Shown piece by piece: positions 1 to 33,456 of a DNA stretch of 33,456 bases. The stretch is from the IMG/VR virus record IMGVR_UViG_3300033997_000270, positions 1 to 33,456 of that record; one strand, 5' to 3'. Each line of letters starts with the position of its first letter. Within the stretch, counting starts at the first letter, position 1. This DNA comes from a virus. The position numbers and the translations under genes are program-made. The notes beneath the pieces were generated by a model, which saw only the letters and a list, made by a program, of their open reading frames with translations, made no database searches and was not told the origin of the DNA.

Positions 1-134
1 CGGGCCTGGAATTTCTGCTTGGTCGCCGGGTCTTTGGTCAGGTCGATCAGCCCTTCGACGGAGAGCAGCAGCGCCTCCAGCTTGCGCGCCATGCGGGCGT
101 TCTCCAGGTCCACGGTTTTACTTCGCATCTGCAT
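1..134 (-). CDS. Partial small gene downstream of DNA polymerase (N-terminal 44 residues)
   Basis: The reading frame opens at ATG 134 and runs off the left edge of the window without a stop, so only 44 residues are visible. GGAG lies six bases before the ATG, and a second in-frame ATG is at 128. The start overlaps the last codons of the DNA polymerase gene by 17 nt, which suggests translational coupling. The visible part is charged and helical (LENARMARKLEALLLSVEGL), consistent with a coiled coil or helical hairpin. No family is recognised. Its position right after the polymerase suggests a replication-associated or accessory early gene, but that rests on context alone. Confidence 0.6.
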   Translation of the reverse strand, partial: MQMRSKTVDLENARMARKLEALLLSVEGLIDLTKDPATKQKFQA

Positions 135-2196
135 ATCGATCTCCAATGCCCCCGGACGCCTTGACCGGGAGTTCAGGCCACCACTTGGGCGACTGGCTCA
201 TGACCTGCAGCATGAATTGCTGGCAGTCCTCGGCGTCGTCTTCGTCGACGACAGCCACTACTTCGTCGTGCACGGTCAGCACCACACCGTTGTCGTTGGA
301 ACCCCAGCGCTTCTCGATCTCCAGCATCTGCTCGAAGACCACGATGCGGGCCAGGGCCTGGGTCACGTTTTCGGTGATGGCGCCGCCGTACACTTTCTTC
401 ATCCGGCGCTTTTCCTTGTCGTCGTACACCCAGACAAGGTCGCCGTCTTCCTCGAACTGGTGCTGGCGCAGGTCGTAGTACTCCATCCCCATGCCGTTCG
501 GCAGCACGAGGCGGTTGTGCTCGATGCGGATCAGCCCCCAGTCGTCGAGGTACTCGTCACGGCCGTTGACCATGTCGAGGATGCTGTCGTTGCAGCGCCG
601 CCAGAACTTCCGAATCTCGGCGTGTTTCCGGCGGTACACGTCCACTGTAGCCTGGGCTTCGCCTTCGGTCAATTTTACTCCACCCATGATCCGCGCCGCC
701 CGGCGGAACGCCCCGCCGCCGGACTGGAACTGCAGCTGCAAGTGGCCGACCTTGCCGTGCTGGCGCTCCCGCGGGTGCATTTTCTTGTCGACCGGATAGC
801 CGTAGATGTCCTCGGCTAAGTCGCAGTACAGGTCCACGCCGCTGCGGATCTTGGCGATGGTGTCCATCTGCCTGGCCAGCAGGTGGCAGACACGCAACTC
901 GATGTTGGCCGAGTCGGCGACGACGATCTTCTTGCCCTTCGGCGCCACGATGGCGTCGCGCATGCCGGCGACGTGGACCTGGTCGTTCGTGTAGATCGTG
1001 CCGTCAGGCAACATAATGCGGTTGTCTTTCTTGTTGTACTTGTGCAACCTGTCGAAGCCCTTCGGCGTAGACAGCAACGTGTTCTTCGGCGTGAGCACCG
1101 TCGGTGAGCGCACGCCAGTCAGGTTCTGCAAGTTGATCTTGCCGCCGCCGGCGGCCCGGTCGGTGTGGGTCTTGCCGTACAGCAGGGGCACAGCCAGCGG
1201 CCCGCGCTCGGCGATGCCCACGAAGCGCTCGATGCGCGACTCGGCGATGGTCGACTTGACACCCAGGCGCGCAGCGATCAGCGCTTGCAGGTCCGGGTCT
1301 TCGTCGTCCTCGGCCATGTCCTGCATGGCCTCGTCGGTCTTGGCGAAGGCGTAGACCAGCAGCGGGTTGCCCTCGGAGTCCTTGCGCTTGGGGCTGTACT
1401 TCATCGGCGGCTCAATGCAGAACTCCTCCCGCAGGATCTCGGCCATCTTGGCGTCGCTGCGCAGCTCGCGCTGCACCATCTGCATGCGGGTCTCGTGGGG
1501 CAGGCCGACGCCGATGTCCAGCATGTCAGCCACCTTGTCCAGCAAGTAGGCCTTGCGCTTGCCGAGGTCGGAGCGCATGCGCTTGAGCAGGTCGAGGTCC
1601 AGCTCCAGGCGAGGGTCGGCGAACATTCGGGTGAACAGGTGCATGAGCTGCAGCTCAGCGGCGGGGAACTTGTTGCGGAACTTGAAGAACAGGTCGCGGC
1701 AGCGGGCCACGTCGTTCGAGCAGTAGTCGCCATATGCCTTGAGCTGGCCGGGGCTGAAGTCGGCGCGCCGCTTGTTGATGGCGTCGTGCACGGCGGTGCC
1801 TTTCTCGGGGATGCCGTACATCTTGCAGAGGTTGGCCAGGCTGTTGGAGACCTTCCCGCCGTGCAGGCGCCGGGCCATCTGGAGCGTGCAACCGTAGAAC
1901 TTCGGGCGGATGCCGTAGTGGTGAGAGAGGATCAGCGAGTCGAACTCGCTCATGTTGTGGCCAATCAGGTACGCGTTGCTGAAGTCGATGTGGTTCAGCT
2001 GCCAGCGGATGTACTCATCGTCGCCGGTCATCCACACCGGGTCTTCCATCCCCCGGGCGATGCTGAAGCCGATGGTCTCGAACCGCGTGTCGCGGATGTA
2101 TTCCTCGTTGGTCATGTAGGACAGCGAGTACGCGCCCGACGCCTTGTCGGTGTAGTAGGTCTCGAAGTCCAGAAAGGTAGGGACAATGCCCGCCAT
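118..2196 (-). CDS. Family A DNA polymerase with 3'-5' exonuclease domain
   Basis: This 692-residue enzyme should replicate the phage genome. The N-terminal proofreading domain shows exonuclease motif I (D10-F-E12), motif II (HNMSEFD, D86) and motif III (Y158-C-S-N-D162). The polymerase domain shows motif A (D428-S-A-N-I-E-L-R), motif B beginning R478-Q-H-G-K482, and motif C (H643-D644-E645). Lengths and order match phage PolA proteins; there is no 5'-nuclease domain. In the O helix, the position equivalent to E. coli Pol I Phe762 is Leu486 and the Tyr766 equivalent is Phe490. The start at ATG 2196 follows AGGAG, and the gene is the largest of the leftward early region. The HNH endonuclease gene lies two genes upstream. 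Confidence 0.97.
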   Translation of the reverse strand: MAGIVPTFLDFETYYTDKASGAYSLSYMTNEEYIRDTRFETIGFSIARGMEDPVWMTGDDEYIRWQLNHIDFSNAYLIGHNMSEFDSLILSHHYGIRPKFYGCTLQMARRLHGGKVSNSLANLCKMYGIPEKGTAVHDAINKRRADFSPGQLKAYGDYCSNDVARCRDLFFKFRNKFPAAELQLMHLFTRMFADPRLELDLDLLKRMRSDLGKRKAYLLDKVADMLDIGVGLPHETRMQMVQRELRSDAKMAEILREEFCIEPPMKYSPKRKDSEGNPLLVYAFAKTDEAMQDMAEDDEDPDLQALIAARLGVKSTIAESRIERFVGIAERGPLAVPLLYGKTHTDRAAGGGKINLQNLTGVRSPTVLTPKNTLLSTPKGFDRLHKYNKKDNRIMLPDGTIYTNDQVHVAGMRDAIVAPKGKKIVVADSANIELRVCHLLARQMDTIAKIRSGVDLYCDLAEDIYGYPVDKKMHPRERQHGKVGHLQLQFQSGGGAFRRAARIMGGVKLTEGEAQATVDVYRRKHAEIRKFWRRCNDSILDMVNGRDEYLDDWGLIRIEHNRLVLPNGMGMEYYDLRQHQFEEDGDLVWVYDDKEKRRMKKVYGGAITENVTQALARIVVFEQMLEIEKRWGSNDNGVVLTVHDEVVAVVDEDDAEDCQQFMLQVMSQSPKWWPELPVKASGGIGDRYADAK

Positions 2197-2205
2197 GCTC
2201 AGCTC

Positions 2206-2466
2206 CTATCGACTGTGTGCGATCCATTGGATGTCGCGGACCTCGTCGTACAGCTCGACGTCCTGACGTATCTCCGCTTCGATGGCGCTGGACAGCTGCG
2301 CCATCATGCACGGGTGCTTGGGCGAGACGGTCAGCTTCCGCTTGCCGCCGTCGCCCAGCGTGTAGAACACCTCAACCGTCCACCGGTGAGGCCGGCCGCG
2401 ATGCAGCTGCCCCTTGATGATCCGGTACGTGGGCCAGCCGTAGTGGTAGCGAACCGTCACGCTCAT
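2206..2466 (-). CDS. Small protein upstream of DNA polymerase, unknown function
   Basis: An 86-residue protein starting at ATG 2466 with AGGAG eleven bases upstream. The first half is basic and aromatic (YHYGWPTYRIIKGQ, HRGRPHRW) and the second half is an acidic helix ending IQWIAHSR. Its stop codon adjoins the ribosome binding site of the polymerase gene, so the two are probably co-translated. It overlaps the tail of the HNH gene by 95 nt in another frame, more than any junction nearby. I recognise no family. The basic N-terminus could bind nucleic acid, but nothing proves it. Confidence 0.75.
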   Translation of the reverse strand: MSVTVRYHYGWPTYRIIKGQLHRGRPHRWTVEVFYTLGDGGKRKLTVSPKHPCMMAQLSSAIEAEIRQDVELYDEVRDIQWIAHSR

Positions 2467-3007
2467 TGCTCAGGCTCCTGAACAGCACGGCCTGGCCGCG
2501 CAGGGTGTTGACCCGGACCGTCACCGGCTCCAGGTGTTTGGGGTTACAGCAGGATCTGTTCCTGCACGTGTGGTCTAGCACCAGGGCGCGGTCGTACTCG
2601 CCGACCAGCCGCACGTAGGTCGCGATGTGGGCCATATGGCGTTTGCCCTGATGCCACACCCGGCCGTAGCCGTTGCGGTTGATCTCGCCGCACCAGACCC
2701 AGCAGCCTTTGCGGTTGACCTCAATGCGCTCCTGCCAGTTGGGCGGCAGGGCGAGCAGCAGGTTGAACTTGCACTTGCCCCTGGCCTCACGGTGAGGGTA
2801 GGGGTAGCCGTCGCAGTAGCAGGTGCTGCCCCGCCAAGGCCTCTGGTTGGCCCAGGGATCGCGGAGCCCGGGCGACCCGCAGCTAGGGCACGGGGTGGAG
2901 TCGGGCTCGCCCTGGAACCGCTTGCGGCAGCTGCTCTTGCGGCACCGGCAGTGGACATCACGGCGTAATTTCGAGCGGGACGAGCGCTTCTTCTGGGATG
3001 TGGCCAT
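2372..3007 (-). CDS. HNH endonuclease with N-terminal zinc-ribbon-like segment
   Basis: A 211-residue putative homing-type nuclease. Residues 20-44 contain Cys pairs (C20-R-C and C40-x-x-C43) like a zinc ribbon. The HNH domain runs from G101-C-W-V-W through H127 to L144-D-H-T-C and C-C-N155-P-K-H158-L-E, the usual order for HNH_3-type phage nucleases. The family normally ends soon after the segment V-N-T-L-R-G (near residue 171). The last 40 or so residues overlap the next gene and look like run-on sequence. The start at ATG 3007 overlaps the end of the preceding HTH gene by 50 nt. Free-standing HNH genes next to a polymerase are commonly mobile elements acting on conserved replication genes. 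Confidence 0.88.
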   Translation of the reverse strand: MATSQKKRSSRSKLRRDVHCRCRKSSCRKRFQGEPDSTPCPSCGSPGLRDPWANQRPWRGSTCYCDGYPYPHREARGKCKFNLLLALPPNWQERIEVNRKGCWVWCGEINRNGYGRVWHQGKRHMAHIATYVRLVGEYDRALVLDHTCRNRSCCNPKHLEPVTVRVNTLRGQAVLFRSLSNERDGSLPLRLAHVPDHQGAAASRPASPVDG

Positions 3008-3218
3008 CGTGGCATGCCTGCGCTATCAGGTTGAGGATGGCCATGGCCCCGCCGTAGCTGGGCTGGTGGCTGCCTCGGTCGTAGTTGCGATTGCGCACCC
3101 GGTTGGCCACGAAGCGGCTGATCTCGGCGGTGTCCGCGATCTGCTGGTCCGTGTACCCGGCCTCGTACAGCACCTGGTAGTAGGGCGCCCAATCCTCAAC
3201 GCGTTCTGGGAAAGTCAT
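2958..3218 (-). CDS. Small helix-turn-helix protein
   Basis: An 86-residue protein. Residues about 21-44 (YTDQQIADTAEISRFVANRVRN) fit a helix-turn-helix: a first helix with Q-Q-I-A, a turn at A-E-I-S, and a recognition helix with several Arg and Asn. The ATG at 3218 follows AGAGGAA. It is the first gene after a 53-nt gap holding a perfect 12-bp hairpin and a candidate promoter, so it may start a transcription unit with the HNH and polymerase genes. It could be a regulator of the replication genes or a DNA-binding accessory protein. A wing or dimerisation domain cannot be identified. Confidence 0.8.
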   Translation of the reverse strand: MTFPERVEDWAPYYQVLYEAGYTDQQIADTAEISRFVANRVRNRNYDRGSHQPSYGGAMAILNLIAQACHDGHIPEEALVPLEITP

Positions 3219-3231
3219 CTCGGTTCCTCTA

Positions 3232-3266
3232 GGGGTCGGTGTGGGTTTAGTTTACACACCGACCCC
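3232..3266 (-). other. Perfect 12-bp inverted repeat (hairpin) between genes
   Basis: GGGGTCGGTGTG at 3232-3243 pairs with CACACCGACCCC at 3255-3266 around an 11-base loop. It fills most of the gap between the exonuclease stop and the HTH gene start. There is no run of T on either side, so it is not a typical intrinsic terminator. It could be an operator, an RNA processing site or a leader structure. Confidence 0.7.
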
Positions 3267-3277
3267 GGCTGTTACAA
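3249..3277 (-). promoter_or_regulatory. Candidate leftward promoter upstream of the HTH-HNH-polymerase genes
   Basis: On the minus strand TTGTAA (3272-3277) and TAAACT (3249-3254) are 17 bp apart. The -10 lies in the 10-base string GTGTAAACTA, which is repeated exactly at the promoter near 11,973. The -10 sits in the loop of the hairpin at 3232-3266, so the hairpin may regulate it. The -35 overlaps the stop codon of the exonuclease gene. Confidence 0.45.
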
Positions 3278-3967
3278 ACCGAGGCGCTTCTTACGGGCGG
3301 CCATCAAGGCGGCCAGCCCTTCGTCGTTCGCGCTTTCGGCCGCGTGGTAGGACACCGTGGCGTTGTAGGCGTCGAGTTCGTCCTTGGTGAAGAACGGCTC
3401 CAACGCTTCGGCCTGCGCCGCGCGGTAGCGGTTGATGGCCGCCAGGTGCAGCGCCTGGTTGGTCGCGTCGTCGATGGCGTTGTGGGCGGTGCCGCCGTAC
3501 TCGCATTGGACGTGGGCGAACTCCTGGCGCAGGGTGCGGAAGCAGCGCTCGGAGCGGTAGTCCACGGGGTTCTTCATGCCGACCGCCGCGTAGGCCGAGT
3601 CCAGCCAGGTGAAGTCCTTGCGCGAGCTGGCCCACACTTCGAGGGTGTCCGGGTGCATCGGCAGCTCCTCGTCCTCGTCGGGCGACAGCCAGTTGCTGAA
3701 GGCGACCAGGGCCAGGTTCAGCGGGTAGCGCTCCAGCTCACGGTCGAACAGCTCGGCGCGGGCGGCCTCGCTCTGTTTCAGCCACCACAGGATAGTGCCG
3801 GGGTCGACCACCAGGCCGGCGGCCATGGCGCTTTCCAGCTCGATGCGAGCGTAGAAGGTGTCCTCGATGATGCCCAGCGTGGGGCTGAACTGCACAGCAC
3901 CCAGGGCCACCACAGCGGCGCGGTCGTTGAGACCCATGGTCTCGAAGTCAAGCATGACGTGTTTCAT
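3272..3967 (-). CDS. DEDDh 3'-5' exonuclease (Rv2179c/DexA-like)
   Basis: A 231-residue nuclease predicted to remove nucleotides from 3' ends of DNA or RNA. The first acidic pair is D7-F-E9 within VMLDFETMG. The next acidic site is D123 in FTWLD, and the last motif is H162-N-A-I-D-D167. The Trp-rich W61-W-L-K segment and the V-D-P-G-T-I-L loop resemble the Rv2179c-like family, which includes T4 DexA-like enzymes. I chose ATG 3967, preceded by GGAGATACAG, over an upstream ATG that would add 28 residues without similarity. It overlaps the stop of the upstream HTH gene by four bases (ATGA). It may serve nucleotide recycling or recombination during phage replication. Confidence 0.88.
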   Translation of the reverse strand: MKHVMLDFETMGLNDRAAVVALGAVQFSPTLGIIEDTFYARIELESAMAAGLVVDPGTILWWLKQSEAARAELFDRELERYPLNLALVAFSNWLSPDEDEELPMHPDTLEVWASSRKDFTWLDSAYAAVGMKNPVDYRSERCFRTLRQEFAHVQCEYGGTAHNAIDDATNQALHLAAINRYRAAQAEALEPFFTKDELDAYNATVSYHAAESANDEGLAALMAARKKRLGL

Positions 3968-4143
3968 CTGTATCTCCGTCGGGGGAATGCAGCGAGCCCG
4001 AGACGTCGGGCTCGCCATAGAACGTGTTTCAGCGAAGCCGGGGTCACCCACAATCCCTGGCAGATGTGCTCGATCTCATAGCCGTGCGCCAGTAGCTCCA
4101 TCGCCAGGGCGATTTCCTCGGGGCCAAGCAGGCGCGCGGGCAT
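3964..4143 (-). CDS. 59-residue helix-turn-helix-like protein
   Basis: A small gene easily missed because of its length. Its ATG at 4143 overlaps the TGA of the 184-residue gene (TGATG), and its TGA overlaps the ATG of the exonuclease gene, so it is tightly coupled on both sides. The sequence has E-E-I-A-L-A-M-E-L-L-A-H-G-Y followed by I-x-x-I-C-Q-G-L-x-V-T-P-A-S-L-K-H-V-L, the pattern of a helix-turn-helix, and ends in a basic tail (FPRRRYR). It probably binds DNA. The target is unknown. Confidence 0.78.
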   Translation of the reverse strand: MPARLLGPEEIALAMELLAHGYEIEHICQGLWVTPASLKHVLWRARRLGLAAFPRRRYR

Positions 4144-4697
4144 CAGTGCAGCGTTCCGGTGGGGGTCGGCGGCTCGGCCACGGCAGGGTCGGTGACCCAC
4201 GCAGGGATGAGCCCTACGGAGACGGCGTGCTCGCTGAGCTGGCGCACGCCAGCGGCGAACAGCTGCCCCTGCTGCACCTCGGTGATGTCGACTCCGTGGG
4301 CCCTGGCCGTGGCGATACCCAGGGCGATGATCATCGCCATGTGCATGTTCAGCAGGTGCTCGTGCGGCGTGTTGGCGATGATCTCCGGGTTGCCATCCGC
4401 GTTGATCACCGTGGCCGTGTAAGGGCGCCCCGCGTTGACCGCCGTGATGAGCGCCGCGTTGACCGCCTGCGCCGTATCCGGCACGGTCACCGGCTCTACG
4501 ACCAGCTCCAGGTAATACTCGGGGCTGCGGTGCATATCGACGGCCTGCATGTAGGTGCGCAGCAGCGCCTCGGCGAAGGGCCCCTCGGCGCAGACGTGGT
4601 TGCTGTAGTGCTCGCGGACACGGACCGGACCGTCGCCCAGCTTGGCGGCCAGCTCGCGGTAGCACTGGCCAGTGGTCGGGAATTTGTGGCTAGACAT
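4143..4697 (-). CDS. 184-residue protein, unknown function
   Basis: It starts at ATG 4697 after GGGGAAA and ends one base into the next gene. The sequence is of mixed alpha/beta character: an N-terminal helix (QCYRELAAKL), a region VHVCAEGPFAEALLRTYMQAV-like in its first third, and a long hydrophobic helix near residues 117-133 with MHMAMIIALGIATARAHG. That helix could be a buried core or a weak membrane segment. No catalytic motif was identified and I do not recognise the family. It lies between the tandem small-gene array and the replication-associated exonuclease, in a run of overlapping genes. Confidence 0.82.
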   Translation of the reverse strand: MSSHKFPTTGQCYRELAAKLGDGPVRVREHYSNHVCAEGPFAEALLRTYMQAVDMHRSPEYYLELVVEPVTVPDTAQAVNAALITAVNAGRPYTATVINADGNPEIIANTPHEHLLNMHMAMIIALGIATARAHGVDITEVQQGQLFAAGVRQLSEHAVSVGLIPAWVTDPAVAEPPTPTGTLH

Positions 4698-5001
4698 GGA
4701 TGTTTCCCCAGTAGTTGCTGCCTACGTACACCTTGATCACGCCCCGCAGCGCTGCCGCATTGGCGGCAGCAGTCATCTCGCCGAACGTTACCTCGGGTCC
4801 ACTGCACAGGATCTCGCCTTCGTGTATGACGACACGCGTCTTGAGCTCCTGGCTCCACCCCCGGTTGGGGGCGAAGTTCATCCAGCGCATGAACTGGTTC
4901 ATGCGTGTCTCGCTGCGGCGCACGCGCTCGACGATCTCCTGAATCGGATCGCCGCCGTACTTGCCGTCTTCGTAGCCGTGAGGCCGTTTGTCTTCAGACA
5001 T
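4690..5001 (-). CDS. 103-residue protein, unknown function
   Basis: The start at ATG 5001 is supported by GGGAG seven bases upstream; a longer frame to 5115 lacks such a signal and would overlap the previous gene further. The first half is charged and helical (IQEIVERVRRSETRMNQFMRWMNF). The second half has beta-like segments (TRVVIHEGEILCSG, GVIKVYVGSNYWGN) separated by an alanine-rich helix (TAAANAAAL). It does not show the terminal signature of the neighbouring array family. It overlaps both neighbours by eight bases. Confidence 0.78.
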   Translation of the reverse strand: MSEDKRPHGYEDGKYGGDPIQEIVERVRRSETRMNQFMRWMNFAPNRGWSQELKTRVVIHEGEILCSGPEVTFGEMTAAANAAALRGVIKVYVGSNYWGNIHV

Positions 5002-5272
5002 GGATAGCTCCCAGCGCCAGTGCGGCGCACAGTGTTTCGAACGAATCGTAGGCGGCATAGAAGCACACGTAGTTCTGCCGCGATCTTGGTATTGTCGTAA
5101 CGGGCGAACGAACAACCCACGTGCCGTTGAACGAGCCTACGTAGATGACCCTGCCGAATCGCGAAGGGCCGCCTGTCAGCCAATACGCTCCTGCGAACCG
5201 TGACGTCGCTGTATTCATCCCGAGACTACGTAGAACTTGTAGCTGCTGGGGAGTAAAGAAGTCGCCGTTCAT
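4994..5272 (-). CDS. Array family protein (left end of the tandem array)
   Basis: A 92-residue protein with Q-Q-L-Q-V-L-R-S-L-G-M near the N-terminus, a Trp/Tyr/Gly-rich middle (AYWLTGG, YVGSFNGTWVV) and the C-terminal helix YDSFETLCAALALG. This order (L-x-x-L-G, beta-rich core, [FY]-x-[ST]-x-x-x-x-x-A-x-x-L) is the shared plan of the family. It is the leftmost member, so it marks the array boundary. ATG 5272 overlaps the TGA of the gene before it by four bases. Function unknown. Confidence 0.82.
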   Translation of the reverse strand: MNGDFFTPQQLQVLRSLGMNTATSRFAGAYWLTGGPSRFGRVIYVGSFNGTWVVRSPVTTIPRSRQNYVCFYAAYDSFETLCAALALGAIHV

Positions 5273-5565
5273 TTCGTCAGCTCCAGGTAAGCGACCATCG
5301 CTTCGAACGTGTCGAACGCGGCGACGATGCAGAAGTTGCGGGTGTCGTGCCCGCCGTTGCGTTCTTGCTCCGTCATCGACGGGCGCAGTACCCAGTGGTC
5401 TTTGTACATCGTCCCGTACAACTCTCGGTCACAGCACATGGCGCCGAACCAGGAAGCATTCATGTCCGTCACGTCGTCTGCACCGCACCAGAGGCAAACG
5501 TAGGCGTACCCCAAGGTCTTCAGCCTGGTCTTGTACGCCGCCGGTATACTCACGTGGACGCTCAT
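5269..5565 (-). CDS. Array family protein with cysteine pairs
   Basis: 98 residues. After an N-terminal R-L-K-T-L-G-Y-A-Y it has C-L-W-C-G and a later C-C, an unusual number of cysteines for this family that might bind metal. The middle contains HWVLRPS. The C-terminus is FDTFEAMVAYLELTK, the closest match to the neighbour at 4994 (YDSFETLCAALALG), so the two look like local duplicates. ATG 5565 overlaps the TGA of the 286-residue gene (ATGA). Confidence 0.82.
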   Translation of the reverse strand: MSVHVSIPAAYKTRLKTLGYAYVCLWCGADDVTDMNASWFGAMCCDRELYGTMYKDHWVLRPSMTEQERNGGHDTRNFCIVAAFDTFEAMVAYLELTK

Positions 5566-6422
5566 GCGAGCGCCCCGGTGAAGAAGGCCAGCACGTCCTT
5601 GTGCATGGCGCAGGCCTCGTTGAATGCCGCCTTGCGGGCGTGCGGGTCGGTACGCAGGCGGTCAGGCTCGTGCTGGCACAGGTGCTGCGACAGGCGCTTG
5701 GCGATCACGTCCAGCTGAGGGTCGGCGGTGAGGTTCAGCGACGGCAGCACTTCGGCCAGGTCGCGGGCGTTCTCTACCAGGCTGTCGCGGAACACGGTCT
5801 CGGGCTTCGCCAGGCGATCGATGAACGCCTCCAGCACCTTGGCCACCCGCTGGTAGGCATCGCCCACGGCGCTGGTCAGCGTGGCCGTGGTGGTGCGCTC
5901 GATCTCTGCCTGGACCCGGGCCAGCTCGTCCTCGCCGATCTCGACGCGGAAGTCGCCGGCGCACGGCAGCGGCAACACGTTCAGGCGGAAGTCGAACTTG
6001 CCGGCCAGCACGTCGGCGGTCGGGTAGTCGTCCTCGTTGAACAGGGTGCCCAGCAAGCGCTTGGCTTCCTGGCGGTGCAGCGGATAATCACCCAGCAGCT
6101 GGGCGACGGCGTTGTCGAACTCGGTCTTGAACTCGCCGATGCGCTGCATGTAGTCGAAGTAGCCCATGCTCGACAGGGCGCGCGGGCCGGCGTCGGACCA
6201 GGGCAGAGTGCAGCGGTAGTGGTAGTCGCGGGCCGAGCGCACCACCTTCTGCACGGTCTCCAGCGCGGAGCCGTCGATCAGCGACTTGTAGTAGGTGCCC
6301 TGGTTCTGCGCCAGCTGGTGGTTCGCAGCGACCTCGGACGTGGCCTTGCGGTCGATCTTGCGAGCAGTCCACTGCGACACGCGCAGGTCAACGAGCATGG
6401 CTTTGGTGGCAATGTGGGTCAT
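5562..6422 (-). CDS. 286-residue cytosolic protein, possible DUF3150-type partner of the MoxR/VWA genes
   Basis: It starts at ATG 6422 after the recurrent leader CTGACCGGAGA. It has no signal or membrane segment. It is largely helical, with L-V-D-L-R-V-S-Q-W-T-A-R-K-I-D near the start, Y-Y-K-S-L-I-D and S-A-R-x-Y-H-Y-R-x-T-L-P-W around residues 45-75, and a helical C-terminal half (VQAEIERTTTATLTSAV, LEAFIDRLAKPETVF). In many phages a protein of this size and pattern (I believe DUF3150) accompanies a MoxR ATPase and a VWA metallopeptidase-like protein. Both are present here, at 10790 and 9122. The family name is from memory and should be checked. The role is unknown. Confidence 0.7.
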   Translation of the reverse strand: MTHIATKAMLVDLRVSQWTARKIDRKATSEVAANHQLAQNQGTYYKSLIDGSALETVQKVVRSARDYHYRCTLPWSDAGPRALSSMGYFDYMQRIGEFKTEFDNAVAQLLGDYPLHRQEAKRLLGTLFNEDDYPTADVLAGKFDFRLNVLPLPCAGDFRVEIGEDELARVQAEIERTTTATLTSAVGDAYQRVAKVLEAFIDRLAKPETVFRDSLVENARDLAEVLPSLNLTADPQLDVIAKRLSQHLCQHEPDRLRTDPHARKAAFNEACAMHKDVLAFFTGALA

Positions 6423-6442
6423 GGTGTTTCTCCGGTCAGGGT

Positions 6443-6709
6443 TTAGTTCATCGTCAGTGCGGCGTACATCACCGCGGCTTGCAACTGGTCTGGTTCAAAC
6501 ACTAGCAAGGGCGGTCCTACAGGACCAAATTTTTTCGACTTGTGCACGTGCCACTGGCCGGTGCCAGCGGCGTTCGGCATCACGACGGCGGTCTCCGACG
6601 CGTAGCCGCAGAACTGAGTCTCGCCGTCGTAGCGGGTGATCGTGTACCACCCTTCGGGCAGCCACTCGGGTCGGTCTTCGGTCATTTCCACCACCACGAA
6701 CTCATTCAT
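6443..6709 (-). CDS. Divergent array family protein
   Basis: 88 residues. The N-terminus is acidic (VVEMTEDRPEWLPEGWYTI) and carries G-W-Y in place of the usual G-F/G-W. A core with GQWHVHKSKKF gives the central Trp strand. The end FEPDQLQAAVMYAALTMN matches the terminal-helix pattern, though without the usual Pro. It is followed by a 20-nt gap before the 286-residue gene, one of the few gaps in this region. ATG 6709 lies eight bases inside the preceding gene. Confidence 0.75.
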   Translation of the reverse strand: MNEFVVVEMTEDRPEWLPEGWYTITRYDGETQFCGYASETAVVMPNAAGTGQWHVHKSKKFGPVGPPLLVFEPDQLQAAVMYAALTMN

Positions 6710-7004
6710 AGGCCGGGTTGTATCCGTCCTGCTGGGTCAACATGAAGGCGACGGCGGCCGCAGCCGGCGATGGGAACCCACCGAGGATCGTCTTGGCCTT
6801 CTCCCTCGGCGAGCTGATAGTCGTGATCGCCCACAGCCCGTCGTCGAAATCGTCCCGCCAGATCCGCAGTGCCCGGCGCACCACCCGCCCATCGGGGTAG
6901 CGGAAGTCCACCACCCGGCGCCACGACGGTACGCCCTGGCGGTCGGAGCTGTGCAGCTGCCACTCCTCGGGCATCACCCAGAGGCTTTCCTGGTGGCTGT
7001 TCAC
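6702..7004 (-). CDS. Array family protein, GTG start
   Basis: 100 residues from GTG 7004, whose GTGA overlaps the stop of the preceding gene. It has PEEWQLHSS near the start, two Trp-containing strands (VPSWRRVVDF, GLWAITTI) and the terminal segment FPSPAAAAVAFMLTQQDG. That segment is a good match to the C-terminal helix of the members at 7001 and 7439. No catalytic residues are apparent. Confidence 0.8.
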   Translation of the reverse strand: MNSHQESLWVMPEEWQLHSSDRQGVPSWRRVVDFRYPDGRVVRRALRIWRDDFDDGLWAITTISSPREKAKTILGGFPSPAAAAVAFMLTQQDGYNPAYE

Positions 7005-7435
7005 GGCTTGAACCAGCTCGGCGGGAAAGCCTCCAGATCGGCCGCGCAGTATTTGCGCATGTCGTATTCGTACTTCCTCATGGCTGCCTGGTACTCAGCC
7101 ATGGACTGCCCCGGCTTGACGTTGCGCAAGGCGTCGTGGGCCATTCGCGCCAGGGACAAATCTGGCGTGTTGGCTTTTGCCGGCGCCAGCTCAGGGTTCA
7201 GCTCGACCGCCACCACTGCTGCCACCGGTGTCGGGTAGAACGTCATCGACCCTTCGAAGTGCCACTTGATCGCGCCGCTCACGGGCTTGGCTCGCAGCTT
7301 CGGCTGGCCTTCCTTCTGGAATGCAGCGCCTTCCACCAGATCGTAGCCGTGCTCGTACAGCTGGCGGACCCAGGCCCAGGCTTCGTCTTCGCTGGGCGCC
7401 CACATGTCGATCAGAAGTTTCATTTTCGCCTTCAT
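7001..7435 (-). CDS. Long array family protein with C-terminal extension
   Basis: 144 residues, about twice the common length. Residues 10-35 (MWAPSEDEAWAWVRQLYEHGYDL) closely resemble the N-terminus of the next gene upstream (NHAAPTVDEGWAWLRTMHERGW), so these two are paralogs. The family helix occurs internally as YPTPVAAVVAVELN, followed by a 55-residue charged extension (AEYQAAMRKYEYDMRKY) seen in no other member. The extension may be a fused helix that modifies the core. Confidence 0.8.
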   Translation of the reverse strand: MKAKMKLLIDMWAPSEDEAWAWVRQLYEHGYDLVEGAAFQKEGQPKLRAKPVSGAIKWHFEGSMTFYPTPVAAVVAVELNPELAPAKANTPDLSLARMAHDALRNVKPGQSMAEYQAAMRKYEYDMRKYCAADLEAFPPSWFKP

Positions 7436-7438
7436 GGT

Positions 7439-7855
7439 CTACCACCCTCGGGGTTCGGTGAACTCAGTGTCGTCGGCTTTAGCCTCGATCCGTTCTGTGT
7501 AACTGCGTATCGGCACCTTAGCCTTCGGCACCTTAGCCTTTGGGGGCACCGGCGGAATTTCGTCGGTTTCGACGAACAAATCCAGGGCAACTACGGCTGC
7601 GACCGGAGACGGGTAGGTCACTTTCTCGTCGTTCATGAGCGGCCTGCCGTTCCTGCACACAATCCAGCGGACTGCGCCGGCGACCAAGCAAGGCAGCATG
7701 TACTGGCCGTGTTGGTTGACGAACCCGGGGATCGTGTTCTCATCCCCCGGGCTCGTCAGAATCCAGCCACGCTCGTGCATGGTGCGGAGCCAGGCCCAGC
7801 CTTCGTCTACTGTCGGCGCGGCGTGGTTAACTAGTCTAGTTATCGGATCTTTCAT
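7439..7855 (-). CDS. Long array family protein, paralog of the adjacent gene
   Basis: 138 residues from ATG 7855. It has the DEGWAWLRTMHERGW segment, a beta-rich middle, YPSPVAAVVALDLF as the family helix, and a Pro/Lys-rich tail (PPVPPKAKVPKAKVP) before an acidic end. The codons for I-T-R-L-V-N near its start form a near-copy of the early-region palindrome, TAACTAG-A-CTAGTTA on the minus strand. The stop is separated from the next start by three bases. Confidence 0.8.
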   Translation of the reverse strand: MKDPITRLVNHAAPTVDEGWAWLRTMHERGWILTSPGDENTIPGFVNQHGQYMLPCLVAGAVRWIVCRNGRPLMNDEKVTYPSPVAAVVALDLFVETDEIPPVPPKAKVPKAKVPIRSYTERIEAKADDTEFTEPRGW

Positions 7856-8114
7856 CGCTCGCTACTCTGAAAAGGCCAGGGAAAATCAGGATCAGCTGGG
7901 CGTACGCGGCCTCCGCGTCGGGGAGCAGCGTGATGTCCACGTCGCCGACGATAATGCGCAGCTCGTCGCCCGTGGTCGTCGTGTGCAGCTGGATACGCCC
8001 GTCCGGTATTGGGTACGCGAGGTTCACCTCCAGCCGCGGCAGCCGGTCGTACATGATCTCGGCCGCGCTGGTGTTGGTGAAGCCCGTGTACGCCAGCATC
8101 CAGTTCTCAATCAT
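7836..8114 (-). CDS. Array family protein, beta-rich
   Basis: 92 residues. It opens MIENWMLAYTGF and has several predicted strands (RLEVNLAYPI, GRIQLHTTTTG, ELRIIVGDVDITLL). It then has the helix PDAEAAYAQLILIFPG, matching the family end except that Leu replaces the aromatic. The last ten residues are charged and overlap the next gene by 20 nt. It is one of the more divergent members and could be an unrelated protein that shares only the helix pattern. Confidence 0.72.
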   Translation of the reverse strand: MIENWMLAYTGFTNTSAAEIMYDRLPRLEVNLAYPIPDGRIQLHTTTTGDELRIIVGDVDITLLPDAEAAYAQLILIFPGLFRVASDERSDN

Positions 8115-8422
8115 TTCGGATCTCCCATCAGCTGCATCACGGCGTGGACCATCATCGGGTCAGGGTAGGGGCCAACGTCCCATGTGTCCCAGTCACGGTC
8201 GTCGTGGTAGCTGAACCCCCTGATGTGGTTCAGAGCTGGGCGCCAGGGGCGCCAGCGCCCACCCCACATACCCTGGTGCTTGCCCTGCAGGATCGGCACG
8301 ATGAAGCGGCCGCGGTGCTCACGGACAGGCATAGCGAACCGCTCGCGGGTGCCGTTATTCCGCCAGTCGTAGCCGAGCTTGCGCATGGCAACGCGCTGCT
8401 CCTTGGTGCTAGTCCAGATCAT
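8111..8422 (-). CDS. Array family protein, Trp-rich
   Basis: 103 residues beginning MIWTSTKEQRVAMRKLGYDW, with the L-G-Y variant of the family N-terminal motif. The middle is unusually rich in Trp and Arg (MWGGRWRPWRPALNHIRGF). The C-terminus is YPDPMMVHAVMQLMGDPK, containing the Tyr-x-x-Pro start of the helix and the G-D before the stop. It overlaps the following gene by four bases (ATGA) and the previous by 14. Confidence 0.78.
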   Translation of the reverse strand: MIWTSTKEQRVAMRKLGYDWRNNGTRERFAMPVREHRGRFIVPILQGKHQGMWGGRWRPWRPALNHIRGFSYHDDRDWDTWDVGPYPDPMMVHAVMQLMGDPK

Positions 8423-8690
8423 CTTTCGTCAACTCCCATGCGAACAGGGCTGCCTGCGGCGACTCGTGCCATTCGCCCAGCATCCCGAGCTTCCACAAGT
8501 CATTCGAGCAATGCAGGTTCACCGCATAATCGGGATGACCGAACCGTCGGTTGAGCCTGATATCGGTCACCCCTCTGTACGCGGTACTTATGTCGGCCCA
8601 GCCTTCAGCTGCTACCCAGTCGAGGTTTCGTTGCTTGCGTGTCTTCCACTGCAACGGCGTCAGCTGGCCCTTCGCCCACTTGGTCTTCAC
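8409..8690 (-). CDS. Array family protein, GTG start
   Basis: 93 residues from GTG 8690, with a strong GGGGGGTG ribosome binding site. That site is formed by the last codons of the preceding gene (L-G-G-A-Q). The N-terminal Q-R-N-L-D-W-V-A-A-E-G-W matches the family L-x-x-x-G-W element. The core contains RLNRRFGHPDYAVNL. The C-terminal helix is HESPQAALFAWELTKDDLD. Function unknown. Confidence 0.8.
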   Translation of the reverse strand: MKTKWAKGQLTPLQWKTRKQRNLDWVAAEGWADISTAYRGVTDIRLNRRFGHPDYAVNLHCSNDLWKLGMLGEWHESPQAALFAWELTKDDLD

Positions 8691-8914
8691 TGCGCACCCC
8701 CCAGCAGTGCGTAGGCTGCTGCGGCCTGGACCGTCTCGAACCGCACTGTCTCCCTTGATCCCTTAGTCCATGCCACCCAGCCTGGGCGCAGATCGAACTC
8801 TTTCTCGATGGCGGCGGGGAAATGGTCGTCGTAACGCTGTTCACCATGCGTCCAATAAAAAACGTCCGGGTTGTTCACCCACCCGTTCTCGATCAGCCAC
8901 TGCTCGTCGTTCAT
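8687..8914 (-). CDS. Array family protein
   Basis: 75 residues. The start MNDEQWLIENGWVNNPDVFYW is very like that of the upstream neighbour (KEWLRANGWTPMCEWWF), and the ends FETVQAAAAYALLGG and FPSVQAAVAWALLG match nearly position by position. These two adjacent genes are the clearest local duplicates in this part of the array. The core has RPGWVAWTKGS. ATG 8914 overlaps the preceding TGA. Confidence 0.85.
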   Translation of the reverse strand: MNDEQWLIENGWVNNPDVFYWTHGEQRYDDHFPAAIEKEFDLRPGWVAWTKGSRETVRFETVQAAAAYALLGGAQ

Positions 8915-9144
8915 TCCGGCGGTCCTAGTAGAGCCCAGGCCACAGCGGCCTGGACAGAAGGGAAAATCTTCCCGTGCTCAGACCCGGCGGGAAACCCCTG
9001 CCACACCAGACTACTGGCGTTCTGGCGAACCGCAGCGGGTTGGGGCTGGCTGACCCCTGTGCCTGGCGCAAACCACCACTCGCACATCGGCGTCCAGCCG
9101 TTGGCACGCAGCCATTCTTTGTCAGCGTTCGTCGAACTGGACAT
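8911..9144 (-). CDS. Array family protein next to the VWA gene
   Basis: 77 residues. It has D-K-E-W-L-R-A-N-G-W at the N-terminus, a Trp-rich segment (CEWWFAPGTG), VWQGFPAG in the core, and FPSVQAAVAWALLGPPE at the end. Its ATG 9144 lies 23 nt inside the C-terminal codons of the metallopeptidase/VWA gene. The array therefore continues directly from that gene with no promoter between them. Confidence 0.83.
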   Translation of the reverse strand: MSSSTNADKEWLRANGWTPMCEWWFAPGTGVSQPQPAAVRQNASSLVWQGFPAGSEHGKIFPSVQAAVAWALLGPPE

Positions 9145-10261
9145 TGATCGTGGTCCCCCACGGCGACTTGACGTCGGTGGTGCTGAGCCACAACACGTTC
9201 GGGCGCTCGTCCCCGAACGGCGTGTAGCCGTCGGTCAGCACGATCGTCAGCTGGGCGTCCGGGGCGTTCTTCTCGACCCAGTCCAGGCCAACGGTCATGT
9301 CGGTCCCACCACCGCCCACGCGCTTGGCGCTGGTGCGGACAGCTTCCGGGTCGGGGCGCTCGAAGTAGTCCACGTGGTTCACGTCGGCGTCGACGTAGAT
9401 CACGATCAGCTCGCTCGGGCACACGTCGTTGACCGCGCCGCACACCTCGCCGAAGAACTGCCGCAGCTCCTTGGCGCCGATCGAACCCGAGGTGTCGATC
9501 TGGAACACCAGCTTGCGCATGGCGCCGTCGCTGTACAGCCCGGGCAGGTAGGTGCCCTGCGCCACGAAGCGGCGGTTCGGCCTGGCGAACGTGTAGTCGG
9601 AGCGTGCCTTCTCGGTGAGATAGACCTTGAGCTGTTCCTGCCAGGCGACCACCGGGTTCATCACCTCGTCGATCAGCTCGCGGATGCCGGCCGGCAGTTT
9701 GCCCATGGCCTTGGCCACCTGCGCCGCCTTGGCGATAGTCGCCTTGGCTTTTGCCTGGGCCGCCGGACCCTGGTCCGGGGCGTCCATGAGGTCGTCGTCC
9801 AGCGGGTTGCCGTTACCGTGGTCCGCACCTCCGCCACCCGGCGGGTCGGGCGGCAGCTGGGCATAGACCTGCTCGCTGGTCATGCCGGCGTAGGCCTGGC
9901 TGTGCAGCACGCCAGCGGGCAACGAACCTTTCTCCTTGAAGATGATGTCGTTGATCACGTAGTCGGCGGCATGATTCCAGCGCTGCGGGCTGCGGCCCTG
10001 GCGGCGCCACGGATGCATCAGGGCGATGTGCATGCACTCGTGCTTGAGCACGCCCACGGCTTCGGCCAGCGGGAGCTTGTTGAAGTTGACCGGGTTGACG
10101 TACAGATTCGCCCCGTCGGTGGCCGCTTGCCACAGCTTGCGTCCGTCCGGGAGTTCCTGGGTCTCGATCACCTTCAGGCTGAACATGATCGTCGCGTAGA
10201 ACGGGTGATTGATCACCAGCTGCGTCTTGGCCTTTTCGAAAATCGAGTGCTTCTTAATCAC
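9122..10261 (-). CDS. Putative metallopeptidase with C-terminal VWA-like domain
   Basis: A 379-residue protein. The N-terminal domain has an H74-E-C-M-H78 zinc-binding motif and W95-N-H-A-A-D100 as a likely third ligand. A glycine/acidic linker follows (about 140-170). The C-terminal VWA-like domain has D256-T-S-G-S260, T320-D321 and D344, the metal ion dependent adhesion site set. This arrangement is known in the family containing DUF2201 domains and is usually encoded with a MoxR ATPase, found here two genes upstream. GTG 10261 is the start, with GAGGTGA upstream. Such MoxR/VWA pairs are thought to act as chaperone or remodelling complexes. The phage substrate is unknown. Confidence 0.92.
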   Translation of the reverse strand: MIKKHSIFEKAKTQLVINHPFYATIMFSLKVIETQELPDGRKLWQAATDGANLYVNPVNFNKLPLAEAVGVLKHECMHIALMHPWRRQGRSPQRWNHAADYVINDIIFKEKGSLPAGVLHSQAYAGMTSEQVYAQLPPDPPGGGGADHGNGNPLDDDLMDAPDQGPAAQAKAKATIAKAAQVAKAMGKLPAGIRELIDEVMNPVVAWQEQLKVYLTEKARSDYTFARPNRRFVAQGTYLPGLYSDGAMRKLVFQIDTSGSIGAKELRQFFGEVCGAVNDVCPSELIVIYVDADVNHVDYFERPDPEAVRTSAKRVGGGGTDMTVGLDWVEKNAPDAQLTIVLTDGYTPFGDERPNVLWLSTTDVKSPWGTTINVQFDER

Positions 10262-10490
10262 GGCTCTTCACCTCTGCGATCAGTTGGGTAAGCTGGCGCG
10301 CGGCGGCGCGCAGCTCCCGGATTTGTTGCAGCTCCTCGCGGAGCGTGACCAGCACGCGCTTCCTCGCACGAGCCAGTTCCTCTTGGATGCATGCCAGCGC
10401 GAAGCGCCCGTCGAGCTTGGCGTCGTCGCTCAGTCCCTCGGCCTGCAGTCTACGGCTGGCCTTGGCCAGTTCGCGCTTCCACTGGGTCAC
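10254..10490 (-). CDS. Small coiled-coil protein between MoxR and VWA genes
   Basis: 78 residues from GTG 10490 (GGAAGGTG upstream). It is nearly all helix, rich in Arg, Lys, Glu, Leu and Ala, with heptad-like spacing (LARARKRVLVTLREELQQIRELRAAARQLTQLI). It does not fit the array family. It overlaps both neighbours. Its position suggests an adaptor for the MoxR/VWA module, but that is inference. Confidence 0.75.
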   Translation of the reverse strand: MTQWKRELAKASRRLQAEGLSDDAKLDGRFALACIQEELARARKRVLVTLREELQQIRELRAAARQLTQLIAEVKSRD

Positions 10491-10788
10491 GTTGCACCTT
10501 CCTCGGGTCTCGCTTGACGTCCTCCGGCGTCAGCAGGAACGCTGCTGATGCCGCTTCGGCCGAGGCGAAGACCACGTTGTAGACCGTCCTCGGGTATCGA
10601 TGCCCGGTCGTGAGGTCTGCGATCAGGGCTCGCATCCGCCAGCCATTGGGTTTCCTAGCCGGGGCTATCACCCAGCGCGTCGAACCGATGGGGTTCTTGT
10701 GGCTGTAGCGCCAGTAGGCGAATGACTCGCCGCCCGGCGACAGCAGCGGTTTCCAGCCCTGGTTGACCAGGGCTTGGATCGGCTCCAC
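10450..10788 (-). CDS. Array family protein inserted between MoxR and VWA genes
   Basis: 112 residues from GTG 10788. It has I-Q-A-L-V-N-Q-G-W-K-P near the start, SFAYWRYSHKN and TRWVIAPARK strands, and the family helix FASAEAASAAFLLTPED, followed by a 25-residue polar tail rich in Arg, Asp and Gln. The tail overlaps the coiled-coil gene by 41 nt and may be run-on. Its presence inside the module ties the array family to these genes by location. Confidence 0.78.
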   Translation of the reverse strand: MEPIQALVNQGWKPLLSPGGESFAYWRYSHKNPIGSTRWVIAPARKPNGWRMRALIADLTTGHRYPRTVYNVVFASAEAASAAFLLTPEDVKRDPRKVQRDPVEARTGQGQP

Positions 10789-10789
10789 C

Positions 10790-11899
10790 TCACACCCCAG
10801 AGATCAGGCTGGCGTTGCTGATGGCCCACTTGTTGAAGGTGCTGGTCTGAGACAGGGTGCTGTCGCGACGCAGCGAGTCCTGGATGCTGAGCACGGCCAT
10901 CTCCGGGCGCCCTGCCTTGGCGAAACGCTCCAGGTAGTTGAACACGCTCTCCTGGTTCTCGTGGGTGGTGCGAGCACCCAGGGCGACAGCCACGGCGTAC
11001 TGAGTCGCGCTGTCGTCCGGCAACGGGGCGCTGTGCGGGTTGAGCAGGATCGCCTCGATGCTCGGCATTTGCAGCCAGACGTCGCGGAAGGCGATGTACT
11101 CAGCCGCCGGGCCCTTACCCACAGATCCCATGGCCAGGTTGTACATGCGGTCAGCCGGCAGCTTGGCCTTCTCGTAGCGGTCCACCATCACCCAGCTGCG
11201 CTCGGTGGCGAATGCGTCGCCCTCCAGCTTCTTGGTGACGTGGTCGTCGAACGTGTTGAGCAGGTCCGGGCGCATCGCCATGAACGCCAGCAGGCAGGTC
11301 TCGATGTTGCCTTGGGACAGGCCCCAGCTACGCCAGCAGTCGAGGTCCGACTCGACGTCGATGTGGGTGGCACGGTTGGCCAGCGGCGTCGGCATCTTGA
11401 ACACCACGCCGCCGTCGGTCATGCGGTTACCGGTCATGACGATGCTCCAGCCCGGCTTCATGCGCTTGCTACCGATGCGACGGTCGTGCGTCAGCTGGTA
11501 GGCCGCGGCCTGCACGGACATGGGCGCCGAGACGATCTCCTCCAGGGCGAGGATGCCGTAGTCCGGCACGTCCTCGCGGCCGATGAAGGGGAACCAGTCG
11601 GGCACCAGGCGATCCTGGGTGCCGTGCACGCTCGCCACCGGCAGGCCGCCGATGTCCACCGGGTCGCACTGCGACAGGCGCACGTCGATGAAGCCGAAGC
11701 CGTCCTTCATGCCGAAGCCTTCGGCCGGCTGATCGCCGTACTCGATCACGCCCGCCTTGAGGCCCAGGTCTTCGGCGCGCTGCGCCGAGGCTTGGAGGAT
11801 GGCAGCGGACTTGCCGATGCCGGGAGCTCCGCGCACCATGAGCACGGTGCTGGCGATGTTGGCGTCACGGATGTGGGCGATCAGGTCATTTACGTTCAT
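10790..11899 (-). CDS. MoxR-type AAA+ ATPase
   Basis: A 369-residue ATPase. Walker A is G24-A-P-G-I-G-K-S31, Walker B is G-I-L-A-L-E-E121, and sensor 1 is M-T-G-N-R159. The segment RLSQCDPVDIGGLPV resembles the substrate loop of MoxR proteins, which typically remodel partners through a VWA protein; the VWA gene is at 9122. ATG 11899 follows GGAGATACACC. A candidate promoter (11973-12000) and one palindrome copy (11918-11935) lie just upstream, so this gene probably starts its own transcript as well as receiving read-through. Confidence 0.93.
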   Translation of the reverse strand: MNVNDLIAHIRDANIASTVLMVRGAPGIGKSAAILQASAQRAEDLGLKAGVIEYGDQPAEGFGMKDGFGFIDVRLSQCDPVDIGGLPVASVHGTQDRLVPDWFPFIGREDVPDYGILALEEIVSAPMSVQAAAYQLTHDRRIGSKRMKPGWSIVMTGNRMTDGGVVFKMPTPLANRATHIDVESDLDCWRSWGLSQGNIETCLLAFMAMRPDLLNTFDDHVTKKLEGDAFATERSWVMVDRYEKAKLPADRMYNLAMGSVGKGPAAEYIAFRDVWLQMPSIEAILLNPHSAPLPDDSATQYAVAVALGARTTHENQESVFNYLERFAKAGRPEMAVLSIQDSLRRDSTLSQTSTFNKWAISNASLISGV

Positions 11900-11917
11900 G
11901 GTGTATCTCCGTTCGGG

Positions 11918-11935
11918 TTAACTAGGGGTAGTTAC
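11918..11935. promoter_or_regulatory. Palindrome copy 1 (TTAACTA-GGGG-TAGTTAC)
   Basis: The left arm is 11918-11924 and the right arm 11929-11935, with one arm mismatch at the last base. It lies between the candidate promoter at 11973-12000 and the ribosome binding site of the MoxR gene. It is a candidate operator or mRNA leader element. Confidence 0.75.
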
Positions 11936-11972
11936 TGCGGGTTGGTGGAGCTAAATCTCAAACTGTAGGCAT

Positions 11973-12000
11973 AGTTTACACTAGCCAGGGTAAGGGTCAA
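11973..12000 (-). promoter_or_regulatory. Candidate leftward promoter of the MoxR/VWA module
   Basis: On the minus strand TTGACC (11995-12000), a 16-bp spacer and TAAACT (11973-11978). The -35 and the start of the spacer (TTGACCCTTACCC) resemble the promoter at 21219-21246 (TTGACCCTAACCC), and the spacing is identical. It sits in a 106-nt gap, the longest within the array region. Confidence 0.65.
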
Positions 12001-12005
12001 GTTTT

Positions 12006-12269
12006 CTAGGATGCGTTGCTGCTTAGTGCCACGAAAGCGATGACCGCCTCGGGCGATTCGAACGTACCCTTGAGGACAAAGCCGGTGACTGCGTGCGCGT
12101 CCCACTGTAGAAGACGGACGGTGGTCCAGTACAGGCTGTACGTACCGCGACCTGCGTAGCGCCGAACCTCCCAGGTGCCGCCCTTAACGTGCTTGCGGTA
12201 GTAGCGCGGGGCGTCGTTTTTCTTGTGCCACCCTGTGGCGCGGAACAGGTTGGGTTTTTGCTCAGCCAT
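12006..12269 (-). CDS. Array family protein, duplicate of the next gene
   Basis: 87 residues from ATG 12269 (GGAGGCCGAA upstream, formed by the preceding gene's last codons). It is basic in the first half (HKKNDAPRYYRKHVKGG) and has TWEVRRYAGRGTYSLYW strands. It ends GTFESPEAVIAFVALSSNAS. The nine-residue GTFESPEAV block is identical in the adjacent gene, and the DNA there is almost the same. It precedes the candidate promoter of the MoxR gene, so it ends one segment of the array. Confidence 0.85.
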   Translation of the reverse strand: MAEQKPNLFRATGWHKKNDAPRYYRKHVKGGTWEVRRYAGRGTYSLYWTTVRLLQWDAHAVTGFVLKGTFESPEAVIAFVALSSNAS

Positions 12270-12483
12270 TTCGGCCTCCTTGTGTCAGTGCCACGTAGGC
12301 GATGACCGCCTCGGGCGATTCGAAAGTTCCACAAAAGCGTGTGAGGCCGCCGTCCAGAGCGATCAGCTTCCACCCGTTTTCGACGAGGATAGTCAGCCAG
12401 TAGCCACGGGGCCGTCCACGCAGCGTGTAGGACTGCCCCGTGGCGCAGGACCAGCCAGCCTCCAGGAACAGCGCGCTAGCCAT
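12262..12483 (-). CDS. Array family protein, duplicate of the previous gene
   Basis: 73 residues from ATG 12483. It has ALFLEAGW at the N-terminus, RGYWLTILVENGWKLIALDGG in the core, and GTFESPEAVIAYVALTQGG at the end. The DNA for the terminal helix, 12287-12324, matches 12025-12062 at all but two of 38 positions, a sign of recent duplication or gene conversion. N-terminal halves of the pair differ strongly. Confidence 0.85.
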   Translation of the reverse strand: MASALFLEAGWSCATGQSYTLRGRPRGYWLTILVENGWKLIALDGGLTRFCGTFESPEAVIAYVALTQGGRNG

Positions 12484-12739
12484 GCAGGTCGCTCCTCATC
12501 TGGAAGTAGACGCAGAGCGCGGCCGCGGTTGGATACACGCCGAGCGACATGGTCTCCACCCGCCTGGCGCTGCCTGTGTTACGGCAGGTGACCTCGTTGA
12601 GATACCACTGGTCGTCGATACCGCGCGCCGCCGAGTAGGTGGTACTCACTGTGGCTCCTTTCCGCATCCACACCCAGTCCTCTCCGTTCCAGTGGCTCTT
12701 CTTCCAGCCGAACGACAGGAACGGCTCTTCGTCGGTCAT
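12476..12739 (-). CDS. Array family protein
   Basis: 87 residues. I chose ATG 12739, whose ATGA overlaps the preceding stop; a longer frame to 12844 would lie inside that gene. It begins MTDEEPFLSFGWKKSHW, with SFGW as the family motif, continues with DWVWMRKGATVS and WYLNEVTCRN strands, and ends VYPTAAALCVYFQMRSD. The end fits the helix pattern with Ala for Pro. Confidence 0.8.
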   Translation of the reverse strand: MTDEEPFLSFGWKKSHWNGEDWVWMRKGATVSTTYSAARGIDDQWYLNEVTCRNTGSARRVETMSLGVYPTAAALCVYFQMRSDLHG

Positions 12740-12981
12740 GACTGCCACCCCTTGATCTCCGCGGCAATGAACGCCGCCAGCGCGGTTTCGCCGTAGGCGA
12801 CCTCGCTCCAGCCGCCGTTGACTTTCACCGCCCATGCCATCCACAGAGTCTCGTGCCTGACGCTGGGTTGGTCTCTCCCATGCGGCATCGGCGCCATCAC
12901 ACAGCGCCCACGAAGGCCCGTCCAGTCGCCGTCCGCGTCAACCATGAACCCCGCCTCAATGAGCAGCCGCGAGTCGTCCAT
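12736..12981 (-). CDS. Array family protein, D-G-D-W type
   Basis: 81 residues from ATG 12981. It has LLIEAGFMVDADGDW at the N-terminus, identical in form to the G-F-x-x-D-x-D-G-D-W block of genes 13677 to 14406. That block places it with the D-G-D-W subgroup although the RNase H gene separates them. The core is TLWMAWAVKVNGGW, and the end YGETALAAFIAAEIKG. It overlaps the RNase H gene by 26 nt. Confidence 0.85.
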   Translation of the reverse strand: MDDSRLLIEAGFMVDADGDWTGLRGRCVMAPMPHGRDQPSVRHETLWMAWAVKVNGGWSEVAYGETALAAFIAAEIKGWQS

Positions 12982-13447
12982 CGCGCACCTCCCTCATCAC
13001 CCGACGGGACTCCTTGTCGCACCACGCGTTGCACCACTGGCGAGGCTCCCACACGCCGGCATGGGCCTTGACGTGGTTGACCTTGAGCCAGAACTGGTGC
13101 TCGGCCTGGGCCCGCTGCAGCTTCGACAGCAGAGTGGCGATCTCCGGCCTGGCCGTGAGGCGGTTGGCCGCGCCCTCCAGCACCTGCTTGACCGCCAGGC
13201 AGTCGGTGACCAGCACCAGCCGGCGCGACGGCCCCTGGCGCAGCTCCGGGCCTATCACCGGGTGCCGGTACAGGCGGTCGAACGCATGCAGCGCGGCCAG
13301 CAGCTCGGCGCCGCCCGAGCAGGCGGCGTCAATGGCGAAGCCCTCTTTGTAGAACGTGCTCCCAGTCCTGGCCCAGAACGCAGCGCCGCCGGCGCGCGTG
13401 TGGGTACAGAAACTGGCGTCCGTGAACAGGGTTATGTTTTCGATCAT
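12956..13447 (-). CDS. RNase H-like nuclease
   Basis: A 163-residue RNase HI-type enzyme that would cleave RNA in RNA-DNA hybrids, for example removing primers or R-loops. Catalytic positions are visible: D10 in LFTDAS, E48 in GGAELLAAL, D82 in LVTDCLAV and D144 in AWCDKES, with H129 in VKAHAG. The length and order match the bacterial and phage RNase H family. ATG 13447 follows CTGACTGGAGATTCGCG, in which the binding site is formed by the last codons of the preceding array gene. It is unusual to find it inside the array, away from the polymerase. Confidence 0.92.
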   Translation of the reverse strand: MIENITLFTDASFCTHTRAGGAAFWARTGSTFYKEGFAIDAACSGGAELLAALHAFDRLYRHPVIGPELRQGPSRRLVLVTDCLAVKQVLEGAANRLTARPEIATLLSKLQRAQAEHQFWLKVNHVKAHAGVWEPRQWCNAWCDKESRRVMREVRDGRLAAAH

Positions 13448-13680
13448 CGCGAATCTCCAGTCAGTAGTGCGCGGGCCACGAGCACCAGTGGATGCTCGCC
13501 GGGTTTACTTCGCATCGACTGCCCTTCCATGGGCCAGAAGTCCCATTCGACACCGTCGAAGTTACATTTCTCGTCGTACAGCATTCCTGCTGGTGACGAC
13601 CAAAAGTAGCCTCCGCGCCAGTTGTACGGCATGTCCTCCTTTTCCCACCCCGCTGCACGCAGGTCGTCTTCAACGCTCAT
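13444..13680 (-). CDS. Array family protein, L-L-T-G-D terminus
   Basis: 78 residues from ATG 13680, four bases inside the preceding gene. It has DDLRAAGWEKED at the N-terminus, NWRGGYFWSSPAG and VEWDFWPMEG in the core, and EHPLVLVARALLTGDSR at the end. The codons of L-T-G-D are CTGACTGGAGAT and supply the ribosome binding site of the RNase H gene. Acidic and aromatic residues dominate the middle. Confidence 0.85.
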   Translation of the reverse strand: MSVEDDLRAAGWEKEDMPYNWRGGYFWSSPAGMLYDEKCNFDGVEWDFWPMEGQSMRSKPGEHPLVLVARALLTGDSR

Positions 13681-13934
13681 AGCGTGTCTCCAAGCAGTAG
13701 CAACGCCGCGGTGTACGCTGCGAGCGGCGACACGCCATCCGCTATGCGCTCCTGGTAATACTGGACCTGCCACAGGGTTGGGTGGCGTTCCACGCGACCC
13801 GAGCGTAGCCACGGTACGTTACTGGGTCGGATCAAGAATACGTGGATGCCGTCTACGCGGCTGTTAGACACCCAGTCGCCCTCGACATCGCGCTCGAATC
13901 CGATACGCTTTAGCTCTCTTTCCTCACTGTTCAT
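13677..13934 (-). CDS. Array family protein, D-G-D-W subgroup
   Basis: 85 residues. It has RELKRIGFERDVEGDWVSNS, then VHVFLIRP-like strand IHVFLIRPSNVPW, TLWQVQYYQ, and SPLAAYTAALLLLGDTL. It is most like the two genes upstream (RVFLLRP, WTVRY, TPLAAYGAAIL), so this trio arose by tandem duplication. GGAGAC from its G-D codons serves the next gene. ATG 13934 lies 11 nt inside the preceding gene. Confidence 0.88.
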   Translation of the reverse strand: MNSEERELKRIGFERDVEGDWVSNSRVDGIHVFLIRPSNVPWLRSGRVERHPTLWQVQYYQERIADGVSPLAAYTAALLLLGDTL

Positions 13935-14172
13935 GTATCACCCCGAAAAGTATCGCCGCTCCATACGCCGCGAGCGGCGTGGCAGCTTTGGCTATGTTGC
14001 GGCCGTTGTACCTTACGGTCCAGAAAACTGGGTCGCGGTTATGGCTGTCGTGCCGCGCAGTCGGACGGAGCAGAAAGACCCGGGGACTACGCGCGCCGAA
14101 GCACCAGTCGCCGTCGTGGTCGAGGAACAAGCCGAGGCGTTTGAGCTCGGCGATCTCGTCTTCAATTCCCAT
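13924..14172 (-). CDS. Array family protein, D-G-D-W subgroup
   Basis: 82 residues from ATG 14172 with GAGGTGGCCG directly upstream; longer starts would overlap the preceding gene without a better signal. It shows EIAELKRLGLFLDHDGDW, RVFLLRPTARH, VFWTVRYNGRN and ATPLAAYGAAILFG. It is a textbook member of the subgroup: acidic loop, Arg-rich strand, Trp strand, terminal helix. Confidence 0.87.
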   Translation of the reverse strand: MGIEDEIAELKRLGLFLDHDGDWCFGARSPRVFLLRPTARHDSHNRDPVFWTVRYNGRNIAKAATPLAAYGAAILFGVIHEQ

Positions 14173-14413
14173 CGGCCACCTCCGGCAGCAAGGACTGGCC
14201 TGCGTACGCAGCCAGTGGCGTGGGCGCAAAGAAAGACCCGCGCTTGCGGTTGGTGCACTGCCACTGCGAACCGCGCACCAGGCCGTAATGAAGATTCGGA
14301 CTGAACAACCAGGTGCGGGTGCCCCGGTTAATCCAGTCACCGTCCTGATCCTCGACGAACCCCAGCGCGGCGAGCTGCTCGCGCTCTTCGGCGGTAATCA
14401 GTTGGCTATCCAT
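14162..14413 (-). CDS. Array family protein, D-G-D-W subgroup
   Basis: 83 residues from ATG 14413, with GGGGAGGATCG upstream. It has EEREQLAALGFVEDQDGDW, TRTWLFSPNLHYG, SQWQCTNRKRG and TPLAAYAGQSLLPE. The last codons GAG GTG G provide the binding site of the next gene. Compared with neighbours the final helix is interrupted by Gly-Gln. Confidence 0.86.
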   Translation of the reverse strand: MDSQLITAEEREQLAALGFVEDQDGDWINRGTRTWLFSPNLHYGLVRGSQWQCTNRKRGSFFAPTPLAAYAGQSLLPEVADGN

Positions 14414-14642
14414 CGAGCGATCCTCCCCGCAGCATCCACAAAGCTAATGCGGCCAGTGGCCTATCGGCGCCGACCAAAGCCTCACCGAATCTACCGGCTT
14501 CCCATCTGGGTGGCTTCTCCCACTCGCGGGGGCGGAACAGACAGACGGATCGCACGAGACCATTGCTCCAATCCCCGTCCAGGCCCTCGACAAACCCCAG
14601 TTCGAGGAGCTTCTGGCGCTCCTCGGTGGTGATTTTGCGCAT
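14406..14642 (-). CDS. Array family protein, D-G-D-W subgroup, start next to a palindrome
   Basis: 78 residues from ATG 14642. The ribosome binding site GGAG is the four-base spacer of the palindrome at 14646-14663, so translation may depend on whether that element is folded or bound. The protein has EERQKLLELGFVEGLDGDW, SVCLFRPREW, PRWEAGRFG and RPLAALALWMLRGG. Confidence 0.86.
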   Translation of the reverse strand: MRKITTEERQKLLELGFVEGLDGDWSNGLVRSVCLFRPREWEKPPRWEAGRFGEALVGADRPLAALALWMLRGGSLDG

Positions 14643-14645
14643 GAT

Positions 14646-14663
14646 TTAACTACTCCTAGTTAA
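14646..14663. promoter_or_regulatory. Palindrome copy 2 (TTAACTA-CTCC-TAGTTAA) carrying a Shine-Dalgarno in its spacer
   Basis: Perfect seven-base arms at 14646-14652 and 14657-14663. Read on the minus strand it is TTAACTAGGAGTAGTTAA, then ATC and the ATG at 14642. The stop codon TAG of the upstream gene also lies in the element (14656-14658). The same arrangement occurs at 19496-19513. Confidence 0.82.
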
Positions 14664-14877
14664 TGGACAGCTGCCACGCGGCGAAGACCGCCAGCGGGTG
14701 CTGCCCGGGCTCGCCGCTACGTCCTGGGCTTTGGCCGAAACGGCCTGTACTCCATGTCTTCCCGGTTCGCACGACATAGAACTCGCTCTGCCTGAAATAG
14801 GCTATGCCCTCCATCGCATCGACGTATTTCACCGGCTCCCAGCCGCAGTCCAACAGGTCCAGCTCTTCTTGGGTCAT
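14656..14877 (-). CDS. Array family protein
   Basis: 73 residues from ATG 14877 (overlapping the preceding TGA). It begins MTQEELDLLDCGWEPVKY and has a Phe/Tyr strand (GIAYFRQSEFYVV), then TWSTGRFGQSPGR. It ends GQHPLAVFAAWQLSIN, where A-A-W-Q-L resembles the R-W-Q-L of the next gene. Its terminal N-stop codons AAC TAG are part of palindrome copy 2. Confidence 0.85.
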   Translation of the reverse strand: MTQEELDLLDCGWEPVKYVDAMEGIAYFRQSEFYVVRTGKTWSTGRFGQSPGRSGEPGQHPLAVFAAWQLSIN

Positions 14878-15134
14878 GGCTGATACCCCGCCAGTTGCCA
14901 GCGCACGTAGAGCGCGACCGGCGATTCATCTGGCGCTCCAGTGGCCAGTCGCCCGCTGCCCTGCAGCCACAACTCCCAGCCCCCGTGGCCGTTGAACTTC
15001 GGCGGGTAGAGGCATAGCAAATATGGATGCGTTTCGATGTGTTTCTCCCATCGCCGCTCGCTTATGTCCCGGTAATGCATGCCGTCGAGGTAGAACCCGT
15101 ACGCCCTGAGCGCATTGAAATCGTCGTCAGTCAT
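14874..15134 (-). CDS. Array family protein, S-P-V-A-L-Y subgroup
   Basis: 86 residues from ATG 15134, supported by CTGACTGGAGAC and a four-base overlap. It has DDFNALRAYGFYLDG, a His/Glu/Arg-rich middle (RRWEKHIETH), GGWELWLQGSGRLATGAP, and ESPVALYVRWQLAGYQP. The block G-[RW]-x-V/L-A-x-G-A-P-x-E-S-P-V-A-L-Y is shared almost exactly with the gene at 15131. Confidence 0.86.
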   Translation of the reverse strand: MTDDDFNALRAYGFYLDGMHYRDISERRWEKHIETHPYLLCLYPPKFNGHGGWELWLQGSGRLATGAPDESPVALYVRWQLAGYQP

Positions 15135-15382
15135 GTCGCGTCTCCAGTCAGCAGCCAGCGCGCGTAGAGCGCCACAGGGCTCTCGCCTGGTGCACCGCGC
15201 GCCACCAGCCTGCCTTGGCGCCATACATCCCAGCCGGGATGGTCATTGTCTTCCGGCGCGTAGATCGACGTTCGGTGTCCGCATACGTTGTGGCGTCTGT
15301 AAGCCCTGCGTACCTCGTGGTCCGCAACGGGCGTGAAGCCGTAGGCGGCCAGCGCCTCGCCGAACTCTTTCCACTCGCTCAT
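15131..15382 (-). CDS. Array family protein, S-P-V-A-L-Y subgroup
   Basis: 83 residues from ATG 15382. It shows FGEALAAYGFTPVADHE, an Arg-rich segment (RRAYRRHNVCGHR), GWDVWRQGRLVARGAPG, and ESPVALYARWLLTGDAT. The W-x-x-G-R-L-x-x-G-A-P block and the terminal helix identify it as the nearest paralog of 14874. CTGACTGGAGAC at its 3' end is the binding site of that gene. Confidence 0.87.
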   Translation of the reverse strand: MSEWKEFGEALAAYGFTPVADHEVRRAYRRHNVCGHRTSIYAPEDNDHPGWDVWRQGRLVARGAPGESPVALYARWLLTGDAT

Positions 15383-15636
15383 AGGAACCCCCGCAGCTTC
15401 AACGACGCTAGCATCGCGTCGAGCGTTTCGTAGTACTCGTCGAAGTTGTGCCTGTCGATGTCTCGCGTCGGCCAGTAGATGTTCCACATGCGTCTCTTTT
15501 CTCCGGTACGGGCGCGATCTGCGACGGACACACCCGGCGGGTACAGCCACGCGCTGGCCCAGCCGATGTCCTTGGTGTACTTTCCGTTACGCCAGTGATA
15601 GAACCCCGCCGCGTTCAGCTTTTCTTCGTCGGTCAT
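15379..15636 (-). CDS. Array family protein, atypical terminus
   Basis: 85 residues from ATG 15636 with GGAGGG upstream. It has EEKLNAAGFYHWRNGKY, ASAWLYPPGVSVADR, RRMWNIYWPTRDIDR, and EYYETLDAMLASLKLRGFL. The final helix keeps A-x-x-A-S-L-x-L-x-G but lacks the Pro at its start. The motif W-L-Y-P-P recurs as V-Y-P-P in 16123 and L-Y-P-P in 14874. Confidence 0.84.
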   Translation of the reverse strand: MTDEEKLNAAGFYHWRNGKYTKDIGWASAWLYPPGVSVADRARTGEKRRMWNIYWPTRDIDRHNFDEYYETLDAMLASLKLRGFL

Positions 15637-15914
15637 AGCAAACCCTCCAGGGCCAGGCATGCCAGGATCGCGGGCAGCGGACGGTAGTCCGGCTCGTCGT
15701 AGCTCGCGGGAAACTGGCCGCGTGCGGGCATCGTCACGAGAAATCCGCTGGCGAGTGGGTCGTTTGTCTTCTGTATGATCAACCTGGCTATCCCTTCGCC
15801 GCCGTGGCTACGCTGGACGTAGCGGTAGGTAGTTTCGCCGAGCCAGGTCTCGCGCTTAAATCCGTACTGAGCCAGGATGTCACGCTCGGCCTGGCTCATC
15901 AGTTCTACTTTCAC
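15633..15914 (-). CDS. Array family protein, GTG start
   Basis: 93 residues. I chose GTG 15914, which overlaps the previous TGA (GTGA) and follows GGAGGGCTGGAT. ATG 15899 is the alternative. It contains AERDILAQYGFKRETWLG, YRYVQRSHGG, RLIIQKTNDP, LVTMPARGQFP, and RPLPAILACLALEGLL. The codons of L-E-G (CTG GAG GGT) form the binding site of the next gene. Confidence 0.83.
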   Translation of the reverse strand: MKVELMSQAERDILAQYGFKRETWLGETTYRYVQRSHGGEGIARLIIQKTNDPLASGFLVTMPARGQFPASYDEPDYRPLPAILACLALEGLL

Positions 15915-16126
15915 ATCCAGCCCTCCAGTTTCGCTGCGACGATCAGAGCCACGGGGTCGCCTTCGCCGAACACGTCCCACACCAAATCATCGGTGTAAAG
16001 GTTCCACCCGCTCAGGCCATTTCTATCCAGCCAGTGGGTCGGCTTGCCGTTGACGCGGCGCACGAACCCGTTTGAGGTCATGGGCTTGCACTCGAAAAAC
16101 CCAAACTCGGCCAGCTTCTCGTTCAT
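15911..16126 (-). CDS. Array family protein, D-P-V-A-L subgroup
   Basis: 71 residues, among the shortest members. It has EKLAEFGFFECKP, RRVNGKPTHWLDR, GWNLYTDDLVWDVFG and GDPVALIVAAKLEGWM. R-V-N-G-[KH]-P is shared with the gene at 16123, and D-P-[VI]-[AS]-L-[IV] with the next two upstream. The minimal length suggests that this represents the core domain. Confidence 0.87.
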   Translation of the reverse strand: MNEKLAEFGFFECKPMTSNGFVRRVNGKPTHWLDRNGLSGWNLYTDDLVWDVFGEGDPVALIVAAKLEGWM

Positions 16127-16371
16127 AGATCACCCACCAATACGGCTGCAGTTATGAGGCTCACCGGGTCATCGCCGTGCTTGAAATAGACCGGGTTCTT
16201 GCTGACGTACAGCGACCAGTACCGGCGCTCTTGCTGCCCTTCGTACTCTGGCAAGAACGGCGGGTACACGGCCGCCACGGGGTGGCCGTTCACGCGCTTG
16301 CACATGCAGTCGGCTTCCTTGTAGAACCCGTGGGCGGCCAGGGCCGCCAGCTGTTCGTCGGTCAGGTTCAC
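16123..16371 (-). CDS. Array family protein, D-P-V-A-L subgroup, GTG start
   Basis: 82 residues from GTG 16371, overlapping the previous stop (GTGA). It shows DEQLAALAAHGFYKEAD, KRVNGHPVAAVYPP, RRYWSLYVSKNP and GDDPVSLITAAVLVGDL. The DNA for L-A-A-H-G-F (16325-16344) is identical over 20 bases to that of the gene at 16580, though the rest of the two genes has diverged. Confidence 0.87.
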   Translation of the reverse strand: MNLTDEQLAALAAHGFYKEADCMCKRVNGHPVAAVYPPFLPEYEGQQERRYWSLYVSKNPVYFKHGDDPVSLITAAVLVGDL

Positions 16372-16589
16372 AAATCACCTCGCATTGTCGCCGCTGCGAC
16401 GAGTGCTATGGGGTCGGGGCCTTCGTAGAACGGCCCGAGGCCCGCAAGACTCCACACCCTGGCCGCTCGGAGGTAGACCAGCGTCGCTTTCAGCGTACCG
16501 TCAGGCCGTCGAGCGGCCCAGATGGTCCCACCGTGGAGCCTGAACCCGTAGGCGGCGAGCGCTTCTTTCTCTTCGTCGGTCAGTCCCAT
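16368..16589 (-). CDS. Array family protein, D-P-V-A-L subgroup
   Basis: 73 residues from ATG 16589 (GGAGGGTGTGGT upstream). It has DEEKEALAAYGFRLHGG, WAARRPDGTLKATLVYL, ARVWSLAGLGPFYEG and DPIALVAAATMRGDL. The pattern W-S-L-x-x-x-x-x-x-x-x-G-x-D-P aligns with 16123. No charged catalytic cluster is visible. Confidence 0.86.
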   Translation of the reverse strand: MGLTDEEKEALAAYGFRLHGGTIWAARRPDGTLKATLVYLRAARVWSLAGLGPFYEGPDPIALVAAATMRGDL

Positions 16590-16810
16590 ACCACACCCTC
16601 CAGAATCGCCCTGGTTACCAGCACCACGGGGCATGGCCCCGTATACGGCTGGACATCACCGGTGACCATCCATAGGCGCTGGCTGGTCAGGTACTGGACG
16701 ATCGCGATCACCTTGTCCAGGTCGTTGCGCTTGACCCAATAGCTCGACAGCTTGTCACGCACGAACCCGTGGGCGGCCAGGGCGTCCTGCTGTTCCTGCG
16801 TCAGGTCCAT
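16580..16810 (-). CDS. Array family protein, D-P-V-A-L subgroup
   Basis: 76 residues from ATG 16810, behind the strongest ribosome binding site of the array, AAGGAGGTAACCG. It contains EQQDALAAHGFVRDK, YWVKRNDLDKVIAIVQYL, QRLWMVTGDVQPYTG and PCPVVLVTRAILEG. It is the first clear member in the direction of transcription, and its site lies within the tail codons of the gene before it. Confidence 0.87.
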   Translation of the reverse strand: MDLTQEQQDALAAHGFVRDKLSSYWVKRNDLDKVIAIVQYLTSQRLWMVTGDVQPYTGPCPVVLVTRAILEGVVWD

Positions 16811-17060
16811 CGGTTACCTCCTTCTTGACCAGGGTTGCGATCATGGTGAGCACGCGCAGGTTGTCGCGCAGGTCCGGGGACAGCGGCGTCAGCTCCACGC
16901 GGCAGGTCGTGTCCCCGCCGTTGGTGTCGCTGACCCAGCGCGCGTTGGCGCCCTCGCCTGGCGAGTACCTGAACCCGTGCGCAACCAGCCAACGGGCCCG
17001 CTCATCGTGGTCGGTGAACACGATCATGAACGTGTTCTTGGTGTGCGGCGTCACCTTCAT
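16755..17060 (-). CDS. 101-residue protein at the upstream edge of the array
   Basis: It starts at ATG 17060, overlapping the preceding TGA by four bases. It has ERARWLVAHGFRYSPGEG, which resembles the family N-terminal motif (A-H-G-F), and ARWVSDTNGG. The expected terminal helix is replaced by LRDNLRVLTMIATLVKKEV. The last 18 residues overlap the next gene and read as arginine/glycine-rich run-on. It may be a diverged founder or a half-related neighbour. Confidence 0.75.
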   Translation of the reverse strand: MKVTPHTKNTFMIVFTDHDERARWLVAHGFRYSPGEGANARWVSDTNGGDTTCRVELTPLSPDLRDNLRVLTMIATLVKKEVTDGPDAGTAGRPGRPRVRA

Positions 17061-17980
17061 GGCTTGGGCTCCTTGCTCGGTACGAACAGCGGGTCGGCGC
17101 CGATGAAGACTTCGTCCGGGCAGTTCGGCCACTCCTTGCGGATGGCCTCGAACTCGCCGTCGTTCCACATGCCGAGGAACGTGATGCCTTCGCCTTCTTC
17201 CTGCTCGACCCACAACGCGAAAGCGATGGCCGCTGTCGAGGCGCTGTGGTCTTCCTGCTCAGTCACCGGCGCCGTGTACAGCGCGTTGTTCTGCCCTTCC
17301 CGGCGGTGCTGCGCCGGCGTGACGCCGACGCTGGAGCCACGACCGTTGCGGATTTGGTCGAGGACGTGGTTGTCGCAGTAGGCGACAGCCTGCTGCTGTT
17401 CGGACGCAGGCGGGGCGGGGGCGGCGGCGAGCAATGCGGCGTAGGCGTCCTCATGCGTGCCCGGTGTCGCCCAAAGTGCACGGATCATTTCGCTGGTTGC
17501 CTCTTCCGGCGCCAGTCGCCACCCCTCCGGCACCCCAGCAGCAGGCGGTGCGGAGAGCGCGGCGCGGCCCTCGATGGCAGCGATGAATACGTCACTTGGC
17601 TTGCCCGGAAGCTTGCGTGCCTGTTGAGGGTCAATACCGAGGTAGTCGCACAGGACAACGAAAGTTTCCAAGAGCATGGCGCGCTCTGCGCTGATGCTGG
17701 CTGTCATACGCTCGTGCTGGGCGACGGTCATCAGCCCCTGCTCTTCGATGCCGTCTAACACTGGGGTGCGGAAATCAAGGTGCCATCCTGGGTTGTTCTG
17801 CGGCGGGTCAATAACACGCCACCGAAGCGCCACCACCTCCGGCTTCTCCTCCTGCACCTGCGCGGCGGGAGGGGTGCATGCAGAATCAAGATGGCGCCAG
17901 GTGCTTTCGCACTCGGGGCATTCCTCCCCGTCCGGGCCTACCCATGCGTGGTCATCGCAGAATGTCATTTTATCGGTCAT
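17057..17980 (-). CDS. 307-residue modular early protein with N-terminal zinc-ribbon-like motif
   Basis: It starts at ATG 17980 after GGAGAATCGAA, overlapping the stop of the upstream gene. Residues 8-25 hold C-D-D-H and C-P-E-C, a possible zinc site. The rest is a mosaic of segments familiar from phage early genes: WRLAPEEATSEMIRALWA with a following A-Y-A-A-L-L-A-A-A-P, N-N-A-L-Y-T-A-P, and FALWVEQEEGEGITFLGMW near the end. Such proteins resemble Ea22-like mosaic proteins of unknown function. Linkers are rich in Ala and Pro. It separates the tiny-gene cluster from the array. Confidence 0.8.
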   Translation of the reverse strand: MTDKMTFCDDHAWVGPDGEECPECESTWRHLDSACTPPAAQVQEEKPEVVALRWRVIDPPQNNPGWHLDFRTPVLDGIEEQGLMTVAQHERMTASISAERAMLLETFVVLCDYLGIDPQQARKLPGKPSDVFIAAIEGRAALSAPPAAGVPEGWRLAPEEATSEMIRALWATPGTHEDAYAALLAAAPAPPASEQQQAVAYCDNHVLDQIRNGRGSSVGVTPAQHRREGQNNALYTAPVTEQEDHSASTAAIAFALWVEQEEGEGITFLGMWNDGEFEAIRKEWPNCPDEVFIGADPLFVPSKEPKP

Positions 17981-18150
17981 TTCGATTCTCCAGGCGTGCA
18001 CTGGACAGTGACCACGCCATTTTCGGTGGTGATGGTTGGGCGGGCCATGGCCAGGGCTTCGTCACGCTGGTTGGCTACGATGTTGATCGCGACGAAAAGT
18101 ATCCAAAACCCGATGGCGTAGAACCATGCAAAGAAACGGTAGTAGCTCAT
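17977..18150 (-). CDS. 57-residue single-pass membrane protein
   Basis: ATG 18150 overlaps the TGA of the preceding gene and the gene's own TGA overlaps the next ATG. Residues 5-26 (RFFAWFYAIGFWILFVAINIV) form one strongly hydrophobic aromatic helix, followed by a polar tail with NGVVTVQCTPGE. Expected at the inner membrane with the tail on one side. It might be an inhibitor, a holin-like or a host-interaction peptide. Nothing distinguishes these options. Confidence 0.75.
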   Translation of the reverse strand: MSYYRFFAWFYAIGFWILFVAINIVANQRDEALAMARPTITTENGVVTVQCTPGESK

Positions 18151-18347
18151 GGCTGGTCTCCCGGCCACTTGCAGCCATCGGGCGGGAAGGCGCCCAGCGC
18201 CTCCGCGATCTCGAACAGGCGCTTGTCGTGGGGCCCGGCCACGCGGACGCGGTCGGGGCTATAGGCCGGCACCAGGGTAACGCTCTCGTGCTCGGCGACG
18301 GCCTGAGCGACGAACTCGGGCACTTTGGTCATTTGGATGTAGAACAT
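18147..18347 (-). CDS. 66-residue protein, unknown function
   Basis: ATG 18347 follows AGGAGATGAACC. The sequence has a short helix (PEFVAQAVAEHES), a beta segment (VTLVPAYSPDRVRVAG) and a second helix (KRLFEIAEALGAF), then a Pro/Gly end (PPDGCKWPGDQP). The compact alpha-beta-alpha order is reminiscent of the array proteins, but no signature residues are shared. Confidence 0.75.
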   Translation of the reverse strand: MFYIQMTKVPEFVAQAVAEHESVTLVPAYSPDRVRVAGPHDKRLFEIAEALGAFPPDGCKWPGDQP

Positions 18348-18565
18348 GGTTCATCTCCTAAAATCCACTCAGTTGTGTAGGCTCTGCAGCCCACCGAAGC
18401 CAGCGTCTGCCGCCGCAAACGTTGGTCGGAAAAAACGAACGAGCTGATGATCACGCTGTGCTCGAACACCACGAAGCCAACGCCGTAGAGCATCGCGCCG
18501 TCTTCCACGATCTTGGCGATGGTGCACGTCTCGCGACCGCCAGGTATGCCTTCGAAGTCGAACAT
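18329..18565 (-). CDS. 78-residue protein, unknown function
   Basis: ATG 18565 follows GGAGGCCTGAC, which includes the end of the preceding gene. It is beta-rich: ETCTIAKIVEDGAMLYGVGFVVFEHSVIISSFVFSD resembles an antiparallel sheet. The C-terminal part has RLRRQTLASVGCRAY. It overlaps the following gene by 19 nt. No family recognised. Confidence 0.75.
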   Translation of the reverse strand: MFDFEGIPGGRETCTIAKIVEDGAMLYGVGFVVFEHSVIISSFVFSDQRLRRQTLASVGCRAYTTEWILGDEPCSTSK

Positions 18566-18566
18566 G

Positions 18567-18728
18567 TCAGGCCTCCTGGCGCAGGCAACGGTCGAATACC
18601 ACGACGGCGAAGGTCTTGGCCTTCAGCGCCAGTTTGCGGCTGAAGGGGTCCGGCGCGTCGCGCCACTCCTCCCAGAGCCGATACGTCATGCCCTCCAGGC
18701 TGCGGGCGAGCTGTAGACGGCGGTCCAT
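18567..18728 (-). CDS. 53-residue basic protein
   Basis: ATG 18728 follows GGAGGACTAGCC, and its stop lies one base before the next start. It has many Arg, Lys and Trp residues (RRLQLARSLEGMTYRLWEEW) and a helix RKLALKAKTFAVVVFDRCL. A longer frame exists to 18824 but lies within the preceding gene. Such small basic proteins may target host proteins or nucleic acid. Confidence 0.72.
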   Translation of the reverse strand: MDRRLQLARSLEGMTYRLWEEWRDAPDPFSRKLALKAKTFAVVVFDRCLRQEA

Positions 18729-18730
18729 GG

Positions 18731-18928
18731 CTAGTCCTCCTCGACCTGGCAGGTCAGCAGCACGACGGCGTCCGGCGCCTTGAAGGTCAGCTCGGCCTGG
18801 CCCTGGGCGCGCTTGTACTCGCACTCAGCCACGGCATCGTCGCCGACCCAGCGGCCAGCGAGCCACACTTGGCAGTCGTCCTTGGCGTCGCTGGCGCAGA
18901 GGTACATCACGAGGGTTGCAGTGATCAT
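18731..18928 (-). CDS. 65-residue protein, unknown function
   Basis: ATG 18928 overlaps the preceding TGA and follows GGAGAACGACAA, which encodes that gene's last residues. The sequence has LVMYLCASDAKDDCQVWLAG, ECEYKRAQGQAELTFKAPDAVVLLTCQVEED, mostly beta with four cysteines. The pattern of alternating hydrophobics suggests a small sheet. It may be stabilised by a metal or be a divergent relative of the array proteins. Confidence 0.74.
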   Translation of the reverse strand: MITATLVMYLCASDAKDDCQVWLAGRWVGDDAVAECEYKRAQGQAELTFKAPDAVVLLTCQVEED

Positions 18929-19137
18929 TTGTCGTTCTCCCAGTTCTTGAGCAGTTTTTCCAGCAGTTCGAGGCTGACGTACGGGTCGCCGTCTTTGCGC
19001 GCCGAGCTCAGCAACGCCTTGATCATGGCTTTCGCGCCTCGGTCCACGGCTTTGAGGTACATCACGCGGATCATGATCGACAACGGCACCGCGTAGGTGA
19101 CAGCCACGACGATGATAGCGACTGCGAAATCAGACAT
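18925..19137 (-). CDS. 70-residue membrane-anchored protein
   Basis: ATG 19137 has GGGAGCTGGGAA upstream. Residues 4-29 (FAVAIIVVAVTYAVPLSIMIRVMY) form an N-terminal membrane helix. The rest is basic and helical (KAVDRGAKAMIKALL, LELLEKLLKNWENDK) and would lie in the cytoplasm. It overlaps the next gene by eight nt. Possible roles include anchoring or superinfection control, without direct evidence. Confidence 0.76.
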   Translation of the reverse strand: MSDFAVAIIVVAVTYAVPLSIMIRVMYLKAVDRGAKAMIKALLSSARKDGDPYVSLELLEKLLKNWENDK

Positions 19138-19492
19138 TTCCCAGCTCCCGGGCGAACTCGTCTGCCAGCCAGTCCACCAGGCGCCAGCGCGCCAGGCCAT
19201 AGGGCGTGCGCATGGACCACAAGGCTTCCTTGTCACTCGCCAGGTCGTACTGGTCCATTGCGGTGACGGCTTTGTTGGTGGAGACCGGGTAGGCCCGGTC
19301 CCCGCTGAACTCCGGCCACTGGACGAAGTACTGGCGCAGCTTCAGCGTCATGACGTGGACAGACACATCAGTCGCCCGGGCCAGGTAACAGCAGATACCT
19401 TCGTTAGGGCAGACCGGCACCGCGCCCTCGTACTGGAGCGCTCGCAGCGCCGCAAGCAGCCGCTGCATGGTGAAAGCGTCGATAGGATGCAT
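19130..19492 (-). CDS. 120-residue protein, start controlled by a palindrome
   Basis: ATG 19492 stands eleven bases after GGAG, which is the spacer of palindrome copy 3. It contains FTMQRLLAALRALQYEG, a Cys-rich piece (CPNEGICCYLARA), VMTLKLRQYFVQWPEF, and a helical end (WRLVDWLADEFARELG). It is mixed alpha/beta with four Cys in the first third. No family is recognised. Confidence 0.8.
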   Translation of the reverse strand: MHPIDAFTMQRLLAALRALQYEGAVPVCPNEGICCYLARATDVSVHVMTLKLRQYFVQWPEFSGDRAYPVSTNKAVTAMDQYDLASDKEALWSMRTPYGLARWRLVDWLADEFARELGNV

Positions 19493-19495
19493 GGC

Positions 19496-19513
19496 TTAAC
19501 TACTCCTAGTTAG
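19496..19513. promoter_or_regulatory. Palindrome copy 3 (TTAACTA-CTCC-TAGTTAG) carrying a Shine-Dalgarno in its spacer
   Basis: Arms 19496-19502 and 19507-19513, one mismatch at the outer base. On the minus strand it reads CTAACTAGGAGTAGTTAA, then GCC and the ATG at 19492. As in copy 2, the upstream gene ends Asn-stop (AAC TAG) inside the element. Confidence 0.8.
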
Positions 19514-19763
19514 CGCCTTGGCGGCAGTACGAACAGTGTGTGCCGGGCGCGATGTGATGGATCGAAGCCGGGTGCACGCCGCTGTGGTTCAAGTATTCTT
19601 CGGCGCTCCCGGGTAGCCCTTTTACCGGCCCCGCCCAGTGGAAACGGAACACGTGCCATCGGCCTTTTTTCGTCGTCCACTGGACACATCGGCCGGCTAG
19701 TGCGTCGAAAGTTGTTCGCGCTGCTGCGACACCTCTTACGGTGGCTTGGATTATCTGGCTCAT
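19506..19763 (-). CDS. 85-residue protein with a C-terminal cysteine pair
   Basis: ATG 19763, two bases after the stop of the upstream peptide gene. It has RGVAAARTTFDALAGRCVQWTT, a basic Trp/His segment (KKGRWHVFRFHW) and HHIAPGTHCSYCRQGAN at the end. The C-x-x-C with the preceding His residues could bind zinc. The stop lies within palindrome copy 3. Confidence 0.78.
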   Translation of the reverse strand: MSQIIQATVRGVAAARTTFDALAGRCVQWTTKKGRWHVFRFHWAGPVKGLPGSAEEYLNHSGVHPASIHHIAPGTHCSYCRQGAN

Positions 19764-19765
19764 GG

Positions 19766-19861
19766 CTAAATGGCCAGGGCCAGAACGACGAAAAACGCCA
19801 GCAGGAAAGCGCCGGCGCTGGTCACCTCGCGGTACATGCCACGGGTCTCGAATTGTTTCAT
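19766..19861 (-). CDS. 31-residue hydrophobic peptide
   Basis: The frame from ATG 19861 to TAG 19766 is short but well marked: CTGACCGGAGATCCACC precedes it, the same leader as larger genes, and TAG-CC-ATG links it to the next gene. The peptide has a charged N-terminus (KQFETRGMYREVTS) and a hydrophobic helix AGAFLLAFFVVLALAI to the end, so it should be a membrane peptide. Confidence 0.68.
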   Translation of the reverse strand: MKQFETRGMYREVTSAGAFLLAFFVVLALAI

Positions 19862-19899
19862 GGTGGATCTCCGGTCAGTCCGGGCGACATTGCCCGCCG

Positions 19900-19921
19900 A
19901 AGCCCTGGCGCGCCAGGGCTT
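19900..19921. other. Perfect palindrome with an adjacent small hairpin
   Basis: AGCCCTGGCGCGCCAGGGCT (19901-19920) is a perfect palindrome, extended by one A-T pair on each side. Next to it CGGGC (19881-19885) pairs with GCCCG (19892-19896). They lie in the 68-nt gap between two leftward genes. No T run follows, so a simple terminator is doubtful. Confidence 0.6.
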
Positions 19922-19929
19922 GAGCTGGA

Positions 19930-20193
19930 TCAGTCTGCGACGCGGTCTGGGATGTCAGGGAACACGCTGCCGAAGTGCCAGCAGCGGTAGCTGGTGCCGT
20001 CCGTGATGCGCTCCATGATCCGCCCTACGTCGTCGGCCTCAAGGCGTCGGGAGGCGTTGCGGTATCCGCCGAAGTGCTCGATGAAACGCCCCACGTCGGC
20101 CTCCTCGACCACGTAGGCTGTCCGGGTGGTGGTCGTGTCACGCCCCCACGCGTTCGCCGCCGTGTGCTTGCGCGGCTCGCCGTATTTACGCAT
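19930..20193 (-). CDS. 87-residue protein, unknown function
   Basis: I chose ATG 20193, nine bases after GAGG. ATG 20202 is too close to that site. It has a basic start (RKYGEPRKHTAANAWGRDTTTTRTAYVV), VGRFIEHFGGYRNASRRL and VGRIMERITDGTSYRCWHF. Repeated V-G-R-[FI] segments suggest two similar helices. The 68-nt gap downstream of it carries hairpins. Confidence 0.76.
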   Translation of the reverse strand: MRKYGEPRKHTAANAWGRDTTTTRTAYVVEEADVGRFIEHFGGYRNASRRLEADDVGRIMERITDGTSYRCWHFGSVFPDIPDRVAD

Positions 20194-20464
20194 CGCTGTC
20201 ATCCTCGTCGCCATAGGCGATCACGTTGTAGATCGGCATGCGGGCGGCTATCCATGCGTGGACTGCCTCCCGGTCTCCCAGCAGTTGCGCCGGCCAGCGC
20301 ACTGACTGCGCGGGCTCACTGTACGCGGTTCGCACGATGGCGGTGCGGTCGCTCGGATGTGGCTGGTAGTCCTGACCGGTGGCGCGGGCCAGCTGGCCAC
20401 GCAACGACTGTTCGGCACGCATGCCAGCGGTTACGGTCTGGTCCTTCAGGGGCGCTCGCATCAT
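20186..20464 (-). CDS. 92-residue protein, unknown function
   Basis: The start has two ATG codons in a row (20464 and 20461), the first overlapping the preceding TGA. It contains GMRAEQSLRGQLARATGQ, a Pro/Ser/Arg middle (HPSDRTAIVRTAYSEPAQSVRWPAQLLG), DREAVHAWIAARMP and an acidic end (YGDEDDSDA). A-x-x-V-R-T-A-Y echoes T-R-T-A-Y-V in the next gene, a weak sign of relationship. Confidence 0.77.
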   Translation of the reverse strand: MMRAPLKDQTVTAGMRAEQSLRGQLARATGQDYQPHPSDRTAIVRTAYSEPAQSVRWPAQLLGDREAVHAWIAARMPIYNVIAYGDEDDSDA

Positions 20465-20718
20465 TCCGGGTCTCCTTGGCTTGGCAGCTCATCGTACGTG
20501 TAGCCGGCGTCGCACCAGTTGAGGATCTCGACGTCACCGGCGGCGCAGCCCACGGCCTCAAGGCTGGCGGTCGTCATGCCCCAGCTGGTGGCGCACTCGT
20601 CCATCCCCTTGGTCATGGCGGCGCCCGGGCCCGAGGCGGTCACGCTGGTTACGAACATCGTCCCATCAGCGGGGTTGCCCGTCTCACGGATGAAGACGGT
20701 ATAGGTCTTGTCGGTCAT
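20461..20718 (-). CDS. 85-residue acidic protein, unknown function
   Basis: From ATG 20718, overlapping nothing upstream but leaving only two bases to the previous stop. It has TYTVFIRETGNPADGTMFVTSVTASG in the first half, an Ala/Gly helix (PGAAMTKGMDECATSWGM), and VGCAAGDVEILNWCDAGY-x-Y-D-E-L near the end. It is strongly acidic. The compact size and Trp-Cys-Asp end may indicate a beta-grasp-like fold, but this is guesswork. Confidence 0.76.
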   Translation of the reverse strand: MTDKTYTVFIRETGNPADGTMFVTSVTASGPGAAMTKGMDECATSWGMTTASLEAVGCAAGDVEILNWCDAGYTYDELPSQGDPE

Positions 20719-20720
20719 GT

Positions 20721-20939
20721 TCACTGGGCCTCTTGGTAGTTGCCGACGTTCTCGGCGCGGCTGAAGGTGGGGCCACGGCGCAGGCGGAAGCCCACGAACC
20801 CGTGCTTGTGCGCCCACGTGTTGCCATGCAGATACTGAACGGTGCGGCTGTAGCGGCCGTCCACGATGAGCACGGAGCGGTCGCCAGTGGCTTCGACCGG
20901 GCCCGTCTTGGTCATGCGGTAGAACTGTAGGTAGTACAC
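20721..20939 (-). CDS. 72-residue protein, GTG start after palindrome copy 4
   Basis: I chose GTG 20939: GGAGA lies eight bases before it and palindrome copy 4 directly upstream, as at other gene starts. An in-frame ATG at 20981 would put the palindrome inside the coding region. ATG 20916 is the third option. The protein has YYLQFYRMTKTG, RSVLIVDGRYSRTVQYLHG and HGFVGFRLRRG, with a beta-rich basic character. Confidence 0.72.
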   Translation of the reverse strand: MYYLQFYRMTKTGPVEATGDRSVLIVDGRYSRTVQYLHGNTWAHKHGFVGFRLRRGPTFSRAENVGNYQEAQ

Positions 20940-20952
20940 GGTGCGGTCTCCG

Positions 20953-20969
20953 CTAACTAGCGTAGTTAA
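20953..20969. promoter_or_regulatory. Palindrome copy 4 (CTAACTA-GCG-TAGTTAA, three-base spacer)
   Basis: Arms 20953-20959 and 20963-20969. It holds the stop codon of the 58-residue membrane protein gene (20953-20955) and lies just before the ribosome binding site of the 72-residue gene. The spacer is one base shorter than in most copies. Confidence 0.72.
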
Positions 20970-21129
20970 GGCTGAGAGCAAGGACGGTGGCGGTGGCCGC
21001 CGCCCACACTAGCCAGCCGACGATGGAGCGGATGCGGTTGATTCCATGGTAGCCGGTGGCGGCGACCACGCCGAGGATGGCCACCAGAATAAGCGCGCTC
21101 ACGACGGCGTAAAGCCAGATTGGGTGCAT
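20953..21129 (-). CDS. 58-residue two-helix membrane protein, first gene of the leftward unit
   Basis: ATG 21129 is eight bases after GGAG, directly downstream of palindrome copy 5 and the promoter at 21219-21246. It has two hydrophobic helices, LYAVVSALILVAILGVVAATG (about 5-25) and IVGWLVWAAATATVLALSL (about 34-52), joined by a short basic loop (YHGINRIRS). As the first gene behind a strong promoter it should be made early. Two-helix proteins of this size include holins and superinfection or defence-related proteins. Its position in the early region makes a lysis role doubtful. Confidence 0.78.
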   Translation of the reverse strand: MHPIWLYAVVSALILVAILGVVAATGYHGINRIRSIVGWLVWAAATATVLALSLNYAS

Positions 21130-21142
21130 TAGGGTTACTCCG

Positions 21143-21160
21143 TTAACTAGTGGTAGTTAA
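21143..21160. promoter_or_regulatory. Palindrome copy 5 (TTAACTA-GTGG-TAGTTAA)
   Basis: Perfect arms at 21143-21149 and 21154-21160, between the leftward promoter and the first gene. A half-site (CTAACTA, 21210-21216) lies at the expected transcription start of that promoter. Confidence 0.8.
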
Positions 21161-21218
21161 GCAAGGCGCACTAAGGCCGCTTGTAGCAGGGTTCACTAGA
21201 CGCACTTGTCTAACTAAT

Positions 21219-21246
21219 ATCATACGCTTCTAGGGGTTAGGGTCAA
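21219..21246 (-). promoter_or_regulatory. Main leftward early promoter
   Basis: On the minus strand TTGACC (21241-21246), a 16-bp spacer and TATGAT (21219-21224), each one base from the sigma70 consensus. It opens towards the 58-residue gene at 21129, leaving a leader of about 80 nt that carries palindrome copy 5. The AT-rich stretch directly upstream could act as an UP element. Confidence 0.78.
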
Positions 21247-21269
21247 GAAAACCCGACCGCGGGCGCCAT

Positions 21270-21550
21270 TTTTAGTAAGAAATGGGCTTTACTACTAGGC
21301 GTTTTACTAGCCCAAGTCATTGATTTCATTGGGAATAGTAAAATAGTAAGCGATTTCGCATAAGAGAAAACCGTATGACTCGGATTTTTCGGTTGATACG
21401 GGAAGTGGTTTGGGCGCGACCCTTCTTGTATCGCTTTCGCCCGCGCGCGTGTAGGCTTATGTGTAAATTTCTTTACTATTTTACTATTCCTATGTAAATC
21501 AATCACTTAGAGTAGTATTTTCTTTTTTAATTTTTTACTATTTTACTAAA
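21270..21550. repeat. AT-rich stretch with repeated TTTACTA motifs (candidate origin)
   Basis: In a GC-rich genome this part is AT-rich and non-coding. TTACTATTTTACTATTCC occurs at 21473-21490 and as its inverted copy at 21332-21349. A shorter copy TTACTATTTTACTA is at 21535-21548, and single TTTACTA-like units lie near 21274, 21289 and 21303. About nine heptamers in 280 bp resemble iterons of a replication or partition origin. The remaining intergenic sequence, from 21551 to 21670, shows no gene. Confidence 0.55.
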
Positions 21551-21670
21551 ACTATAGATATTCGTGGTCGTCTCGTGGCTACTTCTAGCCCTGGCCGCCT
21601 GTGGGAATCAGGCTGGACGCCTAGTGCCACGCGGCTTGCAGCCGTTTTTACCCTCTAATCGGGCTTTAGC

Positions 21671-21688
21671 TTAACTACAACTAGTTAA
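21671..21688. promoter_or_regulatory. Palindrome copy 6 (TTAACTA-CAAC-TAGTTAA)
   Basis: Perfect arms at 21671-21677 and 21682-21688. The element, including its spacer and three further bases on one side, is an exact inverted copy of copy 7 at 22484-22501. It lies beyond the terminator of the 188-residue gene, in non-coding DNA. Confidence 0.8.
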
Positions 21689-21710
21689 CCTTTCGCTACA
21701 TCTGAAACAA

Positions 21711-21737
21711 CAAAACCCGGCGCAAGGCCGGGTTTTG
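21711..21737 (-). terminator. Intrinsic terminator of the 188-residue gene
   Basis: CAAAACCCGGC (21711-21721) pairs perfectly with GCCGGGTTTTG (21727-21737) around a five-base loop. On the minus strand the stem is followed by TTGTTTC after the T4 of the stem. It starts 18 nt past the stop codon at 21755. The symmetrical A and T runs could also stop rightward transcription. Confidence 0.85.
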
Positions 21738-21754
21738 GGTACATCGGGCTCAGA

Positions 21755-22321
21755 TCATTCGGCGTCGTCCGCCAACAGCTCCGTGGCCACGTCGTCCAGC
21801 AGGTCGGCTATCTCGGAAATCAACTCCAGCGCCGTGGCCTTGCCTGCCGCTTGGGCACGCACACGTTCCAGCGCAGCACGCAGGTCGGCCAGTGCTGCCG
21901 GGTCGCCTTCGACCGGCGGAGCCTTGGGAGTCTGCGGCGCGCGTTCACGCCCCTTGATCAAGCCCTTGGCCTTGGCGTTCTCCCGTGCCGACTTCGCGAA
22001 GGTCTGGACGCTGCCGCCGCCGGCACCGGCCAGGGCTTCTTCGGGGAGGGTCATGATGGTCTTCGCCTCGGAACCGCGCATCTTCGCAGTCAGCTCGGCG
22101 CAGCCGGCGTCGAGGAAGGCGTCACGGACACGTTCCACGACGGTTTCGACGTCGAAGCCAGAGCGGCGCGCTTCGAGCACCAGCTCCAGCAGCAGGCGGG
22201 ACGCGTTGGTATGCTCGACTGCAGCCTTCGACAGGGCTTCGCCCCATGCAGTGATTGAGCGGGACGCTACGGCAGCGTCGGCCTTCAGGGACGAGTTCTT
22301 ACGTACGGATTGCTTAGCCAT
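21755..22321 (-). CDS. 188-residue helical protein in the control region, unknown function
   Basis: ATG 22321 follows CTGACTGGAGATACACC. The N-terminus is basic (MAKQSVRKNSSLK). Helices follow: WGEALSKAAVEHTNASRLLLELVLEARRSG and VETVVERVRDAFLDAG. A central Gly/Ala linker precedes a basic part (AKAKGLIKGRERAPQTPK), and the C-terminus is an acidic helical region (LISEIADLLDDVATELLADDAE). It forms its own unit with a promoter, a terminator and flanking inverted palindromes 6 and 7. That arrangement fits a regulator or DNA-binding replication protein controlling the switch region, but no DNA-binding fold is evident. Confidence 0.85.
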   Translation of the reverse strand: MAKQSVRKNSSLKADAAVASRSITAWGEALSKAAVEHTNASRLLLELVLEARRSGFDVETVVERVRDAFLDAGCAELTAKMRGSEAKTIMTLPEEALAGAGGGSVQTFAKSARENAKAKGLIKGRERAPQTPKAPPVEGDPAALADLRAALERVRAQAAGKATALELISEIADLLDDVATELLADDAE

Positions 22322-22346
22322 GGTGTATCTCCAGTCAGGTTGTGGG

Positions 22347-22412
22347 TCAGACGCGGCCGTAGCCCAGCGTGAACACGGTTGCGAGGATGAGTGCTAGCCA
22401 GACGTATTCCAT
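22347..22412 (-). CDS. 21-residue hydrophobic peptide
   Basis: A minimal frame MEYVWLALILATVFTLGYGRV with GGAG eight bases before ATG 22412 and its TGA 25 nt before the next gene. Nearly all of it is a single membrane helix. It is the first frame after the candidate promoter at 22461-22469. It may be a membrane peptide or a leader peptide for the 188-residue gene. The clear binding site is the main support. Confidence 0.55.
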   Translation of the reverse strand: MEYVWLALILATVFTLGYGRV

Positions 22413-22460
22413 GTGTGGTGCTCCGGTCGGTGGCTCGGCGTAGTTGCTTTGCCTGAACAA

Positions 22461-22469
22461 ATAGTAGCA
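22461..22469 (-). promoter_or_regulatory. Candidate extended -10 leftward promoter
   Basis: On the minus strand TGC-TACTAT (22461-22469), an extended -10 element. It lies about 50 nt upstream of the 21-residue peptide gene. Palindrome copy 7 occupies the -35 region, so a protein bound there could repress or activate it. Confidence 0.5.
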
Positions 22470-22483
22470 CAAGCCGCACTTGC

Positions 22484-22501
22484 TTAACTAGTTGTAGTTA
22501 A
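22484..22501. promoter_or_regulatory. Palindrome copy 7 (TTAACTA-GTTG-TAGTTAA)
   Basis: Perfect arms at 22484-22490 and 22495-22501, overlapping the -35 position of the promoter at 22461-22469. On the minus strand it is identical to copy 6, including the spacer. It is the last copy rightward; none occurs in the late region. Confidence 0.82.
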
Positions 22502-22567
22502 GCTGAATCAATCTCCAGCGCCGTGTGTTCCGAACAAAGAATTCTTTTCCCGGCCGGACACCCACGC

Positions 22568-22590
22568 GGGGGGAGGCGGGGGAGGGGCGG
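22568..22590 (+). other. G-rich tract (possible G-quadruplex)
   Basis: Runs of six, two, five and four G separated by single bases (GGGGGGAGGCGGGGGAGGGG) on the plus strand, followed by CGG. It could form a G-quadruplex and is matched about 215 bp downstream by a C-rich tract of opposite polarity. Confidence 0.6.
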
Positions 22591-22617
22591 TATGTCTTAC
22601 CCGTGTCTCTCACACCA

Positions 22618-22700
22618 CAGGGTCAAAAATGGCCCCGTATACTTTGTATACAGGTGTACTAGGAGAACTCGTCGCAAAAATTCCAGGGTCAAAATTTTGA
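22618..22700. repeat. Direct GGTCAAAA repeats and two inverted repeats
   Basis: CAGGGTCAAAA occurs at 22618-22628 and again at 22684-22694. Between them GTATAC-TTT-GTATAC (22637-22651) is a perfect inverted repeat. The second copy runs into TCAAAATTTTGA (22689-22700), a perfect 12-bp palindrome. These look like regulator sites upstream of the late genes. Confidence 0.65.
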
Positions 22701-22708
22701 GCCCCGGC

Positions 22709-22737
22709 TTGACACAACATCCCCATTGCGCAAAGAT
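22709..22737 (+). promoter_or_regulatory. Candidate rightward promoter of the structural genes
   Basis: TTGACA (22709-22714) is a perfect -35 with 17 bp to AAAGAT (22732-22737), a weak -10. A weak -10 with upstream repeats would fit an activator-dependent late promoter. The first rightward gene starts at 22894. Confidence 0.45.
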
Positions 22738-22781
22738 GACATTGCCACGCAGGCACCGGCAAGGCAGCCAGGGCACGGACG

Positions 22782-22805
22782 CCCCCTCCCCCCTCCCCCC
22801 TCCCC
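22782..22805 (-). other. C-rich tract with 7-bp period (G-rich on the minus strand)
   Basis: CCCCCTCCCCCCTCCCCCCT followed by CCCC: four C runs split by single T bases every seven bases. The minus strand could form a G-quadruplex. It is imperfectly complementary to the tract at 22568-22590. Confidence 0.65.
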
Positions 22806-22893
22806 ACAACCGCCGGTCCGATCACATGAACCACCCGTGGACACCCAGGTCCGTGGTAGGGTCACCCCCAACCACTCACCCACGAGGTGCACC

Positions 22894-23334
22894 ATGAACT
22901 CGCACGGCGACCCCGAACAGACCCCCAGCGCGAACAACCCGAACCCCGAGCAGGAGCCCCGCAAGGAAGACCTGTTCGATCGTATCGGCCGCGCCTTCCC
23001 CCACGAACGCCAGCGCCTGGTGCTCGAAGAACTCCTGATGCTGATCAAGTCCGTGGACGCCATCGCCGACGAGACCGCCACCGAGGCGAGCTCCATCGTG
23101 GCCCGCGGCGGCAAGTCGATCGCCAGCCGCCGGACGGAGCAGGCCAAGGCCGAAGAGGACACCGGTCGCAAGCAGGACGAGGTCAGCGGTTCGGTGCTGG
23201 ACGGCAGCGCGGACGTCGAGCTGTCGGAGACCGAGCGGACCATGAACCCAGCGCCCACCAGCGACGACGATACCGGCACCGGCACCAGCAAAGGGGCGGC
23301 CAAGGGAAAGACCAAGACCGCTAGCAAGGGCTGA
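22894..23334 (+). CDS. First rightward gene: 146-residue acidic, partly disordered protein
   Basis: ATG 22894 follows GAGGTGCACC. The N-terminal 25 residues are polar and Pro/Asn-rich. Residues 26-75 form a helical part (LFDRIGRAFPHERQRLVLEELLMLIKSVDAIADE), and the C-terminal half is low-complexity (TSDDDTGTGTSKGAAKGKTK). The size and the disordered tail are compatible with a small virion, assembly or regulatory protein. I recognise no family. It lies directly downstream of the late promoter region. Confidence 0.82.
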   Translation: MNSHGDPEQTPSANNPNPEQEPRKEDLFDRIGRAFPHERQRLVLEELLMLIKSVDAIADETATEASSIVARGGKSIASRRTEQAKAEEDTGRKQDEVSGSVLDGSADVELSETERTMNPAPTSDDDTGTGTSKGAAKGKTKTASKG

Positions 23335-23432
23335 CCACCCTCCCTCTCGCCGAGGCTCTTGCTATCAGCCCATGGATGGGCTACCCTCACGCGGACTTCG
23401 TGTAATTCCCACTGGCCAGTGAGGACACCCAG

Positions 23433-23672
23433 ATGGCACTCGCCAAACTCCGCATCAACGAAACCGACGAGAACCGCGTCCGCAAGCTCAACGCCCTCGT
23501 CGACGCGATCAACGCCCTCGGCGTCTCCTCCACCGGCACTATCGACGCGGCCAAGCTCACTGGCACCGTCGCCCCGGCACGCCTGCCCATCGCGACCGCC
23601 TCGACCCTGGGCGCCGTGAAAGACGGCACTGGCATCACCGTGGCCGCCGATGGCACCATGAGCGTACCGTAA
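23433..23672 (+). CDS. Short fibre-like protein
   Basis: 79 residues from ATG 23433 (GAGGACACCCAG upstream). The N-terminal half is a heptad-like helix (VRKLNALVDAINALG), suited to trimerisation. The C-terminal half is STLGAVKDGTGITVAADGTMSVP, a motif of phage head and tail fibres, in which G-x-V-K-x-G-x-G-[IL] precedes D-G-x-x-S-V. It is probably a fibre or decoration protein or its adaptor. The 98-nt gap before it contains the hairpin AGCCCAT-GG-ATGGGCT and a CACTGGCCAGTG palindrome. Confidence 0.75.
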   Translation: MALAKLRINETDENRVRKLNALVDAINALGVSSTGTIDAAKLTGTVAPARLPIATASTLGAVKDGTGITVAADGTMSVP

Positions 23673-23693
23673 CGCTCATGGGGGCCGTAGAGC

Positions 23694-24320
23694 ATGACAG
23701 CGCCAATCGTTCCGATGACGATCCAGCGGGGCAAGACGCTTCGCTGGGTGTTCTTCTACGCTGAGCAGAAGCTGGTCTACAAGACCATCACTGCGATGCC
23801 GATCAAGGCGCCGTGCACCCTGACGGTCCCCTCCCATGGCCTCCCCGACGGATGGCCGTTCCGCATCGAGTGCGTCAAGGCACCCGAAGAGCTCAACTCC
23901 CCCGACCTGGACAGCGAAGAGCCGTACTACTTCGCAACGGTCGTCGACGCCGACACGGTCGAGATCAACACCCTCAACGCCCACTGCCTCAAGCCGTTCA
24001 CCGGCGAGGGCGTGCTGGTCTACAACCAGCCGGCTGACCTGACCGGGTACGAGGCCAGGGCCCAGGTCCGCGCCAGCGAGTCGGCCACCAGCGCCCTGTT
24101 TACGTGGAACAGCGATGGCGCCGTCGTACCGCCCCCGGACGAGCTGGCTATCGTCGACGTCGCCCTGTCGCAGATCATCCTGCCGATGGACCCCGCCACC
24201 TCGGCCGACCTGTCGTGGTCGGCGGGGGTCTACGAGACCGAGGCCATAGCGCCCTCTGGGGACGTGTTCCCGGTCAACGCGATCAGTTCGGTCGTCGTGA
24301 CCGGGGAAGTGGTCAAGTGA
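23694..24320 (+). CDS. BppU-like tail or fibre adaptor protein
   Basis: A 208-residue protein. The region DLTGYEARAQVRASESA, then V-D-V-A-L-S-Q-I-I-L-P-M-D-P-A-T-S-A-D-L, then AGVYETEAIAPSG and V-V-V-T-G-E-V, matches a sheet-rich domain common in phage tail proteins near fibre genes (BppU-like in form). The N-terminal 100 residues hold another beta region. It is predicted to anchor fibres to the virion. The assignment to that family is by pattern only. ATG 23694 follows GGGGG. Confidence 0.7.
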   Translation: MTAPIVPMTIQRGKTLRWVFFYAEQKLVYKTITAMPIKAPCTLTVPSHGLPDGWPFRIECVKAPEELNSPDLDSEEPYYFATVVDADTVEINTLNAHCLKPFTGEGVLVYNQPADLTGYEARAQVRASESATSALFTWNSDGAVVPPPDELAIVDVALSQIILPMDPATSADLSWSAGVYETEAIAPSGDVFPVNAISSVVVTGEVVK

Positions 24321-24856
24321 GCTGCGCCACCCTGGTCATCCGCCCGGCCACGGGCCAGCGCACGCTGGTCACCGCCGGCTGCGGTACGTTCATCCCCCTG
24401 CGCACCCCGACCCAGCAGCGCCTGGTGCAGACCGTCCTCAACGGCCGGGCCGTCGTCACCGTGGCGCAGAGCCAGGGACGTACGGGCCCACAAGGCCCGG
24501 TCGGCCCGTCGGGCGGGGCGCTGGTGCTCACCGCCGGTGAGACGGTGAGCGCGCTGAAGATGGTCTACGAGCTGGGCGGCGAGGTGTTCGCGCTGGACAG
24601 CCAGGACGCGGCGAACATCTACCGGTGGGTGGGCGTGGCCGTGACCGCCGGCACCACGGGGAACGACGTCACGGTACAGCGCAGCGGGGAGCTCGAGGAC
24701 AACAGCTGGAGCTGGACCGACGGCGAGCGGGTGTACCTGGGCGCCAGTGGCACGCTGACCCAGGTGCCGCCCGTGGTAGGCTACTATCAGCTCGTAGGCA
24801 CGGCGGTGTCGCCCAAGCGCGTGCTGCTCAACATCCAAGACCCGATCGAACTGTAG
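24317..24856 (+). CDS. Collagen-like fibre protein
   Basis: 179 residues from GTG 24317, which overlaps the preceding TGA (GTGA) and follows GGGGAAG. A short Gly-x-y stretch (GRTGPQGPVGPSGG) near residue 55 resembles collagen-like linkers in phage fibres. After it comes a domain with ALVLTAGETVSALKMVY and GEVFALDSQDAANIYRWVG, then WSWTDGERVYLGASGTLTQVPP. That pattern (A-G-E-x-[IV]-x-x-x-x, G-T-L-T-x-x-P) occurs in virion fibre or head-decoration proteins. Confidence 0.78.
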   Translation: MSCATLVIRPATGQRTLVTAGCGTFIPLRTPTQQRLVQTVLNGRAVVTVAQSQGRTGPQGPVGPSGGALVLTAGETVSALKMVYELGGEVFALDSQDAANIYRWVGVAVTAGTTGNDVTVQRSGELEDNSWSWTDGERVYLGASGTLTQVPPVVGYYQLVGTAVSPKRVLLNIQDPIEL

Positions 24857-24865
24857 GAGATCATC

Positions 24866-25384
24866 ATGGCCCAGGGCTTCATCGCCGTCGTGAGCGGCAA
24901 ACTCAAGGTGCTGTTCGGCATCGCCAGCAGTGCTGGCGCTGGCGACGCGGGCAAGTACATCGTCACCGACGCCGGCGGCAAGCTGGACCCGAGCTTCCTG
25001 CCCAGCGGCATCGGCGCCAACCAGGTGGTGGCGACGGCCAGCGAGGCGTTGACCGCGGGGGACTTCGTGAACCTGTACCTGAACGCCGGTGCGCTGAACG
25101 TGCGCAAGGCCGACAACAGCAATAGCCGCGAGGCCTGGGGCTATGTCGAGGCCGCCGTGTCCAGCAGCGCCAGCGCCACGGTGAAGCGCCTCGGCACCAC
25201 CAACGCTTCGCGCACCGGCCTGACCATCGGCAGCGAGTACTGGCTGGGCACCGCCGGCGGCGTGATCAGCACCCCGCTGGACGCGAACGACACCGGCAAC
25301 GCGGGCAAGATGGTCCAGTACCTGGGCATCGCGAAGTCCGCGACTGAGCTGGTCACCGCCGAGTTCCAGCCGGTACTCCTGTAA
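24866..25384 (+). CDS. Fibre-tip or decoration-like virion protein
   Basis: 172 residues from ATG 24866 after TAGGAGATCATC. It has DAGGKLDPSFLPSGIG, a segment typical of fibre junctions, then VVATASEALTAGDFVNLYLNAGALNVRKADNSN and TGLTIGSEYWLGTAGGVISTPL. The latter segments resemble the 24317 protein (A-G-E-T-V.., Y-L-G-A-S-G-T-L-T-Q-V-P-P), so the two may share a fold. It is probably part of a multi-protein fibre. Confidence 0.78.
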   Translation: MAQGFIAVVSGKLKVLFGIASSAGAGDAGKYIVTDAGGKLDPSFLPSGIGANQVVATASEALTAGDFVNLYLNAGALNVRKADNSNSREAWGYVEAAVSSSASATVKRLGTTNASRTGLTIGSEYWLGTAGGVISTPLDANDTGNAGKMVQYLGIAKSATELVTAEFQPVLL

Positions 25385-26778
25385 TGCCCGGTCCGGTTCC
25401 GGTCGTCCTCGAGAACGGCAAGCCGAAGGTCTCCAGAGACCTTGGGTCTCTACTGCCGTTGCCGATAAGCACGACGCTGAACTACGCGTGGAAGACCGGC
25501 ACCGGGTGGGTGCAGCTGGGAACGGCCGCAGTCCAGGACGCAACCACCTCGGCGACCGACACTACGTCGGGCAGGCTGTGGCGAACCAACGACCTGGTCA
25601 AGCAGACTTCGACGGTCGATGCTACTACCGGCAGCGTGTTGTTGGTCGGGGGGTTCGGCATCGGCGTCCAGTTGGTCTCCACTGAGACCAACCTCGACAA
25701 CTACCGCGCCGGTGGCAAATACATCACCCCGGCGTCGGGTCTAACCAACCTACCGCCAGGGTGGTCGCAAGGTCGCCACATCATCGAGGTAGCTGGCAGC
25801 AACTATTCGTCGCAGTTGGTGTTCGGCGGATCGGCTAGCTTCAGCCGCATAGCCAATCGGGTCTTCGCGCCCACGACGTCCACTTTCACCCCGTGGTACG
25901 ACGTGCTGACAAATAACAGCCTCGTGCAGGGCACGGGGATAACCCTCACCTATAACTCTTCCACCGGCCAGGTAACCATCGCTACGTCGGGCGGGAGCAG
26001 TACGGGGATATCGACCAAGGCCAACTTCCAGACAAAAGTACTGAACGGTCTACTGGGGTACATTCCTCAGTTCGCGGACGTCGACATAGGTTGGGCCTGC
26101 GGCATCCTCAACACGAACACGCTGCCGTTGGGGTCGGGCTACTCGTCGAGCAATGCCGCGGACTACGCAGACGCATCTGAGAGCCTGCTGGCTATCACGG
26201 GGACTGGTGCGTCCGTGAGCGGACGATCGCCGACGGTCCTCTCCACTGGGACCACTACCACGGGCACCGTCAACTGGTCGAACGGCCGCACGCTCGCCGG
26301 GATCATCAATGGTGGCTTGCGCTACAACCAGATGGCGTCGATGACCTACCAGTTCACCGGTAACATCCAGACCATCAGCACGGCTACGGATCGATTCGTC
26401 TGCGAGATGGGCGTCACCAGCGGCGGCCTGTCCAGCAAGCAGGCGTGGTTCAGCTGTGTCGACAACGTAAACAGCGGACGCTGGCTGTTCAGCTACGTCA
26501 ACAACGCAGGATCGACGGTGACGGTCGACACGGGGATAACCCCCTCGGCTGGCGTCGACGTCGACGCGACCATCACCTGGACGTGGACCGGCAGCGCATT
26601 TACTCTGGTGGCGACGCTCAGCACGTTCACCAGCTCGACGCTGACCAGCCTGGTGGTGAACCTCAGCCTATCGTCGGTAATAGCCTGGAACCCCTACATG
26701 AGCATCACGAAGTCGGCAGGGACCACGGCACGCGCGTTCAGGTTCCGCCGGCACCTGATGATTGGGACAGTGCAATGA
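25384..26778 (+). CDS. Large tail fibre or receptor-binding protein
   Basis: 464 residues. ATG 25384 overlaps the preceding stop (TAATG). The N-terminal part shares the D-L-G-S-L-L-P-L-P, R-L-W-R-T-N-D-L-V-K layout of fibre attachment domains. The middle has GQGTGITLTYNSSTGQVTIAT-type repeats (V-Q-G-T-G-I-T-L-T-Y), and the C-terminal 230 residues are Thr/Ser/Gly-rich beta sequence (SGGLSSKQAWFSCVDNVNSG, SLVVNLSLSSVIAW). It is the best candidate for host recognition. No enzymatic motif is visible. Confidence 0.8.
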   Translation: MPGPVPVVLENGKPKVSRDLGSLLPLPISTTLNYAWKTGTGWVQLGTAAVQDATTSATDTTSGRLWRTNDLVKQTSTVDATTGSVLLVGGFGIGVQLVSTETNLDNYRAGGKYITPASGLTNLPPGWSQGRHIIEVAGSNYSSQLVFGGSASFSRIANRVFAPTTSTFTPWYDVLTNNSLVQGTGITLTYNSSTGQVTIATSGGSSTGISTKANFQTKVLNGLLGYIPQFADVDIGWACGILNTNTLPLGSGYSSSNAADYADASESLLAITGTGASVSGRSPTVLSTGTTTTGTVNWSNGRTLAGIINGGLRYNQMASMTYQFTGNIQTISTATDRFVCEMGVTSGGLSSKQAWFSCVDNVNSGRWLFSYVNNAGSTVTVDTGITPSAGVDVDATITWTWTGSAFTLVATLSTFTSSTLTSLVVNLSLSSVIAWNPYMSITKSAGTTARAFRFRRHLMIGTVQ

Positions 26779-27251
26779 ACATCAACACGCCAGAGCAGCT
26801 GATCCAGCTCGACAACCCGGTCTCGAAGACCAGTAAGCCCGCTTGGGACAAGCAGCTACTGGTCGACGTGGCCATCGGCACGTCGGAAATGGAGATCCTC
26901 GAGGCCTACGACCTGCAGGCGCACCAGCTGCGCGAGATTCTCGAGGACAGCACGTTCCTCGTGGCGCTGGCCACCCTGAAAAAAGAGCTCGACAAGGACG
27001 GCATGAGCTTCAGGCTGAAGTGCCAGCTGCAGGCCGAGGCCATGCTCGAGGAAAACTGGATGCTCGCCCACGACCGCGAGAACGTGCCGGCCGAGACCCG
27101 GCGCAAGGCGATTGCTGACACCGTCCGCTGGGCCGGCTTCGACAACCAGGGCGGCGCAAGCGGCCTCGGAGGCGGCGGTGGGTTCACCATCAACGTCATC
27201 ACCGGCTCTTCTGGCCGGGCAGGCGTCACGATCGAGGGCGAGAAGGAATGA
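26775..27251 (+). CDS. Putative small terminase subunit
   Basis: 158 residues from ATG 26775 (ATGA overlap). It precedes the large terminase with a four-base overlap, the usual place of the small subunit. Residues about 30-60 (IGTSEMEILEAYDLQAHQLREILED) could be a helix-turn-helix for DNA recognition. A helical centre (FLVALATLKKELDKDGMSFRLKCQLQAEAMLEENW) fits oligomerisation. It ends with a Gly-rich linker and FTINVITGSSG. The assignment rests on position, size and helix pattern. Confidence 0.72.
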   Translation: MNINTPEQLIQLDNPVSKTSKPAWDKQLLVDVAIGTSEMEILEAYDLQAHQLREILEDSTFLVALATLKKELDKDGMSFRLKCQLQAEAMLEENWMLAHDRENVPAETRRKAIADTVRWAGFDNQGGASGLGGGGGFTINVITGSSGRAGVTIEGEKE

Positions 27252-28639
27252 GCGTAAGCATTGACTACACGCCGGAGCCTATCGCCGACGCGTTCCTCCA
27301 GAGCGAGAAATTCTACAACTTCATCGTCGGTCCGGTAGGCTCGGCGAAGACCACGGCGATCCTGTTCAAGATCGTCTACCACGCCTCAAAACAGGCGCCC
27401 AGCCCGGTGGACGGTATACGCCGGACCCGGTGGGTTATCGTGCGGAACACCATGCAGCAGCTGAAGGACACCACCCTCAACTCGTTCTTCACCTGGTTCA
27501 AGCACGGCCAGGCCGGCACGTGGAAGGCGTCTACGAACACGTTCGTGTTTCGCTTCGCCGACATCGAGGCTGAGGTGTTGTTTCGTCCGCTCGACACCCC
27601 TGACGACGTCAGCCGGGTGTTATCGCTCGAGGTGACCGGCGCGATCCTGGACGAATTCGTCGAGATTCCCAAGGAGATCGTCGAATCGCTGTCTGGTCGC
27701 TGCGGCCGCTACCCGTCGAAGAAAGACGGCGGTGCCACCTGGTGGGGCATGTGGGGGGCGAGCAACCCGGGCAACGAGGACGACTGGTGGTACACCTGGC
27801 TCTATGACCAGAAGCCGTCGAACATGGGGTTTTTCATCCAGCCGTCGGGGTTTTCGCCCGAGGCCGAGAACATCGAAAACCTGCCGGGCGGCCGCGGCTA
27901 CTACACCAACCTGGCCGAAGGCAAGAGCCCGCAATGGGTCAAGCAGTTCATCGAGGTGAAGTGGGGCTACAGCATCCGCGGCAAGCCCATCTACACCTCG
28001 TTCAACCCAGAGGTCCACGTCGCCAAGCAGCCGCTGCAGTTCAATCCGCATCTCCCTCTGGTGATCGGGTTCGACGCCGGCCTGACGCCGGCGGCCATCT
28101 TCGGCCAGCAAGACCCGCAGGGGCGCGTGCTGATCCTCCGCGAGCTGACCAGTGAGAACATGGGGGCGCGCCGGTTCTGCCGCGAGAAGATCCGACCGCT
28201 GTTGAATCGCGAGTTCCGCGACGCCGACCTGGTCATTCAGGCGGACCCCGCGTGCGGTCAGCGGGCGCAGACCGACGAGCGCAGCGTCAGGCAGGTGCTG
28301 GAGGAAGAACTCGGCGTCCGCGTGTACCCGGCGCACAGCAACACGCTGACCGACCGCCTCGGCGCCGTCGACAGTCTGCTCACCCGGCTGGTGGAGGGCC
28401 AGGCCGCGTACCTGGTGGACCCGTCGTGCAAGGTGCTGATCCGTGGCTTTACGTCCGGCTACCGCTACCCGGTCAACAACAAGGGGGTCAAAGGTGACAG
28501 CCCGGAGAAAAACGCCTACTCTCACCCGCACGACGCCAACCAGTACCTGTGCATGATGTTCGAGCGCGACGCTATGCGCGAAGCGAAACGGCTCAAGATG
28601 CCAAAAATGCCGACCTACCGCAACAGCTACGTCTACTAG
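27248..28639 (+). CDS. terL: Large terminase subunit
   Basis: 463 residues; the motor and nuclease that package DNA into the head. Walker A is the variant G28-P-V-G-S-A-K-T-T36, Walker B is A132-I-L-D-E136, and the coupling segment is WGMWGASNPG (167-176). Nuclease acidic residues are D276 (VIGFDAG), D333 (QADPACG) and D429 (HPHDANQYL). Length and order are standard. It starts at ATG 27248 within the preceding stop. The portal gene follows after nine bases. Confidence 0.95.
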   Translation: MSVSIDYTPEPIADAFLQSEKFYNFIVGPVGSAKTTAILFKIVYHASKQAPSPVDGIRRTRWVIVRNTMQQLKDTTLNSFFTWFKHGQAGTWKASTNTFVFRFADIEAEVLFRPLDTPDDVSRVLSLEVTGAILDEFVEIPKEIVESLSGRCGRYPSKKDGGATWWGMWGASNPGNEDDWWYTWLYDQKPSNMGFFIQPSGFSPEAENIENLPGGRGYYTNLAEGKSPQWVKQFIEVKWGYSIRGKPIYTSFNPEVHVAKQPLQFNPHLPLVIGFDAGLTPAAIFGQQDPQGRVLILRELTSENMGARRFCREKIRPLLNREFRDADLVIQADPACGQRAQTDERSVRQVLEEELGVRVYPAHSNTLTDRLGAVDSLLTRLVEGQAAYLVDPSCKVLIRGFTSGYRYPVNNKGVKGDSPEKNAYSHPHDANQYLCMMFERDAMREAKRLKMPKMPTYRNSYVY

Positions 28640-28648
28640 GGATAAGCC

Positions 28649-30802
28649 ATGGCCGACGGCTCTCAAGACCCGGAAATCAAGGTAAGCCCGGATGCGCTTA
28701 CAGCGCTCGGTCGTAACCTGCGGTCGAAGTTCACCCAGTACACGCGCGACCGCAGGCTGATCGAAGAGCAGTGGATGAAGAACCTCCGCCAGTACCTCGG
28801 CCAGTACGACCCCGACCTGATCTCCAGGATGGACCCGCAGCAGAGCAGGGCCTACCCCAAGATCACCCGGGTCAAATGCGTGAGCATGGTTTCTCGGCTG
28901 ACGTCGCTGCTGTTCCCCGCCGACGAGAAGAACTGGAGCCTGGAAGCCAGCCCGACCCCGAGCCTGCCGCCCGAAGCGCTGCAGGCAGCGATCGACCAAT
29001 GGATGGCCACCCACAACGGCTTCAACCTGGCCGACTTCGATATGGCCGTGGGCCGCTTTGCGGCGAACGCCGCGGAGAAGATGGAGGCCCAGATCGATGA
29101 CCAGCTGGCGGACATCGCCGCCTATGGCCCGTGCGACTACCAGACCCTGGCGCGCCGCGTCGTGCGCTCGGCGGTGATCTACGGGCCGGGCATCATGAAA
29201 GGCCCGATGACGCTGGCCGACACCCGCTCGGTCCCGGTAACGTTGCCCGACGGCCGCATCACTGTCGGTACGGAGACGACATATCGTCCCTACTTCGAGT
29301 ACGTTTCGAACTGGGACTACTACCCCGACCTGGCTGCGAAGACCTTCGCGCAGATGGATGGGCAGTTCCAGCGCCACATATTCTCCCGACACCAGCTGCG
29401 AAAGCTGGCCGAGCGCGCCGACTTCCGCGGCAACGTCATCAACGACTACTTGCGCTCCCACGCGGATGGCAACTACACGCGCCAGACGTACGAGACGGAG
29501 CTGCAGACCCTTGGCGAACAGACCAACGTCGTCGCCGACACCCGCAAGTTCGAGGTGGTCGAGTACTGGGGGTACGTCTCGGGCTACGAGCTGAGCCAGG
29601 CCGGCGTGAACATCGACGACAGCAAGCTGAACACCGAGCTGAAGGCCACGGTGTGGATGCTCGATGACGTCGTGATCAAGGCGGCCGAAGACCCACTGCC
29701 GGAAGGCGCCTCGATGTACCACCAGTTCGTCTTCGAAGAAGACGACGTGAACCTCATGGGCACCGGCCTACCGGAAATCATGCGTGACAGCCAGATGGCC
29801 GTGAGCATGGCGTCTCGCATGCTGATGGACAACGCGTCGGCTGTGTGCGGGCCCAACGTCGAGGTAGACTGGAACCGTCTCAGCCCCGGCCAGGACACCA
29901 CCATCAAGCCGTTCAAGGCGTGGATGGTGGAGCCTGACGCCTCGCAGGGTAATGCGCCAGCTGTGCGCCCGGTTAAATTCGACTCCAACCTCACCGAGCT
30001 GCAGGCCGTGGTCAAGATGTTCCTGGAGTTCGCGGACGCAGAGACGTTCGTCAACCCGATCACCGGTGGCGATATGGACGGTTCCGGTGAGGCGCTGCGC
30101 ACGACCGGCAACATGTCCATGGTGCTTGGTAACGCGGCGCTGCCGTTCCGCGACATCGTGCGGAATTTCGACAAGTTCACGGTGAGCGCCATCCATTCGC
30201 TGGTCGAGTGGAACATGGCGCTGAACCCGCGACGCGACATCGTCGGCGACCTTCGCCCGATCGGCCGTGGAGCGACTACACTGATCGCCAAGGAGATCCG
30301 TGCGGCTGCGCTGGACAACCTGGCCAACACCTTGCTCGAGGAAGAGAAGGACTACATCGACTTCGGACAGCTGGCCAAACAGCGCCTGCTCTCGCGCGAC
30401 CTGCCGCTGAACCAGATCATGGTCAGCGAGGAAGTCGCCAAGCAGCGCCAGGACGACAAGGCAAGCCAGGCTCAGGAAGCGCGCGACCAAGCCCGTCGGA
30501 TGTTCGAAGAAGAGCTCAAGAACCTGGCGAGCGACTCGCTGAAGCAAGCGTCCCAGGCCCAGAAAAACGTCGACGCCGCGGACGTGGCTACTTTCAAAGC
30601 CGTCCTCGACGCGTTGGCCCAAGGAGTCAGCCCTCATGCAGTCGCTCGAGCAGCGCAACGAACTACGCCAGCAGCTGGCGGAAATCAAGAACAGCCACGA
30701 GGTCAAGCTGGTGGTGCAGTTCCTCCAGCACCAGATGAACCAGGAGCTGCAGGCATTGCTCAAGGCCTCCGACCCGGCGCAGCTGACGCGTTTACAGGGT
30801 AA
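28649..30802 (+). CDS. Portal protein (P22-like)
   Basis: 717 residues. The ring through which DNA enters and leaves the head. The N-terminal part (NLRSKFTQYTRDRRLIEEQWMKNLRQYLGQYDPDL, VSRLTSLLFPADEKNW) and SWDYYP-type segment (FEYVSNWDYYPDLAAK) are typical of podovirus portals. The C-terminal third is a long helix (LANTLLEEEKDYIDFGQLAKQRLLS, EEVAKQRQDDKASQAQEARDQARRMFEEEL) like the barrel. The last 56 residues are Ala/Pro/Gly-rich and overlap another gene in a different frame. ATG 28649 follows GGGATAAGCC. Confidence 0.92.
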   Translation: MADGSQDPEIKVSPDALTALGRNLRSKFTQYTRDRRLIEEQWMKNLRQYLGQYDPDLISRMDPQQSRAYPKITRVKCVSMVSRLTSLLFPADEKNWSLEASPTPSLPPEALQAAIDQWMATHNGFNLADFDMAVGRFAANAAEKMEAQIDDQLADIAAYGPCDYQTLARRVVRSAVIYGPGIMKGPMTLADTRSVPVTLPDGRITVGTETTYRPYFEYVSNWDYYPDLAAKTFAQMDGQFQRHIFSRHQLRKLAERADFRGNVINDYLRSHADGNYTRQTYETELQTLGEQTNVVADTRKFEVVEYWGYVSGYELSQAGVNIDDSKLNTELKATVWMLDDVVIKAAEDPLPEGASMYHQFVFEEDDVNLMGTGLPEIMRDSQMAVSMASRMLMDNASAVCGPNVEVDWNRLSPGQDTTIKPFKAWMVEPDASQGNAPAVRPVKFDSNLTELQAVVKMFLEFADAETFVNPITGGDMDGSGEALRTTGNMSMVLGNAALPFRDIVRNFDKFTVSAIHSLVEWNMALNPRRDIVGDLRPIGRGATTLIAKEIRAAALDNLANTLLEEEKDYIDFGQLAKQRLLSRDLPLNQIMVSEEVAKQRQDDKASQAQEARDQARRMFEEELKNLASDSLKQASQAQKNVDAADVATFKAVLDALAQGVSPHAVARAAQRTTPAAGGNQEQPRGQAGGAVPPAPDEPGAAGIAQGLRPGAADAFTG

Positions 30803-30878
30803 GGCGCAGGCCTACAGGGACGCTGTGGACATCCTGCAGCGTCCCATGCCAGAGAAGCCGGGACAACCGGCCGCTTAG
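30636..30878 (+). CDS. Small helical protein overlapping the portal C-terminus
   Basis: 80 residues from ATG 30636, with AAGGAG nine bases upstream. It is highly helical: LEQRNELRQQLAEIKNSHEVKLVVQFLQHQMNQELQALL, LTRLQGKAQAYRDAVDILQRP. It shares 167 nt with the end of the portal gene in another frame. The good binding site and regular amphipathic helix make it credible, and the overlapping portal residues look like low-complexity filler. It may be a head-assembly accessory protein. Confidence 0.78.
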   Translation: MQSLEQRNELRQQLAEIKNSHEVKLVVQFLQHQMNQELQALLKASDPAQLTRLQGKAQAYRDAVDILQRPMPEKPGQPAA

Positions 30879-30885
30879 TAAGTTA

Positions 30886-30914
30886 TTGACAACATCACAG
30901 CCGCGGAGTAAATA
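30886..30914 (+). promoter_or_regulatory. Candidate promoter of scaffold and capsid genes
   Basis: TTGACA (30886-30891) is perfect, with 17 bp to TAAATA (30909-30914), a weak -10. The bases after the -35 (AACATC) recall TTGACACAACATC at 22709. An extra promoter here would raise capsid expression. Confidence 0.4.
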
Positions 30915-30920
30915 GCGCTC

Positions 30921-31904
30921 ATGAACAACGAAGCCAATGCCCAACAAGAGTTCGACTCTGCCCTCACCGAGGCGATGAATGAGAGCTCGGCACCTGATAC
31001 GCAGGCAAGCGCGCCGGACCCGGCAGAGCCTGCGCAGGCTCCTGTTGCACAAGATCCGGCCCAAGATCCGGCTGCCGCTGCTTCTGCTGAAGGCGAGCCG
31101 GCGAAAGCTGACGAACCTGCTGCGCAGCCGACTCCTGCGGCTGAGGCTCCTGAAGTAGACGCCAAGCCGGAACCTGTTCCGACGCCTGCGCCGACCCCGG
31201 TGAACCAGCCGGCACCGCTTGACCCGACATTCCTCGCCCAGGCCATTGTCGAAGCGCAGCGCCAGGCTCAGCAGTCGCAGCAACCCGAGCCGATACAGAA
31301 GGCCGAGCCGAAGCTGGAAGATTTCATCAGCGCCGACGAGAAAGCGGTGCTGGACAAATACGACTCGGAGTGGGGCGAAGTGTCCCAGGCCGAGCAGATC
31401 CGCACCAAGGCCGCGATCGCGCTGGCCTTGGCGCAGTTCAAACTGGAAGTGCAAGGTGAGCTGGCGCCGGTCCGCGCGTACATGCAACGATCGACAACTA
31501 CCGCGCACACCGCAGCGATCCACGCCGCCCACCCGGATATCGAATCGATTACCGGGGACGTGGTCAAGTGGGTCAAAGAGCACCCGAACCAGATGGTCCG
31601 CGACAGCGGGGCTCAGGTGCTCAAACAAGGCAACGCGCAACAGGTCATTGGCCTGGTGTCGTTGTTCAAGGAAGCGACGGGACGGACGGGTGCAGCGCCA
31701 GCCACGCAAGCAGCCTCGCCAGCCGCGCAAGAAGCACCTGCTGCACCTACGCCTGCCGCGCCTGCCGCGCCCGATCCCGCCCGGGAGAAAGCCGCCGCAG
31801 CCACTGCAGCCGTGACCGCAGCTCAACGTGGTGGCATCCCCACCGGGAAGGACCAGACCGACTTCGATCTGGCCTGGAAAGAAGCCATCGCAAGCGCATC
31901 TTGA
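30921..31904 (+). CDS. Scaffold-like protein
   Basis: 327 residues from ATG 30921. The first 110 residues are acidic and rich in Ala, Pro and Glu (QAPVAQDPAQDPAAAASAEGEP). The central part is helical (LEDFISADEKAVLDKYDSEWGEVSQAEQIRTKAAIALALAQFKLEVQGEL), then VKEHPNQMVRDSGAQVLKQGNAQQVIGL, an Ala/Pro linker, and GIPTGKDQTDFDLAWKEAIA at the end. Position before the capsid gene and composition fit an internal scaffold. The terminal helix probably contacts the capsid protein. Confidence 0.88.
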   Translation: MNNEANAQQEFDSALTEAMNESSAPDTQASAPDPAEPAQAPVAQDPAQDPAAAASAEGEPAKADEPAAQPTPAAEAPEVDAKPEPVPTPAPTPVNQPAPLDPTFLAQAIVEAQRQAQQSQQPEPIQKAEPKLEDFISADEKAVLDKYDSEWGEVSQAEQIRTKAAIALALAQFKLEVQGELAPVRAYMQRSTTTAHTAAIHAAHPDIESITGDVVKWVKEHPNQMVRDSGAQVLKQGNAQQVIGLVSLFKEATGRTGAAPATQAASPAAQEAPAAPTPAAPAAPDPAREKAAAATAAVTAAQRGGIPTGKDQTDFDLAWKEAIASAS

Positions 31905-31924
31905 CGACACAAAGGAGATAGACC

Positions 31925-32968
31925 ATGTCGTACAGCGGCACTACTTACGGCGACATTACCCCGCGTCAGGCGGCTTACTCGATCGCCAACCTGCTGAAGC
32001 GCGCGCTTCCGCTGCTGACCATCGAGAAGTTCGGCCAGACTTACCCCATTCCGAAGAACAACACCAAGGTCGCCAAGTGGCGCCGTTACTACATCGACGG
32101 CGGCACCGGTGCTTACTCTGGCGAGGCCGGCAATTACAGCATCCCGCTGGCGCTGACCCCGCTGGTCGAGGGCGTGACCCCCGCTGGTCAGCAGATGGCG
32201 AACAAGGACTACACCGCTACCCTGGTGCAGTACGGCAACTACATCGAGTTCACCGACGTGATCCTCGACCTGCACGAGGACATGCCCGCGCTGCTGCGCG
32301 AGCTGACCGACATGCTCGGCGAGCAGATGGCGGTGACCATCGAGACTCTGCGGTTCAACGTGCTGAAGGCTGGCACCAACGTGTTCTACGCCAACGGCAA
32401 CGCCCGCAACGCCGTCAATACTGTGCTCACCCGCGAGCTGCAGATGCGCATCACCCGCGCGCTGAAGCGCCAGAACGCGATGACCATCACCTCGGTGGTG
32501 AAGTCCTCGGTGGCCTACAACACCCAGCCGATCGAAGCCTCCTTCGTTGCGCTGTGCCACCCGGACGTCGAGAACGACATCCGCAAAATGGACGGCTTCG
32601 TGTCGACCAAGCACTACGCGTCGATCACCCCGATGGAAGGCGAGATCGGCTCGGTGGACGACGTGCGCTACATCCGCTCGACCGTATTCGCATCCTTCCC
32701 GGATGCGGGCGGCGCAGCTGGTGGCACCGTGCTGTCGACCACTGGCTCCTCGGCCGACGTCTACCCGGTGCTGTTCATCGCGCGCGACGCCTATGGCCTG
32801 GTGCCGCTGAAAGGCGACAACGTGGCCAGCGTGATGGTCGTACAGCCGAAGCCGACCAACGTCGACCCGCTGGCTCAGCGCGGCACCGCCGGCTGGAAAG
32901 TGTGGAACGCCACCGTCATCCTGCAGGATGCCTGGCTGATCCGCGCCGAAGTCGCTGCGAGCGTATAA
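31925..32968 (+). CDS. Major capsid protein (N4 gp56-like family)
   Basis: 347 residues from ATG 31925, preceded by a strong site, AAAGGAGATAGACC. The N-terminus (LLKRALPLLTIEKFGQTYPIPKNNTKVAKWRRYY), LTPLVEGVTPAGQQM, ATLVQYGNYIEFTDVILDLHED and CHPDVENDIRKMDGF are features of the N4 gp56 family of HK97-fold capsid proteins. The C-terminus ends WNATVILQDAWLIRAEVAASV. It should be the most expressed gene, and a strong terminator follows. Confidence 0.94.
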   Translation: MSYSGTTYGDITPRQAAYSIANLLKRALPLLTIEKFGQTYPIPKNNTKVAKWRRYYIDGGTGAYSGEAGNYSIPLALTPLVEGVTPAGQQMANKDYTATLVQYGNYIEFTDVILDLHEDMPALLRELTDMLGEQMAVTIETLRFNVLKAGTNVFYANGNARNAVNTVLTRELQMRITRALKRQNAMTITSVVKSSVAYNTQPIEASFVALCHPDVENDIRKMDGFVSTKHYASITPMEGEIGSVDDVRYIRSTVFASFPDAGGAAGGTVLSTTGSSADVYPVLFIARDAYGLVPLKGDNVASVMVVQPKPTNVDPLAQRGTAGWKVWNATVILQDAWLIRAEVAASV

Positions 32969-32982
32969 CGGCCTGCTGAACG

Positions 32983-33009
32983 AAAGGCCCGCCCTGGTGG
33001 CGGGCCTTT
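32983..33009 (+). terminator. Intrinsic terminator after the major capsid gene
   Basis: AAAGGCCCGCC (32983-32993) pairs with GGCGGGCCTTT (32999-33009) around the loop CTGGT, with one further T before CATAG. It begins 14 nt after the capsid stop codon. Confidence 0.92.
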
Positions 33010-33024
33010 TCATAGGGGGCTACA

Positions 33025-33318
33025 GTGAACGACATAGCAATCGAGGCGCCGGGCATGAGCAACTGCGTTCGCATCACCACCGCCGAAAACGGGTACGTGC
33101 TCGAGTACGAAGACCCCGAAGTCCGCAAGAAAAACCGCGACAACTGCTGCCCATGGGAAGATCCGTGGAAGCAGCGCGTGTACGACACACCGGAAGCCCT
33201 AGCCGCCGATCTGGTGCGCGTGCTTCCGATCATGAAAGAACAGGGAAAAGAAGCCATGGAACCGGCAGAAGAATTCAAAACCGCGTTGTCACAGGCGTTC
33301 AAGGAGACTGACGAATGA
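33025..33318 (+). CDS. 97-residue protein after the capsid gene
   Basis: GTG 33025 follows AGGGGGCTACA; ATG 33055 is the alternative. It has VRITTAENGYVLEYEDPEVRKKNRDNCCPWEDPWKQRVYDTPEALAADL-like features: an opening beta part, a Cys-Cys-Pro-Trp turn and a helical C-terminal (LAADLVRVLPIMKEQGKEAM). The T-P-E-A-L-A-A-D-L segment after an aromatic residue recalls the terminal helix of the early array, though this is a late gene. Many phages carry a small protein here between capsid and connector genes. Its function is unknown. Confidence 0.82.
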   Translation: MNDIAIEAPGMSNCVRITTAENGYVLEYEDPEVRKKNRDNCCPWEDPWKQRVYDTPEALAADLVRVLPIMKEQGKEAMEPAEEFKTALSQAFKETDE

Positions 33319-33456
33319 GCACCGATATCGACCTCAACACCCTCGACGAGACCAAACCCGAGACCGCTGCGCTGCAGCCGGCGAAGAAACCGCGCGCCAA
33401 GAAAGCGGCCAAGCCTGTGCAGGCCAAAACCGCCGAAGCCCTCAAGGTGGCCACTG
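33315..33456 (+). CDS. Partial gene at the right edge, Lys/Ala-rich N-terminus
   Basis: ATG 33315 overlaps the preceding TGA (ATGA), with AAGGAG 12 bases upstream. The 47 visible codons encode STDIDLNTLDETKPE, then a basic Lys/Ala/Pro stretch (PAKKPRAKKAAKPVQAK). The frame is open to the end of the window. The basic segment could bind DNA or be a disordered tail, and the remainder is needed to classify it. Confidence 0.65.
   Translation, partial: MSTDIDLNTLDETKPETAALQPAKKPRAKKAAKPVQAKTAEALKVAT

What the first reader, a model, noticed from the sequence alone, without database searches (positions are those of the whole stretch)
4994..16810. A tandem family of about 30 small proteins fills much of the early region
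Some 30 minus-strand genes (4994-5565, 6443-9144, 10450-10788, 12006-12981, 13444-16810) encode mostly 70-140 residue proteins with the same order: an N-terminal L-x-x-x-G-[FWY] element, one to three Trp-containing strands, and a C-terminal helix starting [FY]-x-[ST]-P or [STD]-P-[LV]-A, with A-x-x-A-x-x-L spacing. Examples of the end are YPSPVAAVVALDLF, FESPEAVIAFVAL, SPLAAYTAALLLLG and DPVALIVAAKLEG. This is seen directly by reading the translations. So many tandem paralogs in a compact phage genome is unusual and suggests selection for diversity, as in anti-defence, host takeover or decoy proteins. The function is unknown. A helix-sheet-helix fold like phage ABA-sandwich proteins is a guess.
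Basis: partly seen in the sequence, partly recalled or inferred. Interest (0 to 1): 0.87.

Follow-up and report, generated by a model that had tools for sequence, protein, structure and literature searches.

The report
Phage array of ~30 small paralogous proteins
One environmental bacteriophage devotes about an eighth of its genome to some 30 small, early, mutually related proteins of an undescribed family that was duplicated gene by gene and turns over fast between related phages, the pattern expected of a toolkit for handling the host and its defences, although no function has been shown.

Summary
Thirty minus-strand genes (71-144 aa), packed with 4-20 bp overlaps, share an N-terminal L-x-x-x-G-[FWY] helix, Trp-rich strands and a C-terminal helix. 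With each gene and its neighbours left out of the profile, 21 of 30 outscore all 253 other window ORFs. T24 has no support; T05, T16, T22, T28 and T30 are weak. Two subgroups (T13, T25) are predicted with good confidence as the same helix-sheet-helix order. No member credibly matches Pfam, PHROGs, NCBIfam, the PDB or 50,697 isolate phages. The window belongs to a circular ~60.6 kb phage genome; its nearest isolate, Pseudomonas phage Rollin, lacks the family. Six related uncultured phages carry 2 to about 13 members in gaps between the same core genes (MoxR ATPase, VWA, 286-aa protein, ligase, exonuclease, PolA). Best hits are mostly the adjacent gene (18 of 30, 2 expected). Between two close relatives these genes are gained or lost and diverge to 44-57% identity while core genes stay at 83-96%. 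Another relative carries an unrelated small-protein array in the same place. Most likely: early accessory effectors, probably inhibitors of host proteins or defences (inferred). ABA-sandwich membership is not supported by sequence.

The parts
16580..16810 (-). T01, 76 aa, family member
   Evidence: E 2.7e-5
16368..16589 (-). T02, 73 aa (internal ATG)
   Evidence: E 7.7e-4
16123..16371 (-). T03, 82 aa
   Evidence: E 0.002
15911..16126 (-). T04, 71 aa
   Evidence: E 2.9e-5
15633..15899 (-). T05, 88 aa; layout fits, weak profile support
   Evidence: E 0.76
15379..15636 (-). T06, 85 aa
   Evidence: E 0.009
15131..15382 (-). T07, 83 aa
   Evidence: E 3.7e-7
14874..15134 (-). T08, 86 aa
   Evidence: E 1.4e-8
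14656..14877 (-). T09, 73 aa
   Evidence: E 9.8e-4
14406..14642 (-). T10, 78 aa; palindrome around its Shine-Dalgarno
   Evidence: (E 2.4e-4)
14162..14413 (-). T11, 83 aa
   Evidence: E 1.3e-6
13924..14172 (-). T12, 82 aa
   Evidence: E 0.011
13677..13934 (-). T13, 85 aa; structure predicted (pLDDT 88, pTM 0.78)
   Evidence: E 0.023 with T12 and T14 left out
13444..13680 (-). T14, 78 aa
   Evidence: E 2.4e-4
12956..13447 (-). RNase H (core gene between array blocks)
   Evidence: PF00075
12736..12981 (-). T15, 81 aa
   Evidence: E 2.2e-5
12476..12739 (-). T16, 87 aa; weak profile support
   Evidence: E 0.68
12262..12483 (-). T17, 73 aa
   Evidence: E 8.2e-4
12006..12269 (-). T18, 87 aa
   Evidence: E 3.1e-6
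10790..11899 (-). MoxR-like ATPase (core gene)
   Evidence: phrog_1297 ATPase, E 2.7e-79
10450..10788 (-). T19, 112 aa
   Evidence: E 0.011
9122..10261 (-). VWA / DUF2201 protein (core gene)
   Evidence: PF13203, PF09967
8911..9144 (-). T20, 77 aa
   Evidence: E 2.8e-4
8687..8914 (-). T21, 75 aa
   Evidence: E 0.0011
8409..8690 (-). T22, 93 aa; weak
   Evidence: E 0.2
8111..8422 (-). T23, 103 aa
   Evidence: E 1.1e-5
7836..8114 (-). T24, 92 aa; membership NOT supported by sequence
   Evidence: E 2.9
7439..7855 (-). T25, 138 aa; domain structure predicted (pLDDT 86.5, pTM 0.78)
   Evidence: E 1.1e-4
7001..7435 (-). T26, 144 aa
   Evidence: E 0.012
6702..7004 (-). T27, 100 aa (GTG start)
   Evidence: E 6.1e-4
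6443..6709 (-). T28, 88 aa; weak
   Evidence: (E 0.044)
5562..6422 (-). Conserved 286-aa protein of no named family (core gene; 463 relatives in IMG/VR)
5269..5565 (-). T29, 98 aa; paralogue of T30
   Evidence: E 4.6e-5 with T30; E 0.018
4994..5272 (-). T30, 92 aa; paralogue of T29, weakly linked to the rest
   Evidence: E 0.28
118..2196 (-). PolA-type DNA polymerase (core gene used to find relatives)
14646..14663 (.). Operator-like palindrome (T)TAACTA-N4-TAGTTA(A), one of six in the early region

Best explanation
The 30 genes are a lineage-specific expansion of one small alpha-beta-alpha domain inside the early operon of a ~60.6 kb Caudoviricetes phage. Shown: homology of most members; a shared predicted fold order in two subgroups; tandem duplication as the main source of copies; placement in gaps between conserved replication and early genes; gain, loss and fast divergence between close relatives; absence from the nearest isolate. 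Inferred: the copies are accessory early effectors, each adapted to a different host protein, most likely inhibitors of defence systems or host-takeover factors. The fold serves as a tolerant scaffold and the variable middle strands and loops carry specificity. Translational coupling through 4-bp stop/start overlaps would deliver the set together early in infection.
For: Family. Fold: T13: H3-10, five strands, H70-84; T25: two N-terminal helices, two long and two short strands, H84-95. Tandem origin: 18/30 best hits are the adjacent gene against 2.0 expected, 0 of 10,000 permutations. Accessory turnover: L008 against L009, where the family genes between ligase and exonuclease number 5 against 3, identity is 44-57% against 83-96% for core genes, and dN/dS 0.37-0.86 against 0.05-0.19. 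Dispensable: none in Pseudomonas phage Rollin and none in the records of L006 or L047. Independent expansions in relatives: G003 has its own closely related trio. Location: same strand and gene run as the polymerase, exonuclease, HNH and RNase H genes. Crowding of small unknown genes near anti-defence genes is reported for known mobile elements (PMC7648647).
Against: No member resembles any known anti-defence or takeover protein by sequence, and no PDB fold matches. Charges vary from pI 4.2 to 10.3, so a single mode such as DNA mimicry is unlikely. dN/dS stays below 1. The timing of expression was not measured. A function in DNA metabolism shared by all copies is not excluded.
Confidence: 0.55

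Rival explanations
1. The paralogues do one shared job: they assemble together or act as interchangeable subunits of a phage replication or DNA-processing complex, and copy number follows dosage or hetero-oligomer needs.
For: They are embedded among replication and MoxR/VWA genes. A 31st copy in the same genome, outside the window, is fused to a Cys-rich tail that is also seen in two relatives.
Against: Number and sequence change faster than any core gene, and Rollin, with a 47% identical polymerase, has none. A shared complex should constrain the copies.
Confidence: 0.15
2. The copies are mostly slightly useful or neutral products of recombination-driven duplication that persist because early small genes cost little.
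For: Adjacent copies are the closest, and some pairs keep similar DNA at conserved ends (58 nt at the 5' ends of T01-T03, 44 nt at the 3' ends of T17/T18).
Against: All 30 frames are intact, compact and mostly GC3-rich. Orthologous pairs in relatives show dN/dS below 1. About 13% of the genome is a large cost for neutral cargo.
Confidence: 0.12
3. The proteins are nucleic-acid-binding domains like double-stranded-RNA-binding domains, used to shield or sense RNA or DNA during infection.
For: The helix-strands-helix order resembles a dsRBD, and several weak PDB hits of T13 are dsRBDs (2l6m, 2khx, 1x47).
Against: Those hits are not significant (E at least 1.3, TM-score at most 0.33). 23 of 30 members have a pI below 7, and no basic signature is conserved.
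Confidence: 0.08
4. The array is a set of decoys or substrates that saturate a host protease, sensor or chaperone through numbers rather than specificity.
Against: A decoy needs conserved surface features, but mean column identity is only 12-15%.
Confidence: 0.06

Closest known systems
Anti-defence gene clusters / anti-CRISPR neighbourhoods in phages and mobile elements (for example PMC7648647)
   Same: Runs of small accessory genes of unknown function, variable between relatives, with operator-like palindromes nearby.
   Different: Known clusters hold unrelated small families side by side. Here most genes belong to one family with one predicted fold order. No member matches a known inhibitor, and no Aca-type gene was identified next to the array.
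   Same: Predicted helix-sheet-helix layout and an Ala/Leu-rich C-terminal helix.
   Different: No sequence match for any member; folds not superposed.
NinX / DUF2591 (Pfam PF10765)
   Same: Small early phage protein that ends in a Pro-Leu-x-Ala-Ala type helix.
   Different: hhalign probability at most 1.9% against every subgroup, at the level of the control pairs; usually one copy per phage (656 places in 653 records).
Small early host-takeover proteins of Pseudomonas and T4-like phages (from general knowledge)
   Same: Many small early genes, poorly conserved and often dispensable in the laboratory.
   Different: Those sets are mostly unrelated to each other; an expansion of ~30 copies of one domain is not something I know of. 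Literature searches here found no precedent, but coverage is partial.

Membership tests
Phage_ABA_S (PF18066) | match to the Pfam profile | tested here: not met
   No member at E<=1; no match at E<=10 in this genome, G003 or G004.
Phage_ABA_S (PF18066) | alpha/beta/alpha sandwich fold | tested here: inconclusive
   Helix-sheet-helix predicted for T13 and T25; no ABA_S structure was compared and none was named among the Foldseek hits shown.
NinX (PF10765) | match to the profile or a profile-profile link | tested here: not met
   No match in the window record; hhalign at most 1.9% with a 9-sequence NinX alignment.
Double-stranded-RNA-binding domain | significant fold match | tested here: not met
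   Best dsRBD hits E at least 1.3, TM-score at most 0.33.
Double-stranded-RNA-binding domain | basic RNA-binding surface | tested here: not met
   23 of 30 members have pI below 7; surfaces not modelled.
Anti-CRISPR / anti-defence proteins | sequence homology to a known inhibitor | tested here: not met
   No Pfam, NCBIfam or PHROGs family matched by any member beyond chance level. PADLOC holds defence, not anti-defence, models and gave only isolated hits.
Anti-CRISPR / anti-defence proteins | accessory, fast-evolving small early genes | tested here: met
   Turnover and divergence, placement. Early timing inferred from synteny.
Anti-CRISPR / anti-defence proteins | inhibits a bacterial defence system | not testable with these tools
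   Needs an experiment.
Single paralogous family (the claim itself) | profile similarity between subgroups above non-family ORFs | tested here: met
   not met for T24, weak for T05, T16, T22, T28, T30.
Single paralogous family (the claim itself) | same predicted fold in different subgroups | tested here: met
   Two subgroups only, compared by order of elements, not by superposition.

The most novel reading that the evidence does not exclude
Phages of this group use a 'scaffold library' strategy: each lineage amplifies one small-protein scaffold in the same early-region slots and diversifies the copies into dozens of host-interaction effectors. The scaffold itself differs between lineages: the T fold in this phage and six relatives, and an apparently unrelated U family of about eight members in L047. 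Several of these phages also have their own dispersed operator-like palindrome.
Probability: 0.4. Interest if true: 0.8.

Novelty: new variant of a known kind. Interest (0 to 1): 0.66.

Why it matters
Small early phage genes are usually a patchwork of unrelated orphans, which makes them hard to study. Here one scaffold appears about 30 times in one genome and a few to about 13 times in relatives, with natural copies at every level of divergence. If the copies hit different host targets, the array is a ready-made set for mapping what a phage must disarm, and a way to find unknown defences. It also shows that many 'orphan' early proteins can be far relatives that single-sequence searches miss.

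Tried and rejected
Direct database matches: Pfam, PHROGs, NCBIfam and PADLOC gave only isolated chance-level hits, each in a single member. PDB sequence search gave one chance hit. tblastn of all 30 proteins joined found nothing credible in isolate phages (best E 0.1, inside a primase). Foldseek of two models found no significant match in BFVD (both) or PDB (T13 only); a weak match of T25 to a 'restriction alleviation protein Lar' entry (E 0.34, 48 columns) was not taken as evidence. NinX was tested because its C-terminal helix looks alike; rejected by profile. DNA mimicry was rejected as a general mode because pI runs from 4.2 to 10.3. A host clue from genome contigs failed (no relative of the polymerase). 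A scan of IMG/VR with the family itself was not possible: no stretch conserved enough. I first took T24 as orthologous to a conserved gene of the relatives (L008:2359-2715); the score does not support it.
Full report
WHAT IS THERE. The window is a fragment of an uncultured virus record. A second IMG/VR contig of 60,596 bases matches it exactly over the stretches compared, and the two overlap in a way that closes a circle of about 60.58 kb (arithmetic from the coordinates). The plus strand to the right holds terminase, portal-size and capsid genes. The minus strand holds a compact early region: PolA-type polymerase, HNH protein, HTH protein, 3'-5' exonuclease, a conserved 286-aa protein without a named family, a VWA/DUF2201 protein, a MoxR-like ATPase and RNase H. 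Between these genes lie the 30 small genes of the finding. I trimmed over-long starts to internal starts with a Shine-Dalgarno-like leader. Thirteen neighbour pairs overlap by 4 bases. The genes add up to 8.1 kb, 24% of the window and 13% of the genome.

IS IT A FAMILY. The motif counts are far above shuffled sequences and above other ORFs of the same window. Three profile tests agree. A profile built only from other phages finds nine window ORFs at E<0.1, and all nine are T genes. A jackknife that leaves out each gene and both its neighbours puts 21 of 30 above every one of 253 other ORFs, and T06, T13 and T29 behind one only; T05, T16, T22, T28 and T30 are weak and T24 is unsupported. In an all-against-all hhalign of subgroups with control genes, the 24 best pairs are all family pairs, most of them aligned over most of their length. 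The recurrent best non-members, 16755-17213 and 4690-5115, may be degenerate further members; this was not followed up.

FOLD. AlphaFold2 on T13 (32 sequences) gives pLDDT 88.2 and pTM 0.78 with helix, five short strands, helix. On the T25 domain (15 sequences) it gives pLDDT 86.5 and pTM 0.78 with an extra N-terminal helix and then the same order. I could compare only the order of elements. Foldseek finds no significant match for T13 in BFVD or the PDB, nor for T25 in BFVD. The PDB chains listed include several double-stranded-RNA-binding domains, which share the helix-strands-helix order, but scores are at chance level and most members are acidic.

RELATIVES. Thirty-six IMG/VR loci encode a related polymerase; the close ones are about 48-57% identical. 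Members occur in L005, L007, L008, L009, L010 and L043 (the last reached through the 286-aa protein), placed between the same core genes. Counting by profile and by eye, the genome of L008 has up to about 13, that of L007 about 12, that of L005 about 4 and the partial contig L043 about 7. These counts are softer than the count in the window. Pseudomonas phage Rollin (terminase 60%, polymerase 47.5% identical) has none; one short low-scoring ORF that a lax iteration pulled in was discarded. The distant carriers of the 286-aa protein (about 38% identical) gave no credible hit. A 31st member in the same genome lies just beyond the window, fused to a Cys-rich tail that recurs in relatives.

HOW IT EVOLVES. 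Within the window 18 of 30 best hits are the adjacent gene, against 2.0 expected and 0 of 10,000 permutations as high. Relatives show their own tandem groups, for instance three genes in the genome of L007. L008 and L009 are about 84-93% identical in most core DNA, yet between ligase and exonuclease one has five family genes and the other three. The matched pairs are 44-57% identical in protein with dN/dS 0.37-0.86, while core genes are 83-96% identical with dN/dS 0.05-0.19. Family genes next to the VWA gene evolve more slowly (82-86%), so there is an older, steadier layer and a fast layer.

A PARALLEL. L047, a relative without T genes, has about eight small genes of its own, most of them upstream of the MoxR-VWA genes, ending in a shared Trp-containing helix. 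They are supported by a jackknife and show no profile link to T. The place therefore seems to favour amplification of small early proteins whatever the scaffold. One example is not a rule.

HOW IT MOST LIKELY WORKS. Shown: family, tandem origin, fast turnover, accessory status. Inferred: early expression (strand, gene run, neighbours), specificity carried by the variable middle, and targets among host defence or metabolism. Small variable accessory genes clustered in an early region are the usual signature of counter-defence or takeover sets; crowding of small unknown genes around known inhibitors is described in PMC7648647. I give this 0.55. The main rival is a shared phage-internal function (0.15).

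NOVELTY. The kind (small early accessory genes) is known. The family is not in the libraries or isolate phages searched here, and the degree of amplification of one scaffold in a mid-size phage is unusual. I found no precedent in the literature that I could search, which is partial. I therefore file it as a new variant of a known kind.

LIMITS. Host unknown. Counts in relatives depend on thresholds. Two structure models only. No expression or function data. The alignments are shallow and divergent, so E-values near 0.01 should be read through the control counts, not alone.

Noticed in passing
window 11919, 14647, 19497, 21144, 21672, 22485: Six exact copies of the palindrome TAACTA-N4-TAGTTA, all in the early region and none in the rest of the genome (0 expected by shuffling). 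At 14647 and 19497 it surrounds the Shine-Dalgarno of the next gene. Looks like a repressor operator array.
   Followed up: partly
L042/L043 (TCCCTA-N3-TAGGGA, 8 and 6 copies), L047 (GTCCTA-N2-TAGGAC, 11), L132 (GTCCCT-N5-AGGGAC, 7), L045 (TCACGA-N3-TCGTGA, 4), L099 (ATTAAC-N4-GTTAAT, 13), L015 (GTTAGG-N6-CCTAAC, 8): Several related phages carry their own dispersed palindrome, often at gene boundaries; 11 of 114 loci over 8 kb have at least four copies of one exact 6+6 palindrome, none after shuffling.
   Followed up: partly
L047:1897-6597 and 11482-12018: A different family of about eight small proteins (shared C-terminal helix, as in TVEEAVAWLRMVAAMHG) in the place where relatives carry T genes; no detectable relation to T.
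   Followed up: partly
L131:11978-12778 (same genome, outside the window), L007:10546-11049, L013:3400-3855: A T-like domain fused to a Cys-rich tail (C-x-C...C-x-x-C-T-H-P-G-N-P...W-E) of no Pfam or PHROGs family; conserved in several relatives.
   Followed up: partly
window 5562-6422: A 286-aa protein with 463 relatives in IMG/VR found from two peptide patterns, near MoxR and VWA genes, that matches no Pfam or PHROGs family: a widespread unnamed phage protein.
   Followed up: no
window 17519-17569: A 51-base stretch 96% identical to Pseudomonas alcaligenes phages CRC2 and CL, inside ORF 17057-18001, in an otherwise dissimilar genome; a possible recent exchange and a hint of a Pseudomonas-like host.
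   Followed up: no
window 16755-17213 and 4690-5115: The non-member ORFs that most often score best against the family profile; may be decayed or distant further members.
   Followed up: no
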